A DNA stretch of 64,000 nucleotides, taken from Chryseobacterium bernardetii. GTDB lineage: Bacteria > Bacteroidota > Bacteroidia > Flavobacteriales > Weeksellaceae. The translations under genes and the position numbers were made by a program. Below the pieces are notes generated by a model, which worked only from the letters and a program-made list of their open reading frames with translations, did not search any database and was not told the DNA's origin. The stretch is from the NCBI RefSeq assembly GCF_003815975.1, contig NZ_CP033932.1:1364001-1428000 (forward strand), written 5' to 3'. How positions within the stretch are numbered: position 1 is the first letter of the stretch; each line of letters opens with the position of its first letter. Shown piece by piece: positions 1-64,000 of the stretch.

Positions 1-860
1 ACGGAGGAATGGAGTACGGAATGTGTACCATGATCCTTGGGGAAGCCAAAGATATTAAGGGATTGATGGGATTAATGGCGCATGAAGGAGCCCACTCATG
101 GTATCAGCAAATGCTTGCAACCAATGAATCTGTACGCCCATGGATGGATGAAGGATTTACGAGCTATGCAGAAGGATATACCATGTATCAGCTGTTTCCG
201 GAAGAACTTCCTAATCCGTTTGCCAATACACTGAATGCATACAGAAACTTTGTTAAAAAAGGCATTGAAGAACCTGCTGTCTGGTTAGGAGATCACCATG
301 ATAACGGAACATCTTATACTTATGCTTCTTATGTAAAAGGAGAATTGTATCTGGTACAGTTAGGTTATATAATGGGTGAACAAAACCTTGCAGAAACTTT
401 AAAACAATATTATGATCAATGGAGTATGAAACATCCGTCAGACAGGGACTTCCTTCATATTGCGCAAAAAGTTTCAGGAATGGATTTAAAATGGTTCCAC
501 AATTACTGGATCAATACCACCAAAACAATTGATTACGGAGTTAAGGATATAAAATATGATGCGAAATCTACAACTGTAACCCTTATCAATAACGGTCAGG
601 TACCAATGCCGATTGATTTCAGCATAATGACTACGGATAAAAAGATTGTTACCTATCAGATCCCAATGAATATGACCCATACCTGGAAGGAAAAAGATGC
701 TTATGGAGAATTCAAGACGATGCCTTACTGGCCTTGGACCCAAAAAGAATATACCATCACCATTCCATATACAAAATCTCAATTGTCTGTATTGGGAATA
801 GATTTCAGCCAGAGACTTGCAGATGTGAATATGGCAGATAATATTGTAGAAGTAAAATAA
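1..860 (+). CDS. M1 family metallopeptidase, C-terminal part (gene runs off the left edge)
   Basis: The frame is open from the first bases of the window, so the true start lies outside. The visible part begins with GGMEYG, the substrate-binding G-x-M-E region of M1 aminopeptidases. The zinc site HEGAH (HExxH) follows near position 85, and a second glutamate in WMDEGF lies 18 residues after the last histidine, the classic HExxH-x18-E arrangement. The family removes N-terminal residues from peptides using one zinc ion. Only the catalytic half and the C-terminal beta-rich part are present. A strong terminator follows at 878-905. Family assignment is secure; substrate preference and localisation cannot be told because the N-terminus is missing. 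Confidence 0.9.
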   Translation, partial: GGMEYGMCTMILGEAKDIKGLMGLMAHEGAHSWYQQMLATNESVRPWMDEGFTSYAEGYTMYQLFPEELPNPFANTLNAYRNFVKKGIEEPAVWLGDHHDNGTSYTYASYVKGELYLVQLGYIMGEQNLAETLKQYYDQWSMKHPSDRDFLHIAQKVSGMDLKWFHNYWINTTKTIDYGVKDIKYDAKSTTVTLINNGQVPMPIDFSIMTTDKKIVTYQIPMNMTHTWKEKDAYGEFKTMPYWPWTQKEYTITIPYTKSQLSVLGIDFSQRLADVNMADNIVEVK

Positions 861-877
861 AAGATAAACATAGAGAT

Positions 878-905
878 AAAAGGAGTATTTATAAGTACTC
901 CTTTT
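878..905 (+). terminator. Rho-independent terminator after the M1 peptidase gene
   Basis: Perfect 10-bp stem AAAAGGAGTA / TACTCCTTTT with an 8-base loop, followed by a run of T. It ends the M1 peptidase transcript before coaX. Confidence 0.85.
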
Positions 906-962
906 ATTTTTTTATAAATTTGGAGCTCAAATTTTTTCAAATCATAGCCTGTTTAAATATAA

Positions 963-1721
963 ATGAATTCAATTGTAATTAACATAGGGAACAGCAATAT
1001 CAGATTCGGCCTTTTTAATGGTGATAATTGTGATATTTCATGGGTAATCAATACAAAACCTTACAGAACGGCAGATGAACTTTATGTACAGATGCTGATG
1101 CTTTATCAGACTTATAAAGTAGAACCTAAAGAAATACAGAAAGTAATTATTGGCTCTGTAGTACCTCAGCTTACGAAAGTAATGAGCTCCGGAATAAAAA
1201 AAATCCATGGCATTACTCCGGTAATTGTAGACCGTGCAACTCCATCAGGAGTGCAGGCAAAATCAAAGCAGATGGGAACAGATATTTATGCTAACCTTGT
1301 TGCTGCCCATAATCTTTATCCCAACAGGAAAAAGATCGTTATTGATTTCGGAACAGCGCTTACAGCAAGCTGTGTGGCGGAAACGGGTGAAACCTTAGGT
1401 GTAATTATTGCTCCTGGAATTGTTACTTCTTTAAACTCTTTAATCAGCCAAACTGCCCAGCTTCCTGAAATTGAATTGAAAAGACCAAAATCAGTACTTG
1501 GATTAGACACAGTAACCTGTATGCAGAGCGGAATGGTATATGGTTTCCTTGGAATGGTGGAAGGTTTCATTGATCGTATTAATGATGAGGTGAATGATGA
1601 CTGCTTTGTTGTAGCTACAGGAGGTGTTTCCCATGTATATAAACCTTTAACGGAGAAAATTCACGTGATGGATAGGCTGCATACTTTGAAAGGACTTTAC
1701 TTCCTTGGAAAAGATTTGTAA
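963..1721 (+). CDS. coaX: Type III pantothenate kinase
   Basis: Phosphorylates pantothenate to 4'-phosphopantothenate, the first step of coenzyme A synthesis, in the cytoplasm. The 252-residue length is usual for CoaX. The acetate/sugar kinase (ASKHA) fold is visible: the N-terminal phosphate-binding segment INIGNSNIRFGLF, a central catalytic region with VIDFGTALTASCV (the family DxGTA-type motif), and the glycine-rich VATGGV near the C-terminus. In the first motif the usual DxGNT aspartate is Asn (NIGNS), a small oddity. It lies between a terminator and a GNAT gene 46 bp downstream on the same strand, with which it may be co-transcribed. Confidence 0.92.
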   Translation: MNSIVINIGNSNIRFGLFNGDNCDISWVINTKPYRTADELYVQMLMLYQTYKVEPKEIQKVIIGSVVPQLTKVMSSGIKKIHGITPVIVDRATPSGVQAKSKQMGTDIYANLVAAHNLYPNRKKIVIDFGTALTASCVAETGETLGVIIAPGIVTSLNSLISQTAQLPEIELKRPKSVLGLDTVTCMQSGMVYGFLGMVEGFIDRINDEVNDDCFVVATGGVSHVYKPLTEKIHVMDRLHTLKGLYFLGKDL

Positions 1722-1767
1722 ATATCTTACCTGTGATTAATTTTTTTCCCAGATAACTATAAATAAA

Positions 1768-2313
1768 ATGAAAGAGTTAAAAGAATTTCCGGTAATAGAA
1801 ACAGAAAGATTGATTCTCTCCCGATTGGAAGAGAAAGATATTCCTTTTATTGTGGAATTTCTTCAGCATAGAATCTATTCGGATCTTACATCCAATATTC
1901 CTTATCCTTACACTGAAAATGATGCTAAGTTCTGGCTGAAAATGTCTAAAGAGGCCTTTGATAGCAAGACAGGCTTTACGTTTGGGATTCGAAACAAGGA
2001 AGAACAGCTTATTGGAGCTATCGGACTTCACGACAGAGAGGACGATAAGGCGGAATTAGGATATTGGATAGCAATTCCTTACTGGAACAAAGGGTATGTT
2101 ACCGAAGCAGCCAGAGCTGTTATTAATTTTGGCTTTAAAGATCTGGAAATCAATAAAATTTATGCTACTCATTTCCTTCACAATCCTGCCTCCGGAAAAA
2201 TTATGGAGAAAATAGGAATGGAACAGGAAGCGCTTTTGAAGCAGCATGTAAAAAAAGACGGGGAATATTATGACCTTGCCATGTATTCTATCTTTAAAGA
2301 TTCATTGGAGTAA
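1768..2313 (+). CDS. GNAT family N-acetyltransferase, RimJ/RimL type
   Basis: 181-residue acetyl-CoA-dependent acyltransferase. It opens with the RimJ/RimL-type signature ETERLILSRLEEKDIPFI. The acetyl-CoA pyrophosphate loop region is near residue 100 (ELGYWIAIPYWNKGYVTEA), followed by the conserved alpha helix and the NPASGKIMEKIGM segment typical of acetyltransferases acting on protein N-termini, ribosomal proteins or small metabolites. The substrate is not predictable. The gene follows coaX by 46 bp and is closed by a terminator at 2331-2352, so the two may form one transcription unit. Confidence 0.85.
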   Translation: MKELKEFPVIETERLILSRLEEKDIPFIVEFLQHRIYSDLTSNIPYPYTENDAKFWLKMSKEAFDSKTGFTFGIRNKEEQLIGAIGLHDREDDKAELGYWIAIPYWNKGYVTEAARAVINFGFKDLEINKIYATHFLHNPASGKIMEKIGMEQEALLKQHVKKDGEYYDLAMYSIFKDSLE

Positions 2314-2330
2314 CCCTTTATAAAAATGTA

Positions 2331-2352
2331 AAAACAGCCTGATGGCTGTTTT
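2331..2352 (+). terminator. Terminator after the GNAT gene
   Basis: Stem AAAACAGCC / GGCTGTTTT with a TGAT loop and a T run. Read from the other strand it could also serve the convergent tadA transcript. Confidence 0.8.
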
Positions 2353-2398
2353 TTTAGTTTATTTGATTGCTCTTATTCATTCATATTTGGTGAAAAAA

Positions 2399-2830
2399 TT
2401 ACCTCTTGCTTTTAAAGAAGTCTTTAACAATAGCAGAACATTCGTTTTCCATAATGCCTGTTACAACCTCTGTTTTTGGGTGCAATGAAAGGTGCTTATT
2501 AATAAAGCCTCTCTGTTCATCCCGGGCACCAATGACTACTCTGGAAATCTGTGACCATGAAAGGGCACCTGAGCACATAACACATGGTTCCATCGTAACA
2601 TACAGTGTACAGTCTTTTAAATATTTACCTCCTAAGAAATTGGCTGCTGAGGTTATCGCCTGCATTTCTGCGTGGGCTGTTACGTCATTTAACGTTTCTG
2701 TAAGGTTATGTGCCCTGGCAATAACACGGTTATTGGAGACAACCACACATCCAATAGGTACTTCATCCTGCTCTAAAGCTGCCTCTGCTTCCTGCAGTGC
2801 CATTCTCATATAATATTCGTCAGTAAACAT
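2399..2830 (-). CDS. tadA: tRNA adenosine(34) deaminase TadA
   Basis: Deaminates adenosine 34 of the tRNA-Arg(ACG) anticodon to inosine. The 143-residue protein has the cytidine/deoxycytidylate deaminase zinc site: HAEMQAI (His ligand and catalytic Glu) and PCVMCSGAL (the two Cys ligands), the TadA-typical form of the motif. N-terminal YYMRMALQEAEAA is the usual first helix. It starts 5 bp after the end of the upstream minus-strand gene (2836-3462), so the two are likely co-transcribed. It converges on the GNAT gene across a shared terminator region. Confidence 0.95.
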   Translation of the reverse strand: MFTDEYYMRMALQEAEAALEQDEVPIGCVVVSNNRVIARAHNLTETLNDVTAHAEMQAITSAANFLGGKYLKDCTLYVTMEPCVMCSGALSWSQISRVVIGARDEQRGFINKHLSLHPKTEVVTGIMENECSAIVKDFFKSKR

Positions 2831-2835
2831 CTAAT

Positions 2836-3462
2836 TTAATCAACCATCGTTAACGTTAAAGGAATTCTGAAACGGAATCTTGCGGGATCACCCTTTACCA
2901 TTGCTGGGGAAAATTTTTCAGAAATAGAGTACAGCGCAATTTCTGCCTGCCTGTTAAACGTGAAATTATCTCCCTGGGCATGAACATTACTGATTGTTCC
3001 GTCTTTTTCTACAATAAAGACAACATCTGTTTTTACTGTTTTGGAGTTGGAATTCACACCATCTACATACAAAAGATCTGCAACCTCCTGCCTCAGGGTA
3101 TTGATGCCGCCGGGATAGTCTGCAATCTTTTCCACATTTGCAGACGTATCATTAAAATCCTGAACAATTCCTGCTGTAGTTTTTAAAGTCTGAAGATCTT
3201 CAATATTTCTTACTCTCAATAAAGCTCCAATTAATGCGGTATTCTCAATGCTATCCATTTTTTTCATGAAAAAGAGGAAATCTCCTTTTATTACATTCTT
3301 TTTAAGGGCATTGGGTTCCGCATCAAACTTTTTCCTGAATTCATTATTCAGCATACCTCTGTGCTGGTTGTAATAATTTTTCACCAGCCGGAATTCTTCT
3401 TTCTGCTGAGATAAGCAAAACGAAGAGATCATACAAAAGACACAAATGAATAAAGTTCTCAA
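2836..3462 (-). CDS. Secreted protein with TonB C-terminal-like domain
   Basis: 208 residues. A signal peptide (MRTLFICVFCMISSFCLSQ) is followed by a helical region, then a C-terminal segment from about residue 100 that resembles the TonB/energy-transducer C-terminal fold: YPGGINTLRQEVADLL, VVFIVEKDGTISNVHA, and a final strand FRFRIPLTLTMVD. Bacteroidetes encode many such stand-alone periplasmic TonB-C-like proteins of unknown role. It lacks the N-terminal membrane anchor and proline-rich linker of true TonB, so it is unlikely to energise transport itself. It is immediately upstream of tadA on the same strand. Confidence 0.65.
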   Translation of the reverse strand: MRTLFICVFCMISSFCLSQQKEEFRLVKNYYNQHRGMLNNEFRKKFDAEPNALKKNVIKGDFLFFMKKMDSIENTALIGALLRVRNIEDLQTLKTTAGIVQDFNDTSANVEKIADYPGGINTLRQEVADLLYVDGVNSNSKTVKTDVVFIVEKDGTISNVHAQGDNFTFNRQAEIALYSISEKFSPAMVKGDPARFRFRIPLTLTMVD

Positions 3463-3516
3463 AAAGGGATATTTATGTAAATATAATTAAAAAATATGAG
3501 AATGATTCACGGTTCT

Positions 3517-4437
3517 TTAACTTTCCAGATAGCGGTTCAGAGATTCCTGAAGATGGTTACGGATATCATCAACTAAACATCTCGGTTCTAATACCGTTAC
3601 CTCTTTTCCATAAGATAAAATTTCCTGCATAAAATCATAAGTAGGGTGAAGGAAGAACTCAAAATAGATCTCTTCCGGGGTTTCTTTCGTTTCTTTCTGG
3701 GATTGATGAAGAGGAAAACTTCTGATGTATTCCCCCTGATGACGGCTGCATTTCAGTACAATATTCTGTGGCTTTTGCTCTGCCAGATTCATCACACCAA
3801 AAGCATTTTTAAAATGTTCTCGGAAATTGTATTTGTATTTCTCTCTGAACTGGTTTTTAGCTACATCCAGATAATTAATCCTGTCTAATCCAAATGATTT
3901 TAAAACCTTATCTTTAGTATCAATTGCGATAAGGTACCATCTGTCTTTGGATTCTTTTAATGCCAATGGATGAACCTTTCTGGAAGTCATCAGTTTGTTT
4001 TTGTAATTGTAATGTTCAAAGGTTACCACTCTTTTGTTCCGGATGGCAAAGAAGAGATCATAAAAATGCTCTATTCCGGTTGGCTTCCGGCTTTCAAAGA
4101 AAATAAAGTCTGAAAAGTCAGGATGAAGATTCAGGGCATTGCTTACCTGGAAAGATTCAAGCAGCTTTTGGTTGTATTCATCCACTTCCATGATGGGGCG
4201 GCTTTCGATATAATATCGGTTATCACCTTTTTTCTTATTGTGAATAGAAAGGTTGAAAAGATCGGAAATCTCACGGATATCCCTCTGCAAGGTACGGATA
4301 GAATAGCTTTTGATTCCTGCATCCTGGAATTCAAAAGAATTTAAAAGATAGTCCTCCAGCTGTGAATAGGTAGCCGGGGAACTTTCTAATCTTTTAATAA
4401 TTAAGGCATATCTTGTCAGATAAAAATCTTTCTTCAT
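3517..4437 (-). CDS. HTH-WYL domain transcriptional regulator (probable autoregulated activator)
   Basis: About 306 residues from the ATG at 4437. A GTG six codons further upstream overlaps the -7 box, so I prefer the ATG. The N-terminus (to about residue 60) is a DeoR-like winged helix (YALIIKRLESSPATYSQLEDYL). A WYL domain follows at about 130-205, with the signature DRWYLIAID and the ligand-loop residues SFGLDRI, then a C-terminal extension. WYL proteins sense single-stranded nucleic acid or other ligands; PafBC of mycobacteria and DriD of Caulobacter activate DNA-damage genes. Its own promoter carries the most symmetrical copy (CGACA-N5-TGTCG) of the element also found before seven other transcription starts in this window. 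I infer that it controls itself and that set. Confidence 0.85.
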   Translation of the reverse strand: MKKDFYLTRYALIIKRLESSPATYSQLEDYLLNSFEFQDAGIKSYSIRTLQRDIREISDLFNLSIHNKKKGDNRYYIESRPIMEVDEYNQKLLESFQVSNALNLHPDFSDFIFFESRKPTGIEHFYDLFFAIRNKRVVTFEHYNYKNKLMTSRKVHPLALKESKDRWYLIAIDTKDKVLKSFGLDRINYLDVAKNQFREKYKYNFREHFKNAFGVMNLAEQKPQNIVLKCSRHQGEYIRSFPLHQSQKETKETPEEIYFEFFLHPTYDFMQEILSYGKEVTVLEPRCLVDDIRNHLQESLNRYLES

Positions 4438-4454
4438 GGTAAAATTTTGTACCA

Positions 4455-4489
4455 CAAATATATGGGCTTAATGCGACAAAACTTGTCGT
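4455..4489 (-). promoter_or_regulatory. WYL-type promoter A (upstream of the WYL regulator gene)
   Basis: Minus strand: ACGACAAGTTTTGTCGC, 10 bases, TATATTTG (-7 box), giving TTGTC-N12-TA. The element is a perfect inverted repeat CGACA-N5-TGTCG. The -7 box ends about 18 bases from the ATG at 4437. The element takes the place of a -33 box, which fits activator binding. Confidence 0.75.
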
Positions 4490-4522
4490 GTTTTAATTTT
4501 TTATTATGAAGTTGGACAAAAT

Positions 4523-4551
4523 AATAAGCCACAGAAATACTGTGGCTTATT
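4523..4551. terminator. 12-bp perfect hairpin between WYL gene and small minus-strand ORFs
   Basis: AATAAGCCACAG / CTGTGGCTTATT with a 5-base loop. Read on the minus strand it is followed by TTATTTTG, so it is a plausible terminator for the transcript carrying the small genes at 4578-5017. Confidence 0.6.
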
Positions 4552-4577
4552 GAATTATTACTCAAAATACTTTAATC

Positions 4578-4691
4578 TTAATTTTGAAAATAACTCTTTA
4601 CAATAAATTGCGATTTGGTTATAGGCGAAGCTTTATAAGATTGCTTCAGAATCTTGGCCTTGTTTTTAGTGGTCACAAACCGAATTTCCAC
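4578..4691 (-). CDS. Possible small basic protein (37 aa, GTG start)
   Basis: Not recognised. A 37-residue frame starts with GTG at 4691 (MEIRFVTTKNKAKILKQ) and is rich in Lys, Ser and Thr. Support comes from context: the 58 bases just upstream on its strand (4701-4758) are a diverged direct copy of the leader of the small acidic gene (5046-5102), and a hairpin terminator follows at 4523-4551. Nothing else explains this interval. It could instead be the remnant of a duplicated leader with a chance frame. Confidence 0.35.
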   Translation of the reverse strand: MEIRFVTTKNKAKILKQSYKASPITKSQFIVKSYFQN

Positions 4692-4846
4692 GTGATTTTA
4701 TATTTTCAGACATAGTTCTGGCTGTCTAACATTTTGTGAATGGCGATTCAAAGGTATTGAGAATGTAATGAGACTGTTTGTGTATTATAGAGATTCTAAA
4801 GATAATGGCAGACAGCACCAGAACTAGTCATGTTTTTAAACTTTAT

Positions 4847-5017
4847 TTAAAAAGTATCTTCTTCAAGAATATCTTCTTCAAAATCCTGTCTGAAGAAATT
4901 TTCAATATCATTGAGATAGTTTTCATAATCCATCTCAGCATTTTCGATGTCACTCCATTCCACGGTGTAGAGATCTTCATCGAAGAGTATATCTGTATTG
5001 TGACTGGATGTTTCCAT
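4847..5017 (-). CDS. Small strongly acidic protein (56 aa)
   Basis: Not recognised as a known family. From the ATG at 5017 the product is 56 residues with many Asp/Glu and very few basic residues (for example FFRQDFEEDILEEDTF at the end). A longer frame beginning with TTG at 5149 would start inside the -7 box of promoter B, so it is rejected. The message would then have an A-rich leader of about 125 nt. Highly acidic small proteins can be DNA mimics or inhibitors of nucleic-acid-binding proteins; here that is only a suggestion. Its placement under a WYL-type promoter next to the regulator makes a role in the same response plausible. Confidence 0.6.
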   Translation of the reverse strand: METSSHNTDILFDEDLYTVEWSDIENAEMDYENYLNDIENFFRQDFEEDILEEDTF

Positions 5018-5146
5018 GTTTTGTTTTGTGATTTGGTGTTGGTTATATTTTGAACATATTTTGGGCTGTTCAGCATAAGTGAATGGTGAATTCAAAGGTG
5101 TTTTTAGATTTTTGTTGATAGTTGTTTTTGTGTCTTTCTGATACTC

Positions 5147-5181
5147 CAAAGGTAGAAGAGTGAAGCGACAAAACTTGACGT
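5147..5181 (-). promoter_or_regulatory. WYL-type promoter B (small acidic protein)
   Basis: Minus strand: ACGTCAAGTTTTGTCGC, 10 bases, TACCTTTG; TTGTC-N12-TA. Same architecture and spacing as promoter A. Confidence 0.75.
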
Positions 5182-5251
5182 GTTAAAAAATATTTTATTT
5201 TTTTTAATATAATCTCCAGAGCTTATATGAGAGAATTATAAGGTAAAAGGC

Positions 5252-6289
5252 TTATATTTTATTTTTAATGAGTTTCTGAACAATTTGGTTCAATGTATCC
5301 CTGTGATCGTCAATATAGCTTAATCCGGCCTGTATCAAATTTTCAATATTAGACCGTCTTACATTATCCATCGCCGGCGAAGCATTTTTCAGTGAAGGAT
5401 TTAAACGGTAATAGTTTTTCTGATTTCTCAACCCCAAAGTCTGAAACATTTGAGAAAGCTGATAGTCCACAGTTTCTGCGTTGGCAGACATTAATATATC
5501 TATAATAGGGCTTACCCAGCCAATTTTACCAGCTTTTTCCAGTCTTTTAAAAGAATATGGTCTGGCTTCAATTCCTGTCCCGATAGAAATAAGAATCATA
5601 TCATTTACTCCGGGATGGTTGGCCTTCTGATGGTTCTTTAAGACCTCTGCAAAAGGAATTTTTCTGGCTTCTGCATAAGCACAAAGCGCAGGGTTATTTG
5701 CAAACATCCCACCATCAATCAGGCTGAAGATTTGGCCATACATAGATTTGATCTGTACCGGGCTGAAATAGGTAGGTGCTGCTGAAGTAGCTCTGCAGAC
5801 GTCTTTTACATAGAAATTATCTGTGCTAAGATGTGCTTCAGATGAATTGAAAAGTTTAGCTCTTCTGTTCTCTATATCATAACTTGTTATTAAACATGGT
5901 TTTATTAATTCCTTTAATTCTAAATTTCCAAAAAAGTCGTTCAGGTTTTTCTCAAGAGCTTCCTGAGAAATTCTTTCATTCAATAATCCAAATGGATTAA
6001 CCAGTTTTTCCCAAAAGGAAACCTGGAAGATATCGCCGCCCTTTTCAGCATACAATTCCAATCCTTTCTGGATAGAATATTTTGCTTTACGGACTTCATC
6101 GGGACATAGAATAATAGAAGCAATCAGTCCTCCTGTGCTGCTGCCTGCCACCAGATCAAAATAATCCCCAAGCTTAGCACTCGGTTTATCATAATACTGG
6201 AGCTGTTCTTCTATGTAGCGCAGAATAATACAGGTAATAATTCCCCTTATTCCGCCTCCGTCCAAAGAAAGAATGGTTGTCTTTTTCAT
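5252..6289 (-). CDS. Patatin-like phospholipase
   Basis: 345-residue serine lipid hydrolase with a Ser-Asp dyad. The oxyanion loop DGGGIRG is at about residue 10, the nucleophile elbow GSSTGG (GxSxG) at about 50, and the catalytic aspartate in DGGMFANNPA near 195. These are the three hallmark motifs of the patatin family, which deacylates phospholipids. No signal peptide or membrane helix is evident, so it probably acts in the cytoplasm. It resembles the stand-alone patatin proteins that also serve as membrane-degrading effectors in antiphage systems, but no cyclase partner is adjacent. A WYL-type promoter lies 130-160 bp upstream with an A-rich leader, so it probably belongs to the same regulon as its neighbours. 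Confidence 0.9.
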   Translation of the reverse strand: MKKTTILSLDGGGIRGIITCIILRYIEEQLQYYDKPSAKLGDYFDLVAGSSTGGLIASIILCPDEVRKAKYSIQKGLELYAEKGGDIFQVSFWEKLVNPFGLLNERISQEALEKNLNDFFGNLELKELIKPCLITSYDIENRRAKLFNSSEAHLSTDNFYVKDVCRATSAAPTYFSPVQIKSMYGQIFSLIDGGMFANNPALCAYAEARKIPFAEVLKNHQKANHPGVNDMILISIGTGIEARPYSFKRLEKAGKIGWVSPIIDILMSANAETVDYQLSQMFQTLGLRNQKNYYRLNPSLKNASPAMDNVRRSNIENLIQAGLSYIDDHRDTLNQIVQKLIKNKI

Positions 6290-6417
6290 GTTATTTTGTT
6301 ACTTATTTTTTAAAAGAATACTTTGCAACGTATCCTACGGAACCCATAATTTGATAAGAAAAAAATGATTGAATCCCATGTCCGGATCTTGTTGTTTTTT
6401 GTTGTTTTCTTGCAGAA

Positions 6418-6452
6418 CAAAGGTAGGGTGGGGAAGCGACAGAACTTGACGT
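6418..6452 (-). promoter_or_regulatory. WYL-type promoter C (patatin gene)
   Basis: Minus strand: ACGTCAAGTTCTGTCGC, 10 bases, TACCTTTG. The TTGTC core is CTGTC here, but spacing is unchanged. The leader to the patatin ATG is about 130 nt. Confidence 0.7.
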
Positions 6453-6478
6453 ATTATATTTAATTTGAATAAAAAGAA

Positions 6479-6979
6479 TTAAAAAACAACATAATTCTGC
6501 TGGTCTCTCTGCATCTTTAAAAGCCTTTTCCAATGGGTTTTTGCGGCCTTTTTCTTTAACGGGATTGTCTTTCTTTCAAAGTGAGGGAGATCTTTAAATG
6601 TTTTCCAGTTTCCTCCCCAGTCCCAGCCATGTTTTGCAAAAATCTTCACACATTCATACCAGTCTGCAACCTTATCATTATCCCAGTCTTTTACAGTGTC
6701 CCAGCTGGCTGTTTTCCCATCAATTATAAGGCAGATATCCACAGCGAGACCATAATTGTGAATACTTTGCCCGGCTTTAGCTTTTGTTACCTTTTTACCA
6801 GACGTTATTCTTCCAATTGCATAAAGTTTTTCCTGTTCTTCAAAAGACCTTAGCCCCTGGGTGATTCTTACTTTGGCTCTACCGGTGAGGGCCTCATCAC
6901 ATTCCCTGATAATCTGCTTCACTTCATCTCTTACCAATGGGTGAAGGCTGTTAATTCGTTCCAATGTTACTTTATCCAT
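6479..6979 (-). CDS. M15 family peptidase, endolysin-like
   Basis: About 166 residues from the ATG at 6979 (MDKVTLERIN), chosen over a start seven codons upstream because it gives the usual N-terminus. The zinc site of VanY/L-alanyl-D-glutamate peptidases is clear: SIHNYGLAVD (S-x-H-x2-G-x-A-x-D) in the middle and a second His in LPHFE near the C-terminus. RITQGLRSFEEQEKLYAIGR is the preceding conserved helix. Such enzymes cut peptidoglycan stem peptides and are common phage endolysins. There is no signal peptide, as in holin-dependent endolysins. Two WYL-type promoters point at it (D and E). I infer inducible cell-wall lysis or remodelling. Confidence 0.88.
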   Translation of the reverse strand: MDKVTLERINSLHPLVRDEVKQIIRECDEALTGRAKVRITQGLRSFEEQEKLYAIGRITSGKKVTKAKAGQSIHNYGLAVDICLIIDGKTASWDTVKDWDNDKVADWYECVKIFAKHGWDWGGNWKTFKDLPHFERKTIPLKKKAAKTHWKRLLKMQRDQQNYVVF

Positions 6980-6997
6980 AATCTTTATTATTTGAAA

Positions 6998-7032
6998 CAA
7001 AAGTAGGAGCAGGAAGCGACAAAACTTGACGT
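6998..7032 (-). promoter_or_regulatory. WYL-type promoter D (M15 peptidase)
   Basis: Minus strand: ACGTCAAGTTTTGTCGC, 10 bases, TACTTTTG; TTGTC-N12-TA. The -7 box lies about 20 bases before the chosen ATG at 6979. Confidence 0.75.
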
Positions 7033-7088
7033 ATATTAATTAAAAAACCATCAGCACTAAAGAATAATTTAGAAATTGTTTTTGAAAA

Positions 7089-7123
7089 CAAAGCTATACT
7101 CCTAATGCGACAAAACATGTCGT
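7089..7123 (-). promoter_or_regulatory. WYL-type promoter E (second promoter reading toward the M15 peptidase)
   Basis: Minus strand: ACGACATGTTTTGTCGC, 10 bases, TAGCTTTG; inverted repeat CGACA-N5-TGTCG. It lies between the divergent M15 and umuC genes; its -7 box faces M15. umuC has a separate -7 box (TAATTTTG, 7211-7218) without the element at the right distance. Confidence 0.7.
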
Positions 7124-7239
7124 ATTTAAAAATAATATTCAATTGTTTTTCAGTGTGTTAAATGTGATGTTAATTCCGGATTAAAAAGTGATTTTATTTC
7201 TGAAAAATAATAATTTTGTATAGATAATTCACAATCATC

Positions 7240-7542
7240 ATGTATGCGCTGGTAGATTGCAATAACTTCTTTGTTTCCTGTGAAAGGACTTTGGATCCTA
7301 ACCTTGAAGGCAAGCCCGTTGTGGTACTTTCCAACAACGATGGATGTGTTGTATCCCGAAGTAAGGAGGCAAAAGACCTGGGAATTCCTATGGCAGCCCC
7401 AGCATTTCAATACAAAGATCTTTTTAAAGAGCATGATGTAAAAAGCTTTTCTGCAAAATTTGAACTTTATAACTATAAGAGCCAACAGGTCATTAATATT
7501 GCCTGTTCTTATGTTGTAGACTATGAAATTTATAGTATTGAT
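7240..7542 (+). pseudogene. umuC: umuC, 5' fragment (Y-family DNA polymerase V subunit, interrupted)
   Basis: The first 101 codons of UmuC, from MYALVDCNNFFVSCERTLDP to YSID. The first catalytic aspartate (VDCNNFF) and the finger segment SNNDGCVVSRS are present. The frame then enters foreign DNA at 7543 and stops after nine codons. The missing 322 codons resume at 42116 (ELFLDLTGF...), and together they give 423 residues, the usual UmuC length. The break falls between the Asp and Glu of the SIDE catalytic motif, so neither half can be an active polymerase. Its promoter (-7 TAATTTTG at 7211-7218) is intact, so the truncated piece may still be expressed. Confidence 0.95.
7537..7542. repeat. Left junction core ATTGAT of the inserted element
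   Basis: ATTGAT, codons Ile-Asp of the umuC SIDE motif, repeated at 42110-42115. Either a 6-bp target duplication or the recombination core. Confidence 0.85.
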
Positions 7543-7572
7543 TATCGAAAGTTATTTTTAATCGTAAGTTGA

Positions 7573-8191
7573 GAATAGTTTATGATAATAAGAGATTGAT
7601 AATCAATGAATATTTTGATAACTCTATTTCGATAATATTTACGGTTTCCCATAATTATAGTTATAAAATTTTACTTAAAATTGTATCTTAAACTGATCTA
7701 ATCTAACTATTACGTAAATAGAAGTATTTGTAGTAGTGCTTTAATTAATAAAAAAAGATATTTTTGTATAAATTTAAAAGTGGCTTAAAAAGAAAAATTG
7801 AATTTTTATTTAAAAATACTTACTATTATTTAGATATTTCTTTACGAATTGGAATGTATAATAATGCCTAACTTTAGGATTGAAACGTTTCTATATAACG
7901 CTAGTTATAGTATTTTATAATAGAATAAACTTTAGCTACCAACTAATTATCAAGAAAAACTAATAACTAACCTCTTAAATTAAATATTATTATGATTCTT
8001 AAAAATCTTTTGAAAATAGCTGTTGCTCAATTTAAAGATTAATCTTTTTATTTTTTACAAAATACATTGTATATGGCTTTATTGTTATTTAATAGGAATT
8101 GCCTACTAAGTTACAATTGAAAAAACCTTGGAATAGGGTTTTAAATCCATTTGTATAAAAAACTACTAACAATTTTTATTCTTAAAACTAT
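7573..8191. other. AT-rich non-coding left end of the element
   Basis: No convincing gene. It contains the 13-bp palindrome ATTGATAATCAAT at 7595-7607, which carries the junction core in both orientations, and TTTTGATAACT at about 7613, also found near the right end (about 42074). A 15-codon frame starting at 7992, followed by the short palindrome AAAGATTAATCTTT and a T run, is too short to judge. Confidence 0.6.
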
Positions 8192-9496
8192 ATGAATGAT
8201 ATAGTAAACGACGATTCTCCAATTGATAATGAGAATTTTTTTTCTGAGAAGACAGGTAAGATATTGAGCATATTTGGTCTGGCAATCATTGCTTTGACAA
8301 TTATTTTATATCTTTTTTTGGGTAGCTGGTACTTTGAATGGTATTTTGATGAGGCGATAATGGGGCAGTTTGGAGATTTTATTGGCGGCTTTATTGGAAG
8401 TTTATTTTCCCTTGCTGGTGTTATTCTTTTTTATGTTGCTTTAAAAGAACAGAGGAAAGATATTAATATAAATCAGAGAAACCTTACTTTGCAAACTGAT
8501 GCATTAAATCAACAAGTAAATGAATTTAAAGATCAAAAGGAAGAGCTTGTAGAAACTCGAAAAGTTTACGAGGAACAAACTAGGCTAATTATGGAGCAAA
8601 CTAATTTGTATAGGTTGCAAAATAAGGAACTGAAAGAACAATCAGGTATTGCTAAGGCTCAGCAATTTGATGCAAGCTTCTTTTCTTATTTATCTGTTTT
8701 AAATGATTATAAGAATTCACTGAATATTTCCCATAAGTCTAGTAATTTTTTTGGAATGCTTACTGAAAAATTAAGAGATGTTGAATTGGAAGGTATGAAT
8801 ATGAGTAAATCTATTGAGATTATTTGTGAAAAGTATTTGGAGATTTATAATGAAAATAGGGATAAGTTATCACCATACTTTAAAACCTTATATAGACTGA
8901 TGGCTCTAGTTGATTCTTCAAATATTGACGAGTATAAAAAAAACGAATACTTCAAATTAATAAGGTCTCAACTTTCTGACGATGAATTATTAATTTTAAA
9001 TTATAATTATCAAACGAGTTTAGGTATTAAAGCAAGATCTTATGTTATTAAGTATTATATATTTAAACACCTAAATATATTAGATAAACTTGAGTTTGAA
9101 TGCGGATTAAGTGGGATTAAAAAGTATAAGCTAGAGCAATTTTTAAGATCAAATGAACATCTTATTATTGAAGGGTTAAAAGAATATGGTAGTATAGAGA
9201 CAAGTTCTGATATTTCAAAATCGAGTAAATATCAATTATTGGGAGTACAATTAGAACATAAACTTGTTATAAATGATAAGTTTCAGTTTTCCATAGTATT
9301 AGACATAAATGATTTTAATAATCAACTTGGACTTAGTAAAGAATTACTAAAAAAAATTATTTGTCGACATTTATATGCAATTTTATTTTTCTCTAAATAT
9401 CAAAATCCCACTGAATCAGAAATAGATGTTTCTGTTATTGAAGGAGAACACAAAATAGAGTTTTTATTTGTTGTCGAAAACTTAGAAAATTTGTAA
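8192..9496 (+). CDS. PutAbiC-like putative phage abortive infection membrane protein
   Basis: 434 residues. Two membrane helices lie near the N-terminus (about 22-46 and 58-82), the second starting with the family-typical GQFGDFIGGFIGSLFSLAG. A long coiled coil follows at about 85-150 (QRNLTLQTDALNQQVNEF), then QQFDASFFSYLSVLNDYKNSL at the start of the soluble domain. This layout matches proteins annotated as putative phage abortive infection proteins (putAbiC). The base composition is far more AT-rich than the flanking chromosome. The tandem-DUF262 gene starts one base after its stop codon, so the two form an operon. I infer an antiphage role; mechanism unknown. Confidence 0.7.
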   Translation: MNDIVNDDSPIDNENFFSEKTGKILSIFGLAIIALTIILYLFLGSWYFEWYFDEAIMGQFGDFIGGFIGSLFSLAGVILFYVALKEQRKDININQRNLTLQTDALNQQVNEFKDQKEELVETRKVYEEQTRLIMEQTNLYRLQNKELKEQSGIAKAQQFDASFFSYLSVLNDYKNSLNISHKSSNFFGMLTEKLRDVELEGMNMSKSIEIICEKYLEIYNENRDKLSPYFKTLYRLMALVDSSNIDEYKKNEYFKLIRSQLSDDELLILNYNYQTSLGIKARSYVIKYYIFKHLNILDKLEFECGLSGIKKYKLEQFLRSNEHLIIEGLKEYGSIETSSDISKSSKYQLLGVQLEHKLVINDKFQFSIVLDINDFNNQLGLSKELLKKIICRHLYAILFFSKYQNPTESEIDVSVIEGEHKIEFLFVVENLENL

Positions 9497-9497
9497 T

Positions 9498-11801
9498 ATG
9501 AGCAATTTAATTGAGAAAAATTTTATAGATATATTTAAAGGTAGTTTAAAGATTACCCCTCGAACAATATCAATCAAAACTCTTTTAAGTGAACGTAATC
9601 TTAGAAGAATAGACTACAAACCTTATTATCAGCGTAATTATGTTTGGGATAATGTTAAACAAACATTTTTCATCGAAAGTGTGATTTTAGGAACTGAAAT
9701 TCCTCCTTTAATTTTATTTAAATCAGGTACTAGTATTGAAGTAATTGATGGTAGGCAAAGATTTGAAACATTAAAAAGGTTCATTGAAAACGATTTCACT
9801 TTAACAGAAAAAGGATTATTATCACTTCCTGCTCTTGCTAAACAAAACTATAATAAATTAAGTGAAGAAGTTAGAGAGATTTTCTGGAATTCTAATATTA
9901 GAATTTTTGAATTTGAAGTAATTGTAGGAATTGATGAAAAGTTGGAAGACAAAATAAAAAAAGAAATTTTCAGGAGGTATAATACTGGAATTACTTCACT
10001 GACTTCTGTAGAAGTTGATGCTGCTAAATATGATACAGACTACTTATCAGAACTATTTGAAAAAGAAATCAAAAACAATGAATTGTTTTATTCCAATTTG
10101 AAAGAATGTTTCTTTGCAAATGATTATGCTACTGCTGACATTATAGAGAAAATGAATGATTTCTTAAGACGCTCATTTATTCTTTCAAAATTTCCCATAT
10201 CTCAATATGCAAGAGGGGCTAGGAGAAATGAGATATTGTCAATACTATATGAAACATTCGTTAATTCATCGGATGATTTATCCGAAGAGTTTGTACTATA
10301 TAAAAATCAGCTTGAAAAATTATTTATTCTTAACAACTTTTTTATTAATAACAATTTTGTTCATAGGAATAGATTTATAAATGAAGCTGTACTTTGGGCA
10401 ATTCGCATTTTAGAGCAAGAGGGCATTAATATAGAACCAATTGAAATTCAGAAAGATTTATTAAAATATTTAAAAGATAATCAATTTGTTTATGCCGAGG
10501 ATAGTGCTTATTATTATAAAAATATCATAGATCGCTTTACTAATATTACTCAATTTTTTGAAAAAAAATTTAGGTTTAATTTTGATATATATATTAGAAA
10601 GACGGAATTTAAAGATGAGTTAAAAGATCTATTGCAGACGGATAGTGATGCTCAAGATGTGTTAAAGAATTTAGCAAGTTTACGTATTAATAAGCCATCC
10701 CCTGTTTCTAAACCTATTGAGGAAATATTATCAGACGTGCAGTCCTTCAAATATTTGATTCGACCTTCCTATCAAAGACAGGAAAAAATATCTGTATATA
10801 AGGCTTCATCTATTATTGAAAGTATTTTATTGGGTATTAATTTGCCTCCTGTATTTATATTTAAGAGGAAAGATAATGTTAAGGAGGTGATAGATGGACA
10901 ACAAAGATTGTTGTCTATTATTGCTTTTTTAGGACGAAAATATGTAAACGAAAATGGAGAGTTAACACATTCTATTAATAATAATTTTAAACTAAAAGGT
11001 TTAAAAATATTGGATAAGAATGGAATGGTATATTCGGCTTTATCGAGTTTGGAAAAAGATAAAATCTTAGACTTTATTATTGATGAGATTATAATTGAGG
11101 AGAGTTTAAATGAAGGGTTTTCGGCGACTGATTTATTTATAAGATTAAATCAAAAGCCTTATCCTATTAATAATAATTCTTTTGAAATGTGGAATTCTAC
11201 TGTAGATAATGATGTTATCAATAAGATTAAGCAAGTTACGGATGAAAATATTTCTTGGTTTTATAGCAAAGAAAGAACAGATGGGAAAACTGATAGAATG
11301 GAGAATGAGGAATTAATAACTATTCTGTCTTATCTAGTTTATCATTTACAAAAAAATGAACCTTATAACAAAGTATTAGGGTTGTTTCCACGAATAGATC
11401 GAATTACTTGCAGAATAAAAAATAAATCTGCAATTACAGATTTTTTAACAAAGTTAGATGAAAACAGTGTGGAAAAACAGTTGTTTATGGAAAGTATTGA
11501 GAAAACACAAGAATTAATAGATAAGTTTGGTGAATTGTTCGATGAAACAACTAGAAAGGACGAAATAAATGAATTCTTTAATGTCAAAAACTCTAGATCC
11601 TTTAGAAGGTCGTACCAAGATTTTTATATTACTTGGTTGGTGCTAAATTCAGGAAATAATGAGAAGAACTCACTTAGTATTAAAAATGTTATTAGAGAAA
11701 TGTTAGTTCTTTTAAAAAATGCTAATGGTGAAAAAGTGAATGAATCTTACTTTAATAAATTTTCAAAAAAATTAGATGACATTTTAAATATTAAAAGCTA
11801 G
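9498..11801 (+). CDS. Tandem DUF262 (ParB/Srx-fold NTPase-nuclease-like) protein
   Basis: 767 residues with two DUF262 copies. The first (about 20-220) has KPYYQRNYVWD and EVIDGRQRFETL; the second (about 410-600) has RPSYQRQEKISV and EVIDGQQRLLSI. DG(R/Q)QR is the family's nucleotide-binding/catalytic motif, seen in GmrS, SspE and BrxU-type restriction factors. No HNH/DUF1524 nuclease domain is visible after either copy, unlike GmrSD or SspE. A substantial helical C-terminus follows. It is translationally coupled to the upstream PutAbiC-like gene, and the pair looks like a two-component defence system with a membrane partner. The activity is not predictable from sequence. Confidence 0.75.
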   Translation: MSNLIEKNFIDIFKGSLKITPRTISIKTLLSERNLRRIDYKPYYQRNYVWDNVKQTFFIESVILGTEIPPLILFKSGTSIEVIDGRQRFETLKRFIENDFTLTEKGLLSLPALAKQNYNKLSEEVREIFWNSNIRIFEFEVIVGIDEKLEDKIKKEIFRRYNTGITSLTSVEVDAAKYDTDYLSELFEKEIKNNELFYSNLKECFFANDYATADIIEKMNDFLRRSFILSKFPISQYARGARRNEILSILYETFVNSSDDLSEEFVLYKNQLEKLFILNNFFINNNFVHRNRFINEAVLWAIRILEQEGINIEPIEIQKDLLKYLKDNQFVYAEDSAYYYKNIIDRFTNITQFFEKKFRFNFDIYIRKTEFKDELKDLLQTDSDAQDVLKNLASLRINKPSPVSKPIEEILSDVQSFKYLIRPSYQRQEKISVYKASSIIESILLGINLPPVFIFKRKDNVKEVIDGQQRLLSIIAFLGRKYVNENGELTHSINNNFKLKGLKILDKNGMVYSALSSLEKDKILDFIIDEIIIEESLNEGFSATDLFIRLNQKPYPINNNSFEMWNSTVDNDVINKIKQVTDENISWFYSKERTDGKTDRMENEELITILSYLVYHLQKNEPYNKVLGLFPRIDRITCRIKNKSAITDFLTKLDENSVEKQLFMESIEKTQELIDKFGELFDETTRKDEINEFFNVKNSRSFRRSYQDFYITWLVLNSGNNEKNSLSIKNVIREMLVLLKNANGEKVNESYFNKFSKKLDDILNIKS

Positions 11802-11896
11802 TATTATTTGTATAAAAAGTTTCTTTATAGAAACTTTTTATTTTTTTCAACTATAACTAAAGTCGCTTTCAAAAGGAAGTATATGATTATTTTTTA

Positions 11897-12139
11897 TTAT
11901 TCTTCGAATCCTTCTGAGAAAAATTCTTCCAGAGTCATATCAAAAGCATATATTATTTTCGCCAATGTGCTGAATCTTAAATCTTCTCCTTTTTCGTATC
12001 TTCCAAATTGAGCTCTAGAAATATTGTGTTCATAAGCGAAATATTCATAGCTAGAATAACCTTTAGCTATTCTTAGTTCTCTTATTCTTTTCCCAAGCTT
12101 CTTCAGGATTTCTTCCTTTAAAAATTCTTTTTCCTCCAT
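11897..12139 (-). CDS. XRE-family helix-turn-helix regulator
   Basis: 80 residues comprising a single HTH_3 domain: IRELRIAKGYSSYEYFAYEHNISRAQ is the scaffold and first helices, and FGRYEKGEDLRFSTL is the recognition helix and turn. It probably represses nearby promoters as a dimer. It is convergent with the DUF262 gene and divergent from the superinfection-immunity-like gene at 12309, with about 170 bp of shared intergenic DNA in which no clear palindrome stands out. A role as regulator of this defence-like block is inference from position. Confidence 0.8.
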   Translation of the reverse strand: MEEKEFLKEEILKKLGKRIRELRIAKGYSSYEYFAYEHNISRAQFGRYEKGEDLRFSTLAKIIYAFDMTLEEFFSEGFEE

Positions 12140-12308
12140 ATAGCCTCAATTAGAGAATACAAAGCTTGGAAATAAGCGCCAGTTATGTTACCACTAAAAA
12201 GATGTATCTTATTAGTAGCTTTTTTTAAGAAAAGTTTTATATTTGACCTATTCTTTATTGTGAGGCTGCTGACATAAAGAGAAATAGATTAAAAATAAAT
12301 TATAAATA

Positions 12309-12671
12309 ATGTTGGTAATACTTTCTGCTATAAGCCATAGTGATGGAGAAGCTCTTTTTTTTAGAATAATTCTTTTCATTTATTTTGCTCCTACTATAAT
12401 AGCTTTATTTAGAACTCCAATTATAAAGTTTAAATTCTTCAGTGTATTATTTATTAATCTTTTTTTTGGCTGGACTTTATATGGTTGGTGGCTGGCATTT
12501 GCAAAGGCTTTTTCAAGTAAGAATATTATTAATCTTAGGCGAAAGTCACAAGACCCTTTAATACTTGATAAGTACGATCAGCTTAGTAAATTAGATAATT
12601 TGCGTTCTCAAGGTATTATTAATGAAGAAGAATTTGAAACCGAAAAGAATAAAATTTTAAATCAGAAATAG
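12309..12671 (+). CDS. Superinfection-immunity-like membrane protein with SHOCT tail
   Basis: 120 residues. Two membrane helices flank the segment TIIALFRTPIIKFKFFSV, followed by INLFFGWTLYGWWLAFAKAFS, which matches the superinfection immunity (T4 Imm-like) family, in which FGWTxxGWxxA is typical. The C-terminus LSKLDNLRSQGIINEEEFE has the SHOCT form (oligomerisation motif). T4 Imm-type proteins block DNA entry of related phages, but many bacterial homologues are untested. It is followed after 14 bp by a 52-aa basic protein. A shorter paralogue without the SHOCT tail, followed by a homologous small gene, occurs at 29617-29844. Confidence 0.75.
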   Translation: MLVILSAISHSDGEALFFRIILFIYFAPTIIALFRTPIIKFKFFSVLFINLFFGWTLYGWWLAFAKAFSSKNIINLRRKSQDPLILDKYDQLSKLDNLRSQGIINEEEFETEKNKILNQK

Positions 12672-12685
12672 TTAATCTAAATGCA

Positions 12686-12844
12686 ATGATGAAGGTTATT
12701 CTAAAAATTAATGAAAAGGATTTAGATTTTATGTTAAAGGAATTTTTTAAACTTGAGATTAAGGAAATCAAAATTAAGAGAATTGCTAAGAATAAAAATA
12801 TGCGGCAGGTTCCTATCAGCACATATAATGAACCTGATAAGTAA
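12686..12844 (+). CDS. Small basic protein, partner of the superinfection-immunity-like gene (copy 1)
   Basis: 52 residues, MMKVILKINEKDLDFMLKEF then a Lys/Ile-rich stretch. It is not a known family, but it is real by comparison: a 55-residue homologue (MVKVILKVHKTEVDPVLSKL) follows the other superinfection-immunity-like gene at 29403-29570. Shared features are the start (VILK), a leucine-patterned helix, and the core KxIKIKxxxK. It starts 14 bp after the membrane protein gene and ends 7 bp before the next small gene, so it is part of one operon. Its small size and basic charge suggest binding to nucleic acid or to the partner; unproven. Confidence 0.65.
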   Translation: MMKVILKINEKDLDFMLKEFFKLEIKEIKIKRIAKNKNMRQVPISTYNEPDK

Positions 12845-12851
12845 ATTTTAT

Positions 12852-13031
12852 ATGAAAAAGGTAGAATTAAGAAAGCTGATTGACACATCAGAAAAAAGAG
12901 GTGTTGTTGTTTATAAAGGAAAAGATGCTAGAAAGAAATTTGATGAGAGCGTTACTCAAAAGAAATTAATTATATTCTCTAAATTGATAGGAGATAAAAT
13001 AGGGGAAGTTAAAAGGATTTTGGAAACCTGA
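12852..13031 (+). CDS. Small hypothetical protein (59 aa)
   Basis: Not recognised. Starts at the ATG at 12852 (MKKVELRKLIDTSEKRG), 7 bp after the preceding small gene. It is Lys-rich, with a predicted strand-helix pattern (GVVVYKGKDARKKFDES, then KKLIIFSKLIGDKIGEVKRIL). No membrane helix or signal peptide. Tight spacing makes it the third gene of the superinfection-immunity-like operon; it has no counterpart next to the second copy of the module. Confidence 0.5.
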   Translation: MKKVELRKLIDTSEKRGVVVYKGKDARKKFDESVTQKKLIIFSKLIGDKIGEVKRILET

Positions 13032-13156
13032 TATTATTAAGTAATTTCAGGTGATCTATACTTTAAATAGTTATTTACGAGAATCCGTAATTTTATGAAT
13101 AGTTTAATTTGTTTATTTGTTACTTTGATTTATTCGAATAACATAATAAATAAAAA

Positions 13157-13861
13157 ATGAAAAGATTTTTTGATGCACTTCTTGCAAATAGTATATTAAC
13201 ATTTTTAAAGGAATATTTCGCAATTATTATTTTTGTTCCTACATTATTAGGGGGATTGGGGCAGCTTTACCAATTAGTATCACTTTCTCCATCTCTTATA
13301 GAATACTTTTCTATTAGTCAGCTTCTAATTGATGGTATTTTAATACTTATTAGGTCTCCCTTATATCTTATAGGAATTCTTTCATATGGTTTTTATCTGG
13401 CTATTAAGAATGATAAACGACAACACATAAAATTTTGGATTACTTTATTTTTTGCTTTGCTAGCCCTAGGACTAAATATTTATAGGGATTTCGTAGATGA
13501 AAATTATTATAAACTCTTCAAAAGTTTTATGCTACTTGGAATTAATATTTTTTTCATTTTTCTTTATAAAAATATGGGAAATGCAAAGACTAGTTTAAAG
13601 ATTTTTGAACTTGTTATCACTGCTGTTTTATTCTCGATACTACTAAATATTTTGGATAGGCAATTTGATTATAATTCTATAGAAAATATTTCTTTATTAA
13701 CGGATAAAGTAAAAGCTCAGTATCCTAAAGCTGAATTTAGATATTATAATGATAAGTTTGTGATTTTTGAAAATACAACTAATCAAAGATATATCATTAA
13801 AGAGTTCGGAGATTTGTTTAAGGAAAGTAATTTAAAGGATAGCTCCATTATAACAAAATGA
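13157..13861 (+). CDS. Integral membrane protein of unknown function
   Basis: 234 residues with about five predicted membrane helices (roughly 17-40, 52-78, 85-105, 116-136 and 142-165) and a soluble C-terminal tail of about 65 residues with a strand-rich pattern (KAEFRYYNDKFVIFENTTNQ). No family recognised. Base composition is as AT-rich as the rest of the 8-14 kb block, suggesting a common foreign origin. It is separated by 125 bp from the upstream small genes and is not obviously co-transcribed with them. Confidence 0.6.
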   Translation: MKRFFDALLANSILTFLKEYFAIIIFVPTLLGGLGQLYQLVSLSPSLIEYFSISQLLIDGILILIRSPLYLIGILSYGFYLAIKNDKRQHIKFWITLFFALLALGLNIYRDFVDENYYKLFKSFMLLGINIFFIFLYKNMGNAKTSLKIFELVITAVLFSILLNILDRQFDYNSIENISLLTDKVKAQYPKAEFRYYNDKFVIFENTTNQRYIIKEFGDLFKESNLKDSSIITK

Positions 13862-13895
13862 AATGATTAAACATTTTCAAGTTAGTTTAAAAAAC

Positions 13896-14138
13896 TTATT
13901 TCAATCGAAGTTGGAAAGTTAAATTAATCAGTTCTTTCATAGTACTGTTGATTTAGAAATTCTATATCCCATACTCCTAAAGGTCACTTTTCATAATGAG
14001 TAATGAACCATTAGTGAGTAGCAAGCTATATTTACCTGGATGATGATCTATTTTTCTGAAATCGAAATTCCTGGTTTGTCTAAGGCTTACTGATGCAATC
14101 ATTGAGTGCTTACCGTAGTTGATATCGGCGTAAAGTAT
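13896..14138 (-). pseudogene. alkB: alkB-like 2OG-Fe(II) DNA dealkylase remnant
   Basis: On the minus strand one frame reads YADINYGKHSMIASVSL, RQTRNFDFRK, NGSLLIMKSDL, then stop, EYGI, stop, NF, stop, and ends KELINLTFQLRLK. These match the AlkB C-terminal half in order: H-x-D region, IASVSLG-TR-F-FR, NGSLLxMKG, QEYW, and ERINLTFR. Three in-frame stops sit where Gln or other codons are expected, and the first metal ligand His is Tyr, so the gene is dead. The N-terminal half is missing. AlkB repairs alkylated bases by oxidative demethylation. It shows that the element once carried another DNA-repair gene. Confidence 0.7.
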
Positions 14139-14148
14139 TTAATATTTT

Positions 14149-14183
14149 GCGTCGAGTTCTGTCGTTGTACTGTAGTAGATTTG
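14149..14183 (+). promoter_or_regulatory. WYL-type promoter H (before the T9SS/RHS block)
   Basis: Plus strand: GCGTCGAGTTCTGTCGT, 10 bases, TAGATTTG; CTGTC-N12-TA, the same architecture as promoters A-E. It abuts the dead alkB gene and reads toward 14337. The first ATG downstream opens only a 17-codon frame, so its target is either the RHS operon 150 bp on or a lost gene. Confidence 0.55.
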
Positions 14184-14336
14184 TAGAATCAATGAAGGGC
14201 TATAGAATCACAGAAGATTTCCTAATGTTTGGAAATATTTTGTATTAAATCACGTATATACGACTTATATGAACTAAAAAAGTTAAATTTGTGCAAAATT
14301 TGAAAAGCTAATTACTAAACTCAAAACAACACGGGA

Positions 14337-15956
14337 ATGAAAAAGATTTATCTCAGTGCATGTCTTATATGTACAGTTCTTGGGGTGTCTGCCCAAGAGG
14401 TTCTGTGGCAGAAAGATATCAGATCTTCTACCCAGGATTTTCTAAGTCAGGTTACCACTACCATCGATCAGCAGTATCTTATTACGGGAAGCTCCATACA
14501 GAGCGATAAACTTCAGCAGGGAAGCAAACAGAACAACGGTTACGACTTCCATCTGGTTAAGCTTAACCAGCAGGGAGAAGAAGTCTGGGAAAAATATTTC
14601 TCCGGGGACAATCACGATTATTTATCTTCTACAGTAAGCACCCAGGAGGGTGGATTTTTAATTTCCGGAACCAGCTATTCGGAGAAAGGTTTAGATAAAA
14701 AAGAGGAATCCAAAGGCGGATCAGATATCTGGCTCATCAGAATCAATGAATTCGGGGATGAATTATGGCAGAAAACGTTGGGAACCTCTTCTGATGAAGA
14801 AGCCAGAGCAGTAATTCAAAGTACAGATTTAGGCTTTTTTGTCGCCGGAAATGTACAGAACTCTTCCAGTGGCTATGGTTCAAAAGATGTCTGGATCACC
14901 AGGATCAATAAGGATGGCAAGGAACTTTCCCAGCTGATTTTAGGCGGAAAAGGCCTGGATGAAGTGGAAAAGATGATTCCCACAAAAGACGGTGGCGCTT
15001 TATTAGGGATTTACTCAAGGAGCTCCGAGTTCCGAGGTTCGGGATCCGGGATTAGATATCCTGAAGCAAGATCTTCTGCTGCAGATACTGCTACCCGCAA
15101 CCTGCTATCTGCAGTCTCAAAACAAAGCAGTAATTTCGGTGAAGGGGATTACTGGATCGTTAAGCTGGATAAAAACGGAAAAGTAGAATGGGAAAAGAAC
15201 TTTGGTGGTAAAGGAGATGATCATATCAGAACATTGGCTTTAACATCAAATGGTTACATCATCGGTGGGGAATCGAGATCAGAAAGGTCTGGCAACAAAA
15301 CCGTAGGAATTGAAGAAGGCACAGATCTTTGGATCATTGCTCTTAACGAAAGAGGGGATGAGCAGTGGCAGAAGTCCTACAATTTCAAAAATCGGGATAT
15401 ACTGATGGGAATGAATGTGATTCATTCTTCAGACAATCAATCTAAAGGAATTCTGTTAGGTGGTTACACCCAAGCCGAGGGAAGAATAGAAAAAGATGAT
15501 GAAACCTTCTGGATGTTATATCTGGATTGCAACGGCAATGAGCAGTGGAGAAAGCATGTAGCAGGAGAATCTAGGCAAAAAGAAGAGCGGCTTTCGGACT
15601 TGAAACTAAATCGTGATGGTTCAATTGTTTTAGCAGGAACCAGTGCCAAAGAATTAGGGAAAGAAAACTGGAAGATTGTAAAGTTGGGTGACAAACAGGT
15701 GAATGATTTAATTGCAAAATACGATATCAAAGTCTATCCAAATCCGGTAACTGATTATGCCTATGTAGAAATCGGATTTGATTTCAAAGAAGCTGATATT
15801 ATGCTATATGATATGAGCGGAAGGCAACTTCAAAACTTCGAAACCAAGAATAGAGTGACTAAAATTAATACGCAAGCTTTAGTACAGGGAGCTTATTTGG
15901 TGACGATAAAAACTGATAATAATAAAACAGCGAATGCAAAGCTGATAAAAAAATAA
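14337..15956 (+). CDS. T9SS-secreted repeat protein with type A sorting domain
   Basis: 539 residues. A signal peptide (MKKIYLSACLICTVLGVSAQ) is followed by about seven blade-like repeats. These pair a DGGFL-x-GxS type strand with a D-x-W-(L/I)-(I/V)-(R/K)-(I/L) and GxxxWxK(x)xG strand, as in beta-propeller surface proteins. The C-terminal 75 residues are a type A sorting domain (YPNPVTDYAYVEI, LYDMSGRQL, GAYLVTIKT, ANAKLIKK), which directs type IX secretion and cell-surface attachment. It is 9 bp upstream of the RHS-associated genes, and its codon choice is closer to the chromosome than theirs. Probably part of the RHS delivery operon. Confidence 0.8.
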   Translation: MKKIYLSACLICTVLGVSAQEVLWQKDIRSSTQDFLSQVTTTIDQQYLITGSSIQSDKLQQGSKQNNGYDFHLVKLNQQGEEVWEKYFSGDNHDYLSSTVSTQEGGFLISGTSYSEKGLDKKEESKGGSDIWLIRINEFGDELWQKTLGTSSDEEARAVIQSTDLGFFVAGNVQNSSSGYGSKDVWITRINKDGKELSQLILGGKGLDEVEKMIPTKDGGALLGIYSRSSEFRGSGSGIRYPEARSSAADTATRNLLSAVSKQSSNFGEGDYWIVKLDKNGKVEWEKNFGGKGDDHIRTLALTSNGYIIGGESRSERSGNKTVGIEEGTDLWIIALNERGDEQWQKSYNFKNRDILMGMNVIHSSDNQSKGILLGGYTQAEGRIEKDDETFWMLYLDCNGNEQWRKHVAGESRQKEERLSDLKLNRDGSIVLAGTSAKELGKENWKIVKLGDKQVNDLIAKYDIKVYPNPVTDYAYVEIGFDFKEADIMLYDMSGRQLQNFETKNRVTKINTQALVQGAYLVTIKTDNNKTANAKLIKK

Positions 15957-15965
15957 GGATAAATA

Positions 15966-18900
15966 ATGAAAAAAATATTTTTAATATTTCTATTATATAG
16001 CTATGGTAGTATATATTCTCAAAAAAGTGTAATAGACTCAATGGCCAAAAGTGATGTTCTTAGATCTTTAGACAAAATATCATCTCCTGGTGGATCTACG
16101 AGTAAAAATTCTACTGATAATGATGGCTCTCAATATAATACACAAGCTCTCAATACTAACAGAGATTTATTCCAATTTAATAAAATAGAACCTTTTGGCT
16201 TGAACAAGGTTGTAGGTAAGGCTAATGTTAAAATTCCTTTATATGAAGTTGACTTTCAGGGATTGAAGATTCCGATTGAACTTGTTTATAATTCTGGAGG
16301 AGTTAAGGCTGATCAATTTGCTACTGAGGTTGGCTTGGGTTGGGCATTAAACACTGGAGGGGAAATCAATAAAAATATTGTAAAAATGAATGATGCAAAA
16401 TCAAATATACAATATTCTTTTGGTTTGTATAAGTTGTATGAATTTTGTCTAGGATATCTTTCGTCTATTACGATGGATTTTGCGAACTCCATACCATCTT
16501 ATAATAGAGATTTACCCGATGTATATGATGTGAATTTTTTAAATTTAAACTCTTCATTTTATATTGATCCTAATTTACAACCAGTACACGTTAGTCCATT
16601 TAATGGACAAAAAATATCACTTACTTATGGACGGTTTGATCCTAATTTTGTAAACAAATATGGATTTTATCACGAATATCCAGTAGGGCATTTATGCCCT
16701 AGTAATCCTAGTCTTACTAAAGAACCAGTGTATTTTTTAGCTCTTTATTATAATTTTAGTTGTAATGAGATTTATTTGCCATATAAAGATGTACAAAAAA
16801 TTAATATCATTAAAGATCGCTTTACTTATGACTTTAATGACTTCTCGGTACAAATACCATCAAATGCATCTGATTTAGGGCATCTAACAGATTCTGGGGC
16901 AAACTATTCCTCTACACGTTCCAGCGAAGTAACTAGATATGTTAATAAATATCATATTAGTTCTATTACAGACAATGTAACGAAGAAAAAGGTACTTTTT
17001 TCATACATGGTGCATAGTGGGATAAATGATTATATTAGGCAGGGAGCAACATATAATGTACTAAGACGTGGTTATGATGGAGATTATCAGGCAGAAAGTT
17101 CAATACAAGATGCTGTAAATCATGATTATGATGGATTTATTAAGAAAAATATTGCCCAAATTAAAACAGATAAAGAAATCATAGATTTTGAGTATGTTAA
17201 TGGAAGGGAAGACAGCAAATCTCTTGACATCTTGCTGAGTAGTCCAACAAACTGGGTAGGACACAATAAAGACCCTTATTTGTCTAAAGTTTATATTAAG
17301 GATTATAAGGGTAACCTTAAGTGGTTGTACGTTTTTAATTACAGTTATTTTGATTCAAAATGTACGGATTATAATTTGACATATAATGTGGAGCAGTGCC
17401 GTAGATTGAAATTGACATCAGTTTATAAATATTCTGATGCAGAAATGCAAAATGTTGTTGATTATCAGGTTTTTAAATATTATGAAGACCGTGATCAACC
17501 TAAAATAGGGACTTATCATGTAGATCCTTTTGGTTATAAGTCCCCTTTGGACCCTTCTGCAACGTCATATTTATTATCTAATAATGAATGGGATCCTGTA
17601 GATTGGCCAACTAAAGAATATGGGAAAAAATATGTCAATAAAAGAATGCCTAGAAAACCAATTGTATATAGATATACGGAAAATCAAGGCGGTATTAACC
17701 TAGAATACTATTCAACATTAAGAATACCAGCTTTATCTCCAGTTGTAGTAAATTATGGTGGATATAATCAAGAGCTTTCAACATTAGAGGATTCAAGAGC
17801 TTGGAGTCTTAAATCAATTCAGTATGCAACTCAAGGATTGCAAAAATTCAATTACGAACTCAATACATTTAATTGGAAGGGGCAGCAAATATCTGGAGCA
17901 GGTATAAGAATTGCAAGTATCGACTTAATTGATGGTGGTAAAATTTATACTACTACATACCAATATTCTGGTGGGCAAATTGCTCACCTCCCAATAATAA
18001 GCAATGGGAAAAATTTTTTCTATTCAGGAGGCACAATTCCAACAACTTTTCTTTCGCAAAATCTATATGGTAAAGAGACTACATATAATGGCGGGGTAGT
18101 TCAATACGAAAATGTAACAGAGAAACTCCCTAATGGTGGAAGAATATTTGAAAAATATTCTTCCATAAGTGATAATCCTCAAAAAGTGACTGCTATAAAT
18201 ACAGTTACAAATGCAAACTTTGATCTTTATAATTATTATTTTCCTGTTGGATCAGAATCGTTTTTGTATATGTTAAAACATCCTCTCGTGGGGCAACTAT
18301 TAGAAAGAAATGAATATAATGATTCAAATGATTTAATTAGAAAGACAGAATATAAATATACTTTAGAAAATAAGGACTTTCCTATAATGGATATGATTAG
18401 GTATGATGCGAACCAGCAATATATACAAGATAATAACATACCATATACTTTTGCTTTTGATTATACAGGACCTGGAGTTAATGTAAAGATTCCTGCTGCA
18501 TTGTTCAACCTCGTTCCTGGGGCTAGTACAGGCTCGTTTACCGTAGGAAAGGATAGCAGAATGTATCGTAATAACCTATTAGAGGTAAAGACAACTGACT
18601 TTTTTAATAGCCGAAGTCTCACTAAAAATAAGGTTTATAGTTATCTGGATTCTTATAATTTGTTAAAGAGTACTACAGATTACTTAGGTGCAGATACATA
18701 TAAAAATGAAGTTTTATACAGCTTTGAACAAGGCGATCAATTTAACCAACAGATGTCTACCGATGAGAATGTTAAAACAATGCCTGTTGGTAATAAAGAG
18801 TTTAAAAATGGGAAATTTACGAATTCCAACATTGATAAATTTATTTATACGCCTACTGGGAGTATTAATTTAACAGAAAGAATAAAAGGTTACCCACAGG

Positions 18901-19892
18901 ATGATTCTGATAAGACTTACTTTACCCGCTATGATAATAAGGGAAACATTATTGAAGTAAAAAACTCTGTACAGACCCCAACAACTTTTATTTGGGGATA
19001 TGGCCAAAACTCATTAATTGCAAAAATTGAAGGCGCAACCTATGCAGAGGTAATGCAAGCCTTCTCATTAGATCCTAATAATTCTAATTCTTATTTAAAT
19101 CTGGATATTGTTAAGAAGTCGGATTTACATGTTAATGATGGAACAGAAGGAGATTTAATTTCTAATTTAGAAATATTTAGAAAAAAGGCAGAATTTAAAA
19201 ATTATAAAATTTCCACCTATACTTATAATACTTTAATAGGAATAAAGACAGAATATGACGAGACAGGAATCAAAACTGTTTATAAATATAACACTACTAA
19301 TAAATTACAAAAAATCATTGATCAGGAAGGAAACATTTTAAAGGAATATAATTACAATTACGCTCCAAGAATATTCTACAGTAATCCAAAAAGCGGAAGT
19401 TTTCTGAGAGCTAATTGTGGACCAGGAACTCTACCAGAACCAAGTCTCTATACTGTTCCGGAAGGGAAGTATACTTCTACTTTAAGTCAACCCGATGCTG
19501 ATCAAAAGGCACAAAATGATGTTGACGCTAATGGCCAAAACTATGTGAATAGTAATGGGGTATGCAAACCTTATGTATGTACTATTACCCCCACTCATCT
19601 TGCAGATATTTATTACTCATCTTTTCAAGAAACTTCTTTGGGTCATATAAAAGTTATTCTAAGTTTTCCTATAACCGGCTATAATGGATCTACACCCAAT
19701 TGGTCTAATGGAGTGTTTATAGGGACACTAGATAGCTTATGCAGACCAAATTCTTATAAAAGCATAGATGTCTCCTCCAATGGTAGCGGATGGAGCGTAT
19801 CATTAGGACCAGCAGGAGATGTTACAGTAAGATCTACAGGTGGAAACTCAGGAAGTTCAGCAACATTATATTTTGAATACGATAAAAACTAG
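15966..19892 (+). CDS. Large secreted RHS-operon protein (N-terminal shell component)
   Basis: 1308 residues with a signal peptide (MKKIFLIFLLYSYGSIYSQ). The region around residues 75-140 (PFGLNKVVGKANVKIPLYEV; GLGWALNTGGEI) is characteristic of Bacteroidetes proteins preceding RHS genes and recalls the SpvB/TcaC-like start of RHS shells. The middle has many Tyr-rich YD-type strands; the end is a Cys-containing beta-rich domain with no recognised function. It lies 6 bp upstream of the RHS core gene. I infer that it forms or loads the RHS cage. Strongly AT-rich compared with the T9SS gene before it. Confidence 0.7.
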   Translation: MKKIFLIFLLYSYGSIYSQKSVIDSMAKSDVLRSLDKISSPGGSTSKNSTDNDGSQYNTQALNTNRDLFQFNKIEPFGLNKVVGKANVKIPLYEVDFQGLKIPIELVYNSGGVKADQFATEVGLGWALNTGGEINKNIVKMNDAKSNIQYSFGLYKLYEFCLGYLSSITMDFANSIPSYNRDLPDVYDVNFLNLNSSFYIDPNLQPVHVSPFNGQKISLTYGRFDPNFVNKYGFYHEYPVGHLCPSNPSLTKEPVYFLALYYNFSCNEIYLPYKDVQKINIIKDRFTYDFNDFSVQIPSNASDLGHLTDSGANYSSTRSSEVTRYVNKYHISSITDNVTKKKVLFSYMVHSGINDYIRQGATYNVLRRGYDGDYQAESSIQDAVNHDYDGFIKKNIAQIKTDKEIIDFEYVNGREDSKSLDILLSSPTNWVGHNKDPYLSKVYIKDYKGNLKWLYVFNYSYFDSKCTDYNLTYNVEQCRRLKLTSVYKYSDAEMQNVVDYQVFKYYEDRDQPKIGTYHVDPFGYKSPLDPSATSYLLSNNEWDPVDWPTKEYGKKYVNKRMPRKPIVYRYTENQGGINLEYYSTLRIPALSPVVVNYGGYNQELSTLEDSRAWSLKSIQYATQGLQKFNYELNTFNWKGQQISGAGIRIASIDLIDGGKIYTTTYQYSGGQIAHLPIISNGKNFFYSGGTIPTTFLSQNLYGKETTYNGGVVQYENVTEKLPNGGRIFEKYSSISDNPQKVTAINTVTNANFDLYNYYFPVGSESFLYMLKHPLVGQLLERNEYNDSNDLIRKTEYKYTLENKDFPIMDMIRYDANQQYIQDNNIPYTFAFDYTGPGVNVKIPAALFNLVPGASTGSFTVGKDSRMYRNNLLEVKTTDFFNSRSLTKNKVYSYLDSYNLLKSTTDYLGADTYKNEVLYSFEQGDQFNQQMSTDENVKTMPVGNKEFKNGKFTNSNIDKFIYTPTGSINLTERIKGYPQDDSDKTYFTRYDNKGNIIEVKNSVQTPTTFIWGYGQNSLIAKIEGATYAEVMQAFSLDPNNSNSYLNLDIVKKSDLHVNDGTEGDLISNLEIFRKKAEFKNYKISTYTYNTLIGIKTEYDETGIKTVYKYNTTNKLQKIIDQEGNILKEYNYNYAPRIFYSNPKSGSFLRANCGPGTLPEPSLYTVPEGKYTSTLSQPDADQKAQNDVDANGQNYVNSNGVCKPYVCTITPTHLADIYYSSFQETSLGHIKVILSFPITGYNGSTPNWSNGVFIGTLDSLCRPNSYKSIDVSSNGSGWSVSLGPAGDVTVRSTGGNSGSSATLYFEYDKN

Positions 19893-19898
19893 TAACAG

Positions 19899-22800
19899 AT
19901 GAGAAAAATTATAATTTTAATTAAAATTTTTACTTGTATTGGAGTAACATATGCGCAAAGTTCTCCAAGTACAGAAGAAAATTATATACAAGAAAAGAAG
20001 TATTTGGAACCTGTTAATGTGAGTAGTTCAACAGCTAAGCAAATTAATAAGATACAATATTTTAACAGATTAGGAGCACCTAAACAAACCATTAATGTGA
20101 AGGGATCTCCAAAAGGAAGAGATATAGTAAAACATATAGAATATGATAATTCTGGAAGGAAAATCAAAAACTTTCTTCCAGTTCCACAAAGTTCTACACA
20201 GAATGGAGCTATTTACTCTAGTCCCTTAAGTAATGCTACTGATCCGGAAATTTACGGAAGTGAGAAAATATACTCTGAAACAGTAATAGAAAACTCACCT
20301 TTAAACAGAATAAAACAGGAAAAACCGCTAGGAATTGCTTGGGATGGGAAATCAGTACAATTTGGTTATGATGTTAATATTTTTGAAGATTATGTAAGAA
20401 AATACGAAACAATTACAGAATGGGATCCGATAAATAAAGTTTATAAATCTTCGGTAAAGCTTCTTCAATATTATGATGCAAATCAATTATATAAAAACAC
20501 TATAATTGATGAGGATGGAAATAAAAGCATTAAATTTAAAAATAGTAAAGAGCAAATAATATTAGTTAGAAAGATATTGAGCTCTACTGAAAATGCTGAT
20601 ACTTATTATGTTTATGATGATTATGACCGATTAGTATATGTAATTCCACCACTTGCCTCTGCACCAACTGTTGAGCCTAGTACACTTGAAAAACTTTATT
20701 ATGAGTATAAGTATGATAACAAAGGTAGATTGGTAGAAAAGAAAATACCAGGTAAAGGGTGGGAGTATATTATCTATGATAAGCAAAACAGAAAGGTACT
20801 AACTCAAGATCCAGCTTTACGAACATTAGAAAATAGCTTTAAAAAGAAAGGTTGGTTATTTAATAAGTATGATAAATTTGGAAGGATTGTCTATACAGGA
20901 TTTTTTGCTAATACATCTACTAGAGTAGATTTGCAAACTGCCATAAATAACATGACAGCTAATCCTGGGAATAATGAAGAAAGAAGTACTGCTCCGTTTT
21001 CAATAAATGGGATGGATGTGTATTACACTAAAAATGCTTTTCCAACAGAGAGTATGACTATACTAAGTATAAACTATTATGACACTTATCAATCCTATAG
21101 TTTTAATCCTGTTTTTCCATCTAGCATATTGGGTGCAAATACACTAACAGATAATTCTATTGGTAATATTTTAAGTACTAAGAATTTACCAGTAATGAGT
21201 TTTGTTAAAAATATTGAAGATGATAGCTGGACAAAGAATTATACTTATTATGACAATAAGGCCAGAATAATTGGTACACATTCTATTAATCATCTGGGCG
21301 GTTATACTAAAACAGAATCTAGGCTGGATTTTGTAGGAGTAGTCCAAACTGTAATCACTAAGCATAAAAGGCTGGAAACAGATCAGGAAAGGGTAATCAC
21401 AGAAAATTTTGAATATGATAACCAAAACAGACTGCTCGTACATAAACACCAGGTAGACGCCAACGCTGTTGAAATCCTTACCCAGAACAAGTATAATGAA
21501 CTTACCCAGCTTGAATCTAAAAAAATAGGTGGAACGGATATTATTAATCCTTTACAAACAGTAGATTACAGATATAATATCAGAGGGTGGTTGACTAAAA
21601 TCAATGATCCTTCTAATCTGAATGGAAAATTATTTGGATATGAAATAAAGTACAATAATCCATTAAACTCCACAAATTCACCTGGCAGATTTAATGGAAA
21701 TATTGCAGAGATAGACTGGAGAAATTCTTCAGAAGATATTTTGAAAAGATATAATTATCAGTATGATTCCCTGAATCGTTTAAAAAATGGCTTCTACTCA
21801 GAACCTAATGCCACTAATCCTGCTAATGGTAATTTTGATGAATACCTTACTTATGACCTGAACGGAAATATCAATACCTTGAAAAGAAATGCGATTCCTG
21901 TATCGGGAGGAACCTCTACTTTGGTAGATAACCTGGAGTATAAATACACAGGAAACCGTTTGAATCAAGTTATAGAATCTGCCATGAATGATGCAGGGTA
22001 TGAAGGCGGGAATAATATGATTGATTATGATGCAAATGGAAATATGACCACTATGAATGATAAGGGGATCTATTCTATTGTTTATAATTATTTAAATTTA
22101 CCCAACTCCTATTCAATTCAGGATAACAAGTTTGGGCTTCCTATGTATATAGGTCTGAGCTATCTTTACCGTGCAGACGGAACTAAGCTTAGAAAAATCT
22201 ATTCAAGCAGACCTGTAAGAGGTTCAACCAGTTACACTACAACTGATTATTTAGATGGGTTTCAGTATACTTATAGAGAAGGTGACGGAATATGTATAAC
22301 CTGTCGTACAGAGTCTGCTTTTGAACAACAGGCTTATGGAAGTATCAGTAAAGTTTTTCCTGATCTGGAACTCCCCCCAAGATGGATACTGGATTTTGTA
22401 CCTACAGCGGAAGGTTTTTACAGTTTCACAGAAAACCGTTATATTTACCAGTATAAAGATCATTTAGACAATGCCAGGGTAAGTTTTGCCAAAAACAGTG
22501 CAGGAGTTCTTGAAGTAACAGATACAAACGACTATTATCCATTTGGGTTAAACCACATCTCAGGAATGTTTAGTCTTTCTAATTTTGGAGGATTGTATAG
22601 TTACAAATACAATGGTAAGGAATTGCAGGAGACTGGAATGTATGATTATGGCGCAAGATTCTATATGCCGGATTTGGGAAGATGGAGTGTAATTGATCCA
22701 AGGAGTCAATATACTCATGAAGCATATAGTTACGTTTGGAATAACCCAATAAAGTTTGCTGATCCAACAGGTATGCAAGGTGAATTGATTGGAAAGTGCC

Positions 22801-23426
22801 CGCCTGAATGTCCAGAGGGAGTTAGTGCAATTAATGTACTTCCAAGTGGAGAGAGTGAAACTCAGATTCAGGAAATAACCTTTACAGGTCAAGCAGGAAA
22901 CAAGAATTCTGGACCTGGTAGTTTAGCAATGATGGCCCTATATGTCTCACAAGTTGATTCTCCGGCACCTGGACCCGCAGATATAGTAGCAGCTGTAATG
23001 TTGGCAACAGCGGGGGTTTGGTGGACATACAATCATCTTAGTACACCAACTACAGGATATACTACCATTGCAGATCCTGGTGCTGGTTATGGTAGCATGA
23101 AAACAGAAGATGCAGCTGAAGAAGATGTGAATGGAACAGATGTTCCTCAAGAAGATGGAGAAAATTCGCTTTATGAATCAAAGACTGGTAAAAGAGCTGT
23201 TAACAACAGGGAAACGAATATCTCTCAGGGAGAGTTTGAAAAGAATTTAGAAGAATCCGGATTTGAAAAAACAACTTCTTCAGATGGAGAGAGAACTACT
23301 TATTCGAAAGACGGAAAATCTTATACGGTGAGACGGAATAGTAAAGAAGGAAGCCCAACAGCAGATTTTAGAAAAAGTCCTGATGGAAAAGGAAAAACAG
23401 ACATTAAAATAAGATTAAAACCATAA
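19899..23426 (+). CDS. RHS repeat protein with polymorphic toxin C-terminus
   Basis: 1175 residues with a signal peptide. The N-terminal part is of the DUF6443 type, followed by YD repeats and the RHS-associated core near residues 855-955: YIYQYKDHLDNARVSF, YYPFGLNH, YNGKELQETGMYDYGARFY, then DPTGM, the boundary after which RHS proteins carry a variable toxin. The remaining 220 or so residues start with a hydrophobic stretch and end in a compact domain, SYTVRRNSKEGSPTADF then TDIKIRLKP, which I do not assign to a known toxin class. The next gene starts two bases after the stop and is the expected immunity protein. Confidence 0.85.
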   Translation: MRKIIILIKIFTCIGVTYAQSSPSTEENYIQEKKYLEPVNVSSSTAKQINKIQYFNRLGAPKQTINVKGSPKGRDIVKHIEYDNSGRKIKNFLPVPQSSTQNGAIYSSPLSNATDPEIYGSEKIYSETVIENSPLNRIKQEKPLGIAWDGKSVQFGYDVNIFEDYVRKYETITEWDPINKVYKSSVKLLQYYDANQLYKNTIIDEDGNKSIKFKNSKEQIILVRKILSSTENADTYYVYDDYDRLVYVIPPLASAPTVEPSTLEKLYYEYKYDNKGRLVEKKIPGKGWEYIIYDKQNRKVLTQDPALRTLENSFKKKGWLFNKYDKFGRIVYTGFFANTSTRVDLQTAINNMTANPGNNEERSTAPFSINGMDVYYTKNAFPTESMTILSINYYDTYQSYSFNPVFPSSILGANTLTDNSIGNILSTKNLPVMSFVKNIEDDSWTKNYTYYDNKARIIGTHSINHLGGYTKTESRLDFVGVVQTVITKHKRLETDQERVITENFEYDNQNRLLVHKHQVDANAVEILTQNKYNELTQLESKKIGGTDIINPLQTVDYRYNIRGWLTKINDPSNLNGKLFGYEIKYNNPLNSTNSPGRFNGNIAEIDWRNSSEDILKRYNYQYDSLNRLKNGFYSEPNATNPANGNFDEYLTYDLNGNINTLKRNAIPVSGGTSTLVDNLEYKYTGNRLNQVIESAMNDAGYEGGNNMIDYDANGNMTTMNDKGIYSIVYNYLNLPNSYSIQDNKFGLPMYIGLSYLYRADGTKLRKIYSSRPVRGSTSYTTTDYLDGFQYTYREGDGICITCRTESAFEQQAYGSISKVFPDLELPPRWILDFVPTAEGFYSFTENRYIYQYKDHLDNARVSFAKNSAGVLEVTDTNDYYPFGLNHISGMFSLSNFGGLYSYKYNGKELQETGMYDYGARFYMPDLGRWSVIDPRSQYTHEAYSYVWNNPIKFADPTGMQGELIGKCPPECPEGVSAINVLPSGESETQIQEITFTGQAGNKNSGPGSLAMMALYVSQVDSPAPGPADIVAAVMLATAGVWWTYNHLSTPTTGYTTIADPGAGYGSMKTEDAAEEDVNGTDVPQEDGENSLYESKTGKRAVNNRETNISQGEFEKNLEESGFEKTTSSDGERTTYSKDGKSYTVRRNSKEGSPTADFRKSPDGKGKTDIKIRLKP

Positions 23427-23428
23427 CA

Positions 23429-24037
23429 ATGATTGATTTTGTAAAAAATAAACAAGAATTTGAAGATTATAGAAGTAGGTTTCTACGATTATTCAATTCT
23501 GATAAAGAGATAGAGAATAATATATTTAATAATGAATTAAAATATTATTTAGCTTTTGATTTTGATTATATTTTTGATAATTCGTTTTTTGATACTTTGG
23601 TTATGTTTTTAATAAGTATAAAATCTGAAAAGATAATATTTTATACTATCAATCCTTCACCAGAAAATTATTTCCTATCATTCAATAAGTATAATGTTTT
23701 TAGCTTTAGTACTTCAACCGATTTTAACGAATTTGAAGATATTCTTTATAAGGAACCGGATAATAATGTAATAGACTCCATAGGTTACAGTTCAAATGAT
23801 ATTGCTTTGTTCTCAAGTAATTCTGATGAATGGGCTATAGCAGGGTCAAGAGATTTGGAAGTAGCTATTATTGGGTTTAAAACTCAAGATATGAAGGAAT
23901 ATTTTTCGAGTTTCTTTACAAGTTTTAATCCATGTCTTCCTATAAAAGAGTATATAAAAGATTTGGATGATAGTATCGGATTTAATGAAAATCAGTGGAC
24001 ATACTATAACAGGATAATAGACAGTTATACTGAGTAA
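23429..24037 (+). CDS. Candidate immunity protein for the RHS toxin
   Basis: 202 residues, acidic, no signal peptide or membrane helix, rich in Phe, Tyr, Asn and Asp. No domain recognised with certainty; the pattern of short strands and helices and the DEWAIAGSRDLEVAIIGF segment resemble cytoplasmic SUKH/SMI-like or other immunity proteins only loosely. The assignment rests on position: it begins two bases after the toxin gene, on the same strand, and is followed at once by a terminator. Such order is the rule in polymorphic toxin loci. Confidence 0.6.
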   Translation: MIDFVKNKQEFEDYRSRFLRLFNSDKEIENNIFNNELKYYLAFDFDYIFDNSFFDTLVMFLISIKSEKIIFYTINPSPENYFLSFNKYNVFSFSTSTDFNEFEDILYKEPDNNVIDSIGYSSNDIALFSSNSDEWAIAGSRDLEVAIIGFKTQDMKEYFSSFFTSFNPCLPIKEYIKDLDDSIGFNENQWTYYNRIIDSYTE

Positions 24038-24060
24038 TGACGTAAATAATCAATAGTTTT

Positions 24061-24096
24061 AAAAGTCTAACCAGCTAAAAGGCAGGTTAGACTTTT
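24061..24096. terminator. Bidirectional terminator between RHS operon and S24 regulator
   Basis: 12-bp perfect stem AAAAGTCTAACC / GGTTAGACTTTT with a 12-base loop and a T run on the plus strand. It overlaps the stop codon of the convergent regulator gene. Confidence 0.8.
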
Positions 24097-24884
24097 TTAT
24101 GAGATTGTTTGTTGACGTTAAATGCTACATTTTCTAATCTCTGAATATCTTTTCGTAGTTCCAGAAACATGTCTTTTACGTTATGATCTCTGTTGTCAGG
24201 TTCAAAATCCTCTGGAAATATACCCGAAGCATATTGCCATATCTCCACAATGTCTTCTAATGGAATATCATAAGGCTGATAAAAAGGATTATCAGCTGCT
24301 ACGATAATTGATTTTTTCTTCTTAGCATTGAATCTTTTATAAGAAATCCCATCATTGAAGGTAACAAATATGTAGCTTTTGCCAGGTTTTAGATCTTCAA
24401 TATTTTCAACATACTTTCCGATAATATAAGATCCATCTTTAAAAGGAGGCATGGAATCCCCTTGAGCTGGAAAAGCCCTGTATTTTCCGTTAGTTAAAAA
24501 AGGAAGTGTAATTCTTTGCAATCCTTCAATATATTCTGGATCGCTGTAGCCGGATAAATAGCCCATTGATGCTTTCTGCGGAACGATTTCGATGCTGTTG
24601 TTTCCTAATTGGTCTACCACAACAGGTAAGACAATTCTATTATCAGGAAGTTTCAGGATATCTTCCAATGGATATTTTCGAATATCAACAGTAAGAAGTA
24701 GATCAATACTTACATTGAAGTACTTCGAAATTTTTATTAAAACGTCGTAGGGCGCTTCTGAGCGACCACTTTCGTATTTGGAGTACCGATCTCTGCTGAT
24801 GATCAGAATATCACTAGCAAAAGCATGTTGGGATAGGCCTCGCTTACCTCTCAAAAACCTTATATTATCTGCAAAAGTTGACAT
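24087..24884 (-). CDS. XRE-S24 (LexA-like) repressor of the dinB-dnaE2 cassette
   Basis: 265 residues from the ATG at 24884 (MSTFADNIRFL). The N-terminal HTH has IRFLRGKRGLSQHAFA then RYSKYESGRSEAPYDVL. The C-terminal S24 peptidase domain has the serine in GDSMPPF and the general-base lysine in ISYKRF. Such proteins repress SOS-like genes and inactivate themselves by cleavage when RecA filaments form. Before the serine, where homologues usually have Ala-Gly, this one reads KASMGYLSGY, so the expected scissile bond would be Met-Gly. The gene is divergent from dinB, with two operator-like repeats between them. Confidence 0.85.
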   Translation of the reverse strand: MSTFADNIRFLRGKRGLSQHAFASDILIISRDRYSKYESGRSEAPYDVLIKISKYFNVSIDLLLTVDIRKYPLEDILKLPDNRIVLPVVVDQLGNNSIEIVPQKASMGYLSGYSDPEYIEGLQRITLPFLTNGKYRAFPAQGDSMPPFKDGSYIIGKYVENIEDLKPGKSYIFVTFNDGISYKRFNAKKKKSIIVAADNPFYQPYDIPLEDIVEIWQYASGIFPEDFEPDNRDHNVKDMFLELRKDIQRLENVAFNVNKQSHKKV

Positions 24885-24885
24885 T

Positions 24886-24941
24886 GGGACAAATTGTACC
24901 AGCAAATATAATCATTTTGGGACAAATAGTCTCTAATTTTG
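24886..24941. promoter_or_regulatory. Divergent S24 operators and promoters (regulator / dinB)
   Basis: Two direct copies, GGGACAAATTGTACC (24886-24900) and GGGACAAATAGTCTC (24919-24933), start 33 bp apart. The first lies between the regulator's -7 box (TATATTTG on minus) and its ATG. The second abuts the dinB -7 box TAATTTTG (24934-24941), which is only 4 bases from the GTG start, so the dinB message is probably leaderless. Confidence 0.7.
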
Positions 24942-24945
24942 TAAC

Positions 24946-26094
24946 GTGAACCGGGCAATTGTACATATGGATCTTGATACATTCTTTGTATCCTGTGAGA
25001 GACGTAATAACTCTCAGCTTCAAGGTATTCCTCTTATCATAGGAGGTGGAGACCGTGGAGTAGTTGCTTCTTGTTCCTATGAAGCAAGAAAGTTTGGAGT
25101 TCGTTCAGCAATGCCAATCCGTATGGCAGTGAGATTGTGTCCTGATGCAAAAGTGATCCGGGGCGATCATGAAATGTACTCAAATTTATCTCATACCGTA
25201 ACTGAAATTATACAGGGGAAAGTTCCACTGATGGAGAAAGCAAGTATTGATGAGTTTTATCTGGACTTATCAGGAATGGATAAGTTTTTTGGATGCTATC
25301 AATGGACAAAAGAAATCGCTGAGACCATTACTAAAGAGACAGGCCTTCCAATAAGCTTTGCACTATCAACGAATAAGACTGTTTCAAAAATTGGTACAGG
25401 AGAAGCTAAGCCTGTAGGCAGAATGGAAATCAAAGAATTGGAAGTGCAACCATTTTTAAATCCTTTATCCATTAAAAAAATTCCAATGGTGGGTGACAAG
25501 ACTTTCCAGTTGCTATCAAGAATAGGGATCCGGACGATTCATACCTTATCTGAAATGCCGGTACTTGTTCTGCAGCAAATGATTGGTGCCAACGGGAAAG
25601 AACTTTGGAAAAAAGCCAACGGAATTGATGAGAATCCTGTTATTCCTTATTCTGAAAGAAAGTCTATTTCAACTGAAAGGACTTTTTCCAATGATACTAT
25701 GGATATTATCGAGCTAAAACGATTGATTTCAGGAATGGCAGAACAGTTAGCCTATCAATTGAGACATGAAAAATGGCTGACTTCTACAGTGGTGGTAAAA
25801 ATAAGATATGCCAATTTCGATACGGAAACCAAGCAATGCAAAGTATCTTATACTTCTGCAGATCACACCTTGTCAAGAGTTGCTCTGGAACTGTTCAATA
25901 AGGCGTATACCAGAAGAATGAGGCTTCGTTTGGTAGGGCTTCGTTTTACAGGTCTTGTTCATGGAAATCACCAGATGAATCTGTTTGAAGATACTGAGGA
26001 GCAGATGAGTTTATATCAAACCATGGATTATATCAAAAACCGTTTCGGATCCGATGCTGTAGGACGGGCATCCGGTTTTGATTTCGGAAAATAA
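24946..26094 (+). CDS. dinB: DNA polymerase IV (Y-family)
   Basis: 382 residues, translesion polymerase. Catalytic carboxylates are intact: HMDLDTFFVSCE near the start and SIDEFYLDL near residue 100. Fingers (VVASCSYEARKFGVRSAMP), the helix-hairpin-helix (KKIPMVGDKTFQLLSRIG) and the little-finger domain follow. A GTG start gives the canonical NRAIVHMDLD N-terminus. The gene ends 17 bp before the DnaE2-like gene, a pairing equivalent to the ImuB-DnaE2 mutasome, although this protein keeps its active site, unlike ImuB. The codons AGTATTGATGAG (25243-25254) are identical to the sequence into which the element inserted in umuC. Confidence 0.92.
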   Translation: MNRAIVHMDLDTFFVSCERRNNSQLQGIPLIIGGGDRGVVASCSYEARKFGVRSAMPIRMAVRLCPDAKVIRGDHEMYSNLSHTVTEIIQGKVPLMEKASIDEFYLDLSGMDKFFGCYQWTKEIAETITKETGLPISFALSTNKTVSKIGTGEAKPVGRMEIKELEVQPFLNPLSIKKIPMVGDKTFQLLSRIGIRTIHTLSEMPVLVLQQMIGANGKELWKKANGIDENPVIPYSERKSISTERTFSNDTMDIIELKRLISGMAEQLAYQLRHEKWLTSTVVVKIRYANFDTETKQCKVSYTSADHTLSRVALELFNKAYTRRMRLRLVGLRFTGLVHGNHQMNLFEDTEEQMSLYQTMDYIKNRFGSDAVGRASGFDFGK

Positions 26095-26111
26095 TTTTAA
26101 ATCTTTTCAAC

Positions 26112-29100
26112 ATGTTTATTAACTGTCATTCTTTTCATAGCCTTCGTTATGGAACTTTATCCATCGAGGAATTGGTAAAACAAGCGTATGAATCAGGAGC
26201 CAAAGAACTGGTATTGACTGATATCAATACAGTAACCGGAATTTATGATTTTAAAAAAGAATGTGAAAAGTTTAATATAAAACCCATTCCCGGGATTGAA
26301 GTTAGAAAGGATGGTAAACTTCTTTATGTAGGTATTGCCAAAAGATTTTCAGGAATTGGTGAGATCAACAAAGTCATTACAGGTCATAACTGTGATGATA
26401 AAGAACTATCTGAAATAGCTCCTGAATTTAAGGAGGTATTAATTGTTTATCCGATGAGTAATATTCCCTCAGAATTGAAAGCCAATGAATATATAGGAGT
26501 AAGAATGGAGGAATTGAATTTCCTGATCCGTCCTGAATATGAAAGGTATATTTCTAAAATGGTTATTTTTCATCCTATCACTTTTAGTACTGATGAAGAA
26601 TATGAACTGCATAAGATCCTAAGAGCAATTGATAATAATACTTTGCTTTCTAAACTTACCAAAAGAGATGCTTGCCGCAGATCTGAATATTTTATTGCTA
26701 AGCAGCAAATTGTAAAAGCATTTGAAAGATACCCTCAGATTATTGAAAATACAAAGAATATTCTTGTTGAATGCTATTTTGAATTTGATTTTAAAGAAGT
26801 TAAGAACAAGAAATTTTATACAAAATCAAAAGAAGATGATTTGAAACTTCTCCGCAGATTAGCTTATGCAGGGTTGGAAAAAAGATATGGATTAAACCAT
26901 GAAATTGCTAAAAAGAGAGTAGAAAAAGAACTGAAGGTTATCGATGAGCTTAACTTTTGTTCCTATTTTCTTATTACTTGGGATATTGTGTGTTATAGCA
27001 ATAGCATGGGGTTTATGCATGTGGGAAGAGGAAGTGGTGCCAATTCCATTGTCAGTTATTGTCTAGGAATCACAGACATTTGCCCTCTGGAACTTGATCT
27101 TTACTTTGAACGGTTTCTTAACCTTAATCGTAAGACCCCTCCAGATTTTGATATTGACTGGAGTTGGCAAAACAGAGATACAATCTTAGAATATATTTTC
27201 GACAGATATGGAAAAGACCATGTTGCATTTTGTGGAACTAATGTTGAGTTTAAGTACAAATCAATTTTTAGGGAAGTTGGAAAAGTATTTGGCCTACCGA
27301 AGGAAGAACTGGATGACTTGACAAGCAAATCAATGGAAAGGCATGATCAAAATTCTGTAGTGGAATTGGCGCAGAGGTATGGTAAGTTATTGGAAAAATT
27401 TCCTAACCAAAGAAGCATGCATGCTTGTGGAATATTGATTTCAGAAGAACCAATCACCAATTATACAGCATTAGAAATGCCTCCCAAAGGATTTCCAATT
27501 GTTCAATTCGATATGAATGTTGCGGAAGACATCGGTTTGGAAAAGTTTGATATTCTTTCCCAAAGAGGATTGGGAACAATTAATGACACTGTGAATCTCA
27601 TTAAAAAAACAAGAGGAATTACCGTAGATATTCGAAATACAAAATTATCGAAGGATGAAGAGAAATCCAATAAGTATCTATCGATAGGAAGAACTATTGG
27701 GTGTTTTTATATTGAATCTCCAGCAATGCGAGGACTTTTAAGAAGGTTAAAATGTGATAATTATAGAACATTGGTTGCTGCTTCCTCTATCATCCGTCCC
27801 GGAGTTGCCCAAAGTGGCATGATGCGTGAATACATATTCAGGCACAATCATCCTCAACGATTTGAATATTTTCATTCCATATTTGAAGAGCACCTGAAGG
27901 AAACTTATGGCATTATGGTATATCAAGAAGATGTTCTGAAGATTGCACAGTATTTTGGAGGACTATCTCTAGCTGATGGAGATATTTTACGCAGGGCAAT
28001 GAGTGGAAAAGGCCGTTCAATTGAGAAACTCAGAGAGGTTAAAGCGAATTTTTTTGATTCCTGCAGAAAGCTTGGGCATTCTGAACCATTAACTGCTGAA
28101 GCTTACAGACAGATTGAGTCTTTTGCCGGATATTCTTTCTGTAAGGCTCACTCAGCTTCCTACGCTGTGGAGAGCTACCAGAGTCTTTATTTAAAGGTAT
28201 ATTATCCGCTGGAGTTTATGGTTTCTGTGATTAATAACCAGGGAGGCTTTTACCGTACAGAAGTATATATTCATGAAGCAAAAATGTCAGGAGGGAATAT
28301 TCAGACTCCGTGTGTTAATGCCAGTGAATATCAAACAACCCTTAAAGGAACAGATATTTACTTGGGGCTGATGCTTCTGGAAGGACTGGAAACAAAAGTT
28401 GCTCATGGTATTGTTGAACAACGTGAGCAAAATGGAGAGTACAAGTCTCTGGAAGATTTTATCAGACGCATTCCTATTGGTATTGAAACTGTACAGATTC
28501 TGATCTTTATTGGTGCATTCAGATTTACGGGTAAGCCCAAAAATGAGCTATTGGTTGAAGCCCGGATATTATTAGTGAATTTTAAACCTGAACAAAGAGG
28601 ACTTATGCTGATTGAGGAGCCTGTTCAAGAATTCAAGCTTCCACAATTAAAAAGAGAACAGTTTGAGGATGCTTTTGATGAAATCGAGCTGATAGGCTTT
28701 CCTATTTCTTGCAGCCCATTTGATTTACTAAAGACCAAATATAGAGGATCTGTTTTTGTAAAAGATTTACTTCAATATCATAAGAGACAAGTAAAAATGT
28801 TAGCTTATCTTATTGCAAGAAAACATGTCCCAACGAAAAAGGGGACCATGTATTTTGGTACATGGATCGATGTGAATGGTGATTATTTTGATACAGCCCA
28901 TTTTCCTGATAGTTTGAAAAAATACGACTTTCAAGGCGGAGGATGCTATTTATTATTAGGAACAGTAGAAGTTGATTTTCATTTTCCAACCATTACCATT
29001 CACAAGATGGCCAAAATGCCAATGATTCCTGATCCTAGATATGCTTATGATAAGGAGAAGCAATATGATATCCACAGACAGATTAAAGAAGATGTCAGTA

Positions 29101-29171
29101 TGACTTATAGAAAACCTTACCCGCAGGCTCATGAGAGTGGTTTATTAAGAAGCAAATTTCGTTCATCTTGA
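26112..29171 (+). CDS. dnaE2: DnaE2/ImuC-type error-prone DNA polymerase III alpha subunit
   Basis: 1019 residues, shorter than replicative DnaE (about 1160), as expected for the error-prone class. The N-terminal PHP domain begins FINCHSFHSLRYGTLSIEEL. The palm has HVGRGSGANSIVSYCLG and the catalytic PDFDIDWSW; fingers, helix-hairpin-helix (LEDFIRRIPI) and a short OB-fold end follow. There is no clear beta-clamp motif or C-terminal tau-binding region. Co-transcribed with dinB under the S24 repressor, it probably bypasses lesions together with DinB. Carried inside an element that destroyed the host umuC, it may replace that mutagenic function. Confidence 0.88.
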   Translation: MFINCHSFHSLRYGTLSIEELVKQAYESGAKELVLTDINTVTGIYDFKKECEKFNIKPIPGIEVRKDGKLLYVGIAKRFSGIGEINKVITGHNCDDKELSEIAPEFKEVLIVYPMSNIPSELKANEYIGVRMEELNFLIRPEYERYISKMVIFHPITFSTDEEYELHKILRAIDNNTLLSKLTKRDACRRSEYFIAKQQIVKAFERYPQIIENTKNILVECYFEFDFKEVKNKKFYTKSKEDDLKLLRRLAYAGLEKRYGLNHEIAKKRVEKELKVIDELNFCSYFLITWDIVCYSNSMGFMHVGRGSGANSIVSYCLGITDICPLELDLYFERFLNLNRKTPPDFDIDWSWQNRDTILEYIFDRYGKDHVAFCGTNVEFKYKSIFREVGKVFGLPKEELDDLTSKSMERHDQNSVVELAQRYGKLLEKFPNQRSMHACGILISEEPITNYTALEMPPKGFPIVQFDMNVAEDIGLEKFDILSQRGLGTINDTVNLIKKTRGITVDIRNTKLSKDEEKSNKYLSIGRTIGCFYIESPAMRGLLRRLKCDNYRTLVAASSIIRPGVAQSGMMREYIFRHNHPQRFEYFHSIFEEHLKETYGIMVYQEDVLKIAQYFGGLSLADGDILRRAMSGKGRSIEKLREVKANFFDSCRKLGHSEPLTAEAYRQIESFAGYSFCKAHSASYAVESYQSLYLKVYYPLEFMVSVINNQGGFYRTEVYIHEAKMSGGNIQTPCVNASEYQTTLKGTDIYLGLMLLEGLETKVAHGIVEQREQNGEYKSLEDFIRRIPIGIETVQILIFIGAFRFTGKPKNELLVEARILLVNFKPEQRGLMLIEEPVQEFKLPQLKREQFEDAFDEIELIGFPISCSPFDLLKTKYRGSVFVKDLLQYHKRQVKMLAYLIARKHVPTKKGTMYFGTWIDVNGDYFDTAHFPDSLKKYDFQGGGCYLLLGTVEVDFHFPTITIHKMAKMPMIPDPRYAYDKEKQYDIHRQIKEDVSMTYRKPYPQAHESGLLRSKFRSS

Positions 29172-29317
29172 TTTATACATATGCAAAGGTTTAGGAATAG
29201 CGTTTTTACCTAGCCATTCTTTTTTACCCCATACAGTATCTTTATAAGCATTAGATGAATATCTTTTATCTTTAAGATAATAGGTAACTTGAGAAGTACA
29301 TTGAATATAGGTGTCAT
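29163..29317 (-). pseudogene. 3' remnant of an unidentified gene
   Basis: On the minus strand a 50-codon frame reads YDTYIQCTSQVTYYLKD... and ends KNAIPKPLHMYKSR, with a stop that overlaps the dnaE2 stop codon. It lacks a start and is preceded by an in-frame stop. The well-formed protein-like composition suggests the tail of a lost gene. Family not recognised. Confidence 0.4.
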
Positions 29318-29402
29318 ATTAATATGCAATTTGAGAGATTATATCATAATTGTCACTGGAGTCTTAGAACTCAATGACAATAATAAAATTGAATGATAGT
29401 AT

Positions 29403-29570
29403 TTAATCATGCAATTTGTTAATAGTATCTTCAAAAGTGTTTTTATAGCGAAAAAGATTGAAGCTTTTTCGTTTTTTTTTAATTTTTATATTTTTAATTC
29501 CCAGTTTTACGAGCTTACTCAATACTGGGTCAACTTCAGTTTTGTGTACTTTCAAAATTACCTTTACCAT
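29403..29570 (-). CDS. Small basic protein, partner of the superinfection-immunity-like gene (copy 2)
   Basis: 55 residues, MVKVILKVHKTEVDPVLSKL followed by the core GIKNIKIKKKRK. Clearly homologous to the 52-residue product of 12686-12844. As there, it directly follows a superinfection-immunity-like gene on the same strand, here with a 46-bp gap. The repeated pairing is the main evidence that both small genes are real. Function unknown. The plus-strand frame across this interval is its antisense. Confidence 0.6.
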   Translation of the reverse strand: MVKVILKVHKTEVDPVLSKLVKLGIKNIKIKKKRKSFNLFRYKNTFEDTINKLHD

Positions 29571-29616
29571 ATTATATCAGAGGTCTTGTATTCTTACATA
29601 AATTTAGGTTACAAAT

Positions 29617-29844
29617 TTATCCTTTTGCGCTTGATGTTGCTTTGTAAAAGGCTATCCACCATCCATAAACACTCCATCCAAAAAATGTGTTAATCATTAA
29701 CACCGTAATGAATTTAAATTTTATAAATGGTAATCTAATTAAAGCTATCATTGAAGGAAGGAAATATATAAACAGAATTATTTTTAAAAATAATGCTCCT
29801 CCTTCTTCCTGTTGGGTAGTTGTTGCGGTCAAAACTTGTATCAT
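29617..29844 (-). CDS. Superinfection-immunity-like membrane protein (copy 2, short)
   Basis: 75 residues. IILFIYFLPSMIALIRLPF and VLMINTFFGWSVYGWWIAFYKA match the two membrane segments of the 12309 protein and the Imm family. It lacks the SHOCT tail of the first copy and ends just after the second helix. A 115-bp hairpin lies about 40 bp upstream of its start, where its promoter should be, so expression may be altered. The small basic protein gene follows. Role in phage exclusion is inferred from family only. Confidence 0.7.
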   Translation of the reverse strand: MIQVLTATTTQQEEGGALFLKIILFIYFLPSMIALIRLPFIKFKFITVLMINTFFGWSVYGWWIAFYKATSSAKG

Positions 29845-29881
29845 GCCTGTTAATAAAAAAGCGTGGAACTAATATCAATCC

Positions 29882-29996
29882 GTACATAGGTGCCGCGAAG
29901 TACCCGATAACCAGAAAGACTTAGCCCACGCCATATAAGCATGGGCGTAAGTCTATCATTTTTGGTTATCATTTTAAAGTTCGCGGCTTTATGTAC
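29882..29996. repeat. 115-bp imperfect inverted repeat (hairpin), MITE- or attC-like
   Basis: Nested arms pair in order: GTACATA/TATGTAC (outermost), GCCGCGAA/TTCGCGGC, GATAACCA/TGGTTATC, GACTTA/TAAGTC, with internal bulges and a central loop. It is more GC-rich than its surroundings. No frame runs through it. Confidence 0.65.
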
Positions 29997-30750
29997 CAAA
30001 ACGATAGCTTACGCTTGACGTTATTTTAATTTGTAAGCAAATATATAAAATCAAATGTTATATAATGGAATAAATTGTCTCTTATCAAAAAGTGAAGAAG
30101 TAATTATAATTTTTTTAGAATAAATTACAGGTAAATCCTAGAGTAATTGTGATAAGTGTATTGTAAATATACCATCTTTAGGAACTGCTTTTTTATTATT
30201 TTTAAAATGTTCTTTTCCTCATATTTTTACCATAATCATTTATAGGATGTTTGATTATAGGCTGTTTCTCCATACCATAGATATTTACTTTTGATCAGAT
30301 TGAGAAGAACGTACTGAGGTGCTATTTCACAGGCTGTTCTAAAGAGTATTGGGTAGGTGGTTCTATGGAGAGGAAGTAATCCCTCACAGCTCTTGTAAAA
30401 TAAAACAGATCGAGATCGATACGGGAGAACCGTAGCTAAAGTTTGTACTCCTGAAGGAAAATATCTTTCTGCTGGATTATAAAAGCAGAATTCGGATGGT
30501 GAAATTATCAGCATTTAACTCCTAAAGTACTCGGTTAAATGTAGAATATTATTAAATCTAAAGGTATAAATAAAATATAAATTAATTCAGCTTGAATATT
30601 TAATGAGACTTCCCAAAAAGTTTGGGCAGCCTCTCATTTGGTCGATTTTGTACGTACCTCTATACAGGAAGTATATTCAAATATTAATTCTCAAAAAGAT
30701 ATGCCTGACTTTTAGGATATCCTCATTGTTTTTGTAAATAAAATTATAAT
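29997..30750. other. Gene debris, including a thermonuclease-like fragment
   Basis: No intact gene. Plus-strand fragment from 30408, DRDRYGRTVAKVCTPEGKYL then a stop, resembles the conserved core of staphylococcal-nuclease-like proteins (D-R-Y-G-R-T-x-A-x-V). GAGACTTCCCAAA / TTTGGGCAGCCTCTC at about 30604-30634 forms an inverted repeat like abutting IS ends or a terminator. A further protein-like fragment (VDFVRTSIQEVYSNINSQ) lies at about 30640-30710 and ends in stops. Confidence 0.4.
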
Positions 30751-30785
30751 GCGTCAAGTTTTGTCGCTCCCTCGATGGATATTTG
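30751..30785 (+). promoter_or_regulatory. WYL-type promoter F (large unrecognised operon)
   Basis: GCGTCAAGTTTTGTCGC, 10 bases, GATATTTG: TTGTC-N12 then a -7 box with one mismatch to TAnnTTTG. The first ATG is at 30807, 22 bases after the -7 box. Confidence 0.7.
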
Positions 30786-30806
30786 CAATATATAAATGAC
30801 ACAGAA

Positions 30807-30869
30807 ATGAAATTAGATTTTAAAACTCACGGTGGAGATAATCAGCCTGAAAACCACCTAAAAAAATAA
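30807..30869 (+). CDS. 20-codon leader frame, possibly the true 5' end of the 1300-aa gene
   Basis: ATG directly behind promoter F encodes MKLDFKTHGGDNQPENHLKK, then a stop formed just after seven A residues (30860-30866). If one base is gained there, the frame continues through NKAETKDSSTKKSPKF into the 1300-residue protein without a stop. Either a short leader peptide, a slippage-controlled N-terminus of about 46 extra residues, or a sequencing error in the homopolymer. Confidence 0.45.
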   Translation: MKLDFKTHGGDNQPENHLKK

Positions 30870-30945
30870 GGCTGAAACCAAGGATAGCTCTACTAAAAAG
30901 AGTCCCAAATTTCAACCATTTATAAAACTATACAAATTTACACAA

Positions 30946-33900
30946 ATGTCAATAAATAGCAATGCGTCACAGACGCTTTTCAGATTCGCTACGATGCGTA
31001 ATGCTGAACTTCCCAATCCTAAAGACCTGAATAAAAGATTTATTTTCAGAGATCCCAAGCTAAAATCTTCAAGTGTTTTTGATTTTAATTTAGCTACTGA
31101 GAGGACACTCTCAGCTATCTGTTCCAAAATTGACAGTCATTCTATTCCATTGGATATATATACAGAAGCCAACTTAAAAGTACTGTTTGGAAACTTTTAT
31201 GAAACTATGGTATGGGTAGCCAGGAATAAAGCCACAGCCTCCAAAACAGATTTTGACAGTAAAATTAATACCTGTAAATCAGCATATGGTACTGTTGCAA
31301 TAGACGTTATACTATGGGATAACCTGGTTTACCAGGTTGTTACCCAAAAAGATTTCTATGCTAAGGAATTCATCATGCAGTTATTACACCTATCTCATAT
31401 TCTTAACTTCTATGACGGAAAAGATGAGACTTATCAAAATATCATTAATGCTAAAGTAGTACTTCCAAAAGAATTATTCAAAACAGATGTTGGTTCTGCA
31501 GCAAATGGCACTACGTCCAGAATTGTAGAGAGCAGCTCAAATACACTCTACAATGAAAAGAACATGAAATTTGCAGAGGCAAATTTCAACCTACAGGCCA
31601 ATCAGGTATTAACTGCTTCATTAGAGAAATTAGCAAAAGCTTACCAGAAAGAATACCAGCAATCCTATAATGATGCCCAGGCCCGTTACCAGGCTAGTAT
31701 AAAACCAATTCAGACAGAATATCAGGCTCAGGTATCAGAGACAGAAAACCGGAAATCCATCATTGAAAACAGAATTAAGTATATTACTGACCTAAGTATT
31801 TCAGACCCTGAATTATTTGCAAGGAATACCGAGCTGAAAGATGAATTATATAAATTAAAAGAAGAGCTTTTAGGACTTTATATTCCTGTTCCTTCGCTTC
31901 CTGAATTCAGTTTTACTTTTAGAAATGAAATTGATGGCACAGCATTAGAAAGTGCTTTGAACGGGGAAAATAAAGCGGCATTAAACAGAATCTTTGAAAC
32001 TGCTTCACTAAGTGAAGCCTTAAAGGGAATTTCTACTTTTTCAGAGTTGCTGCAGGCTGTTGCCAGAAATAATCAACTCTTACAACAACAGGTATTAGAC
32101 AATACACAGCTTAATCCTGAGGTTTCTGCCTCAGTGGGCGGAGTCCTAGTCCCTGTTGCAGATTCTTTAAACAAAAACGGGTTTGTTCCTTATAGCGTAA
32201 AAACTTATAACAGGGGATATTCAGACTGGTTTATCATGTTAACAGTTGATAATTATACCCATACTATCGTGTCCGGAACGTATAAAGTTACGATCAACGG
32301 AACGGAAATTTCGTCTTCCAATATATTCCAGGTTGTCAATGGGATCAACTACCTTTTTTATAATGGTACAGGCATTCCTGCTTCTCAGACCCTAAATACA
32401 GGAGGTTTTGTTTTACAGGGAGAGGTGGTTTTAGATGATGGAAAAACGTATATTCTGAATGTAACACTATCCAGAGACCCTTCTGATATTGACAGAATTC
32501 TGAAACAAGCTGTTTTTAAAGGAAGTGCCGCCTTTGCACCTGTAGAAAAGCCTGTAGATCCAGAGATCCCTCTTACCCCTGTCAACCCGGGAGCATTCAT
32601 CCCGTCGGGATTTGGGATGAAAAATATCGGGGTAGCAGATTATCTTAAAGTAGAGCAATCGCTGCAAGGCTATGTAGAGGGAGAGGTAGCCCACATCGAA
32701 AACGTTATGGCAAGGGAGCGCAGAGAAAAATCTACCAAGAAAACTTCCAGAAGTGAAATTACCAGTATGGAATCCTCAGATACGGAGAAAGAACAGCTGC
32801 GGGACACCTCTTCTACTGATCGTTTTGAGCTTCAAAGCGAAATCTCAAAAGCTTTACAGGATATAAAGGATGCTAATATTTCTGCTTATGTAAACGGTCA
32901 TAATACATATCCTAGCGGCTCTATTAATTATGGTGTTGCAGGCGGGTTCTCGACGCATAATTCCAAAGAAGAGAATACCCGTCAGGCCATGACCCAAGCA
33001 AAAGAAATTACCCAAAAAGCTACTGACAGAGTTGTTACCAAAGTACATAAAGAACGTACTGAGAAAATGATTGAAGAGTTTGAAGAGAGCAACATCCATG
33101 AGTTTGACAACAGAAAAGGAGACAAACATGTTGTGGGTGTTTATCGCTGGGTCGATAAGGTCTATAAAAACCAGATCTACAACTATGGCAAACGAATGAT
33201 GTTTGAATTTATGATTCCTGAACCGGCAAAACTGCATAGCCTGGGAATGAAAATTTCTAAAAATGCAGAGAATATGCTTATAAAGCCTGTAGACCCGAGA
33301 ACATCATCTATAAACAAAATGGAAAACTATATGGCTTTGGACGGAACGTCAGGAGATGTCATCCTTAAATATTGGTCCGGGGTTTACAATGTAGAAGTAG
33401 ATTCCATTCCTGCCGGTAAAATATATTTATCTAAAGGGTTCTCATACGGAAAAGATTTGGTTCCGGAAGGAGCGTCTAATTCAAACACCAGTGCGGTAGG
33501 CTTACAAAAAGATCTGGAAATTCCTGAAGGATATGTTACAACAGAATATACCATTAATTATGGTGGAAAACAATACACAGGAGCACTATTAAACGTAAGT
33601 ATCGGAGACAAAAAAGTAATTACAGACAGCAGTGCTCCGGGGAACTTTAATACTTCAGGCTATTTAGTAGGTATTACCAATTTATTACCTATAAGTATTT
33701 CAACGGATAGGTTCTATTCTTTTGAAGCTAACGTTACTATTACCTGTGAATTAAACAGAGAAGGAAAAATTAAATATTTGCAAAAGGTTTTCAACAAAAT
33801 CATTGCTGCCTACGAAAAAGCGAAAACCCAATACGAGCAGGATCTTGCGGCTATACAGGCTCAGGGAGTACAGATCAAAGGTTCTAATCCGGGATTCTAC

Positions 33901-34848
33901 AGACAGATAGAAAATACGATTTTGAGAAGAAACTGTATTTCTTATATGATAAACCAGGATCCTTCGGCAGCACTTACTTTTGGGAAAAATAAATATTATA
34001 AAACAGATTCCGCAGAGGAGAGCTTCCTCAATACAGAGGTAAAGCTGGATTCCACTTTGGACAGCTATACTGCTTTTGTGAAGTTTATGGAACAGGCTTT
34101 CGAATGGGAAATCATGAGTTATTATTTCTATCCGTACTATTGGGGAAACAGGAATAACTGGGATAAGATGTACCAGTTTGATGATAATGATCCTACGTTC
34201 AGGGCATTTATGCAGTCGGGAATGGCAAGGGTAATTGTCACTGTAAGACCAGGCTTTGAAGAAGCCGTAAGGCATTACCTGGCCACAGGGCAGATCTGGA
34301 ATACAGGAGAAGTTCCTGTAATTGATGATCCTTTATTCTTATCCATTGTAGAAGAAATGCGTAAAACGGAAGGCGAGAAATATGGTAAGGCATGGGCGAC
34401 AAGGTTGCCAACAGCTCTTACTATTCTTCAGGCGCAGTCTATTGGTCTGAATGTGACAAAAGCGCTTCCGTTTGATGATAACCTTTCGGATTATGAAGAC
34501 CCTACAAAAGTTCCGCAATCTTCGCAGATTGTACCTGTTGACGCTCAAATGGGAGGAGGGGAAACCCAGACGTTTGGAAACCTGAGAGGGTTTATTGAAG
34601 GTGCTGGAGGAAAGACCGCTAAAATTGTACTGAAACGGGAGGATGGAAGTACCTATACTTTTACTTTTTCTAACGTAGAAGGAGATTGGCTCATAGAAAG
34701 AATCCCTGTTGGGAAATATGAGCTGAATATAGATGCCAACAATGTTTTCCCTGAAACTCAATTTGCCGTTGATGGATATAAAAACAGTGAAGTGGTAATC
34801 TCTGAAAACAGTACCACTGATGTATTCATTGCACTTCATAAACTTTAA
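30946..34848 (+). CDS. 1300-residue protein of unknown function (first gene of a WYL-promoter operon)
   Basis: Not recognised. No signal peptide or membrane helix. An N-terminal globular region (about 1-220) leads to a coiled coil (about 225-310, KAYQKEYQQSYNDAQARYQA), a beta-rich middle (about 400-560), a charged linker, a second helical part, and the motif HVVGVYRWVDKVYKNQIYNY near 730. A further coiled coil (about 945-970) and aromatic-rich segments follow. The last 95 residues resemble a carboxypeptidase-regulatory-like beta sandwich (GNLRGFIEGAGGKTAKIVL; ERIPVGKYELNI). The architecture suggests a structural or toxin-like particle protein rather than an enzyme. It sits behind promoter F and heads an operon with two mutually related proteins. 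Its reading frame may extend upstream by slippage. Confidence 0.7.
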   Translation: MSINSNASQTLFRFATMRNAELPNPKDLNKRFIFRDPKLKSSSVFDFNLATERTLSAICSKIDSHSIPLDIYTEANLKVLFGNFYETMVWVARNKATASKTDFDSKINTCKSAYGTVAIDVILWDNLVYQVVTQKDFYAKEFIMQLLHLSHILNFYDGKDETYQNIINAKVVLPKELFKTDVGSAANGTTSRIVESSSNTLYNEKNMKFAEANFNLQANQVLTASLEKLAKAYQKEYQQSYNDAQARYQASIKPIQTEYQAQVSETENRKSIIENRIKYITDLSISDPELFARNTELKDELYKLKEELLGLYIPVPSLPEFSFTFRNEIDGTALESALNGENKAALNRIFETASLSEALKGISTFSELLQAVARNNQLLQQQVLDNTQLNPEVSASVGGVLVPVADSLNKNGFVPYSVKTYNRGYSDWFIMLTVDNYTHTIVSGTYKVTINGTEISSSNIFQVVNGINYLFYNGTGIPASQTLNTGGFVLQGEVVLDDGKTYILNVTLSRDPSDIDRILKQAVFKGSAAFAPVEKPVDPEIPLTPVNPGAFIPSGFGMKNIGVADYLKVEQSLQGYVEGEVAHIENVMARERREKSTKKTSRSEITSMESSDTEKEQLRDTSSTDRFELQSEISKALQDIKDANISAYVNGHNTYPSGSINYGVAGGFSTHNSKEENTRQAMTQAKEITQKATDRVVTKVHKERTEKMIEEFEESNIHEFDNRKGDKHVVGVYRWVDKVYKNQIYNYGKRMMFEFMIPEPAKLHSLGMKISKNAENMLIKPVDPRTSSINKMENYMALDGTSGDVILKYWSGVYNVEVDSIPAGKIYLSKGFSYGKDLVPEGASNSNTSAVGLQKDLEIPEGYVTTEYTINYGGKQYTGALLNVSIGDKKVITDSSAPGNFNTSGYLVGITNLLPISISTDRFYSFEANVTITCELNREGKIKYLQKVFNKIIAAYEKAKTQYEQDLAAIQAQGVQIKGSNPGFYRQIENTILRRNCISYMINQDPSAALTFGKNKYYKTDSAEESFLNTEVKLDSTLDSYTAFVKFMEQAFEWEIMSYYFYPYYWGNRNNWDKMYQFDDNDPTFRAFMQSGMARVIVTVRPGFEEAVRHYLATGQIWNTGEVPVIDDPLFLSIVEEMRKTEGEKYGKAWATRLPTALTILQAQSIGLNVTKALPFDDNLSDYEDPTKVPQSSQIVPVDAQMGGGETQTFGNLRGFIEGAGGKTAKIVLKREDGSTYTFTFSNVEGDWLIERIPVGKYELNIDANNVFPETQFAVDGYKNSEVVISENSTTDVFIALHKL

Positions 34849-34924
34849 TAAGTAACCTGGCTTTGGTAACCGGTGGCTGGCTTTTGACAGCCACCGGAAG
34901 CCAACAGCTAAAAACAACGAAATA

Positions 34925-36223
34925 ATGGAAACAAAAATAGCCGATATTCAGCTGATACAATTTCCCGAAAGTGTACAGAAACAAAGAAAAGCTACCCATG
35001 GCGTAGTAGTCAATACTGAAAATTTTGATGCTAAAACACAGAAGCTGCTGATTTCTGTAAATAATAAAGTATATGAAGCAGACCCTGTAACCAAAGAAAT
35101 AGAAATCATTCTGAAAGAACCACCAAAGTCTGATTTACAAAATACAATTTTTTCATCCGATACCTACAGGGTAAAAGCTCATATCATTGATTCTAAAACT
35201 GAAAAAATATTGGGCTCTAAATTGCAGGAATTTAAAACTGAAGTCCAGAACTTTCAACATCAAAAATATGACGAATTACTGTCCACAAGTAACGTGGTTT
35301 TAGGAGATTATAAGTCTATTCTGGAAAAATGGAGACAGGAACTTTCTACAAAAGATATGGATATGTCTCATCCAGAACCGTGGAAAGAATTTGATGTGTA
35401 CAGTCAGTATATAGGATACTTATGTTACGGAATCAATGCAAAGGCAAACAATAATTCCAATACATTTCTGACAGGATTTACTGCAGCTATAAAATATGAA
35501 GCGTACAATATAGGAAATGGAAGTAAAGAAGGCTTTCATAACTGGATGTACCTGCTTAATGTATGGATGGACAACAGAGGAGAACTCGTTGATGCCAGAA
35601 TGGATCTGTTTGCTTACAGGTGTAATTTACAATCCGGTCCGGAAAGGGAAATTCTTAGGGGCAATACAGGTAAAGGCAAATCTTCTGTCAGCCAAAGCAG
35701 TTGGGGGTCTGTAAGTAAAGGAAAAAAGCTTCATGATGAAATCTTCTTGCAGAAAAAGCTTATCCTGCTGGATAATATCAGGGATATGGATTTTGAGGCC
35801 AACAGCTCTTTAAAGGATTTCTACAACAGGACTGCATCCATACTGAGGGAAGCCAGTATTTTCAACAGAACTTCAGATATTTCTTATTCTTTTGCCCTGG
35901 CTAATAAAGAAGATGATAATCTCCTATCTACTATTGCTGGCAAATCAGCTGCCCATGACTATCCTTTCCTTACTGAAATTATCAAGAATAAACAGTTTGG
36001 GGTATTTAAAGAAATACAAGGTATTTTCGGGTATATTTTTGACGATGTATTGGGGGCGGTATCTTTTTCTAAAAAACTGTTCAATTACAGGGGCCCTTTC
36101 TTACTAGGCTCTATTGCCGTAGAAAAAAACAATGCCGGAGCTATCCATAGTTTTCAGGATGATAATCCCGATGCTATTTTATACGACTTACAACTTTTAA
36201 ACAAAACCAACCTAAAACCTTAA
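34925..36223 (+). CDS. Operon protein of unknown function, paralogue of the next gene
   Basis: 432 residues, no signal peptide, no membrane helix, no recognised domain. An N-terminal strand-rich part of about 100 residues precedes a mostly helical remainder (YIGYLCYGINAKANNNS, GFHNWMYLLNVWMDNRGEL). From KLHDEIFLQKKLILLD to the end it aligns with the following 324-residue protein: shared pattern LH(D/Q)EI, FN(R/Q)(T/S)S, a (Y/F)xxA(L/I)A(N/H)KE motif, and a final FxYRGP(F/V). It is 76 bp after the 1300-residue gene and 4 bp before its paralogue. The tight order suggests the products form one complex. Confidence 0.65.
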   Translation: METKIADIQLIQFPESVQKQRKATHGVVVNTENFDAKTQKLLISVNNKVYEADPVTKEIEIILKEPPKSDLQNTIFSSDTYRVKAHIIDSKTEKILGSKLQEFKTEVQNFQHQKYDELLSTSNVVLGDYKSILEKWRQELSTKDMDMSHPEPWKEFDVYSQYIGYLCYGINAKANNNSNTFLTGFTAAIKYEAYNIGNGSKEGFHNWMYLLNVWMDNRGELVDARMDLFAYRCNLQSGPEREILRGNTGKGKSSVSQSSWGSVSKGKKLHDEIFLQKKLILLDNIRDMDFEANSSLKDFYNRTASILREASIFNRTSDISYSFALANKEDDNLLSTIAGKSAAHDYPFLTEIIKNKQFGVFKEIQGIFGYIFDDVLGAVSFSKKLFNYRGPFLLGSIAVEKNNAGAIHSFQDDNPDAILYDLQLLNKTNLKP

Positions 36224-36227
36224 AGCC

Positions 36228-37202
36228 ATGCTATATTTACCAGAAACATTGGTGCTAAACCAACCGGAATCAGATGTTAATAATTATGAGGAAAGCAGTA
36301 ATACTTGCTTTTGCCTGGGTTTTACCAAAGTACAGAGCAAAATTAAAATGGACATTGGAGAGGAGTATCAGGACCTTCTTAATGCACACCTCACTGCAAT
36401 TTCCTGGATAGAAGATAATAAGGGAAATATATATAGCGGAGATAATGCTAGTCGTGCTAATCCATACCGTGATCGGATTATAAAGACCTGCACACTTTAC
36501 ATAGACCGTGGAGGGAAAATAGTACAGGGGCATTACCAGGAACTGAAATATTATGCCCAGATTGTACAACGAAGCCCTACCAGTGCTACAGATGATAGGA
36601 TAGAAAAAAAGATACGTACTGAGAATGATTTTAAAACTCGGTTCAAATCACAGGGATTACAGCTGCATCAGGAAATCATAGATCAGGGGCTGCTAAGGAT
36701 AGAAGGGTTTGAAGATTTTAAAATGAATCCTAATGCCGAATTTTTCAAAAAAATAAAGGAGGTCTGCCTGTTTAACCAAAGCAGTGAAATGAATTTTATC
36801 TATGCCATTGCCCATAAAGAAAAAAAGTATCTTGACATTGTAAAAAATACAGTATCTTTAGCAGCAGTCCCTTACGAGCTGGAATTAGGACCTTTTGTAA
36901 AGGTTTTGCAGGAATCTCTAGGGCTGGTTGCTTTCCTTTGTGATGTAGATTCTGAATATGAGCTTACTGACAGCCTTTTTGAATATAGAGGACCAGTAAT
37001 AATTTCAGATGTTTACAATAGCAATTATACTAACAAATTGATTGAAATACAGGATGGTAGCGGAACAAAGGAATGGGAAGGACGAAAACAAAGTAAAGTA
37101 TTGGAATCTGGGATGGACAAAGATAAATTGTCTAAATTTAGTGCTTTAGAGAGTTTTATGGAGCTCCAGACAACATTGACAGAAGAAATAAAAAAGAAAT
37201 AA
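36228..37202 (+). CDS. Operon protein of unknown function, paralogue of the preceding gene
   Basis: 324 residues, soluble, no recognised domain. It aligns with the C-terminal two thirds of the 432-residue neighbour (QLHQEIIDQGLLRIEGF; FNQSSEMNFIYAIAHKEK; FEYRGPVII) and lacks that protein's N-terminal extension. It has an additional C-terminal tail with KDKLSKFSALESFMELQ. A broken copy of this tail lies at 37919-38062, so at least one more paralogue once followed. It ends one base before the lipoprotein gene. Function unknown; probably the partner of the 432- and 1300-residue proteins. Confidence 0.65.
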   Translation: MLYLPETLVLNQPESDVNNYEESSNTCFCLGFTKVQSKIKMDIGEEYQDLLNAHLTAISWIEDNKGNIYSGDNASRANPYRDRIIKTCTLYIDRGGKIVQGHYQELKYYAQIVQRSPTSATDDRIEKKIRTENDFKTRFKSQGLQLHQEIIDQGLLRIEGFEDFKMNPNAEFFKKIKEVCLFNQSSEMNFIYAIAHKEKKYLDIVKNTVSLAAVPYELELGPFVKVLQESLGLVAFLCDVDSEYELTDSLFEYRGPVIISDVYNSNYTNKLIEIQDGSGTKEWEGRKQSKVLESGMDKDKLSKFSALESFMELQTTLTEEIKKK

Positions 37203-37203
37203 T

Positions 37204-37848
37204 ATGAGATACCCGATTTTAACTTTATTTTTATTAATAATATTATATTCTTGCAAAAATACCGATGTAAAGGTAATACATGATGATTTAGTTGTCTTAA
37301 ATCCTGATATTAATGAGATAAAGAAAGGGTATTATAAGTATTCTACATTCAATCCCTCTTATCCAGATTATTATCTTTATTCTCCTATAGGACCTAGTAG
37401 AAAAGAAAAAGGTAAAGCAAAGTCTCTAATACCAGAATTTGATCATTTTGATTATCGTATTTTTTATAAGTATATCAAAAATAATTTCAATGGACAATAC
37501 GAAGCTTATTTAGTAAATAATAATACTATACTATATAGAGACTATGTAGAAATATATAAGGATGAAAAAGAAAGGAAGTTCAAAGCACTACAGGATTTTG
37601 AGAATTATTTTAAACAAAAAAAAATTAGTTTTAAGGTTCATAAACAAAAATATTTTGAAGACGACGGTGGAACAAGATTTGTTTTTTTATTAAAAAAGAA
37701 TGACCTGAAAACAGATTCCGTATATTTCTCTGTTTTCTTGACAAAAGAAAAGATGGAAGCCTCACTCTTCTACAACATTAAAGATACTATCAATGCTTTT
37801 CCGTGGATTTCAACAACACCTTATCGTGGACAAAAAATTGAAGATTAA
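37204..37848 (+). CDS. Lipoprotein of unknown function
   Basis: 214 residues. MRYPILTLFLLIILYSCKN is a lipoprotein signal with the lipobox ending LYSC, so it is probably anchored in the outer or inner membrane. The mature part is rich in Tyr, Lys and Asp, with an alternating strand/helix pattern; no domain recognised. It begins one base after the 324-residue gene's stop and so belongs to that operon. Within an operon of soluble large proteins it could be an immunity or anchoring factor; this is inference from order only. Confidence 0.6.
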   Translation: MRYPILTLFLLIILYSCKNTDVKVIHDDLVVLNPDINEIKKGYYKYSTFNPSYPDYYLYSPIGPSRKEKGKAKSLIPEFDHFDYRIFYKYIKNNFNGQYEAYLVNNNTILYRDYVEIYKDEKERKFKALQDFENYFKQKKISFKVHKQKYFEDDGGTRFVFLLKKNDLKTDSVYFSVFLTKEKMEASLFYNIKDTINAFPWISTTPYRGQKIED

Positions 37849-37918
37849 GATATTTCCCTGAAGCTAAGCTTTGGGGGTTTTTATGAAATTTAAACAGAAC
37901 TTATTGAATACTTAAGTC

Positions 37919-38062
37919 AGAACAGATAAAGATAAATTTTCTAAATTTAATGCTTTGCCTGATTTTTAGAAGTTCAAACAGTTCTTTCATCTGAAATTAA
38001 CGCTGAAGTCGTCTTGACTTTTGAAAATATAAGAGGTTATAGAAATTTGTGTTGCAAAATAT
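37919..38062 (+). pseudogene. 3' remnant of a third operon paralogue
   Basis: TDKDKFSKFNALPDF followed, after a one-base frameshift, by LEVQTVLSSEI. This matches DKDKLSKFSALESFMELQTTLTEEI, the end of the 324-residue protein, at both DNA and protein level. The rest of the copy is gone. Confidence 0.65.
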
Positions 38063-38088
38063 AAAACCTCCACTCATCGCCCCATTAT

Positions 38089-38270
38089 ATGTACAAAGTA
38101 CTAAGAAAAGATACAATAGAAATGGAAATAGTACCTTATCTACCAACTCCTAAAAGAGTATTACAACAAAGATTCCTTTATATGAAATAGTTAATTGTAT
38201 TTGTATAAGTTGAAAACTGGGATTGAGTGGCATTTGCTGCCTATATTAACCTGATTTTGGGTTGATTTAC
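38089..38270 (+). pseudogene. Insertion-sequence transposase remnant
   Basis: MYKVLRKDTIEMEIVPYLPT then stop codons, with IPLYEIVNCI-like residues continuing in another frame. This resembles the start of IS5-group transposases of Bacteroidetes (VPYLPxPKRGF ... YEIVNCILYKLKTG). A 10-bp inverted repeat TTGTATAAGT/ACTTATACAA brackets about 75 bp here. Too degraded to be active. Confidence 0.5.
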
Positions 38271-38709
38271 TTATACAAGTGATTTGTAATCATTAGCTTA
38301 TGTTTAAGCACATAAATTTTATAGTATAAGGAATATAACCAATATACATAATATAGGTAATATGTGTAATTTGTATAATATTTTTAATGTTATCTTAGAT
38401 ATGTGTAATTTTTGATAAAAAATATGGGGATTTTGTATTTTTTTAATATGTTTGCATAAAATAAAATCCGTCAAGTATTCGACCACCGACGGATTATATT
38501 TTCGATTTCAATATATGGAAAAAGAACTTTCTTTTATCCCCTATACCGTATTTTTATTTAGCAAATATAAAATTTATTACTGAATAAAAAAATTGTGATA
38601 GTGAATTTTTAATATTTTTAATCATGTAACATTCAAAAGTGTATAGGAGGCAAGTAAAGCTAGTTTTTTCCGATATAAAATTTGTATTAATCTTAAAATT
38701 ATATTTATT
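38271..38709. other. Non-coding region upstream of the recombinase trio
   Basis: AT-rich. Contains CCGTCAAGTATTCGACC (38468-38484) flanked by an ATCCGTC/GACGGAT inverted repeat, a weak look-alike of the WYL element, then TATATTTT and a 22-codon frame from 38515 (MEKELSFIPYTVFLF...) that may be the start of a lost gene. No clear left end of a small RIT element is visible. Confidence 0.4.
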
Positions 38710-39951
38710 ATGGAACAAAAACTTAGTGAGCTTCACAAACAACTGGAAAAATATATTGATGAAAATATTTTTTCAGATAATTTAAAGAAAAAACTTATAT
38801 ATCAGTTTAAGCGGCTTTCCCATTTCATGGAAATGAAACTTATTGTTGTTTATGATAAGAATGTAGGTGAAGAATATTTAAAATTTCGCGATATTCCAGG
38901 AAATAGTAGATCTAATAAAAAAGACAATTTTCGATATGATGCACGTTACATAGGTTTATTGAATGGAATGCTTGAAGGAAAATGGATAATAAAAAAGAAA
39001 ACACAAAATTTTGAAACTCTATTTCCAGATAATTCTTTAGGCTTTTATGTAAAGAACTTTCTAATTTCATATGTAAATGAAAGACGCCTGTCATCAACTA
39101 CCAAACGCTATTACTATGGCTCACTTCAAAAATTTTGTGAAAAAGCATTAGAAGATAAAATATATAGACCTGAAGACATTACATCTGAATATATTTTACA
39201 GTTTATGTCTTTACAGAGTTATAAAGATCATCCAGCAACTGTATTGAGATCGCTCCTTTCAGATTTATACTCAAAAAAAATAATAAATTTTCGTACAGCA
39301 AATATTCTTGCAAATTATAAAGCAAGATCTGGCCGTAAATTACCATCATACTATACTCTTGACGAAATTGTCTGTATTGAAAAATCTGTGGATAGAAAAT
39401 ATGCTATAGGAAAAAGGGATTATGCAATGATTCTTTTAGCAACACGTCTAGGTTTAAGATCTTCAGATATAAGATTACTACAATTCTCAAATATTAATTG
39501 GGAGACTAATTTGATTTTAATGGAGCAATTTAAAACAAAAAAAATGATTGAGCTGCCGTTATTAACTGATGTTGGAGAGGCTATCATAGATTATATAAGG
39601 CATAGTCGACCTAAATCTATTTCAAAATACATTTTTTTAAGGGCAAGTGCGCCTTATCTGCCATTAGGAGGAACAGCTTTGAATGCAATATTCAAGAAAT
39701 ATTTTATAAAATCTAATGTTGAATTTGCAAAGAAACGTCATGGTCCACATTCCATGCGCCATAGTTTGGCAACCAATTTACTGAAAAATGGGACAGCGTT
39801 ACCTATTATCTCAGAAGCATTAGGACATTGTAATACAGCTAGCACCATGCCTTACGTTCATCTTGATTCGCAAGAGTTACTAAAATGTTCATTGGATGTA
39901 CCAATGGTTTGCAATAATTTTTACATACAAAAAGGAAAAGGGTTATTATGA
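38710..39951 (+). CDS. Tyrosine recombinase, first of the trio (RitA-like)
   Basis: 413 residues. The N-terminal half contains a core-binding SAM-like domain (FLISYVNERRLSSTTKRYYY). The catalytic half has the first arginine in LATRLGLRSSDIRLL, then HSMRHSLATNL (H-x-x-R) and GHCNTASTMPYVHLD with the nucleophilic tyrosine in MPYVH. Tyrosine recombinases cut and rejoin DNA through a phosphotyrosine link. Its stop overlaps the start of the second recombinase by 4 bases (ATGA), indicating translational coupling. Three such genes in a row are the defining trait of recombinase-in-trio elements. Confidence 0.88.
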   Translation: MEQKLSELHKQLEKYIDENIFSDNLKKKLIYQFKRLSHFMEMKLIVVYDKNVGEEYLKFRDIPGNSRSNKKDNFRYDARYIGLLNGMLEGKWIIKKKTQNFETLFPDNSLGFYVKNFLISYVNERRLSSTTKRYYYGSLQKFCEKALEDKIYRPEDITSEYILQFMSLQSYKDHPATVLRSLLSDLYSKKIINFRTANILANYKARSGRKLPSYYTLDEIVCIEKSVDRKYAIGKRDYAMILLATRLGLRSSDIRLLQFSNINWETNLILMEQFKTKKMIELPLLTDVGEAIIDYIRHSRPKSISKYIFLRASAPYLPLGGTALNAIFKKYFIKSNVEFAKKRHGPHSMRHSLATNLLKNGTALPIISEALGHCNTASTMPYVHLDSQELLKCSLDVPMVCNNFYIQKGKGLL

Positions 39952-40976
39952 TACATAGAAAAAAAGAGTTTATTTATGAGAGTGAGTTCGCACCATATAT
40001 AAACAGTTTTCTTTTAGAGAAGGAGCGGAAAGGACAATTAAAATCTGATATGTTAAAAAATTTCATGCTAGAATTTGATCGTTTTTTTCAAGAATATAAT
40101 ATTACAGATCTACAAATTACTGAAGATGTTATCTTGCTATGGAAAAGCACAAGAATTAATGATAATGATAGGAATTTGTACCATAAATATATTGCCTGGA
40201 AACACTTTTGTTCATATTTGTGCAGTTTAGAAATAGGAAGTTATATACCTAGAATTCCTAAGGCTGGCCGCCAAAATAACTATATACCCTATATATTTAC
40301 TGCTGAAGAAATCAAACTGATTTTTGAAACTGTGGATAAACTAAGGATATCGAAAAATAGAAACATCACTCCTATGTTTGCAATGCCTGCTCTATGTAGA
40401 TTGCTTTATAGTACAGGAATGCGTATTAGCGAGGCTTTATCTCTTAAAAATGAAGATTTGGATTTCAATAAAAGAATAATTCATATTAACAAAACCAAGA
40501 ATGAACAACAAAGATTGGCAGTTATGACTGACTCTTTGTTTGCTGTTTTACAAGAATACAAAAACTTTAAAGAGCTTATTCCTGTAAATAAGATAAATTC
40601 CAACGAAAAATATTTTTTTGTGACACAATTGGGAAAACCATGTCACAAAACTAATGTCCGATTTTGGTTTCAAAAAGTTCTTTATTGTGCAGACATACCA
40701 AGGCATACTTATGTTAATCGGCCTAGAATTCACGATTTAAGACATACTGCTGCTGTCCATGGTTTTCAGAAGTTAATAAGCCAAGGAATGGGTATACATT
40801 GTAGTCTTCCTCTGATTTCAATATTTCTTGGACATAAACATATTAAATCGACAGAGCAATATGTTAGATGGACAAGTCAAATGTTTCCCGATTTAATAGA
40901 AAAACAAAAGATCATGTCTTTTGTTTTTCCAGAAATGAAATTTATTAAAAAAAATGATTATGACGGATTTTGGTAA
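39948..40976 (+). CDS. Tyrosine recombinase, second of the trio (RitB-like)
   Basis: 342 residues. The catalytic residues are seen in LYSTGMRISEALSLKNEDL (Arg I), HDLRHTAAVHGF (His-x-x-Arg) and FLGHKHIKSTEQYVRW (His/Tyr). The N-terminal core-binding domain is shorter than in the first protein. The gene overlaps the first by 4 and the third by 23 bases, so the three are made in fixed ratio. Members of such trios are thought to act together, with different subunits at the two ends; which one cleaves is not known here. Confidence 0.88.
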   Translation: MIHRKKEFIYESEFAPYINSFLLEKERKGQLKSDMLKNFMLEFDRFFQEYNITDLQITEDVILLWKSTRINDNDRNLYHKYIAWKHFCSYLCSLEIGSYIPRIPKAGRQNNYIPYIFTAEEIKLIFETVDKLRISKNRNITPMFAMPALCRLLYSTGMRISEALSLKNEDLDFNKRIIHINKTKNEQQRLAVMTDSLFAVLQEYKNFKELIPVNKINSNEKYFFVTQLGKPCHKTNVRFWFQKVLYCADIPRHTYVNRPRIHDLRHTAAVHGFQKLISQGMGIHCSLPLISIFLGHKHIKSTEQYVRWTSQMFPDLIEKQKIMSFVFPEMKFIKKNDYDGFW

Positions 40977-41979
40977 ACATTTAGAAAAATTCTTTATAAA
41001 GTACCTTGTTGGAGAGTACGGTGCATCTAAACATACTATAAGAGCATATAGAGATAGTTTTGGGATGCTACTAGCTTTTATGAAAGAGGCTAAGTCAATT
41101 AATGCGGATACATTACAATTAAAGCATCTTAATAGAGACGTTATATTGGATTTTTTACTTTGGCTTGAAACAAGACATAAAAATAATATATCTACAAGAA
41201 ATCAAAGATATGCAGCCATTAGATCATTTTGTAAATACTTACAATATGAAGAACCCACACGAATATCCGAGTGGCAGAATATACGCTCTATAAGACTAAA
41301 AAGAGGTATTACTAAAACGATTAACTATTTATCAATTGATGCTATTAAATTACTTCTGGAACAAATTTCCACCAATAACCATAATTCAAGCAGAGACTTG
41401 GCAATGATAGCTTTATTATATGATAGCGGTGCACGCGTTCAGGAATTGATAGATCTATCTCCTTCTTGCTTAAGATTGGAAAAACCATACACCATTCGTT
41501 TATTAGGAAAAGGAAATAAAGAACGCTTTGTAATATTACAAGAGGAGCAGGTACAGCTTTTGAAGCAATATATTTTGGATTATGGTCTTAATAGACGAGA
41601 GAAGGAAATGGGACCTTTGTTTTTTAACAGAATAGGTGAAAAGCTTACTACTGCAGGAGTTACATATATTTTAAAGAAGTATGCAAATCAAGCCAGGCTA
41701 ATTAATAAAGAAATTATACCATCTGTTATAAGCCCACATATTTTAAGGCATTCTAAAGCTATGCACCTTCTTCAGGCCGGGATAGATTTAATTACAATCC
41801 GGGACTTTCTTGGGCATTCAAGTATACAAACAACAGAAATATATGCTCGAGCAGATTCAAAACAAAAACGCGAGGCGTTAGAAGCTGTATATGTTGATGT
41901 ATTACCTCAAAATAGTTATAATGGAAGATCCTGGGAGAACAACTCTTATTTAAAGGAATTTTTAAAAGGTTTAGGATAA
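40954..41979 (+). CDS. Tyrosine recombinase, third of the trio (RitC-like, XerC/D-like)
   Basis: 341 residues and the most Xer-like of the three. SAM-like N-terminal domain (YLVGEYGASKHTIRAYRDSF), Arg I in LYDSGARVQELIDLS, HILRHSKAMHLLQAG (His-x-x-Arg), FLGHSSIQTTEIYARAD with the catalytic tyrosine in EIYAR. It ends 130 bp from the right junction. Downstream, repeated and inverted copies of AGCTTTTGATTATATT look like recombinase arm sites. Confidence 0.9.
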   Translation: MIMTDFGKHLEKFFIKYLVGEYGASKHTIRAYRDSFGMLLAFMKEAKSINADTLQLKHLNRDVILDFLLWLETRHKNNISTRNQRYAAIRSFCKYLQYEEPTRISEWQNIRSIRLKRGITKTINYLSIDAIKLLLEQISTNNHNSSRDLAMIALLYDSGARVQELIDLSPSCLRLEKPYTIRLLGKGNKERFVILQEEQVQLLKQYILDYGLNRREKEMGPLFFNRIGEKLTTAGVTYILKKYANQARLINKEIIPSVISPHILRHSKAMHLLQAGIDLITIRDFLGHSSIQTTEIYARADSKQKREALEAVYVDVLPQNSYNGRSWENNSYLKEFLKGLG

Positions 41980-41991
41980 TTTTTTTGTTAA

Positions 41992-42112
41992 AATCAAAAG
42001 CTAAAGACAGAGTTTATATCATAATGTATTGATTGTTAGTTAATTTAGTTTTTAGCTTTTGATTATATTTAAGTTTTGATAACTGAGTTTATCAAAAGCT
42101 TCTGATTATATT
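41992..42112. repeat. Right-end recombinase-site-like repeats
   Basis: A perfect 14-bp inverted pair AATCAAAAGCTAAA (41992-42005) / TTTAGCTTTTGATT (42051-42064), and a direct pair AGCTTTTGATTATATT (42054-42069) / AGCTTCTGATTATATT (42097-42112) 43 bp apart. The last copy runs into the ATTGAT junction. Confidence 0.65.
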
Positions 42113-42115
42113 GAT
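42110..42115. repeat. Right junction core ATTGAT
   Basis: Second copy of the six bases at 7537-7542. Deleting one copy with the intervening DNA restores the umuC codons TAT-AGT-ATT-GAT-GAG-CTT (YSIDEL). Confidence 0.85.
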
Positions 42116-43084
42116 GAGCTTTTTCTCGATCTAACAGGGTTTAAATATATTGATATCCATGAATATTGTTCTAAAATCAAAACAGAAATCTGGGAGAAGG
42201 AAAATATTCCTGTAAGTATAGGCATTGCTCCCAGCAAGACTTTATGTAAGGTAGCCAACAGGATTGTAAAGGATTTTCCGGAGAAATTTAATGGAGTTTA
42301 TATTATGGATACCCCTGAAAAGATAGAAAAAGCACTGAAATGGCTGAATATAGGAGACGTTTGGGGAATAGGGAGAAAACTGGCAGCTAAAATGAATGAC
42401 AACGGTGTTTATAAAGCCTGGGACCTTCTTCAGAAACCTGAAATGTGGGTTCGAAAAGTAATGGGAATTCATGGCGTGAGGATGATTAATGAATTAAAAG
42501 GGATCCGTCAGCTTGAACTGGATGCTCCGTCTCCGAAAAAATCAATTGCTGTTACCCGAAGTTTTATGGAAATGCTTACTGATAAAGAAGCCGTAAGAGA
42601 ACGGGTAGAAACTTTTGGAATGTACTGCTCGGAAAGATTACGCCGGCAGAATACCTGCTGTAAAATGATAACAGTCTTTGTGCAGACCAACCGATTCAGA
42701 AAGGATCTTCCTGAATATAGAAATGCAATGACACAAATTCTTCCCAATCCAACCAATTCATCCATATTGATTGGAAGAGTGGTTAATGAACTTTTTGAAG
42801 CCGTTTACAGGGACGGGTTTCATTATAAAAGGGCAGGCGTAATGGTAAATGACTTTGTGCCGGAAGACCAAAGACAGATCAGCCTTTTTGAAGAAGATAT
42901 ACAAAACCAGCATCTTCCTGTAATGAAGGCAATGGATGCCATGAACAGGAAATTCGGGAAAGATAAGGTCCGTTTGGGAAGCATGAGTGGTGAAAATACA
43001 TTTGGCCGTGCTCAATTATCTCCGGAATATGAGGCGTTCCTTAAAAAGAATACGTTGCCTGAAGCTAATTTCAGGTTTCATTAA
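42116..43084 (+). pseudogene. umuC: umuC, 3' fragment
   Basis: 322 codons continuing UmuC: ELFLDLTGFKYIDIHEYC, the palm/thumb segment VSIGIAPSKTLCKVANRI, the HhH region WGIGRKLAAKMNDNGV, the little finger, and a C-terminal QISLFEE-type clamp-binding motif. It lacks its own promoter and the first catalytic domain. An ATG at 42305 opens a 259-codon frame, but this is an internal Met. Base composition matches the flanking chromosome, not the element. Together with 7240-7542 it is one gene split by the insertion. Confidence 0.95.
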
Positions 43085-43102
43085 AAGAGGTATATTCTTT
43101 TT

Positions 43103-43714
43103 TTACTTCCGTTCATACTTCCAGTTTCTCCCTTTTCCTTCTGCAATCCATTCTAAAGCCTGGGTCATTCTTTTGTTTCTGGTAGCTTCGGTTTTAGCTT
43201 CAGTAATCCATGTGATGTATTCCTTTCTAAATGACGGGGACGATTTTTCAAAAACTTCTAATGCTCCTGGCTGTTGCTGTAATGCAGCAAAAAAATAATC
43301 AGGAATGTCCATTTCTGTTTTGGATGGAGCTGCTTTTTTCATGGTAACCCCCATATCTGTAAGTTCCATGGCTTCTTTAATAGCTTTTTTTAGCTGAGGT
43401 TTTGAAGGAAGATCTTCAATCTTTGTTATTTTTCCCAGGCTGAACATAGAGTTTTTCTCAATATCCTGTGTGAGTTCCTGCATGGTTTTCATTTCCTTTT
43501 CCAGCCAGAATCCGAATGTGCAGTGCTGTTTGAAAGAGGCCATAGCACAAAGGTTTTTACCTTTGTAGATAAAATGCGGAAAACTCCATTTTATGGTTTC
43601 TTCGGCATCAGGACAGTATTCATGAACAATTTCCCGAATGTAACTAAGAATAGGTTTAGCAAAATCCTGGGACTTTTCAATATAGGTATCTATTTTTGAG
43701 CTGTATTTTTCCAT
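43103..43714 (-). CDS. YdeI/OmdA-like protein with DUF1801 domain
   Basis: 203 residues from the ATG at 43714 (MEKYSSKIDTYI). The N-terminal 120 residues are DUF1801 (ILSYIREIVHEYCPDAEETI; WSFPHFIYKGKNLCAMASFK). The C-terminus has the bacteriocin-protection/OmdA-like helix bundle: PDYFFAALQQQPGALEVFE, SFRKEYITWITEAKTEATRN, and a final basic tail. Function is unknown; homologues are common in soil bacteria. It lies 4 bp after the upstream minus-strand serine hydrolase gene, so the two are co-transcribed. Confidence 0.8.
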   Translation of the reverse strand: MEKYSSKIDTYIEKSQDFAKPILSYIREIVHEYCPDAEETIKWSFPHFIYKGKNLCAMASFKQHCTFGFWLEKEMKTMQELTQDIEKNSMFSLGKITKIEDLPSKPQLKKAIKEAMELTDMGVTMKKAAPSKTEMDIPDYFFAALQQQPGALEVFEKSSPSFRKEYITWITEAKTEATRNKRMTQALEWIAEGKGRNWKYERK

Positions 43715-43718
43715 ATTT

Positions 43719-44852
43719 TTATTGAAATAGTTGTACGGTTTCATTCACAAGGAATTTCACCTGGTCTGGCCTTCCTCTGTCATTTTTAGGGTTGTTGGCA
43801 TAGCTTCCAGTTTTTACGATCACCATATCGTAGTCCGGAATCATAATGATATACTGCCCCTGAAGTCCAAGGAAATAATAATGTTTAACAGGATTGTCAT
43901 AATTAATCCAAAGCCCCATTCCATAAATATTGTCAGACTTTTCTGTAGGGGTTCTCATTTGCTTGATAAAATCTGCATTAAGGATTTGCTGGTCTCCCAC
44001 TTTACCGTCATTTAGGAAAAGAAGTCCCAGTTTGGCAAAATCTCTGGTGTTGGAATGAATGCAGCAATATGCTTTTTCCATTCCATAATCATCTGTACTC
44101 CATTTGGCATTCTGTTCCATTCCTAAAGGGACCCAGAATTTTTCAGAAAGATAGCTTGCCAGAGGCTTCTTCAATGCTTTTTTTAAGGCAAAACCAAGTA
44201 ACTGTGTTGTTCCGCTTTGATATTCGAACCTAGTTCCCGGCTGTTCTTTAAACTTCCTGGAAAATATAGCTTTTACAAGATTTTTCCCATAATAGGCTCT
44301 GGCATTGGGCAGAAAAGGATTATTATAATTTTCATCCCATTCAAGGCCGGACTCCATCTGAGCCAGATTTTTAAGAGTGACTTCGCTTCCGAAAGTTTTT
44401 TCTTTAAATTCAGTATAAAAATCCGAAAGTTTTTCATCAATATTGCTGATAAGTCCCTCTTCCAGCGCTTTTCCCAAAAGCATAACAGTAACAGCTTTAG
44501 CCATAGAAAAAGAATTGGTTGGTGAAAGCTGATTATAGCCGTCCCAATATTGTTCATGAAGAATCTTACCATTCTTTATCACTATAAAAGATGCCGTTTT
44601 AGACTGCTTTAAGTCGTCAACTAAAACTTTAGGTAGCTCTTTTTTATTATATTCAGGATGTTCTTCCCATTGTTTGGATGATCCTGCTGCAATAGGATTA
44701 CCGGGAAAAAGGTTTCCATCATCAATATGGGCACTTGATCTTCCTTTAAGATAGGTTTTGGAAATTCCACTGAATAAATAATCATATCCCAAAAAGTAAG
44801 CTGTGGCTGCTCCTACTGCCGCACCGCCTATCATGTACTTTAGTATTCTCAT
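43719..44852 (-). CDS. Serine beta-lactamase-like hydrolase (class C/esterase family)
   Basis: 377 residues from the ATG at 44852, which gives a membrane-anchoring N-terminus (MRILKYMIGGAAVGAATAYF). Longer frames start inside the divergent M48 gene. The acyl-enzyme serine is in SFSMAKAV (SxxK) and the second motif is YQSG (Y-x-S). The family includes D-aminopeptidases, esterases and class C-like penicillin-binding proteins; nothing here indicates antibiotic resistance. Probably periplasmic and anchored. Confidence 0.85.
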   Translation of the reverse strand: MRILKYMIGGAAVGAATAYFLGYDYLFSGISKTYLKGRSSAHIDDGNLFPGNPIAAGSSKQWEEHPEYNKKELPKVLVDDLKQSKTASFIVIKNGKILHEQYWDGYNQLSPTNSFSMAKAVTVMLLGKALEEGLISNIDEKLSDFYTEFKEKTFGSEVTLKNLAQMESGLEWDENYNNPFLPNARAYYGKNLVKAIFSRKFKEQPGTRFEYQSGTTQLLGFALKKALKKPLASYLSEKFWVPLGMEQNAKWSTDDYGMEKAYCCIHSNTRDFAKLGLLFLNDGKVGDQQILNADFIKQMRTPTEKSDNIYGMGLWINYDNPVKHYYFLGLQGQYIIMIPDYDMVIVKTGSYANNPKNDRGRPDQVKFLVNETVQLFQ

Positions 44853-44939
44853 TGTGTGTGAATCGGTCTTAACAAATTTAAAATAATTTGGGTGAAAAAA
44901 TAAAAATGAATCATCAAATACATTATTTTTGTTTAATTG

Positions 44940-46271
44940 ATGAAAAACATGATCAGAAAACTTATTGCATTGATAGGCTTCCTGCTTTCGGCAGCAGGAA
45001 TTTCCCAGAACTATAAACCGATAGATACTGCGGATTATCTTCAACGGAAAGAATTTTTAAAAAACTTTGCAGTTCATAATGAAAGCCTGATCAAAGGGCT
45101 GAAGTTGCAGTATTCAGGAAGAACAGGTTCTGAAATGTCTAAAATTTATAAAGAATTCGGAACTGATTTTGAAAACCAGGTGAAGAATAAAGACTTTGTT
45201 TTTAAATCTGACTTTGATGCCGTTATCAAATCTTTAGTAGAACGTCTCAGAAAGAATAATCCAAAAATTCCTCAGGATCTTAAAATTCTAATCGCAAGAG
45301 ACAATACTCCTAATGCTTACTGCCTTGCAGATGGAACTTTTGTTATCAATATGGGGCTGTATAACTGGATGGATAATGAAGCTCAGGTAGCTGGGGTAAT
45401 TTCTCATGAGTTAGGACACAAGATAGAGGATCATACCCTGAAATCTGTTCTGAATACTGTAGAACAGAATGAATTAGATAAATCTACAGTACAAAATATC
45501 AAGGAAACAACAGATCAGCGCAGTTTGGGACGCAATGAAAAAGCATTTGATGTTCTTAAAAACAGAATTTATAAAAAAGGAATGGAGAAGAGGAAACTTG
45601 AAATGCAGGCAGATTATCTGGGATATGTCATTTTTAAAAACAGCGATTTTAAGAAAAATGAATTCATTAACGGATTACAAAAGCTTCAGACATTTGATAC
45701 CATTTCTCCCAGAGAACTTAAAATAGAAACTTATAAAAAGCTGTTTGACCTTCCTAAACAGGCTTTCAAGGAAAAATGGATGAAGAAAGAAGACTTTTCA
45801 CTCTACAATTATAATTTTTATAAAGAAAAACTGAATAAAGATTCTTTAGCATCGCATCCTGAAATGACTAAAAGAATAGAGATGCTTAAAAAAACTTTTC
45901 CTGAACTGAACACTTCCGTAGATCCGGAGAAACCCTCAGAAGCATATCTTGCACTGAAAAAAACAGCAAGGATGGAAATTCTACCTAATTATTTCCACTC
46001 TGAAGATTACGGATTAGGTATTTATGTAGCGATGCAGTTTCTACAGGATGGAGAAGAGGAAAAATATTATAAAAGCTGGCTTGGCAAATGCTTTTCAAAA
46101 ATTTATGAAGCCCGGAAGAATTATAATCTGAACCGCTACCTGGATAGGGTAGAACCTAAAAACCAGAGTGAGAGTTACCAGCAATTCCTGAATTTTATGT
46201 GGAACCTAAGTCTGGAGGAGATCAAAAATATTTCAGACTATTACCAGGATACCGGGGCTACCACAACATAA
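44940..46271 (+). CDS. M48 family zinc metalloprotease
   Basis: 443 residues from the ATG at 44940 (a TTG one codon earlier is less likely). A signal peptide (MIRKLIALIGFLLSAAGIS) is followed by a catalytic domain with VISHELGHKIEDH (HExxH) near residue 155 and the third ligand glutamate in LEMQADYLGYVIF. M48 proteases of the BepA/Oma1 kind monitor outer-membrane assembly in the periplasm. The C-terminal 180 residues are helical and unlike the TPR domain of BepA, so the exact role is unclear. Divergent from the serine hydrolase gene, terminated at 46336-46370. Confidence 0.88.
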   Translation: MKNMIRKLIALIGFLLSAAGISQNYKPIDTADYLQRKEFLKNFAVHNESLIKGLKLQYSGRTGSEMSKIYKEFGTDFENQVKNKDFVFKSDFDAVIKSLVERLRKNNPKIPQDLKILIARDNTPNAYCLADGTFVINMGLYNWMDNEAQVAGVISHELGHKIEDHTLKSVLNTVEQNELDKSTVQNIKETTDQRSLGRNEKAFDVLKNRIYKKGMEKRKLEMQADYLGYVIFKNSDFKKNEFINGLQKLQTFDTISPRELKIETYKKLFDLPKQAFKEKWMKKEDFSLYNYNFYKEKLNKDSLASHPEMTKRIEMLKKTFPELNTSVDPEKPSEAYLALKKTARMEILPNYFHSEDYGLGIYVAMQFLQDGEEEKYYKSWLGKCFSKIYEARKNYNLNRYLDRVEPKNQSESYQQFLNFMWNLSLEEIKNISDYYQDTGATTT

Positions 46272-46335
46272 AATAACAGTACAGGTAAAGTGAAACCTGC
46301 GAGATTAATGAGGTTTAAAATCCTTTGGATTCTGT

Positions 46336-46370
46336 AAAAAAGCTATCTCAATATTTGAGATAGCTTTTTT
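46336..46370. terminator. Bidirectional terminator
   Basis: 15-bp perfect stem AAAAAAGCTATCTCA / TGAGATAGCTTTTTT with a 5-base loop, between convergent genes. Confidence 0.85.
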
Positions 46371-46402
46371 ACGACCAATGCAGGAATAAAGACCTGTATT
46401 AA

Positions 46403-47938
46403 TTAATAGTTCAGTTTTTCCAGACGAATCTTATTGTATTTATCTTTATTGTTGTATTCGCGAAGAAGAATATAGCCTTCTTTGGCCACATAAGGCATTA
46501 CCTGATAGTTGTCTTTTTCGGAAATAGGAATAATTTCCTGCTTGAATTTTCCATCAATAACCGTATTGATGAACAGGTTCCATTTTTTCTGTTTGGTGGC
46601 TTCATCTTTTTGATAATCACGATAGAAGAAAACCACATCTTTTCCGCCGTTGAGGTATTGTGAGAACAGATAGTCGCTGTTTACGGCCCATTTAGTTTTT
46701 TCTTTCTCCAATACTTTAAGGTCTTTGATCTTGAAATCTTTATCTGTGTACAGATAGACAAGATCTGTTGTTTTTGGAGCATTATATTGGCCGGCAGGTT
46801 TATATTTCTCAGAAAGAATACCTACACTTCCGTCACTCATGAAATATAAGTCTTTAGTAAGCAGATAATATCCGCTTTCTACATAGCCATTTCCGTCAAT
46901 TTTAGGTAAAAAGGGTACAAAATCCGGCTTATAGCTAAGAGTCTTTGTATCAACACTAAAATTTGACTTGTTAATCATTAATCTGGAAAAGCCAATATCA
47001 TAATCATTGGAAGCATAGTTCCTTCCTGTTAATACGATTTTGTCATCAAAAGTTTTATCATTGTCAATAGGGCTGTAATTGGAAATAAAACTGTCAATAT
47101 TTTCTATGGTTCTATCTGTAATTCCTGTGATAGGATTATTGGAAACCTGCTTTCCTGTTTTCATATCAAGCACAAGAAGAGTGAATGTTTTTTTATCATT
47201 GTCTACTTTCTTCAGGATAGAATAGAGATAATTTTCATCTTTTTCCAAAGGAGTTAAAGTGGAAAAAACTTTCTTGGTTCCGTCTGTATTGTACTTATAC
47301 CGCCATACTTCTTTTTTATTCTCGTCAAACTTCATCAGGCTGTTGCTGTTAACATACTTTCCGTAGTCTTTGTATTCTACGGCAAAATAACCTCCTTCTT
47401 TAGTTTCTGCTACAGCAGAAACATAATTATAGCCTTTTTCTCTTTTCTCACTTCGGTTTTCTTTGTTCTGCTCCTTCCAGCTTTTAGGCTCATTGATCTC
47501 TTTGAAGCTTCCATCTTCAAGATAATCATAATATACTTTTCGGGTAATAGTATTGGTTTTAGGATTGATGACCATGGAAACAGGGGTAAAGACTTCTCTG
47601 CTTTTTATCAGGGAATAATCCATCATAGATGGCTTTAGAATAATTTGTCCTTTGAAATCTACATACCCTCTATATGAAGCAGCTGTGATGTCACCTTCAA
47701 ATTCCTTATTGGCAACAGGGTTGAGGTTTTTATCCAGTATAACATATTCAAATTTCTTAGTTTTATCTCCGGATTTTCCGTAAGAATAGATGGAAACATA
47801 GCCGTAAAGGTTGTCTTTATCATCAAACAGGGCATTCATTCCTACATGGTCTCCTGCCGCTAATGTTGTTAAATCCTGAGTTTGGGAAAATACAAATGTC
47901 TGGATAAGGCCAAACATTAATAAAATTATTTTTTTCAT
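46403..47938 (-). CDS. Secreted protein of unknown function
   Basis: 511 residues with a signal peptide (MKKIILLMFGLIQTFVFSQ). The mature part consists of repeating strands with Tyr and Asp/Asn-Lys turns (KFEYVILDKNLNPVANKEF; TLLVLDMKTGKQVSNNP), giving a beta-propeller-like impression but no recognised domain. No C-terminal sorting domain, so probably periplasmic. It stands alone between two terminators. Confidence 0.6.
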   Translation of the reverse strand: MKKIILLMFGLIQTFVFSQTQDLTTLAAGDHVGMNALFDDKDNLYGYVSIYSYGKSGDKTKKFEYVILDKNLNPVANKEFEGDITAASYRGYVDFKGQIILKPSMMDYSLIKSREVFTPVSMVINPKTNTITRKVYYDYLEDGSFKEINEPKSWKEQNKENRSEKREKGYNYVSAVAETKEGGYFAVEYKDYGKYVNSNSLMKFDENKKEVWRYKYNTDGTKKVFSTLTPLEKDENYLYSILKKVDNDKKTFTLLVLDMKTGKQVSNNPITGITDRTIENIDSFISNYSPIDNDKTFDDKIVLTGRNYASNDYDIGFSRLMINKSNFSVDTKTLSYKPDFVPFLPKIDGNGYVESGYYLLTKDLYFMSDGSVGILSEKYKPAGQYNAPKTTDLVYLYTDKDFKIKDLKVLEKEKTKWAVNSDYLFSQYLNGGKDVVFFYRDYQKDEATKQKKWNLFINTVIDGKFKQEIIPISEKDNYQVMPYVAKEGYILLREYNNKDKYNKIRLEKLNY

Positions 47939-47988
47939 GATTGAATTTTGGACTAAAATAATAAATTATGAATACTGATGAAAATAAA

Positions 47989-48008
47989 AGCCCTGAAAAC
48001 TCAGGGCT
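47989..48008 (-). terminator. Terminator of the lipoprotein gene
   Basis: AGCCCTGA / TCAGGGCT with a 4-base loop; on the minus strand followed by TTTTATTTT. Confidence 0.8.
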
Positions 48009-48031
48009 GGTATTTCAATAAAGTAAAACCG

Positions 48032-48853
48032 TTACTTATTATATTCGTAAAGGTATGTATGTTTATTCGTTCCAAAGGCAGAACTTGTATACGTCATGAC
48101 TGACTTGGTTGGATAATTAGCGGTATTAAGAGTATGAACTGCGCTGGTCTTAGTTGTTCCATTTACAGCGCCTGCATAATTTCCCTCTGCTTTTACCAGA
48201 TTACTGTAGCCTACCTCTCCATCTGCAAGAGAGAGCATGTCCATTTTTATATAGCCTTTTACATTTTTCATAGGATGGTTATTGCCGTCATAGGAAAATG
48301 TAGTACTGTATGTTGTTCCGTTATTAGAGTAAGTGATTGAAAGCAGGTTTCCGTTAGCATCAAGATAGATATCCTTATCTTGGTATTTTATATCTGAATA
48401 TGCTCCTGTAGTTGGATTATACGTGACAGTTTGAAAAGCATTGTGCTTTATGTGGCTATCACTCAGGTATTGAAATGTTTCAGTGTAAACCAGGGTTCCT
48501 GCTTGATGTTTATCTGTTACTTTTTCAGAGACCAGTTTTCCGTTGGAATAAGAAAACTCTCTCATAAATTTTAATGCGCCACTCTTCGTAAATACCTCAG
48601 TCTTTACGATATTATCACCGTCATAAGTGTATAACGTTTTTTCATTATCAGCAACATCAAATGCTTCTGTAATCCTGGTTCCGTTGTACTTATATTCTAT
48701 AGTATAACTTTGGCCATCCTGGGTAATTTCGGTTGATTTTTTTAGAAGATAGGGGGTAGGGGTGTTATTATTCTCATTTGTGCTGTCATCATTTGAAGAG
48801 CTGCAACTTGCGATTATTGCAATAGCTAGTGATGAAATGATTAATTTCTTCAT
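48032..48853 (-). CDS. Lipoprotein with YD-like beta repeats
   Basis: 273 residues. MKKLIISSLAIAIIASCSSS is a lipoprotein signal (lipobox IASC). A short acidic, Asn-rich linker is followed by about eight strands of the form YxYxGxxI or FSYxxGKLVxE, similar to the YD-type hairpins seen in RHS shells and in many Bacteroidetes surface lipoproteins. SSSNDDS after the Cys is the kind of acidic sequence that favours export to the outer surface. Function unknown. Confidence 0.65.
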   Translation of the reverse strand: MKKLIISSLAIAIIASCSSSNDDSTNENNNTPTPYLLKKSTEITQDGQSYTIEYKYNGTRITEAFDVADNEKTLYTYDGDNIVKTEVFTKSGALKFMREFSYSNGKLVSEKVTDKHQAGTLVYTETFQYLSDSHIKHNAFQTVTYNPTTGAYSDIKYQDKDIYLDANGNLLSITYSNNGTTYSTTFSYDGNNHPMKNVKGYIKMDMLSLADGEVGYSNLVKAEGNYAGAVNGTTKTSAVHTLNTANYPTKSVMTYTSSAFGTNKHTYLYEYNK

Positions 48854-48928
48854 GGTTTATAATTAGTTTTTTTAATAGCCTCAAAAGTAATCATTTTCAC
48901 AATACGAACATCTTTTTTTTTGAAAATG

Positions 48929-48955
48929 AAAAAGCCCTGATTTTTCAGGGCTTTT
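48929..48955 (-). terminator. Terminator of glyS
   Basis: AAAAGCCCTGA / TCAGGGCTTTT with a 4-base loop, just past the glyS stop codon; a T run follows on the minus strand. Confidence 0.85.
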
Positions 48956-48958
48956 AGA

Positions 48959-50500
48959 TTATATTTTAGAAAGTAGATTCCTGAAGTTGGTTTTCTCATC
49001 AATGATTCTTCTCAGATCTGCAACCGGAACTCTTTCCTGAGTCATGGTATCCCTGTCTCTGAGAGTTACTGTATGGTCATTAAGAGAATCGTGATCAATG
49101 GTAATACAGTAAGGAGTACCAATAGCATCCTGTCTTCTGTAACGTTTACCAATACTGTCTTTTTCTTCGTAGATCAAGTTGAAATCATATTTCAGGTCAT
49201 TGAAGATTTTTTCAGCATATTCTCCTAAACCGTCTTTCTTCATTAATGGAAGAATAGCCGCTTTTACAGGTGCTAAAGCAGGAGGTAAAGATAAAACCGT
49301 TCTTTCTGAGCCGTCTTCCAATACTTCATCCTTCAGGCAGTGAGAGAAGATAGAAAGGAATAATCTGTCTAACCCTACAGATGTTTCCACTACGTAAGGA
49401 ACGTAGTTTTCATTTCTTTCAGGATCGAAGAACTGAAGCTTTCTTCCGGAGAACTCTTCATGAGCTTTAAGATCAAAATCAGTTCTGGAGTGGATTCCCT
49501 CCAATTCTTTGAAGCCAAATGGGAAATTGAATTCAATATCAGCTGCAGCATTCGCATAGTGAGCTAATTTCTCATGATCGTGGAATCTGTAGTTTTCATC
49601 TCCCAAGCCAAGAGCAAGATGCCATTTAAGACGCGTTTGTTTCCATTTTTCGTAGAATTCAAGTTCTGTACCCGGAGCTACAAAGAACTGCATTTCCATT
49701 TGTTCAAATTCACGCATTCTGAAGATGAACTGTCTTGCAACAATCTCATTTCTGAATGCTTTACCAATCTGTGCAATACCAAAAGGAAGCTTATGACGGG
49801 AAGTTTTCTGAACGTTCAGGAAGTTAACGAAAATACCCTGTGCCGTTTCCGGTCTAAGGTAAAGATCCATAGCACTGTCTGCAGAAGCACCAAGCTTTGT
49901 TCCGAACATTAAGTTGAACTGTCTTACCTCTGTCCAGTTTTTAGACCCCGTATCCGGATCAGCAATTTCAAGCTCCTCAATTAATGCTTTTACATCTGCA
50001 AGATCTTCATTTTCTAAAGATTTTGCCAGCCTTGAAAGGATAGCCTCTCTTTTTGCTCTGTAATCAATAATTTTTTGATTGGTTGCAACAAACTGATCTT
50101 TATCGAAAGCTTCCCCAAATCTCTTTGCCGCTTTTTCGATTTCTTTATTCTCTTTATCTTCAATTTTCGCGCAGTAGTCTTCAATTAAAACATCTGCTCT
50201 GAAACGTTTTTTAGAATCCTTATTATCAATCAATGGATCATTGAAAGCGTCTACGTGGCCTGATGCCTTCCATGTTGTTGGGTGCATAAGGATTGCCGAA
50301 TCAATACCCACAATATTCTCGTTAAGCTGTACCATAGCTTTCCACCAGTATTGTTTGATATTATTTTTAAGTTCAGCCCCGTTCTGTCCATAATCATAAA
50401 CAGCGGATAAACCATCATAGATCTCACTGGAAGGGAAAATAAATCCGTATTCTTTAGCGTGAGAAATTACTTTCTTGAAAACATCTTCTTGCTTTGCCAT
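48959..50500 (-). CDS. glyS: Glycine--tRNA ligase (alpha2 type)
   Basis: 513 residues from the ATG at 50500 (MAKQEDVFKKVISHAKEYGF), 21 codons inside the longest frame; the upstream codons do not fit the family. Charges tRNA-Gly as a class II synthetase. Motif 2 is around FRNEIVARQFIFRMREFEQM, and the class II ATP/glycine region ETSVGLDRLFL is motif 3. The anticodon-binding domain is at the C-terminus. Length and organisation match the homodimeric enzyme. It stands alone, terminated at 48929-48955. Confidence 0.95.
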   Translation of the reverse strand: MAKQEDVFKKVISHAKEYGFIFPSSEIYDGLSAVYDYGQNGAELKNNIKQYWWKAMVQLNENIVGIDSAILMHPTTWKASGHVDAFNDPLIDNKDSKKRFRADVLIEDYCAKIEDKENKEIEKAAKRFGEAFDKDQFVATNQKIIDYRAKREAILSRLAKSLENEDLADVKALIEELEIADPDTGSKNWTEVRQFNLMFGTKLGASADSAMDLYLRPETAQGIFVNFLNVQKTSRHKLPFGIAQIGKAFRNEIVARQFIFRMREFEQMEMQFFVAPGTELEFYEKWKQTRLKWHLALGLGDENYRFHDHEKLAHYANAAADIEFNFPFGFKELEGIHSRTDFDLKAHEEFSGRKLQFFDPERNENYVPYVVETSVGLDRLFLSIFSHCLKDEVLEDGSERTVLSLPPALAPVKAAILPLMKKDGLGEYAEKIFNDLKYDFNLIYEEKDSIGKRYRRQDAIGTPYCITIDHDSLNDHTVTLRDRDTMTQERVPVADLRRIIDEKTNFRNLLSKI

Positions 50501-50642
50501 AATTTTTTTACGTCTGATGTGCAAAAATATGAATTTGGATTCCAAAATCATGAAATTCAGCAAAAAAAGCTATTAATAATCCTTCAAATTCTTTTATTCT
50601 CATTTTTTAGGAGCCTTAACCTGCTTTCGTTACTCGCTTTTT

Positions 50643-50681
50643 CTTTTTTTCGGCGGCGGCTTTGCCGCCGCCGAAAAAAAG
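50643..50681. repeat. Long GC palindrome between divergent genes
   Basis: CTTTTTTTCGGCGGCGGC, TTT, then the exact inverse. It lies in the divergent glyS/truC intergenic region, so it terminates neither gene. It may be a mobile palindromic repeat or attenuator. Confidence 0.7.
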
Positions 50682-50826
50682 AAAAGAGCTCAAACATACC
50701 ACTCAATCAGGGCTATTGACTTCTACGCGCTTACAAACCCGCTAGGTTCAGAATAGCAGTTACCTGTTAAAATTTTAAGGATACCCACTGAAACAAGAAT
50801 CAATTGAAATTTTCTACTTTTGCCCC

Positions 50827-51522
50827 ATGTTAGAAATTCTTTATCGTGACGAGCATATTATTGCTATTAACAAACCCAGCGGATTATTGGTTCATAAATC
50901 TTTCTATGCAGGAGAAGCTGATACGTATGCCATCCAGGAACTGAGAAACCAGATTGGGCAAAAAGTTTATCCTGTGCATCGTTTAGACCGTAAAACTTCA
51001 GGAGTTTTGTTATTCACATTAGATAAAGATACACTTAGAATAATGAGTGACCGTTTTGCAACCAGAGAAGTGGAGAAAAAGTATATTGCTATTCTACGAG
51101 GCTGGGCAAAAGAAGAAGAAACCATTGATTACGACCTGGTTAATGAAAATGAAGTGAAGCAAAATGCAGTTACATACTACCGTCGTTTGCAGACTTCAGA
51201 AATCGATTTACCTTTTTTAAAACATCAGACGTCGAGATATTGTTTGGTAGAAGCAATTCCTGAAACAGGAAGGTTCCATCAGCTAAGAAAGCATTTTAAA
51301 CATATTTTACATCCAATTTTAGGATGTCGTAAACATGGCTGCAATAAACAGAATAAATTGTGGCTTCAAACATTTGAAATTAACAAAATGACGCTCCATG
51401 CCCATCAATTAATTTTCAATCATCCTATTTCTAACGAAAGAATTACCGTAAATGCCACTATAGATGAAGAGTTCAAAAGAGTAGGGGATATTTTGAAATT
51501 TGACTTGAGTACCTATTCTTAA
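50827..51522 (+). CDS. truC: RluA-family pseudouridine synthase, TruC-like
   Basis: 231 residues. The catalytic motif HRLDRKTSGVLLF holds the aspartate nucleophile near residue 58. The start (EILYRDEHIIAINKPSGLLVH) and the EAIPETGRFHQLRKHFKHI segment are typical of TruC, which makes pseudouridine 65 in tRNA. There is no S4 domain, consistent with TruC rather than RluC/D. A true RluA cannot be fully excluded. Separately transcribed, with 295 bp of apparently empty DNA before pyrD. Confidence 0.85.
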   Translation: MLEILYRDEHIIAINKPSGLLVHKSFYAGEADTYAIQELRNQIGQKVYPVHRLDRKTSGVLLFTLDKDTLRIMSDRFATREVEKKYIAILRGWAKEEETIDYDLVNENEVKQNAVTYYRRLQTSEIDLPFLKHQTSRYCLVEAIPETGRFHQLRKHFKHILHPILGCRKHGCNKQNKLWLQTFEINKMTLHAHQLIFNHPISNERITVNATIDEEFKRVGDILKFDLSTYS

Positions 51523-51817
51523 TTGTATATTTAAATTTTTAACACTATGAATGCAAAGTACTTTAAATAAATGACTTTTTAATCGCAGCAGCACTTCGTT
51601 CAGCAAATGAGAATAGATTCTTTACTTAGTGAAACACCCTTGAACAAAAAATGTTTCAGGATTATTATGTTGAAGATCATAGCGTTAAAAAAATCACTGT
51701 TTTTGTAGAGTACGTAGATCGGGTTTATAGATGGTATATATCAGACATTTTGATAAAATATCATAGAGTAATCATATGTTAATTTTAAAATGAGTAATTT
51801 TGTAAAACTTTTTTTCA

Positions 51818-52855
51818 ATGTACAAATCGCTCATTCGTCCGGTTCTTTTCAAATTTGATCCCGAAGAAGTACATCACTTTACTTTTTCGATGCTTAAGAA
51901 TTTTGGATTTCTTACTAAATTATTTTTCCCCAAACCTATTGAGGACAAACGTCTGGAAAGAGAAGTTTTCGGATTGAAATTTAAAAATCCTGTAGGATTG
52001 GCTGCCGGTTTTGATAAAAATGCTGTTTTGTTCAATGAATTGGGAGACTTAGGCTTCGGGTTTGTAGAAATCGGGACGGTGACTCCAAGGGCTCAGGCAG
52101 GGAACCCTAAAAAAAGATTATTCCGCCTTATTGAAGATGGTGGAATCATCAACAGAATGGGGTTCAATAACGATGGTCTTCAGGCTGCTATTGAAAAACT
52201 GAAATCCAACAAAGGTAAAATAATCATCGGCGGTAACATAGGGAAAAATACAGATACAAAACCTGAAAACTATACACAGGATTATCTGGATTGTTTTGAA
52301 GGCCTTCATCCATACGTAGATTATTTTGTACTCAATGTAAGTTGCCCGAATGTAGGGAGCCACGCCAAACTGGAAGATGTGGAATACCTTCGTGAGCTGA
52401 TTACAGAAGTAAAGAAAATCAATCAGTCAAAATCCGTACAGAAACCAATATTGTTAAAAATTGCCCCGGACCTTAATAATACTCAGCTAGATGAGATTGT
52501 AGAACTGATTGCAGAAACAAAAATAGATGGGGTGATAGTCTCCAATACCTCTGTAAACAGAGAAGGGCTGAAAACGTCTCCTGATGTTTTAGCACAAATA
52601 GGAAACGGAGGATTAAGCGGAAAGCCTATTAGGGAAAGAAGTACAAAAATGATCAAATACCTTTCGGATAAAAGTAATAGGGCATTCCCGATTATTGGAG
52701 TAGGAGGAATTCATTCAGCAAAAGATGCTATTGAAAAATTAGATGCCGGAGCAAGTTTGGTTCAGCTGTACACCGGATTTATCTATGAAGGACCGGAATT
52801 GATTAATGACATTAACAAAGAGATTTTAAAAAGGGCAAGCAGATTGCCAAGATAA
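51818..52855 (+). CDS. pyrD: Dihydroorotate dehydrogenase (quinone), class 2
   Basis: 345 residues. Oxidises dihydroorotate to orotate in pyrimidine synthesis, passing electrons from FMN to quinone at the inner membrane. The N-terminal amphipathic helix ([20 protein letters not shown]) marks class 2. FMN/substrate regions: [27 protein letters not shown], and LKIAPDL. The catalytic base is a serine, expected next to the NVSCPN loop. Length and motif order are standard. A weak stem with a T run follows. Confidence 0.95.
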
Positions 52856-52889
52856 ATATAAAAAGAGGGTTCAGAATGTGGACTCTCTT

Positions 52890-53783
52890 TTATTTTGATT
52901 TAATAACAGTGGCATTTTTAATATCAACTGTTAGTGTATGAGCAGGAGAAGAATCAGATTTTTTTATTGTATACCGTATCGTTTTACCGTCCTTTGATTT
53001 TGTCTGCGTAGTGTCATATATATTTTCCAGGCAACTTTCAGTAAGGAATTCTTCATAGTGCTTATAATTCCAGTCTTTGGTAAAATAAAGAATCCTGTAG
53101 CCTTTCTCACCTTCGCTGGCTCCGCATCTTCCACACGCATTTAGGTTGGAAGCGTGGTCAAAATATAGTAAAATCCGGTTTCCTTTGTCTCCCGAAGCGT
53201 AAGAAATCAGTTCGTTTCCGCCATATAGATTAATAACATCAAAGGTGTTGATTCTCTTGTTATTGGGTAGAATCAGATAATTATTGTAACGGTAAATCAT
53301 ATCATTACCGGTAAATAGCTTTGCAGGCTGAGCTTTATCTTTATTCTCAAGATAAAAATTCCCGGGAATAGGATTCTTCTGGGCTTGATCCTGCCCAAAT
53401 AAAATGGATTCTTTTGGAGAAAGCTCTTTTGCAATTACTGTAACGCTTTCAACATTCTGTGGCGAGTTGATTTTTTCTTTAAACAGTTTAGAACTTTGTT
53501 TATGCTTAGATCCGAAATTATATAAGAACAGCTTACCATAGTCATAAAGCCCGGTCAGGGGGATTTTCTTCTGATATTTATCGTAATAGTACCACCCGTC
53601 TACAAAATGCTGATATAAATTACAATCCGGAATACCATCATAATGAAGTTGTAAAGTAACACGAGCACCTGCAATTTCTCCCTTAAAGATCTGGGAAGAA
53701 TCTGTTACCTGCTTTAATTCAATTTTCTGGCAGAAGAGAAATGTCAGACTGAAGGTTAATAATAGAGTGAGAATATTTTTCAT
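52890..53783 (-). CDS. Exported protein of unknown function
   Basis: 297 residues with a signal peptide (MKNILTLLLTFSLTFLFCQ). The mature part has a beta-rich N-terminal half (GEIAGARVTLQLHYDGIPDC) and a CGRCGASEGEKGYRILYF cluster with paired cysteines that could form a disulphide or bind metal. No domain recognised. Ends about 35 bp from pyrD, convergent; begins 18 bp after the DUF445 gene, with which it is probably co-transcribed. Confidence 0.6.
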   Translation of the reverse strand: MKNILTLLLTFSLTFLFCQKIELKQVTDSSQIFKGEIAGARVTLQLHYDGIPDCNLYQHFVDGWYYYDKYQKKIPLTGLYDYGKLFLYNFGSKHKQSSKLFKEKINSPQNVESVTVIAKELSPKESILFGQDQAQKNPIPGNFYLENKDKAQPAKLFTGNDMIYRYNNYLILPNNKRINTFDVINLYGGNELISYASGDKGNRILLYFDHASNLNACGRCGASEGEKGYRILYFTKDWNYKHYEEFLTESCLENIYDTTQTKSKDGKTIRYTIKKSDSSPAHTLTVDIKNATVIKSK

Positions 53784-53800
53784 GGCAGTATATTGCTGTT

Positions 53801-55045
53801 TTATATAAAAAAATGAGCAATGGTATAGATAATTAACCCAACTAATCCGCCAACCAAAGTCCCGTTAACACGAATGAACTGAAGATCTTTACCTACTTCC
53901 AATTCGAGCTTTTCGCTCAGTTCTTTACCTTGCCAATTGCCTACAGTAGTACTGATGAGGTTTCCGAATTGATGTGTATTTTTAAGGATATATTTATAAG
54001 CTGTTACCCGAACCCAATGATCAATTTTATTCTGAAGCTTTTCATCTGTTTTCAGGTTTTGTGAAAACTCATTCAGGTTTTTCGAAAGATAATTTTTTAA
54101 GGCAGAATGGTCTTCCTGTAGTTCTTTCATTAACGTTTTCTTGATAGAAACCCAGATATCATTAGAATATTCTTCAAGCTTATCATTTTTAAGAAGTCCG
54201 TTTTTAATAGTTTTGAATTCCTCATCCCATTTAGGATCTTCTTTAAGGTCTACAGAAAATTCGTGAATTTTTTGAGTCACCAATGCTCGGACTTCATGTT
54301 TCGGGTTTTCTTCTATCTCTTTAAAAAATTCAGACAGCCCATCCGCAATCTTATCCGCAATTTTATTATCAACAAAGGATGGAATGAAAGAGTAGCTCCC
54401 TCTTTTTACCCGGTCCTTAATCATCTCATCATTCTGAATAATGTATTCTTTAATCTGTTTTGAAAGATTCGTAATAATCCTCTGGTGGTCATTTTTTTCC
54501 AGAATATAATGAATCCCGTTGCCTACTACTTTGTTCAGTTTGATATCATCCGTCATTTCCGATACTTTTTTACTGATGAACTGGCTTACGGTGGAATCAT
54601 CAAGCTTATTGAGAATATCAAGAACAATATCCGATAGGTTCCGGATCAGGATATCCTGGTTTTTTTCTTTAGCAAGCCATTCTCCGGCAAAACCTGAAAC
54701 TTTAAGTTTTTGAATATATGGGCGTATATTTTGTGGAGATAAAAAATTGCTGACTACAAAGCTCCCCAGATTATCTCCCAGTCTCTGCTTACTGTTCTCA
54801 ATAAGATTAGTATGAGGAATCGGAAGCCCAAGTGGATGGCGGAATAAAGCGGTAACTGCAAACCAGTCGGCAAGGGCCCCTACCATGGCAGCTTCAGCAA
54901 AAGCACGTACATACCCAATCCAGTGAGAGGAATTGGTTTTCTGCATAATGGTTGTTACAATGAAAATAAGGGCCATCAGAACAAAAAGTCCTGTAGCAAA
55001 AGCCTTATATTTTCTCAGTTGTTTTCTTTTTGCTTCGTCATTCAT
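53801..55045 (-). CDS. DUF445 family membrane protein
   Basis: About 414 residues from the ATG at 55045 (MNDEAKRKQLRKYKAFATG); an ATG 13 codons earlier is possible. N-terminal membrane helix (ATGLFVLMALIFIVTTIM) and the typical ALADWFAVTALFRHPLGLPIPHT segment of DUF445, then a long helical periplasmic or cytoplasmic rod with NLSDIVLDILNKL repeats, and a final hydrophobic helix (VGGLVGLIIYTIAHFF). Widespread in bacteria, function unsettled; proposed roles are in envelope maintenance. Divergent from msrB. Confidence 0.85.
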   Translation of the reverse strand: MNDEAKRKQLRKYKAFATGLFVLMALIFIVTTIMQKTNSSHWIGYVRAFAEAAMVGALADWFAVTALFRHPLGLPIPHTNLIENSKQRLGDNLGSFVVSNFLSPQNIRPYIQKLKVSGFAGEWLAKEKNQDILIRNLSDIVLDILNKLDDSTVSQFISKKVSEMTDDIKLNKVVGNGIHYILEKNDHQRIITNLSKQIKEYIIQNDEMIKDRVKRGSYSFIPSFVDNKIADKIADGLSEFFKEIEENPKHEVRALVTQKIHEFSVDLKEDPKWDEEFKTIKNGLLKNDKLEEYSNDIWVSIKKTLMKELQEDHSALKNYLSKNLNEFSQNLKTDEKLQNKIDHWVRVTAYKYILKNTHQFGNLISTTVGNWQGKELSEKLELEVGKDLQFIRVNGTLVGGLVGLIIYTIAHFFI

Positions 55046-55120
55046 ATTCTCAAATTTACTAAATTTGGTTATCAAATCATCCAATCACTTTTGTGGCCAG
55101 AAAATACTTAATTAAAATTT

Positions 55121-55651
55121 ATGATGAGATTTTTATTTTCACTCATTATATTAATTATTCTGCATGGGTGTTTACAGAAACCGCAACCTATTAAAACCAA
55201 TTCTATGAACAATACAGAAGCAAAAAACAATCCATATTACTCAAGAACCGATACTGCAAAGCTGAATATTTCTAATGATGAATGGAAGAAAATTCTGGCT
55301 CCGGATCTTTATGCTATCTCAAGGGAAGCCGCTACAGAAAGAGCTTTTACCGGAAAGTATAATGATTTTGATGAGGTAGGAGACTACTACTGTGCCGTTT
55401 GTGGCAATCATCTATTCCGTTCCACTTCAAAGTTTTCAAGCAGCTGCGGATGGCCAAGCTTTTTTGAGGCTGATAAAGAAGGCGTGTATTATAAAAGAGA
55501 TCAGACTTATGGAATGGATAGAGTAGAGGTCCTTTGCAAAAGATGCGACTCCCATTTAGGACATGTTTTTGATGACGGTCCAAAGCCTACCGGGTTAAGG
55601 TATTGTATGAATTCTATTAGCCTGGAATTTGTGGCTGATTCACAAAAATAA
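55121..55651 (+). CDS. msrB: Peptide-methionine (R)-S-oxide reductase, lipoprotein form
   Basis: 176 residues. The lipoprotein signal (lipobox LHGC) predicts envelope location, where oxidised methionines of exported proteins are repaired. Structural zinc CAVCG and CKRCDSHLGHVF, SSCGWPSF at the substrate site, and the catalytic cysteine in RYCMNSISLEF are all present. The one gene corresponds to the MsrB half only; no msrA is adjacent. Confidence 0.93.
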   Translation: MMRFLFSLIILIILHGCLQKPQPIKTNSMNNTEAKNNPYYSRTDTAKLNISNDEWKKILAPDLYAISREAATERAFTGKYNDFDEVGDYYCAVCGNHLFRSTSKFSSSCGWPSFFEADKEGVYYKRDQTYGMDRVEVLCKRCDSHLGHVFDDGPKPTGLRYCMNSISLEFVADSQK

Positions 55652-55780
55652 TGCGCTTTATTTCACAGAATCAGGACGTTAAAGTTTCTTAAATTCAGTT
55701 AAACTTTGTAGATTTATAAGTGGCTGATAGCGATGTTTTTATAATTTTGCCCCACTAATTTGGAACTAATATATTATTGA

Positions 55781-56539
55781 ATGAAAGGATTTTATGGCGT
55801 AATAGGCCTTGTTTACATGGTGACAACTTCATTCTACATTTCTCCAAGAGCGGTGGTAAAGAATGAAAACGTCAACATAACGAAGACGGAAAGAGTAACT
55901 GACACGAAATCTGAGAAGAATACTGCTGCAACAGTATCTTCATCAGAAGCATTATACAAATCAATTGAATTTGATCCCGAGCATGAACTGAACTATGAAG
56001 TGTTTTCCAAAGCATTAACAGGATTTGAAAATCTCAAAAAAGCAGGATTGCTTACGGATGAATCGCACTTATTAACCGTTTGCGATTTTTCTATGTCTTC
56101 CAATACTAAAAGACTTTGGGTGATTGATCTTAATGACAAAAAAGTATTGTTCAACTCACTCGTTGCCCACGGTAAAAATACAGGCGAAGAATTTGCCACG
56201 AATTTTTCTAATACGGAAAGTTCGCGGCAGAGCAGCATAGGATTTTATATCACGGATGCAACATATCAGGGAGATAATGGGTATTCATTAAGATTGCTTG
56301 GAATGGATAAAGGGTTTAATGATGCTGCGTATAGGAGAGCCATCGTAATGCACGGAGCTGATTATGTGAGCGAAGCATTTGCTGCTGTGCATAAAAGAAT
56401 CGGGAGAAGCTGGGGGTGCCCGGCAGTACCCAGAGAGCTGTCACAATCAATGATTAATACGATAAAAGGAAGAAACTTATTGTTCATCTATTATCCTGAT
56501 CAAAACTACCTTTCCTCCTCGGAATGGTTAAAAGCATAA
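55781..56539 (+). CDS. Murein L,D-transpeptidase catalytic-domain protein
   Basis: 252 residues, N-terminal signal/anchor (VIGLVYMVTTSFYISPRAV). Catalytic residues: HGADYVSEAF (His) and GRSWGCPAV (S-x-G-C, nucleophilic Cys), as in YkuD-like L,D-transpeptidase homologues. Such enzymes make 3-3 peptidoglycan crosslinks or attach proteins to the wall. The central segment LWVIDLNDKKVLFNSLVAHG is the fold's start. Monocistronic, terminated by a hairpin shared with the convergent histidine kinase gene. Confidence 0.85.
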   Translation: MKGFYGVIGLVYMVTTSFYISPRAVVKNENVNITKTERVTDTKSEKNTAATVSSSEALYKSIEFDPEHELNYEVFSKALTGFENLKKAGLLTDESHLLTVCDFSMSSNTKRLWVIDLNDKKVLFNSLVAHGKNTGEEFATNFSNTESSRQSSIGFYITDATYQGDNGYSLRLLGMDKGFNDAAYRRAIVMHGADYVSEAFAAVHKRIGRSWGCPAVPRELSQSMINTIKGRNLLFIYYPDQNYLSSSEWLKA

Positions 56540-56540
56540 G

Positions 56541-56568
56541 AAAAAGCAGTCGTTCAGACTGCTTTTTT
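56541..56568. terminator. Bidirectional terminator
   Basis: AAAAAGCAGTC / GACTGCTTTTTT with a 5-base loop, between the L,D-transpeptidase gene and the convergent kinase gene, overlapping the kinase stop codon. Confidence 0.85.
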
Positions 56569-57934
56569 ATTTTTTTGAAGGAAAATTGATAGTAAATATA
56601 CTTCCTTTGAAAACCTTAGAATCTACCTCAATGGTTCCTCCATGAATTTCCACAATTCTTTTTACAATAGAAAGCCCAATCCCGTTTCCTTTTTCAAAAC
56701 TTTTATTGGAGCCTCTGTAAAACAATTCAAAAATTTTTGAAAGATCCTCTTCAGATATGCCTATCCCATGATCTATGAAACGTATTTTTATAGATTGACT
56801 TTTAGCTTCGATCTCTACACGGCAGCTTTTATCCTGGGAATATTTACAGGCATTTTCCATAAGATTAGAGAAAGCAACCTGGAGCAGGTAAGGATTGCCG
56901 TATCCGTCATAACTGCTTTCCTCTTCGTCATTGCTTATATAGTTGATGCCAATTTTATAATTTCCGTTTTTTTGCAGCAATCCCAGTTTAGCTTCTGCTA
57001 AAATTTCATCCAGGCGAAGATTAGAAAAACTAATCTGTGATATATCGTAGCTGGCCCTGGCAAAATCTAAAAGTGCTGAAGACAGTTCTGAAGCATCATT
57101 AGCATCCTGGAGAGCATTATCAATGGAAAGTTTATAATCATCCAAAGTTACGTTCAGTTCTTTGGCAAGTTCCAGCTCTGCGATAAGCGTGGAAAGTGGT
57201 GTCCTAAATTCATGGGTAATAGTTGTAACAAATTGTTTGTGATTGTTAAAGGACTTTTCCAATCTGTTAAAAGTAGAATTAAATGTTTCGGTAAGTTCGT
57301 AAATCTCATCTTTAGCCTTTGGGATATCAAGACGTTTGTTGAGATTATGCTCTGAAATATCGCGGATTTGAAGGATAATATCTTTTAAAGGCTTTAAAGT
57401 ATAATATGAGAAAAGAAATCCAATGATAAATATAACGATGATAGAACAGATATAAATGATCATAATATCTTTCTTAAATTCCGAGATGTGAGCATTTCCT
57501 GTTACATCCACAGCACTGCCGATAATATAATAATCTTCTCCCGATGATTTGAACTTAATGGCAATATACTGCCGGTCACCCTGCTGCCAGAATATTCTGT
57601 TTTTGCTGGATCTAATGATCTTATCGAGATATTTTTCATTGCTTTTCAGCGGCGGAATATCAGTAAATGTCAGTTGCTTTCTGCTGTTGTAAACACTGAT
57701 ATCTGCCTCATTCAATAATTTTTGGTTCCGTTGATGCAGCTCACGGATCTTTTCATTACTGATCCGGGCATCAAAGATAAATTCAGAGCGCCAGATTACT
57801 TTGTAACCCAAACGATCGTTAAATTCATCCTCCCTGTTTTTTTCAGAGACTACATACAGAAGATAAGCAAACATAAAAAGAATACCTGCTGTAAGGATAG
57901 AATAATTTAATGCTGTTCTGGTTGCTATTTTCAT
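56567..57934 (-). CDS. Two-component sensor histidine kinase
   Basis: 455 residues. Membrane helices at about 10-30 and 155-178 enclose a periplasmic sensor domain of about 125 residues. A HAMP region follows, then the dimerisation domain with the phospho-accepting histidine in TITHEFRTPLSTL, and the ATPase domain with N box NLMENACKYS, G1 DHGIGI, F box and G2 GNGIGLSIV. The start overlaps the regulator's stop by 4 bases, so kinase and regulator are coupled. The signal is unknown; the divergent porin operon is its likely target. Confidence 0.93.
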   Translation of the reverse strand: MKIATRTALNYSILTAGILFMFAYLLYVVSEKNREDEFNDRLGYKVIWRSEFIFDARISNEKIRELHQRNQKLLNEADISVYNSRKQLTFTDIPPLKSNEKYLDKIIRSSKNRIFWQQGDRQYIAIKFKSSGEDYYIIGSAVDVTGNAHISEFKKDIMIIYICSIIVIFIIGFLFSYYTLKPLKDIILQIRDISEHNLNKRLDIPKAKDEIYELTETFNSTFNRLEKSFNNHKQFVTTITHEFRTPLSTLIAELELAKELNVTLDDYKLSIDNALQDANDASELSSALLDFARASYDISQISFSNLRLDEILAEAKLGLLQKNGNYKIGINYISNDEEESSYDGYGNPYLLQVAFSNLMENACKYSQDKSCRVEIEAKSQSIKIRFIDHGIGISEEDLSKIFELFYRGSNKSFEKGNGIGLSIVKRIVEIHGGTIEVDSKVFKGSIFTINFPSKK

Positions 57935-58617
57935 AATTGCGAAGCGAAAATAAATCCTACTCCCGGTTTGGTATGAATAAGTTTAGTGTCAAAATTCTTA
58001 TCAATTTTCTTCCGTAAATAAGCGATGTAAACATCAATATAGTTGGTTCCGGTATCAAAATGATTTCCCCAGACATTATCGGCAATTTCTTCACGCGTAA
58101 GAATTCTTTCTGCGTTGCTCACAAGAAAAACCAACAGTTTGAATTCTTTCGGAGTAAGTTCTATTTCCTTACCATTTCTGAAGACACGGTTAATTTTTTT
58201 ATTGATCTTAAGATCATGATATTCCAGATCGGAAAGGTAAGTTTCCCTGTTTTTGTTTGAGCTTCTCTGAAGAATAGCTTTTATTCTTACAAAAAGTTCT
58301 CTTATTTCAAACGGTTTCACCATATAATCATCTGCTCCGGCATCAAACCCTTCTACTTTTTCATCAATTGTCCCTAATGCTGTAAGCATAATAACGGGTA
58401 AATCAGGATATTTTTGTTTAATGAATTTACACAGATCTATGCCGTTCATTTTAGGAAGCATAATATCTGTGATAGCCAAATCAAAAGTTAATTTATTAAG
58501 CAGAACAACAGCGTCTTCTGCATCTTCTGAAATATATACCTGATAATCCTGGCTTTCCAGGCCTCTCTTTAACAGGCTTGAAACACGTGAATTATCTTCT
58601 ATTATTAAAATTCTCAT
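57931..58617 (-). CDS. OmpR-family response regulator
   Basis: 228 residues. The receiver domain has IIEDNSR (acidic pocket), phospho-acceptor Asp in ITDIMLPKMNG, Thr in MLTALG and Lys in VKPFEI. The C-terminal winged helix is OmpR-like (ELTPKEFKLLVFLVSN; GTNYIDVYIAYLRKKID). First gene of the pair with the kinase. It is divergent from the porin gene, and the 239-bp intergenic region carries four TTCTA-type direct repeats at 11-bp period, the form usually bound by OmpR-family dimers. Confidence 0.93.
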   Translation of the reverse strand: MRILIIEDNSRVSSLLKRGLESQDYQVYISEDAEDAVVLLNKLTFDLAITDIMLPKMNGIDLCKFIKQKYPDLPVIMLTALGTIDEKVEGFDAGADDYMVKPFEIRELFVRIKAILQRSSNKNRETYLSDLEYHDLKINKKINRVFRNGKEIELTPKEFKLLVFLVSNAERILTREEIADNVWGNHFDTGTNYIDVYIAYLRKKIDKNFDTKLIHTKPGVGFIFASQL

Positions 58618-58749
58618 AAGGAAATATTATGGAGTTTGATGGCTGATATTCAGTTCAGTATTTTGTTTTTAAAATATTGATTTCCAGATTGCCTTAAGTC
58701 CTTTACAAAGGTATTTCTTATTTTCTTTTTTATAACAATGGTTTATCTG

Positions 58750-58819
58750 TTTTAATAGTTTTCTATAAGGTTTCTAATAGATTTCTAATAATGGTCCCGG
58801 CTTTCCCTATCTAATTTTG
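58750..58819 (+). promoter_or_regulatory. Response-regulator site and promoter of the porin operon
   Basis: TTTTA at 58750, then TTCTA at 58761, 58772 and 58783: four tandem half-sites at exactly 11-bp period. The -7 box TAATTTTG is at 58812-58819, 38 bases before the ATG. Confidence 0.6.
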
Positions 58820-58856
58820 CCCTGTTGAAATCAACAAAAGATTAGAACAGAAAAAT

Positions 58857-60185
58857 ATGAAGACAAGATCTTTCAGAACCGGAATCGCTTTGTTTGCCCT
58901 ATTGGGAATGATGGGGAAATTAGAAGCTCAGAAAAAAAATGACTTTAATAACCCAGGGTTGACGCATTATTTTAATGATGAACATTCACGATACATTTCC
59001 CTGAGTGGTTATGCTGAATTGTGGGCAAGATATACTCAACTGAATCCAGGAAGCCTTATCAATAACGAAGCTAAATCAGATGTTTCAGACCTTTCTCTTC
59101 GAAGAGTCCGTGTCAAAATGACGTACAAGCCAACTGAAAAATTAATGTTTGTACTGCAGGGAGGAACTACCAATGTGAATGCCAATGCAAAAGGGAGTAA
59201 TTACTTTGACCTATTGGATGCTTATGCAGAGTATGATTTCAGTGATAAAATAGCTTTTGGAGCAGGGCGCTCTACCTGGAGAGGACTTTCAAGATTCACC
59301 ACAGGCCCTTTGAATACATTACTGTATGATTTGCCGGCTTATGCAACATCCAACGCAGGTGCTACTGATTATACCGTGCGTGAACTCAGTGCATATATTA
59401 AAGGGCAACTGGGTAGATTTGATTATCGCTTGGTGGTTGCAGATCCTTACACAATGGCAACTTCAGATCCTAAATTTAATGTAGCCACCTTCAGCAAAAA
59501 TTCTCCGGGTAAAGATTTTTCAGGCTATTTCAGGTATGCTTTTTTTGATAAAGAAAATATTTCAACTCCTTTTAATTCAGGAACTTATGTGGGAAAAAAG
59601 AATGTGTTGAGTTTAGGGGCCGGTTTTGATTATATTCACAATGCGTTATGGCATCAGGATGCTGCCAAAAATACGGTGAATGACGATATGAAGAGCTTTG
59701 CTGTAGACTTATTTTATGATGCGCCTTTAAATAAAGAGAAAGGAACTTCAGTAAGTGCTTACGGAATGGCAATGCATAATGACTATGGCCCTAATTATAT
59801 CCGTTACGTAGGAACAAACAATCCGGCAACAGCAGTAGATGTTACCCAGGCCAGCCTCAACGGTGCCGGCAATGCAATGCCTGTAATCGGGACGGGGAAT
59901 ACGTATTATGTACAGCTGGGAGGAACGCTTCCTTATTTAAATAAAGAAAAGAAAAATCTGCAGCTTCAGCCTGCTGTTGGAGTGCAGCTGTCTGATCTGA
60001 AAGGGCTTCATGATAATGCGGTAGTGTATGATGCAGGAATATCACTACTGATGAACGGAATGTCTTCACGACTAACCTTTGATGCTCAAAATAGACCTGT
60101 CTATACGAATGACCCTTCAAATAACGCTGTTGTTTCAGACAGAAAATGGCAGTTTGTCCTTAAATACAGAATTGATTTTAATTAA
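58857..60185 (+). CDS. Outer-membrane porin
   Basis: 442 residues, signal peptide (MKTRSFRTGIALFALLGMMGKLEA). The mature part is a beta barrel with alternating hydrophobic strands: ISLSGYAELWARYTQ, LSLRRVRVKMTYKPTEKLMF, DAYAEYDFSDKIAFGAGRS, and the C-terminal KWQFVLKYRIDFN ending in an aromatic-containing strand. It resembles the porin O/P-like barrels of Bacteroidetes. Substrate unknown. First gene of an operon with a Dabb and a cupin-like gene, probably switched on by the adjacent two-component system. Confidence 0.85.
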   Translation: MKTRSFRTGIALFALLGMMGKLEAQKKNDFNNPGLTHYFNDEHSRYISLSGYAELWARYTQLNPGSLINNEAKSDVSDLSLRRVRVKMTYKPTEKLMFVLQGGTTNVNANAKGSNYFDLLDAYAEYDFSDKIAFGAGRSTWRGLSRFTTGPLNTLLYDLPAYATSNAGATDYTVRELSAYIKGQLGRFDYRLVVADPYTMATSDPKFNVATFSKNSPGKDFSGYFRYAFFDKENISTPFNSGTYVGKKNVLSLGAGFDYIHNALWHQDAAKNTVNDDMKSFAVDLFYDAPLNKEKGTSVSAYGMAMHNDYGPNYIRYVGTNNPATAVDVTQASLNGAGNAMPVIGTGNTYYVQLGGTLPYLNKEKKNLQLQPAVGVQLSDLKGLHDNAVVYDAGISLLMNGMSSRLTFDAQNRPVYTNDPSNNAVVSDRKWQFVLKYRIDFN

Positions 60186-60191
60186 AAATAC

Positions 60192-60617
60192 ATGGTCATG
60201 GAAAGAAGAAAATTTTTATTCAGGTCAGTACAGGCTTCAGCTTTGTTACTTATTTCCGGGAATATGTTTGCATCTGCTTTACCCATGTTTAATCCCATAA
60301 AAAAGAAAAAGATGTACTTCCATTATTTATTATTCTGGCTGCGGAAAGATCTTTCAGAGTCAGAGGTTAAAGAATTTGAAAATTTTTTTGAAGGTCTTAA
60401 AAAGCTTCCTTATCAGAAAAACCTCCGTTACGGAAAACCGGCAGCGTCAAGCCCACGAAATGTTTTGGATAATACATTCACGTACAATGCTTCCATGGAA
60501 TTTGATAGCCTGGAAGAACTGGAAGCCTATGGAAAGCTTCCTGAACATCTTGCGCTGGTACAAAAATATAAACCATTCTTTGAGAGAATGTTAGTTCACG
60601 ATACTGTATATAATTAA
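60192..60617 (+). CDS. Dabb-family (stress-responsive alpha/beta barrel) protein with Tat-like signal
   Basis: About 140 residues. The N-terminus MERRKFLFRSVQASALLLIS is a twin-arginine type signal (RRKFL); starts at 60192 or 60198 are both possible. The mature part, MYFHYLLFWLRKDLSESEVK to the end, is a dimeric alpha/beta-barrel (Dabb) domain, a ferredoxin-like fold used in small-molecule turnover. Export through Tat would place it in the periplasm. It lies 6 bp after the porin gene. Confidence 0.8.
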   Translation: MVMERRKFLFRSVQASALLLISGNMFASALPMFNPIKKKKMYFHYLLFWLRKDLSESEVKEFENFFEGLKKLPYQKNLRYGKPAASSPRNVLDNTFTYNASMEFDSLEELEAYGKLPEHLALVQKYKPFFERMLVHDTVYN

Positions 60618-60636
60618 AAATAAAATTAAATTTATA

Positions 60637-61116
60637 ATGAAAAATATCATTAAAGGGCTTAGCCTTGTTTTAGTAGTAAGCACCGTAGGATTTATGAATG
60701 GACAGCATAAAGATCATAAAAATGTAAGCGTAACTGCGGAAACTTCCACAGAGTTTATTCCTGCCATAAGGTTAATAAATAATCCGGATGGCTCTTGTAC
60801 CTTCGAAAAAGGAAAGATTCCAACGCTTAAACATATGAATACAACTACTTTCTGGATGAGTAATAAGACTGAAGAATGGGAAAAAAATGCCCATCCCGCT
60901 CCCAGAAGACAGTATGTTATTACCATTAAAGGAAATATCAGATTTAAAGTAACAGACGGCTCCACATTTATGATTAAACCGGGAGTTGTACTTCTTGCCG
61001 AAGACCTTAAAGGAACCGGGCATAGCTGGGATATGGTGAAAAGCAAAGAATGGGAAAGGTTGTACATTCCTATTTCAGAAAATGCCGATGACTTTTTCAT
61101 ACGTGATGCTGAATAA
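60637..61116 (+). CDS. Exported cupin-like protein
   Basis: 159 residues with a signal peptide (MKNIIKGLSLVLVVSTVGFM). A short His/Lys-rich segment is followed by a cupin-type barrel: PAPRRQYVITIKGNIRFKVT, GSTFMIKPGVVLLAEDLKGTGH. The glycine pattern (G-x-I-R-F and P-G-x-x-x-L) fits a cupin, with a His at TGHSW as a possible ligand. Third gene of the porin operon, 19 bp after the Dabb gene; the set suggests uptake and periplasmic processing of an organic compound. Confidence 0.75.
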   Translation: MKNIIKGLSLVLVVSTVGFMNGQHKDHKNVSVTAETSTEFIPAIRLINNPDGSCTFEKGKIPTLKHMNTTTFWMSNKTEEWEKNAHPAPRRQYVITIKGNIRFKVTDGSTFMIKPGVVLLAEDLKGTGHSWDMVKSKEWERLYIPISENADDFFIRDAE

Positions 61117-61162
61117 TTCTTAATAGAACTCTTAAAGAGTATATAGATTCGTTATGTTTTGA

Positions 61163-61241
61163 AGCAGCTAATTATTGGCTGCTTTTTTATGATACGTGTT
61201 TAAATTAAAATAAAAACCAGAACAAATTTTGCTCTGGTTTT
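61163..61241. terminator. Two back-to-back terminators
   Basis: AGCAGC / GCTGCTTTTTT at about 61163-61187 ends the porin operon; AAAACCAGA / TCTGGTTTT at 61213-61241 serves the convergent beta-helix gene on the minus strand. Confidence 0.75.
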
Positions 61242-61282
61242 GATATTTAATCTTACTAATTAAAATATAGAAACAAGTTTAT

Positions 61283-62974
61283 TTACGCTGGATTTCCATT
61301 TGAATCTACCCAATCTGCTAAATTATTTTTCTTGAAAATAGGTTTATTAAGCTGTGTATCAAAATAAGCCATACCTGTCACTGAGCCGTTAGGATCTTTA
61401 TCAACAGTGTTTCCAAATCTTTTGATACCAAGCAAAGATCCATCATTTTCTAACCAGAAACTTCCGTTCCAGGATCCAACTCTTCCATTTTTAATCAGAA
61501 TATCATTTACAAAAACCTTAGTTGGTGCTTCCTGAACATAGGGTCTGATTTGATTGCGTCTATTTCTTTCAAATTTTTGATTGGCAGAATCTGCTAGACC
61601 GATAGGCATATTATAAATAAGACCATTATTTATATATGAATTTTGAAAGTCTTCGTGATTATCATCAATAAATCTTTCTAAATAACCCTCAAGTAAAAAT
61701 TTGAAGACGTTATTTTTTGCCTGCGGATAAAACTTAAATCTGATTGGCGGTATTTTATTATCTGCTTCTAAATACGTGTTGGATTCAAATAAATTTTCAG
61801 AAGCAAATTCTTTAAATACAGCTACTCTGAATAATGGAAAATCAGGTGTTGTTTGATGAATACCAGCGCCATTAAAATAGCACCCTCGTACGATATTCCC
61901 AGACACAAAATCATCAAAAATGATATTCTGTAAATCTGCTTCAAAATAGGATTCACTAATCGTATTGTTCTTGCAGCTTGCACCTTCAAAAATGATACTG
62001 GAAGATGACGTATTAAGATAATTTAAAGGATCATTAATTGTTGGGGAGCTTAGATACTTTGCGATATTTTCTTCGAAAATACAATTCCTAATCCAGTTGC
62101 TGAAACTATTTTTAAGATGAATACCCCTTGAATTCTTTCTGAACTCACAATTGTCAAACAAAATTGTTGTACACATATTTCTGGCCTCAACACCTACAGC
62201 ATTAGTCGTAAAATAACAGCTTCTTAACGTTTGATAATAAGTACCGTCATACAAAACTCCATATCCTTCAAACCCTTTGATGAATAAGTTATTGAGTTCT
62301 ACTCTCAGCATTTTAGAAATCAGTATTCCTGTTTTGTCTGGTTTAAAACCATTAGGTTTAGCACAAAACTTATCAGGATCTTCATCGAAATATTTTCCTC
62401 CCAAGGATAAATCTCTGATTATTGTTTTTCCTGTTTGTTCATGGAAGGCATCTAAATTTGTTTTAGATTGTAGAATCCTTAACAAAGGTTTATCTATATC
62501 AGCAATAATAATAGAATTCAGAGAACTTTCACCATATAAGTAACCGCGCAAAGGAAGATAGAATGTATCTGTAACTTTGAATCTTCCATTGGGAATATAA
62601 ATTGAAGAAATAGGAACATTTCTTTTTCTTTGTTCAAAAACAAAATCTGAAATTTTATTAAATGCGCTGGTGTCATCTGTTACTCCATCTCCCTTTGCTC
62701 CAAACCATTTTATATTCAAAGATGTTTTATTAAAAACAGATTCACGAGCATAATAAACATTTGCTGCTTTTTTTCTGAAAATAATTCCATCAATAAGGTC
62801 GGACTCATTGGTTGATATGTCTGTTTTATCAAGCCATTGTGTAACTTTTATATAGTTAACAATTTCATAGGTAAAACTATCCAATAATGTAATTACATCT
62901 GGGTAATTGGTCAAATTTGGGCAATTTGATACAAAGAAATCTTCTGTTGTCGTTAAGTTTAAGTTGTATATCAT
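61283..62974 (-). CDS. Right-handed beta-helix protein (pectate-lyase-like, tail-spike-like)
   Basis: 563 residues, no signal peptide. After a helical N-terminus comes the Pectate_lyase_3 start KWFGAKGDGVTDDTSAF, then many short parallel-helix turns with Asn and Cys ladders (LFDNCEFRKNSRGIHLKNSF; IRNCIFEENIAKYL), and a C-terminal YFDTQLNKPIF segment like those of phage tail spikes and carbohydrate-acting proteins. Catalytic residues cannot be assigned. Lack of a signal peptide and control by a WYL-type promoter, like the endolysin-like peptidase, hint at release by lysis or loading on a particle; this is inference. Confidence 0.8.
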   Translation of the reverse strand: MIYNLNLTTTEDFFVSNCPNLTNYPDVITLLDSFTYEIVNYIKVTQWLDKTDISTNESDLIDGIIFRKKAANVYYARESVFNKTSLNIKWFGAKGDGVTDDTSAFNKISDFVFEQRKRNVPISSIYIPNGRFKVTDTFYLPLRGYLYGESSLNSIIIADIDKPLLRILQSKTNLDAFHEQTGKTIIRDLSLGGKYFDEDPDKFCAKPNGFKPDKTGILISKMLRVELNNLFIKGFEGYGVLYDGTYYQTLRSCYFTTNAVGVEARNMCTTILFDNCEFRKNSRGIHLKNSFSNWIRNCIFEENIAKYLSSPTINDPLNYLNTSSSSIIFEGASCKNNTISESYFEADLQNIIFDDFVSGNIVRGCYFNGAGIHQTTPDFPLFRVAVFKEFASENLFESNTYLEADNKIPPIRFKFYPQAKNNVFKFLLEGYLERFIDDNHEDFQNSYINNGLIYNMPIGLADSANQKFERNRRNQIRPYVQEAPTKVFVNDILIKNGRVGSWNGSFWLENDGSLLGIKRFGNTVDKDPNGSVTGMAYFDTQLNKPIFKKNNLADWVDSNGNPA

Positions 62975-63027
62975 TTTTTCTGTTTACACGATTGTTTTGT
63001 AAATTCTTGCAAGAAATTTTACTAAAA

Positions 63028-63062
63028 CAAAAGTATTGACGGATAGCGACAAACGAAGTCGT
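63028..63062 (-). promoter_or_regulatory. WYL-type promoter G (beta-helix protein)
   Basis: Minus strand: ACGACTTCGTTTGTCGC, 10 bases, TACTTTTG; TTGTC-N12-TA. It is 56 kb from the regulator gene yet has identical spacing. The -7 box ends 53 bases before the ATG. Confidence 0.7.
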
Positions 63063-63147
63063 ATTATAATTAATTTTTTAAGATTTTCTGAATTAGGAAA
63101 TGATAGATAGAAACTAATTTAAAGGTTATTCTTAAGACAAAATAAAA

Positions 63148-63171
63148 ATCCCTGTGCAAAAGCACAGGGAT
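63148..63171 (-). terminator. Terminator of fabF
   Basis: ATCCCTGTGC / GCACAGGGAT with a 4-base loop; T run follows on the minus strand. Confidence 0.85.
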
Positions 63172-63196
63172 TAATAATTTATTTTTTATTTCAGGG

Positions 63197-64000
63197 CTAT
63201 CTGAATTTTTTGAAAACTACAGTTGCATTGTGGCCTCCAAATCCAAAGGCATTACTCAATGCGAAATTGATGTTTCTTTCTTTCGCCTCACCAAATACAA
63301 TATTGAGATCCTTGGGAATACTCTCATCAATCTTGTGAAGATTAATGGTTGGAGGAATAATCCCATTCTCAATAGCCTTAATAGAAAGAATTGCTTCCAC
63401 TGCTCCCGCAGCACCTAATAAGTGCCCGGTCATGGATTTTGTAGCGCTGATATCAAGATTTTTACTTCCTTTAAACGCTTTATTGATGGCTGCTAATTCA
63501 ATTGTATCTCCAATTGGTGTAGAAGTAGCATGTGGATTAATGTAATCAATATCTTCCATATTGGCTCCTGCTTCTTTCACTGCCACCTGCATTGCTTTAA
63601 TAGCTCCAATACCATCAGGATGAGGTGCTGTCATATGGTATGCATCTGCAGTCATTGCTGCTCCGGCTATTTCAGCATAGATTTTTGCTCCTCTTGCTAC
63701 AGCATGTTCGTATTCTTCAAGAACTAATGCCCCAGCGCCTTCTCCCAGTACAAAGCCATCTCTGTCTGCATCATAAGGACGGCTTGCTGTTGCAAAATCA
63801 TCATTTCTTGTGGACATGGCTTTCATAATAGAGAAACCGCCAATTGAAGCCGGGGTAACTGCAGCTTCTGAGCCGCCACTGATGATCACTTTTGCTTTCC
63901 CGAGACGGATGTAGTTGAAAGCATCCATTAATGCTGTATTTCCTGTTGCACAGGCAGAAACTGTTGTGTAGTTGATTCCCCGAAGTCCATATTTCATGGA
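63197..64000 (-). CDS. fabF: Beta-ketoacyl-ACP synthase II, C-terminal part (runs off the right edge)
   Basis: Elongates fatty acids by condensing malonyl-ACP with acyl-ACP. The frame is open to the window edge; the first Met visible (MKYGLRGINY) is internal. Active-site Cys in VSACATGNTALMDA, the two His residues in NPHATSTPIGDT and MTGHLLGAAGA, and the C-terminal NAFGFGGHNATVVFKKF are all present. The N-terminal 150 residues or so are missing from the window. Lack of a decarboxylase-type Gln and standard motif spacing favour FabF over chain-length-factor homologues. Confidence 0.95.
   Translation of the reverse strand, partial: SMKYGLRGINYTTVSACATGNTALMDAFNYIRLGKAKVIISGGSEAAVTPASIGGFSIMKAMSTRNDDFATASRPYDADRDGFVLGEGAGALVLEEYEHAVARGAKIYAEIAGAAMTADAYHMTAPHPDGIGAIKAMQVAVKEAGANMEDIDYINPHATSTPIGDTIELAAINKAFKGSKNLDISATKSMTGHLLGAAGAVEAILSIKAIENGIIPPTINLHKIDESIPKDLNIVFGEAKERNINFALSNAFGFGGHNATVVFKKFR

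Follow-up and report, generated by a model that had tools for sequence, protein, structure and literature searches.

A promoter element that recurs in Chryseobacterium bernardetii probably serves as operator and core promoter for a WYL-domain activator of the DriD type, which would serve a lysis-and-weapons branch and an SOS-like branch. The window analyzed here is a stretch of 64,000 nt of contig NZ_CP033932.1 (positions 1,364,001 to 1,428,000). What the sequences show is a palindrome with a fixed gap of 10 nt to the -7 box, the absence of a -33 box, the presence of the element in front of the WYL gene itself and the way in which the element follows the WYL protein from genome to genome.

The element consists of a 17-bp palindrome, RCGWC-N7-GWCGY, followed by exactly 10 nt and by TAnnTTTG, with the center of the palindrome preceding the TA of this sigma-A box by 19 nt (the -7 box is located at -12 to -5; PMC9723704). 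The first-pass annotation had described eight such promoters in the window, and its coordinates and strands are all correct. The pattern it gave, YTGTC-N12-TAnnTTTG, occurs exactly in seven of them and the eighth (30751-30785) reads GATATTTG, with GA for TA in the -7 box, as had been recorded. Seven matches to the core pattern compare with 0.07 expected in the window and with a maximum of 1 among 100 dinucleotide shuffles of it. Genome-wide, RCGWCRNGTTYTGWCGY-N10-TAnnTTTG has 15 sites without mismatch, 24 with up to 2 and 27 with up to 3 mismatches, and the reversed pattern used as a control has 0 matches in the same genome and 15 across 296 genomes (counted from the table). The palindrome alone, allowing up to 3 mismatches and no fixed gap, is not enriched (47 against 46 in the control); hence, the excess is confined to better matches accompanied by the box.

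Across 80 loci around WYL orthologues the palindrome is conserved in both halves; the column frequencies read AYACGWC-N7-GWCGYWT and the ideal palindrome, with the same core, is ACGTCAA-N3-TTGACGT. Both strands of these loci together hold 221 palindromes with at most 1 mismatch; TAnnTTTG follows at a gap of exactly 10 in 204 of them and at no other gap between 0 and 39 in any, the remaining 17 having no TAnnTTTG in this range. All but one of 215 sites are located outside ORFs of at least 120 aa, which make up 83.6% of the DNA examined. A -33 box is missing (TTG 15-25 nt before the TA in 0 of 212 sites), in part because of the palindrome's own letters. The proposal made from the window, a promoter class linked to WYL that has a fixed spacing and lacks a -33 box, is borne out by these counts.

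The WYL-domain regulator is encoded on the minus strand at 3517..4437 (306 aa from the ATG at 4437; Pfam, start analysis and structure model), behind an element at 4455..4489 (minus strand) with the palindrome at 4473-4489 and the -7 box at 4455-4462. On the same strand, pattern scans place elements at 5147..5181 before the ORF of an acidic small protein (4847..5149), at 6418..6452 before a patatin gene (5252..6289), and at 6998..7032 (proximal) and 7089..7123 (distal) before the gene of an M15 peptidase (6479..6979) of the phage endolysin type, as judged by Pfam and further matches. The patatin-like phospholipase is similar to CapV, an effector of CBASS (Pfam and profile score), with 160 bits against a CBASS_lipase cut-off of 200, i.e. 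below it. On the plus strand, the element at 14149..14183 (pattern scan), within an island, precedes an Rhs/YD operon of four genes (14337..24037; ORFs, and Pfam for the first gene) encoding a T9SS-type sorted protein (14337-15956; Pfam), two YD-repeat-like proteins named by eye (15966-23426) and a small protein (23429-24037; ORF). The GA variant at 30751..30785, found by the same scan on the plus strand and also within this island, precedes an operon (30946..37848, plus strand; ORFs) for a 1300-aa protein and three more ORFs of unassigned function; the 1300-aa protein has no clear relative in Pfam or the PDB. For the DUF2589 protein, no PDB relative was found by sequence and nothing related in the literature. 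The pattern scan also gave the element at 63028..63062 (minus strand), which deviates from the strict consensus by 3 mismatches and lies before the gene of a beta-helix protein (61283..62974, minus strand) resembling tail spikes. The umuC gene next to the cluster was considered as a further target and rejected, since inspection by eye of the plus strand at 7080-7260 found no TAnnTTTG 10 bases past a palindrome.

Sequence comparison makes the WYL protein the very probable regulator of the element. Its own gene has the element upstream in all 80 close orthologues, and in other genera sites also occur before WYL genes with 33-37% identity. Within the genus, genomes carry 4 to 33 sites and the two that lack the WYL orthologue carry none (genomes counted without regard to kinship); the co-occurrence of motif and gene on which the first-pass annotation had staked its proposal thus holds. 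In other genera, the element is absent upstream of the WYL orthologues L207 and L213 (L215 and L260, with no clean ORF, were set aside). It is also absent upstream of 12 of 16 full-length diverged homologues, including all g21 ones read, and the g21 recA has the element; L229 to L233, partial matches to the WYL protein, were set aside in this comparison. The WYL tree does not resolve the diverged-WYL clades as a single group, and the support of clade A is only 86/88. At 0 mismatches the strict pattern, whose strictness may hide variants, has matches in 57 of 395 genomes from the order, seven of which lie outside family f1, all in f7 and with 1 or 2 sites each.

DriD of Caulobacter crescentus is a homodimeric WYL activator triggered by ssDNA, with recA as a target (PMC12340889, PMC10693628), and its operator, ATACGAC-N7-GTCGTAT, is set at a single distance from the -10 element (PMC12340889). 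The element described here shares with it the palindrome ACGWC-N7-GWCGT, the single distance to the -10 element (a gap of 10 only) and the location over the -35 place; the core bases agree with the DriD consensus (PMC12340889) and the flanks and the middle A/T do so in part. The order wHTH, helical linker, WYL and WCX in the model is also that of DriD; Pfam detects the WYL and WCX domains in the window protein and no S24 domain. As for targets, recA is found downstream of the element in related genera. The system differs from DriD in its phylum, its -7 box, the glycine in place of one groove arginine, the many more sites per genome, the lysis and weapons targets, and the site at its own gene, no self-regulation being reported for DriD (PMC12340889). 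In the comparison with DriD, bapE and didA fit the consensus of the element less well, with 3 mismatches, 43 and 28 of 2000 shuffles, respectively, being equally good, and the best bapE match is on the opposite strand.

DriD ranked first by structure, and by sequence PafBC ranked first and DriD second (7.8e-6 vs 1.4e-4 in a first search; 3.2e-23 vs 7e-15 in a second one, in which PafBC has two WYL copies). Foldseek separates PafBC and DriD little, the two E-values being 1.3e-13 and 4.1e-13 and the TM-scores below 0.5, and the structure alignments with DriD show 15-19% identity; the HTH segment alone found no sequence match in the PDB up to E 10. Among 62 proteins, the groove residues R192 and K/R186 are present in all, and in place of FRLDR, a motif of WYL activators, there is FGLDR, glycine replacing the first arginine in 61; the ligand may therefore differ.

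Other regulatory modes were weighed against a DriD-type activator. The first-pass annotation had likened the promoters to those of PafBC, and a sigma adaptation of that type, with the protein recruited to RNA polymerase and reading the downstream TGTC half alone, would agree with the better sequence score and with the distance from TTGTC to TA given there, which is presumably that of the PafBC promoter. The palindrome, its symmetry and the single gene, on the other hand, favor DriD; operator and symmetry are better matched by DriD, and a PafBC-type mechanism is quite improbable. PafBC of mycobacteria likewise activates as a WYL protein that substitutes for the -35 contact, and is triggered by ssDNA (PMC11804915), but it is a heterodimer with PafB on the -26 motif and PafC on sigma, whereas the window has one WYL gene, with no second one adjoining and no adjacent pafB-pafC pair or fusion, and both half-sites of a full palindrome are conserved instead of a non-palindromic -26 motif. 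One further WYL match elsewhere in the genome makes a mixed dimer conceivable. SiwR of Mycobacterium smegmatis, also a homodimeric WYL activator, is similar in its palindromic operator, an imperfect palindrome of 19 bp that reaches from the -10 to the -35 region, and in HTH arginines spaced four apart. It differs in its one known target operon, which is adjacent, and in needing two groove arginines, one of which is glycine here (PMC10693628).

A repressor of the CapW/BrxR type that sits on the palindrome at the promoter and is released on infection or damage is rather improbable. CapW and BrxR repress one adjacent defense operon, and in the known cases WYL regulators encoded next to lethal effectors act by repression (PMC9122588, PMC9122601); here too a CapV-like patatin is among the targets, and both proteins are also structural matches. 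However, the single fixed gap to the -7 box at all matched sites and the lack of a -33 box give the geometry of an activator, and one regulator faces many dispersed genes. That some other protein binds the palindrome, the WYL gene being merely one target, would account for genome G069, which has 4 sites (one before recA) and no WYL match at E 1e-5, but this is highly improbable in view of the sites before diverged WYL genes in other genera, the lack of any site in both genus genomes without the orthologue and an operator that is the same as that of a known WYL protein.

The targets in the window's genome are the endolysin-like peptidase, the CapV-like patatin and the tailspike-like and Rhs-like proteins; no repair gene was read among them and recA of this genome lacks the element. 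Of recA loci in four related genera, 19 were examined and all 19 have the element upstream. In related genera it is also found before umuC-umuD, sbcD and rmuC and before genes for a RecB-like helicase and a GIY-YIG exonuclease, and in relatives before restriction, Cas6 and defense-like genes. The LexA-independent DNA-damage regulon put forward in the first pass is thus supported in part, by the related genera (recA, umuC-umuD, sbcD, rmuC) and not by the targets read in the window's genome. These arrangements suggest a further route of DNA-damage response in Chryseobacterium and its relatives. Non-canonical LexA of Bacteroidetes, an S24 repressor, has overlapping targets, its regulons including recA, umuD, dinB/umuC, a GIY-YIG exonuclease and an SplB radical SAM gene; its motifs are GGA-N5-TCC and CTAA-N5-TTAG, with TTAC-N5-GTAA in Elizabethkingia, and a search for WYL in that paper gave no hit (PMC8565304). 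This LexA was rejected as the regulator because the published motifs differ from the element. In genera of the family, recA and umuC-umuD promoters driven by WYL could make up some of what took over, through activation as against derepression.

With the promoter mechanism as proposed, it is possible, if doubtful, that the regulon of the window responds to infection by phage or to some other envelope or nucleotide signal, as in abortive infection, and not DNA damage. The CapV-like patatin together with the endolysin-like peptidase, the glycine for arginine in the groove, and the sites before restriction, Cas6 and defense-like genes in relatives point that way, whereas related genera have recA, umuC-umuD and sbcD behind this promoter, and the targets that are tailspike-like or Rhs-like point to weapons used against others.

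In the preferred reading of a DriD-type activator, a WYL homodimer would bind the palindrome so as to flank the position of sigma region 4 and would hold RNA polymerase on promoters without a -33 box, the WYL domain would sense a nucleic-acid signal such as single-stranded DNA, and the site at its own gene would make the response self-amplifying. In the WYL-A branch (Chryseobacterium and some relatives), whose regulon would comprise the endolysin-like M15 peptidase, the CapV-like patatin, Rhs-like, tailspike-like and large proteins without known function, activation would lyse the cell and release cargo. Colicins and pyocins, which are released after DNA damage, offer a parallel. In the diverged-WYL genera the same promoter would drive recA, umuC-umuD, sbcD and other repair genes, and for this reason that branch is proposed to be a LexA-independent SOS-like response. 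More tentatively, and with rather less than even confidence, Weeksellaceae may possess an activator-type SOS run by a DriD-like WYL protein (recA, umuC-umuD, sbcD, rmuC, restriction and CRISPR genes under the DriD operator), rewired in Chryseobacterium to ssDNA-triggered lysis, by the CapV-like phospholipase and the endolysin, with release of variable weapons, the operator and promoter distance being kept between Alphaproteobacteria and Bacteroidota.

No report of this regulon was found in a literature search that left out most subscription journals, probably including the first DriD regulon papers, and nothing was found joining WYL domain-containing proteins, Flavobacter, recA and promoter. 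If the proposal is true, a WYL operator and its promoter distance are kept across phyla, so that WYL regulons could be found by sequence, and such a circuit can turn into a lysis and weapons programme.

Three starts in the ORF list fall inside elements: GTG 4455 for the WYL gene, TTG 5149 for the acidic protein and TTG 7000 for the peptidase. Better starts are ATG 4437 for the WYL gene (MKKDF, 306 aa) and ATG 6979 for the peptidase (MDKVT, 166 aa), and the true start of the acidic protein lies further down.

All eight promoter elements proposed in the first-pass annotation are present in the window; they consist of a 17-bp palindrome (RCGWC-N7-GWCGY), a gap of 10 nt and the box TAnnTTTG, which has GA for TA in the element at 30751-30785. 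The pattern YTGTC-N12-TAnnTTTG gives 7 matches in these 64 kb vs a mean of 0.07 in 100 shuffles (maximum 1). When the whole 5.32-Mb genome was scanned with RCGWCRNGTTYTGWCGY-N10-TAnnTTTG, 24 sites were found at no more than 2 mismatches, 15 of them perfect, while the reversed-pattern control gave 0. When the box is not required, palindromes with 3 or fewer mismatches show no excess in this genome (47 matches vs 46 in the control); the signal sits in good palindromes combined with the box.

The architecture was defined on the best 80 of 135 loci around orthologues of the window's WYL regulator (3517..4437, minus strand), nearly all labelled Chryseobacterium, the genus that also holds the nearest named relatives of this gene. 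The 212 sites with a box at the expected place give the consensus AYACGWC-N7-GWCGYWT, with TAnnTTTG beginning 10 nt past the 17-mer. Among 221 palindromes with at most 1 mismatch in the 80 loci, the gap to the box is exactly 10 in 204, and no box occurs at any other distance between 0 and 39. All but one of the sites (214/215) fall outside ORFs of at least 120 aa. A study on Flavobacterium psychrophilum places the sigma-A box TAnnTTTG at -12 to -5 (PMC9723704), and on that placement the palindrome would therefore span about -39 to -23, centred at -31. TTG 15 to 25 nt before TA is found at 0 of the 212 sites, an absence due in part to the palindrome's own letters, and occurs in about 1 to 4% per gap of the 1940 TAnnTTTG boxes of these loci that do not belong to an element; a palindrome-internal TTTG at gap 14 is present at 74% of sites. 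Operator and spacing fit DriD, the homodimeric WYL activator of Caulobacter crescentus, and the activator role suggested earlier is probably right.

The element lies within 300 nt of the WYL start in 80/80 orthologues when 2 mismatches are allowed (76/80 with a narrower pattern) and, in other genera, at 7/9 orthologues, which share 58 to 80% identity. The co-occurrence of motif and regulator, which the first-pass annotation had named as a check, was borne out when 296 genomes from the family were scanned, 149 of them of the same genus: 147 of these carry both an orthologue (E < 1e-140) and 4 to 33 sites each, in tables read by eye, and the two others, G154 and G205, have distant WYL matches alone (E 5e-15 and 3e-31) and 0 sites each. 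Outside the genus, at least 3 sites occur in 22/22 genomes with an orthologue (E < 1e-100) vs 11/125 without, kinship being ignored. Eight of those 11 belong to genera g10 and g21, where a related element is used, and the rest are G004, G057 and G127; one g10 genome, G069, has sites and no WYL match. WYL genes of 33 to 37% identity also have the element upstream: 4/16 among full-length diverged homologues, 3/4 in stretches of genus g11, the fourth (L325) having one mismatch, and one at locus L360 of another family. In a tree of 38 rows the WYL clades A (the window's branch; support 86/88), g10-type, g21/g28-type and g11-type are separate, and the tree supports no particular order in which they join.

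Scoring 277 sites of the window's branch for the first downstream ORF (6 sites had none) gave WYL 83, M15 peptidase 48, acidic protein 37 and patatin 35, counts in which neighbours of the WYL gene are over-represented, as loci were mostly picked around it, and genes with two sites count double. Smaller families comprise a fibre-like N-terminal domain, DUF2589, Rhs lead genes, proteins of 1250-1300 aa and beta-helix proteins. Target families were compared with Pfam and PHROG. The M15 peptidase belongs to the endolysin type; no signal peptide was seen in it by eye, and in a chosen set it occurs in 7/7 genomes with the window's WYL branch vs 0/7 others. The patatin resembles CapV, with a score below the family cut-off. 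We infer that phospholipase and endolysin together could lyse the cell, freeing cytoplasmic cargo. M15, patatin and large-protein genes also lie downstream of variant elements at L347 and L348 of G004 (genus g5), a genome in which the top WYL match reaches only 35% identity. Three IMG/VR contigs listed as viral (L265, L266, L267) carry the M15-patatin cluster with elements, and these clusters may be chromosomal and have been taken for proviruses; a further 54-kb IMG/VR contig (L264 and L268) has two exact elements followed only by small ORFs.

Thirty-five chosen genomes with a diverged or no WYL of the window's branch were searched with RCGWCNNANTTTGNCGY-N10-TAnnTTTG at up to 1 mismatch, and 31 contain it (control: 0 in all 35). 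RecA was detected in 29/30 chosen genomes, and the element, differing at no more than one of its 14 scored positions, precedes recA or a bcp-recA pair in 19/29 (g10 4/4, g11 2/2, g21 10/10, g28 3/3); at these loci the gap of 10 is the only one seen in the range from 3 to 19. Other genes downstream in relatives are umuC with an S24 (umuD-like) gene, sbcD, a RecB-like helicase, rmuC, a DnaQ/GIY-YIG exonuclease, a radical SAM protein, HsdM and Cas6; for some of them the site is mismatched or comes from a single genome, and recA, HsdM and the helicase are recurrent. Pfam confirms ten representatives of these targets, and 5/9 exceed the curated NCBIfam cut-off, two of the other four being cut by the locus end. 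Only 4 to 6 nt separate the box from the ATG at L337, L342 and L349, which would therefore be leaderless or chance. Bacteroidetes LexA regulons likewise include recA, umuD, umuC/dinB, a GIY-YIG exonuclease and a SplB radical SAM gene (PMC8565304). RecA carries the element in 0/10 genomes of g1, g2, g5, g7, g9, g23, g26 and g29, the window's own included. The DNA-damage link suspected earlier is probably right, on evidence that comes from the relatives' genes and not from the window's own targets; the window's regulon may answer DNA damage, phage attack or another signal. Genes that are defence-like by eye also stand downstream in other genera (L346, L364, L366, L178), namely dynamin-like GTPase, AAA and DUF262-type genes, the AAA of L178 having a Pfam match.

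The window's umuC is split into N-terminal and C-terminal parts (7240-7572 and 42305-43084) that flank about 34.7 kb of island DNA, the stretch holding the elements at 14149 and 30751; at L031 an intact umuC adjoins the same gene cluster. Three tyrosine recombinase-like genes stand in a row (38710-41979, named by eye) towards the island's right end. Within the island, an S24/LexA-like regulator, a DinB-like polymerase and a DnaE-like subunit (24087-29171, named by eye) form a possible second damage cassette, and AbiC-like and GmrSD/NsnA-like genes (8192-11801) a possible defence pair. Elsewhere in the window's genome (G000), a perfect element (C1 4459126-4459160, minus strand; L131) lies about 295 nt upstream of purB (adenylosuccinate lyase-like, named by eye), and three near-identical promoters at C1 2167277, 3838502 and 4736164 (L140-L142) have TAGATTTA replacing TAnnTTTG, that of L140 leading a gene that resembles the one at 14337 in the window.
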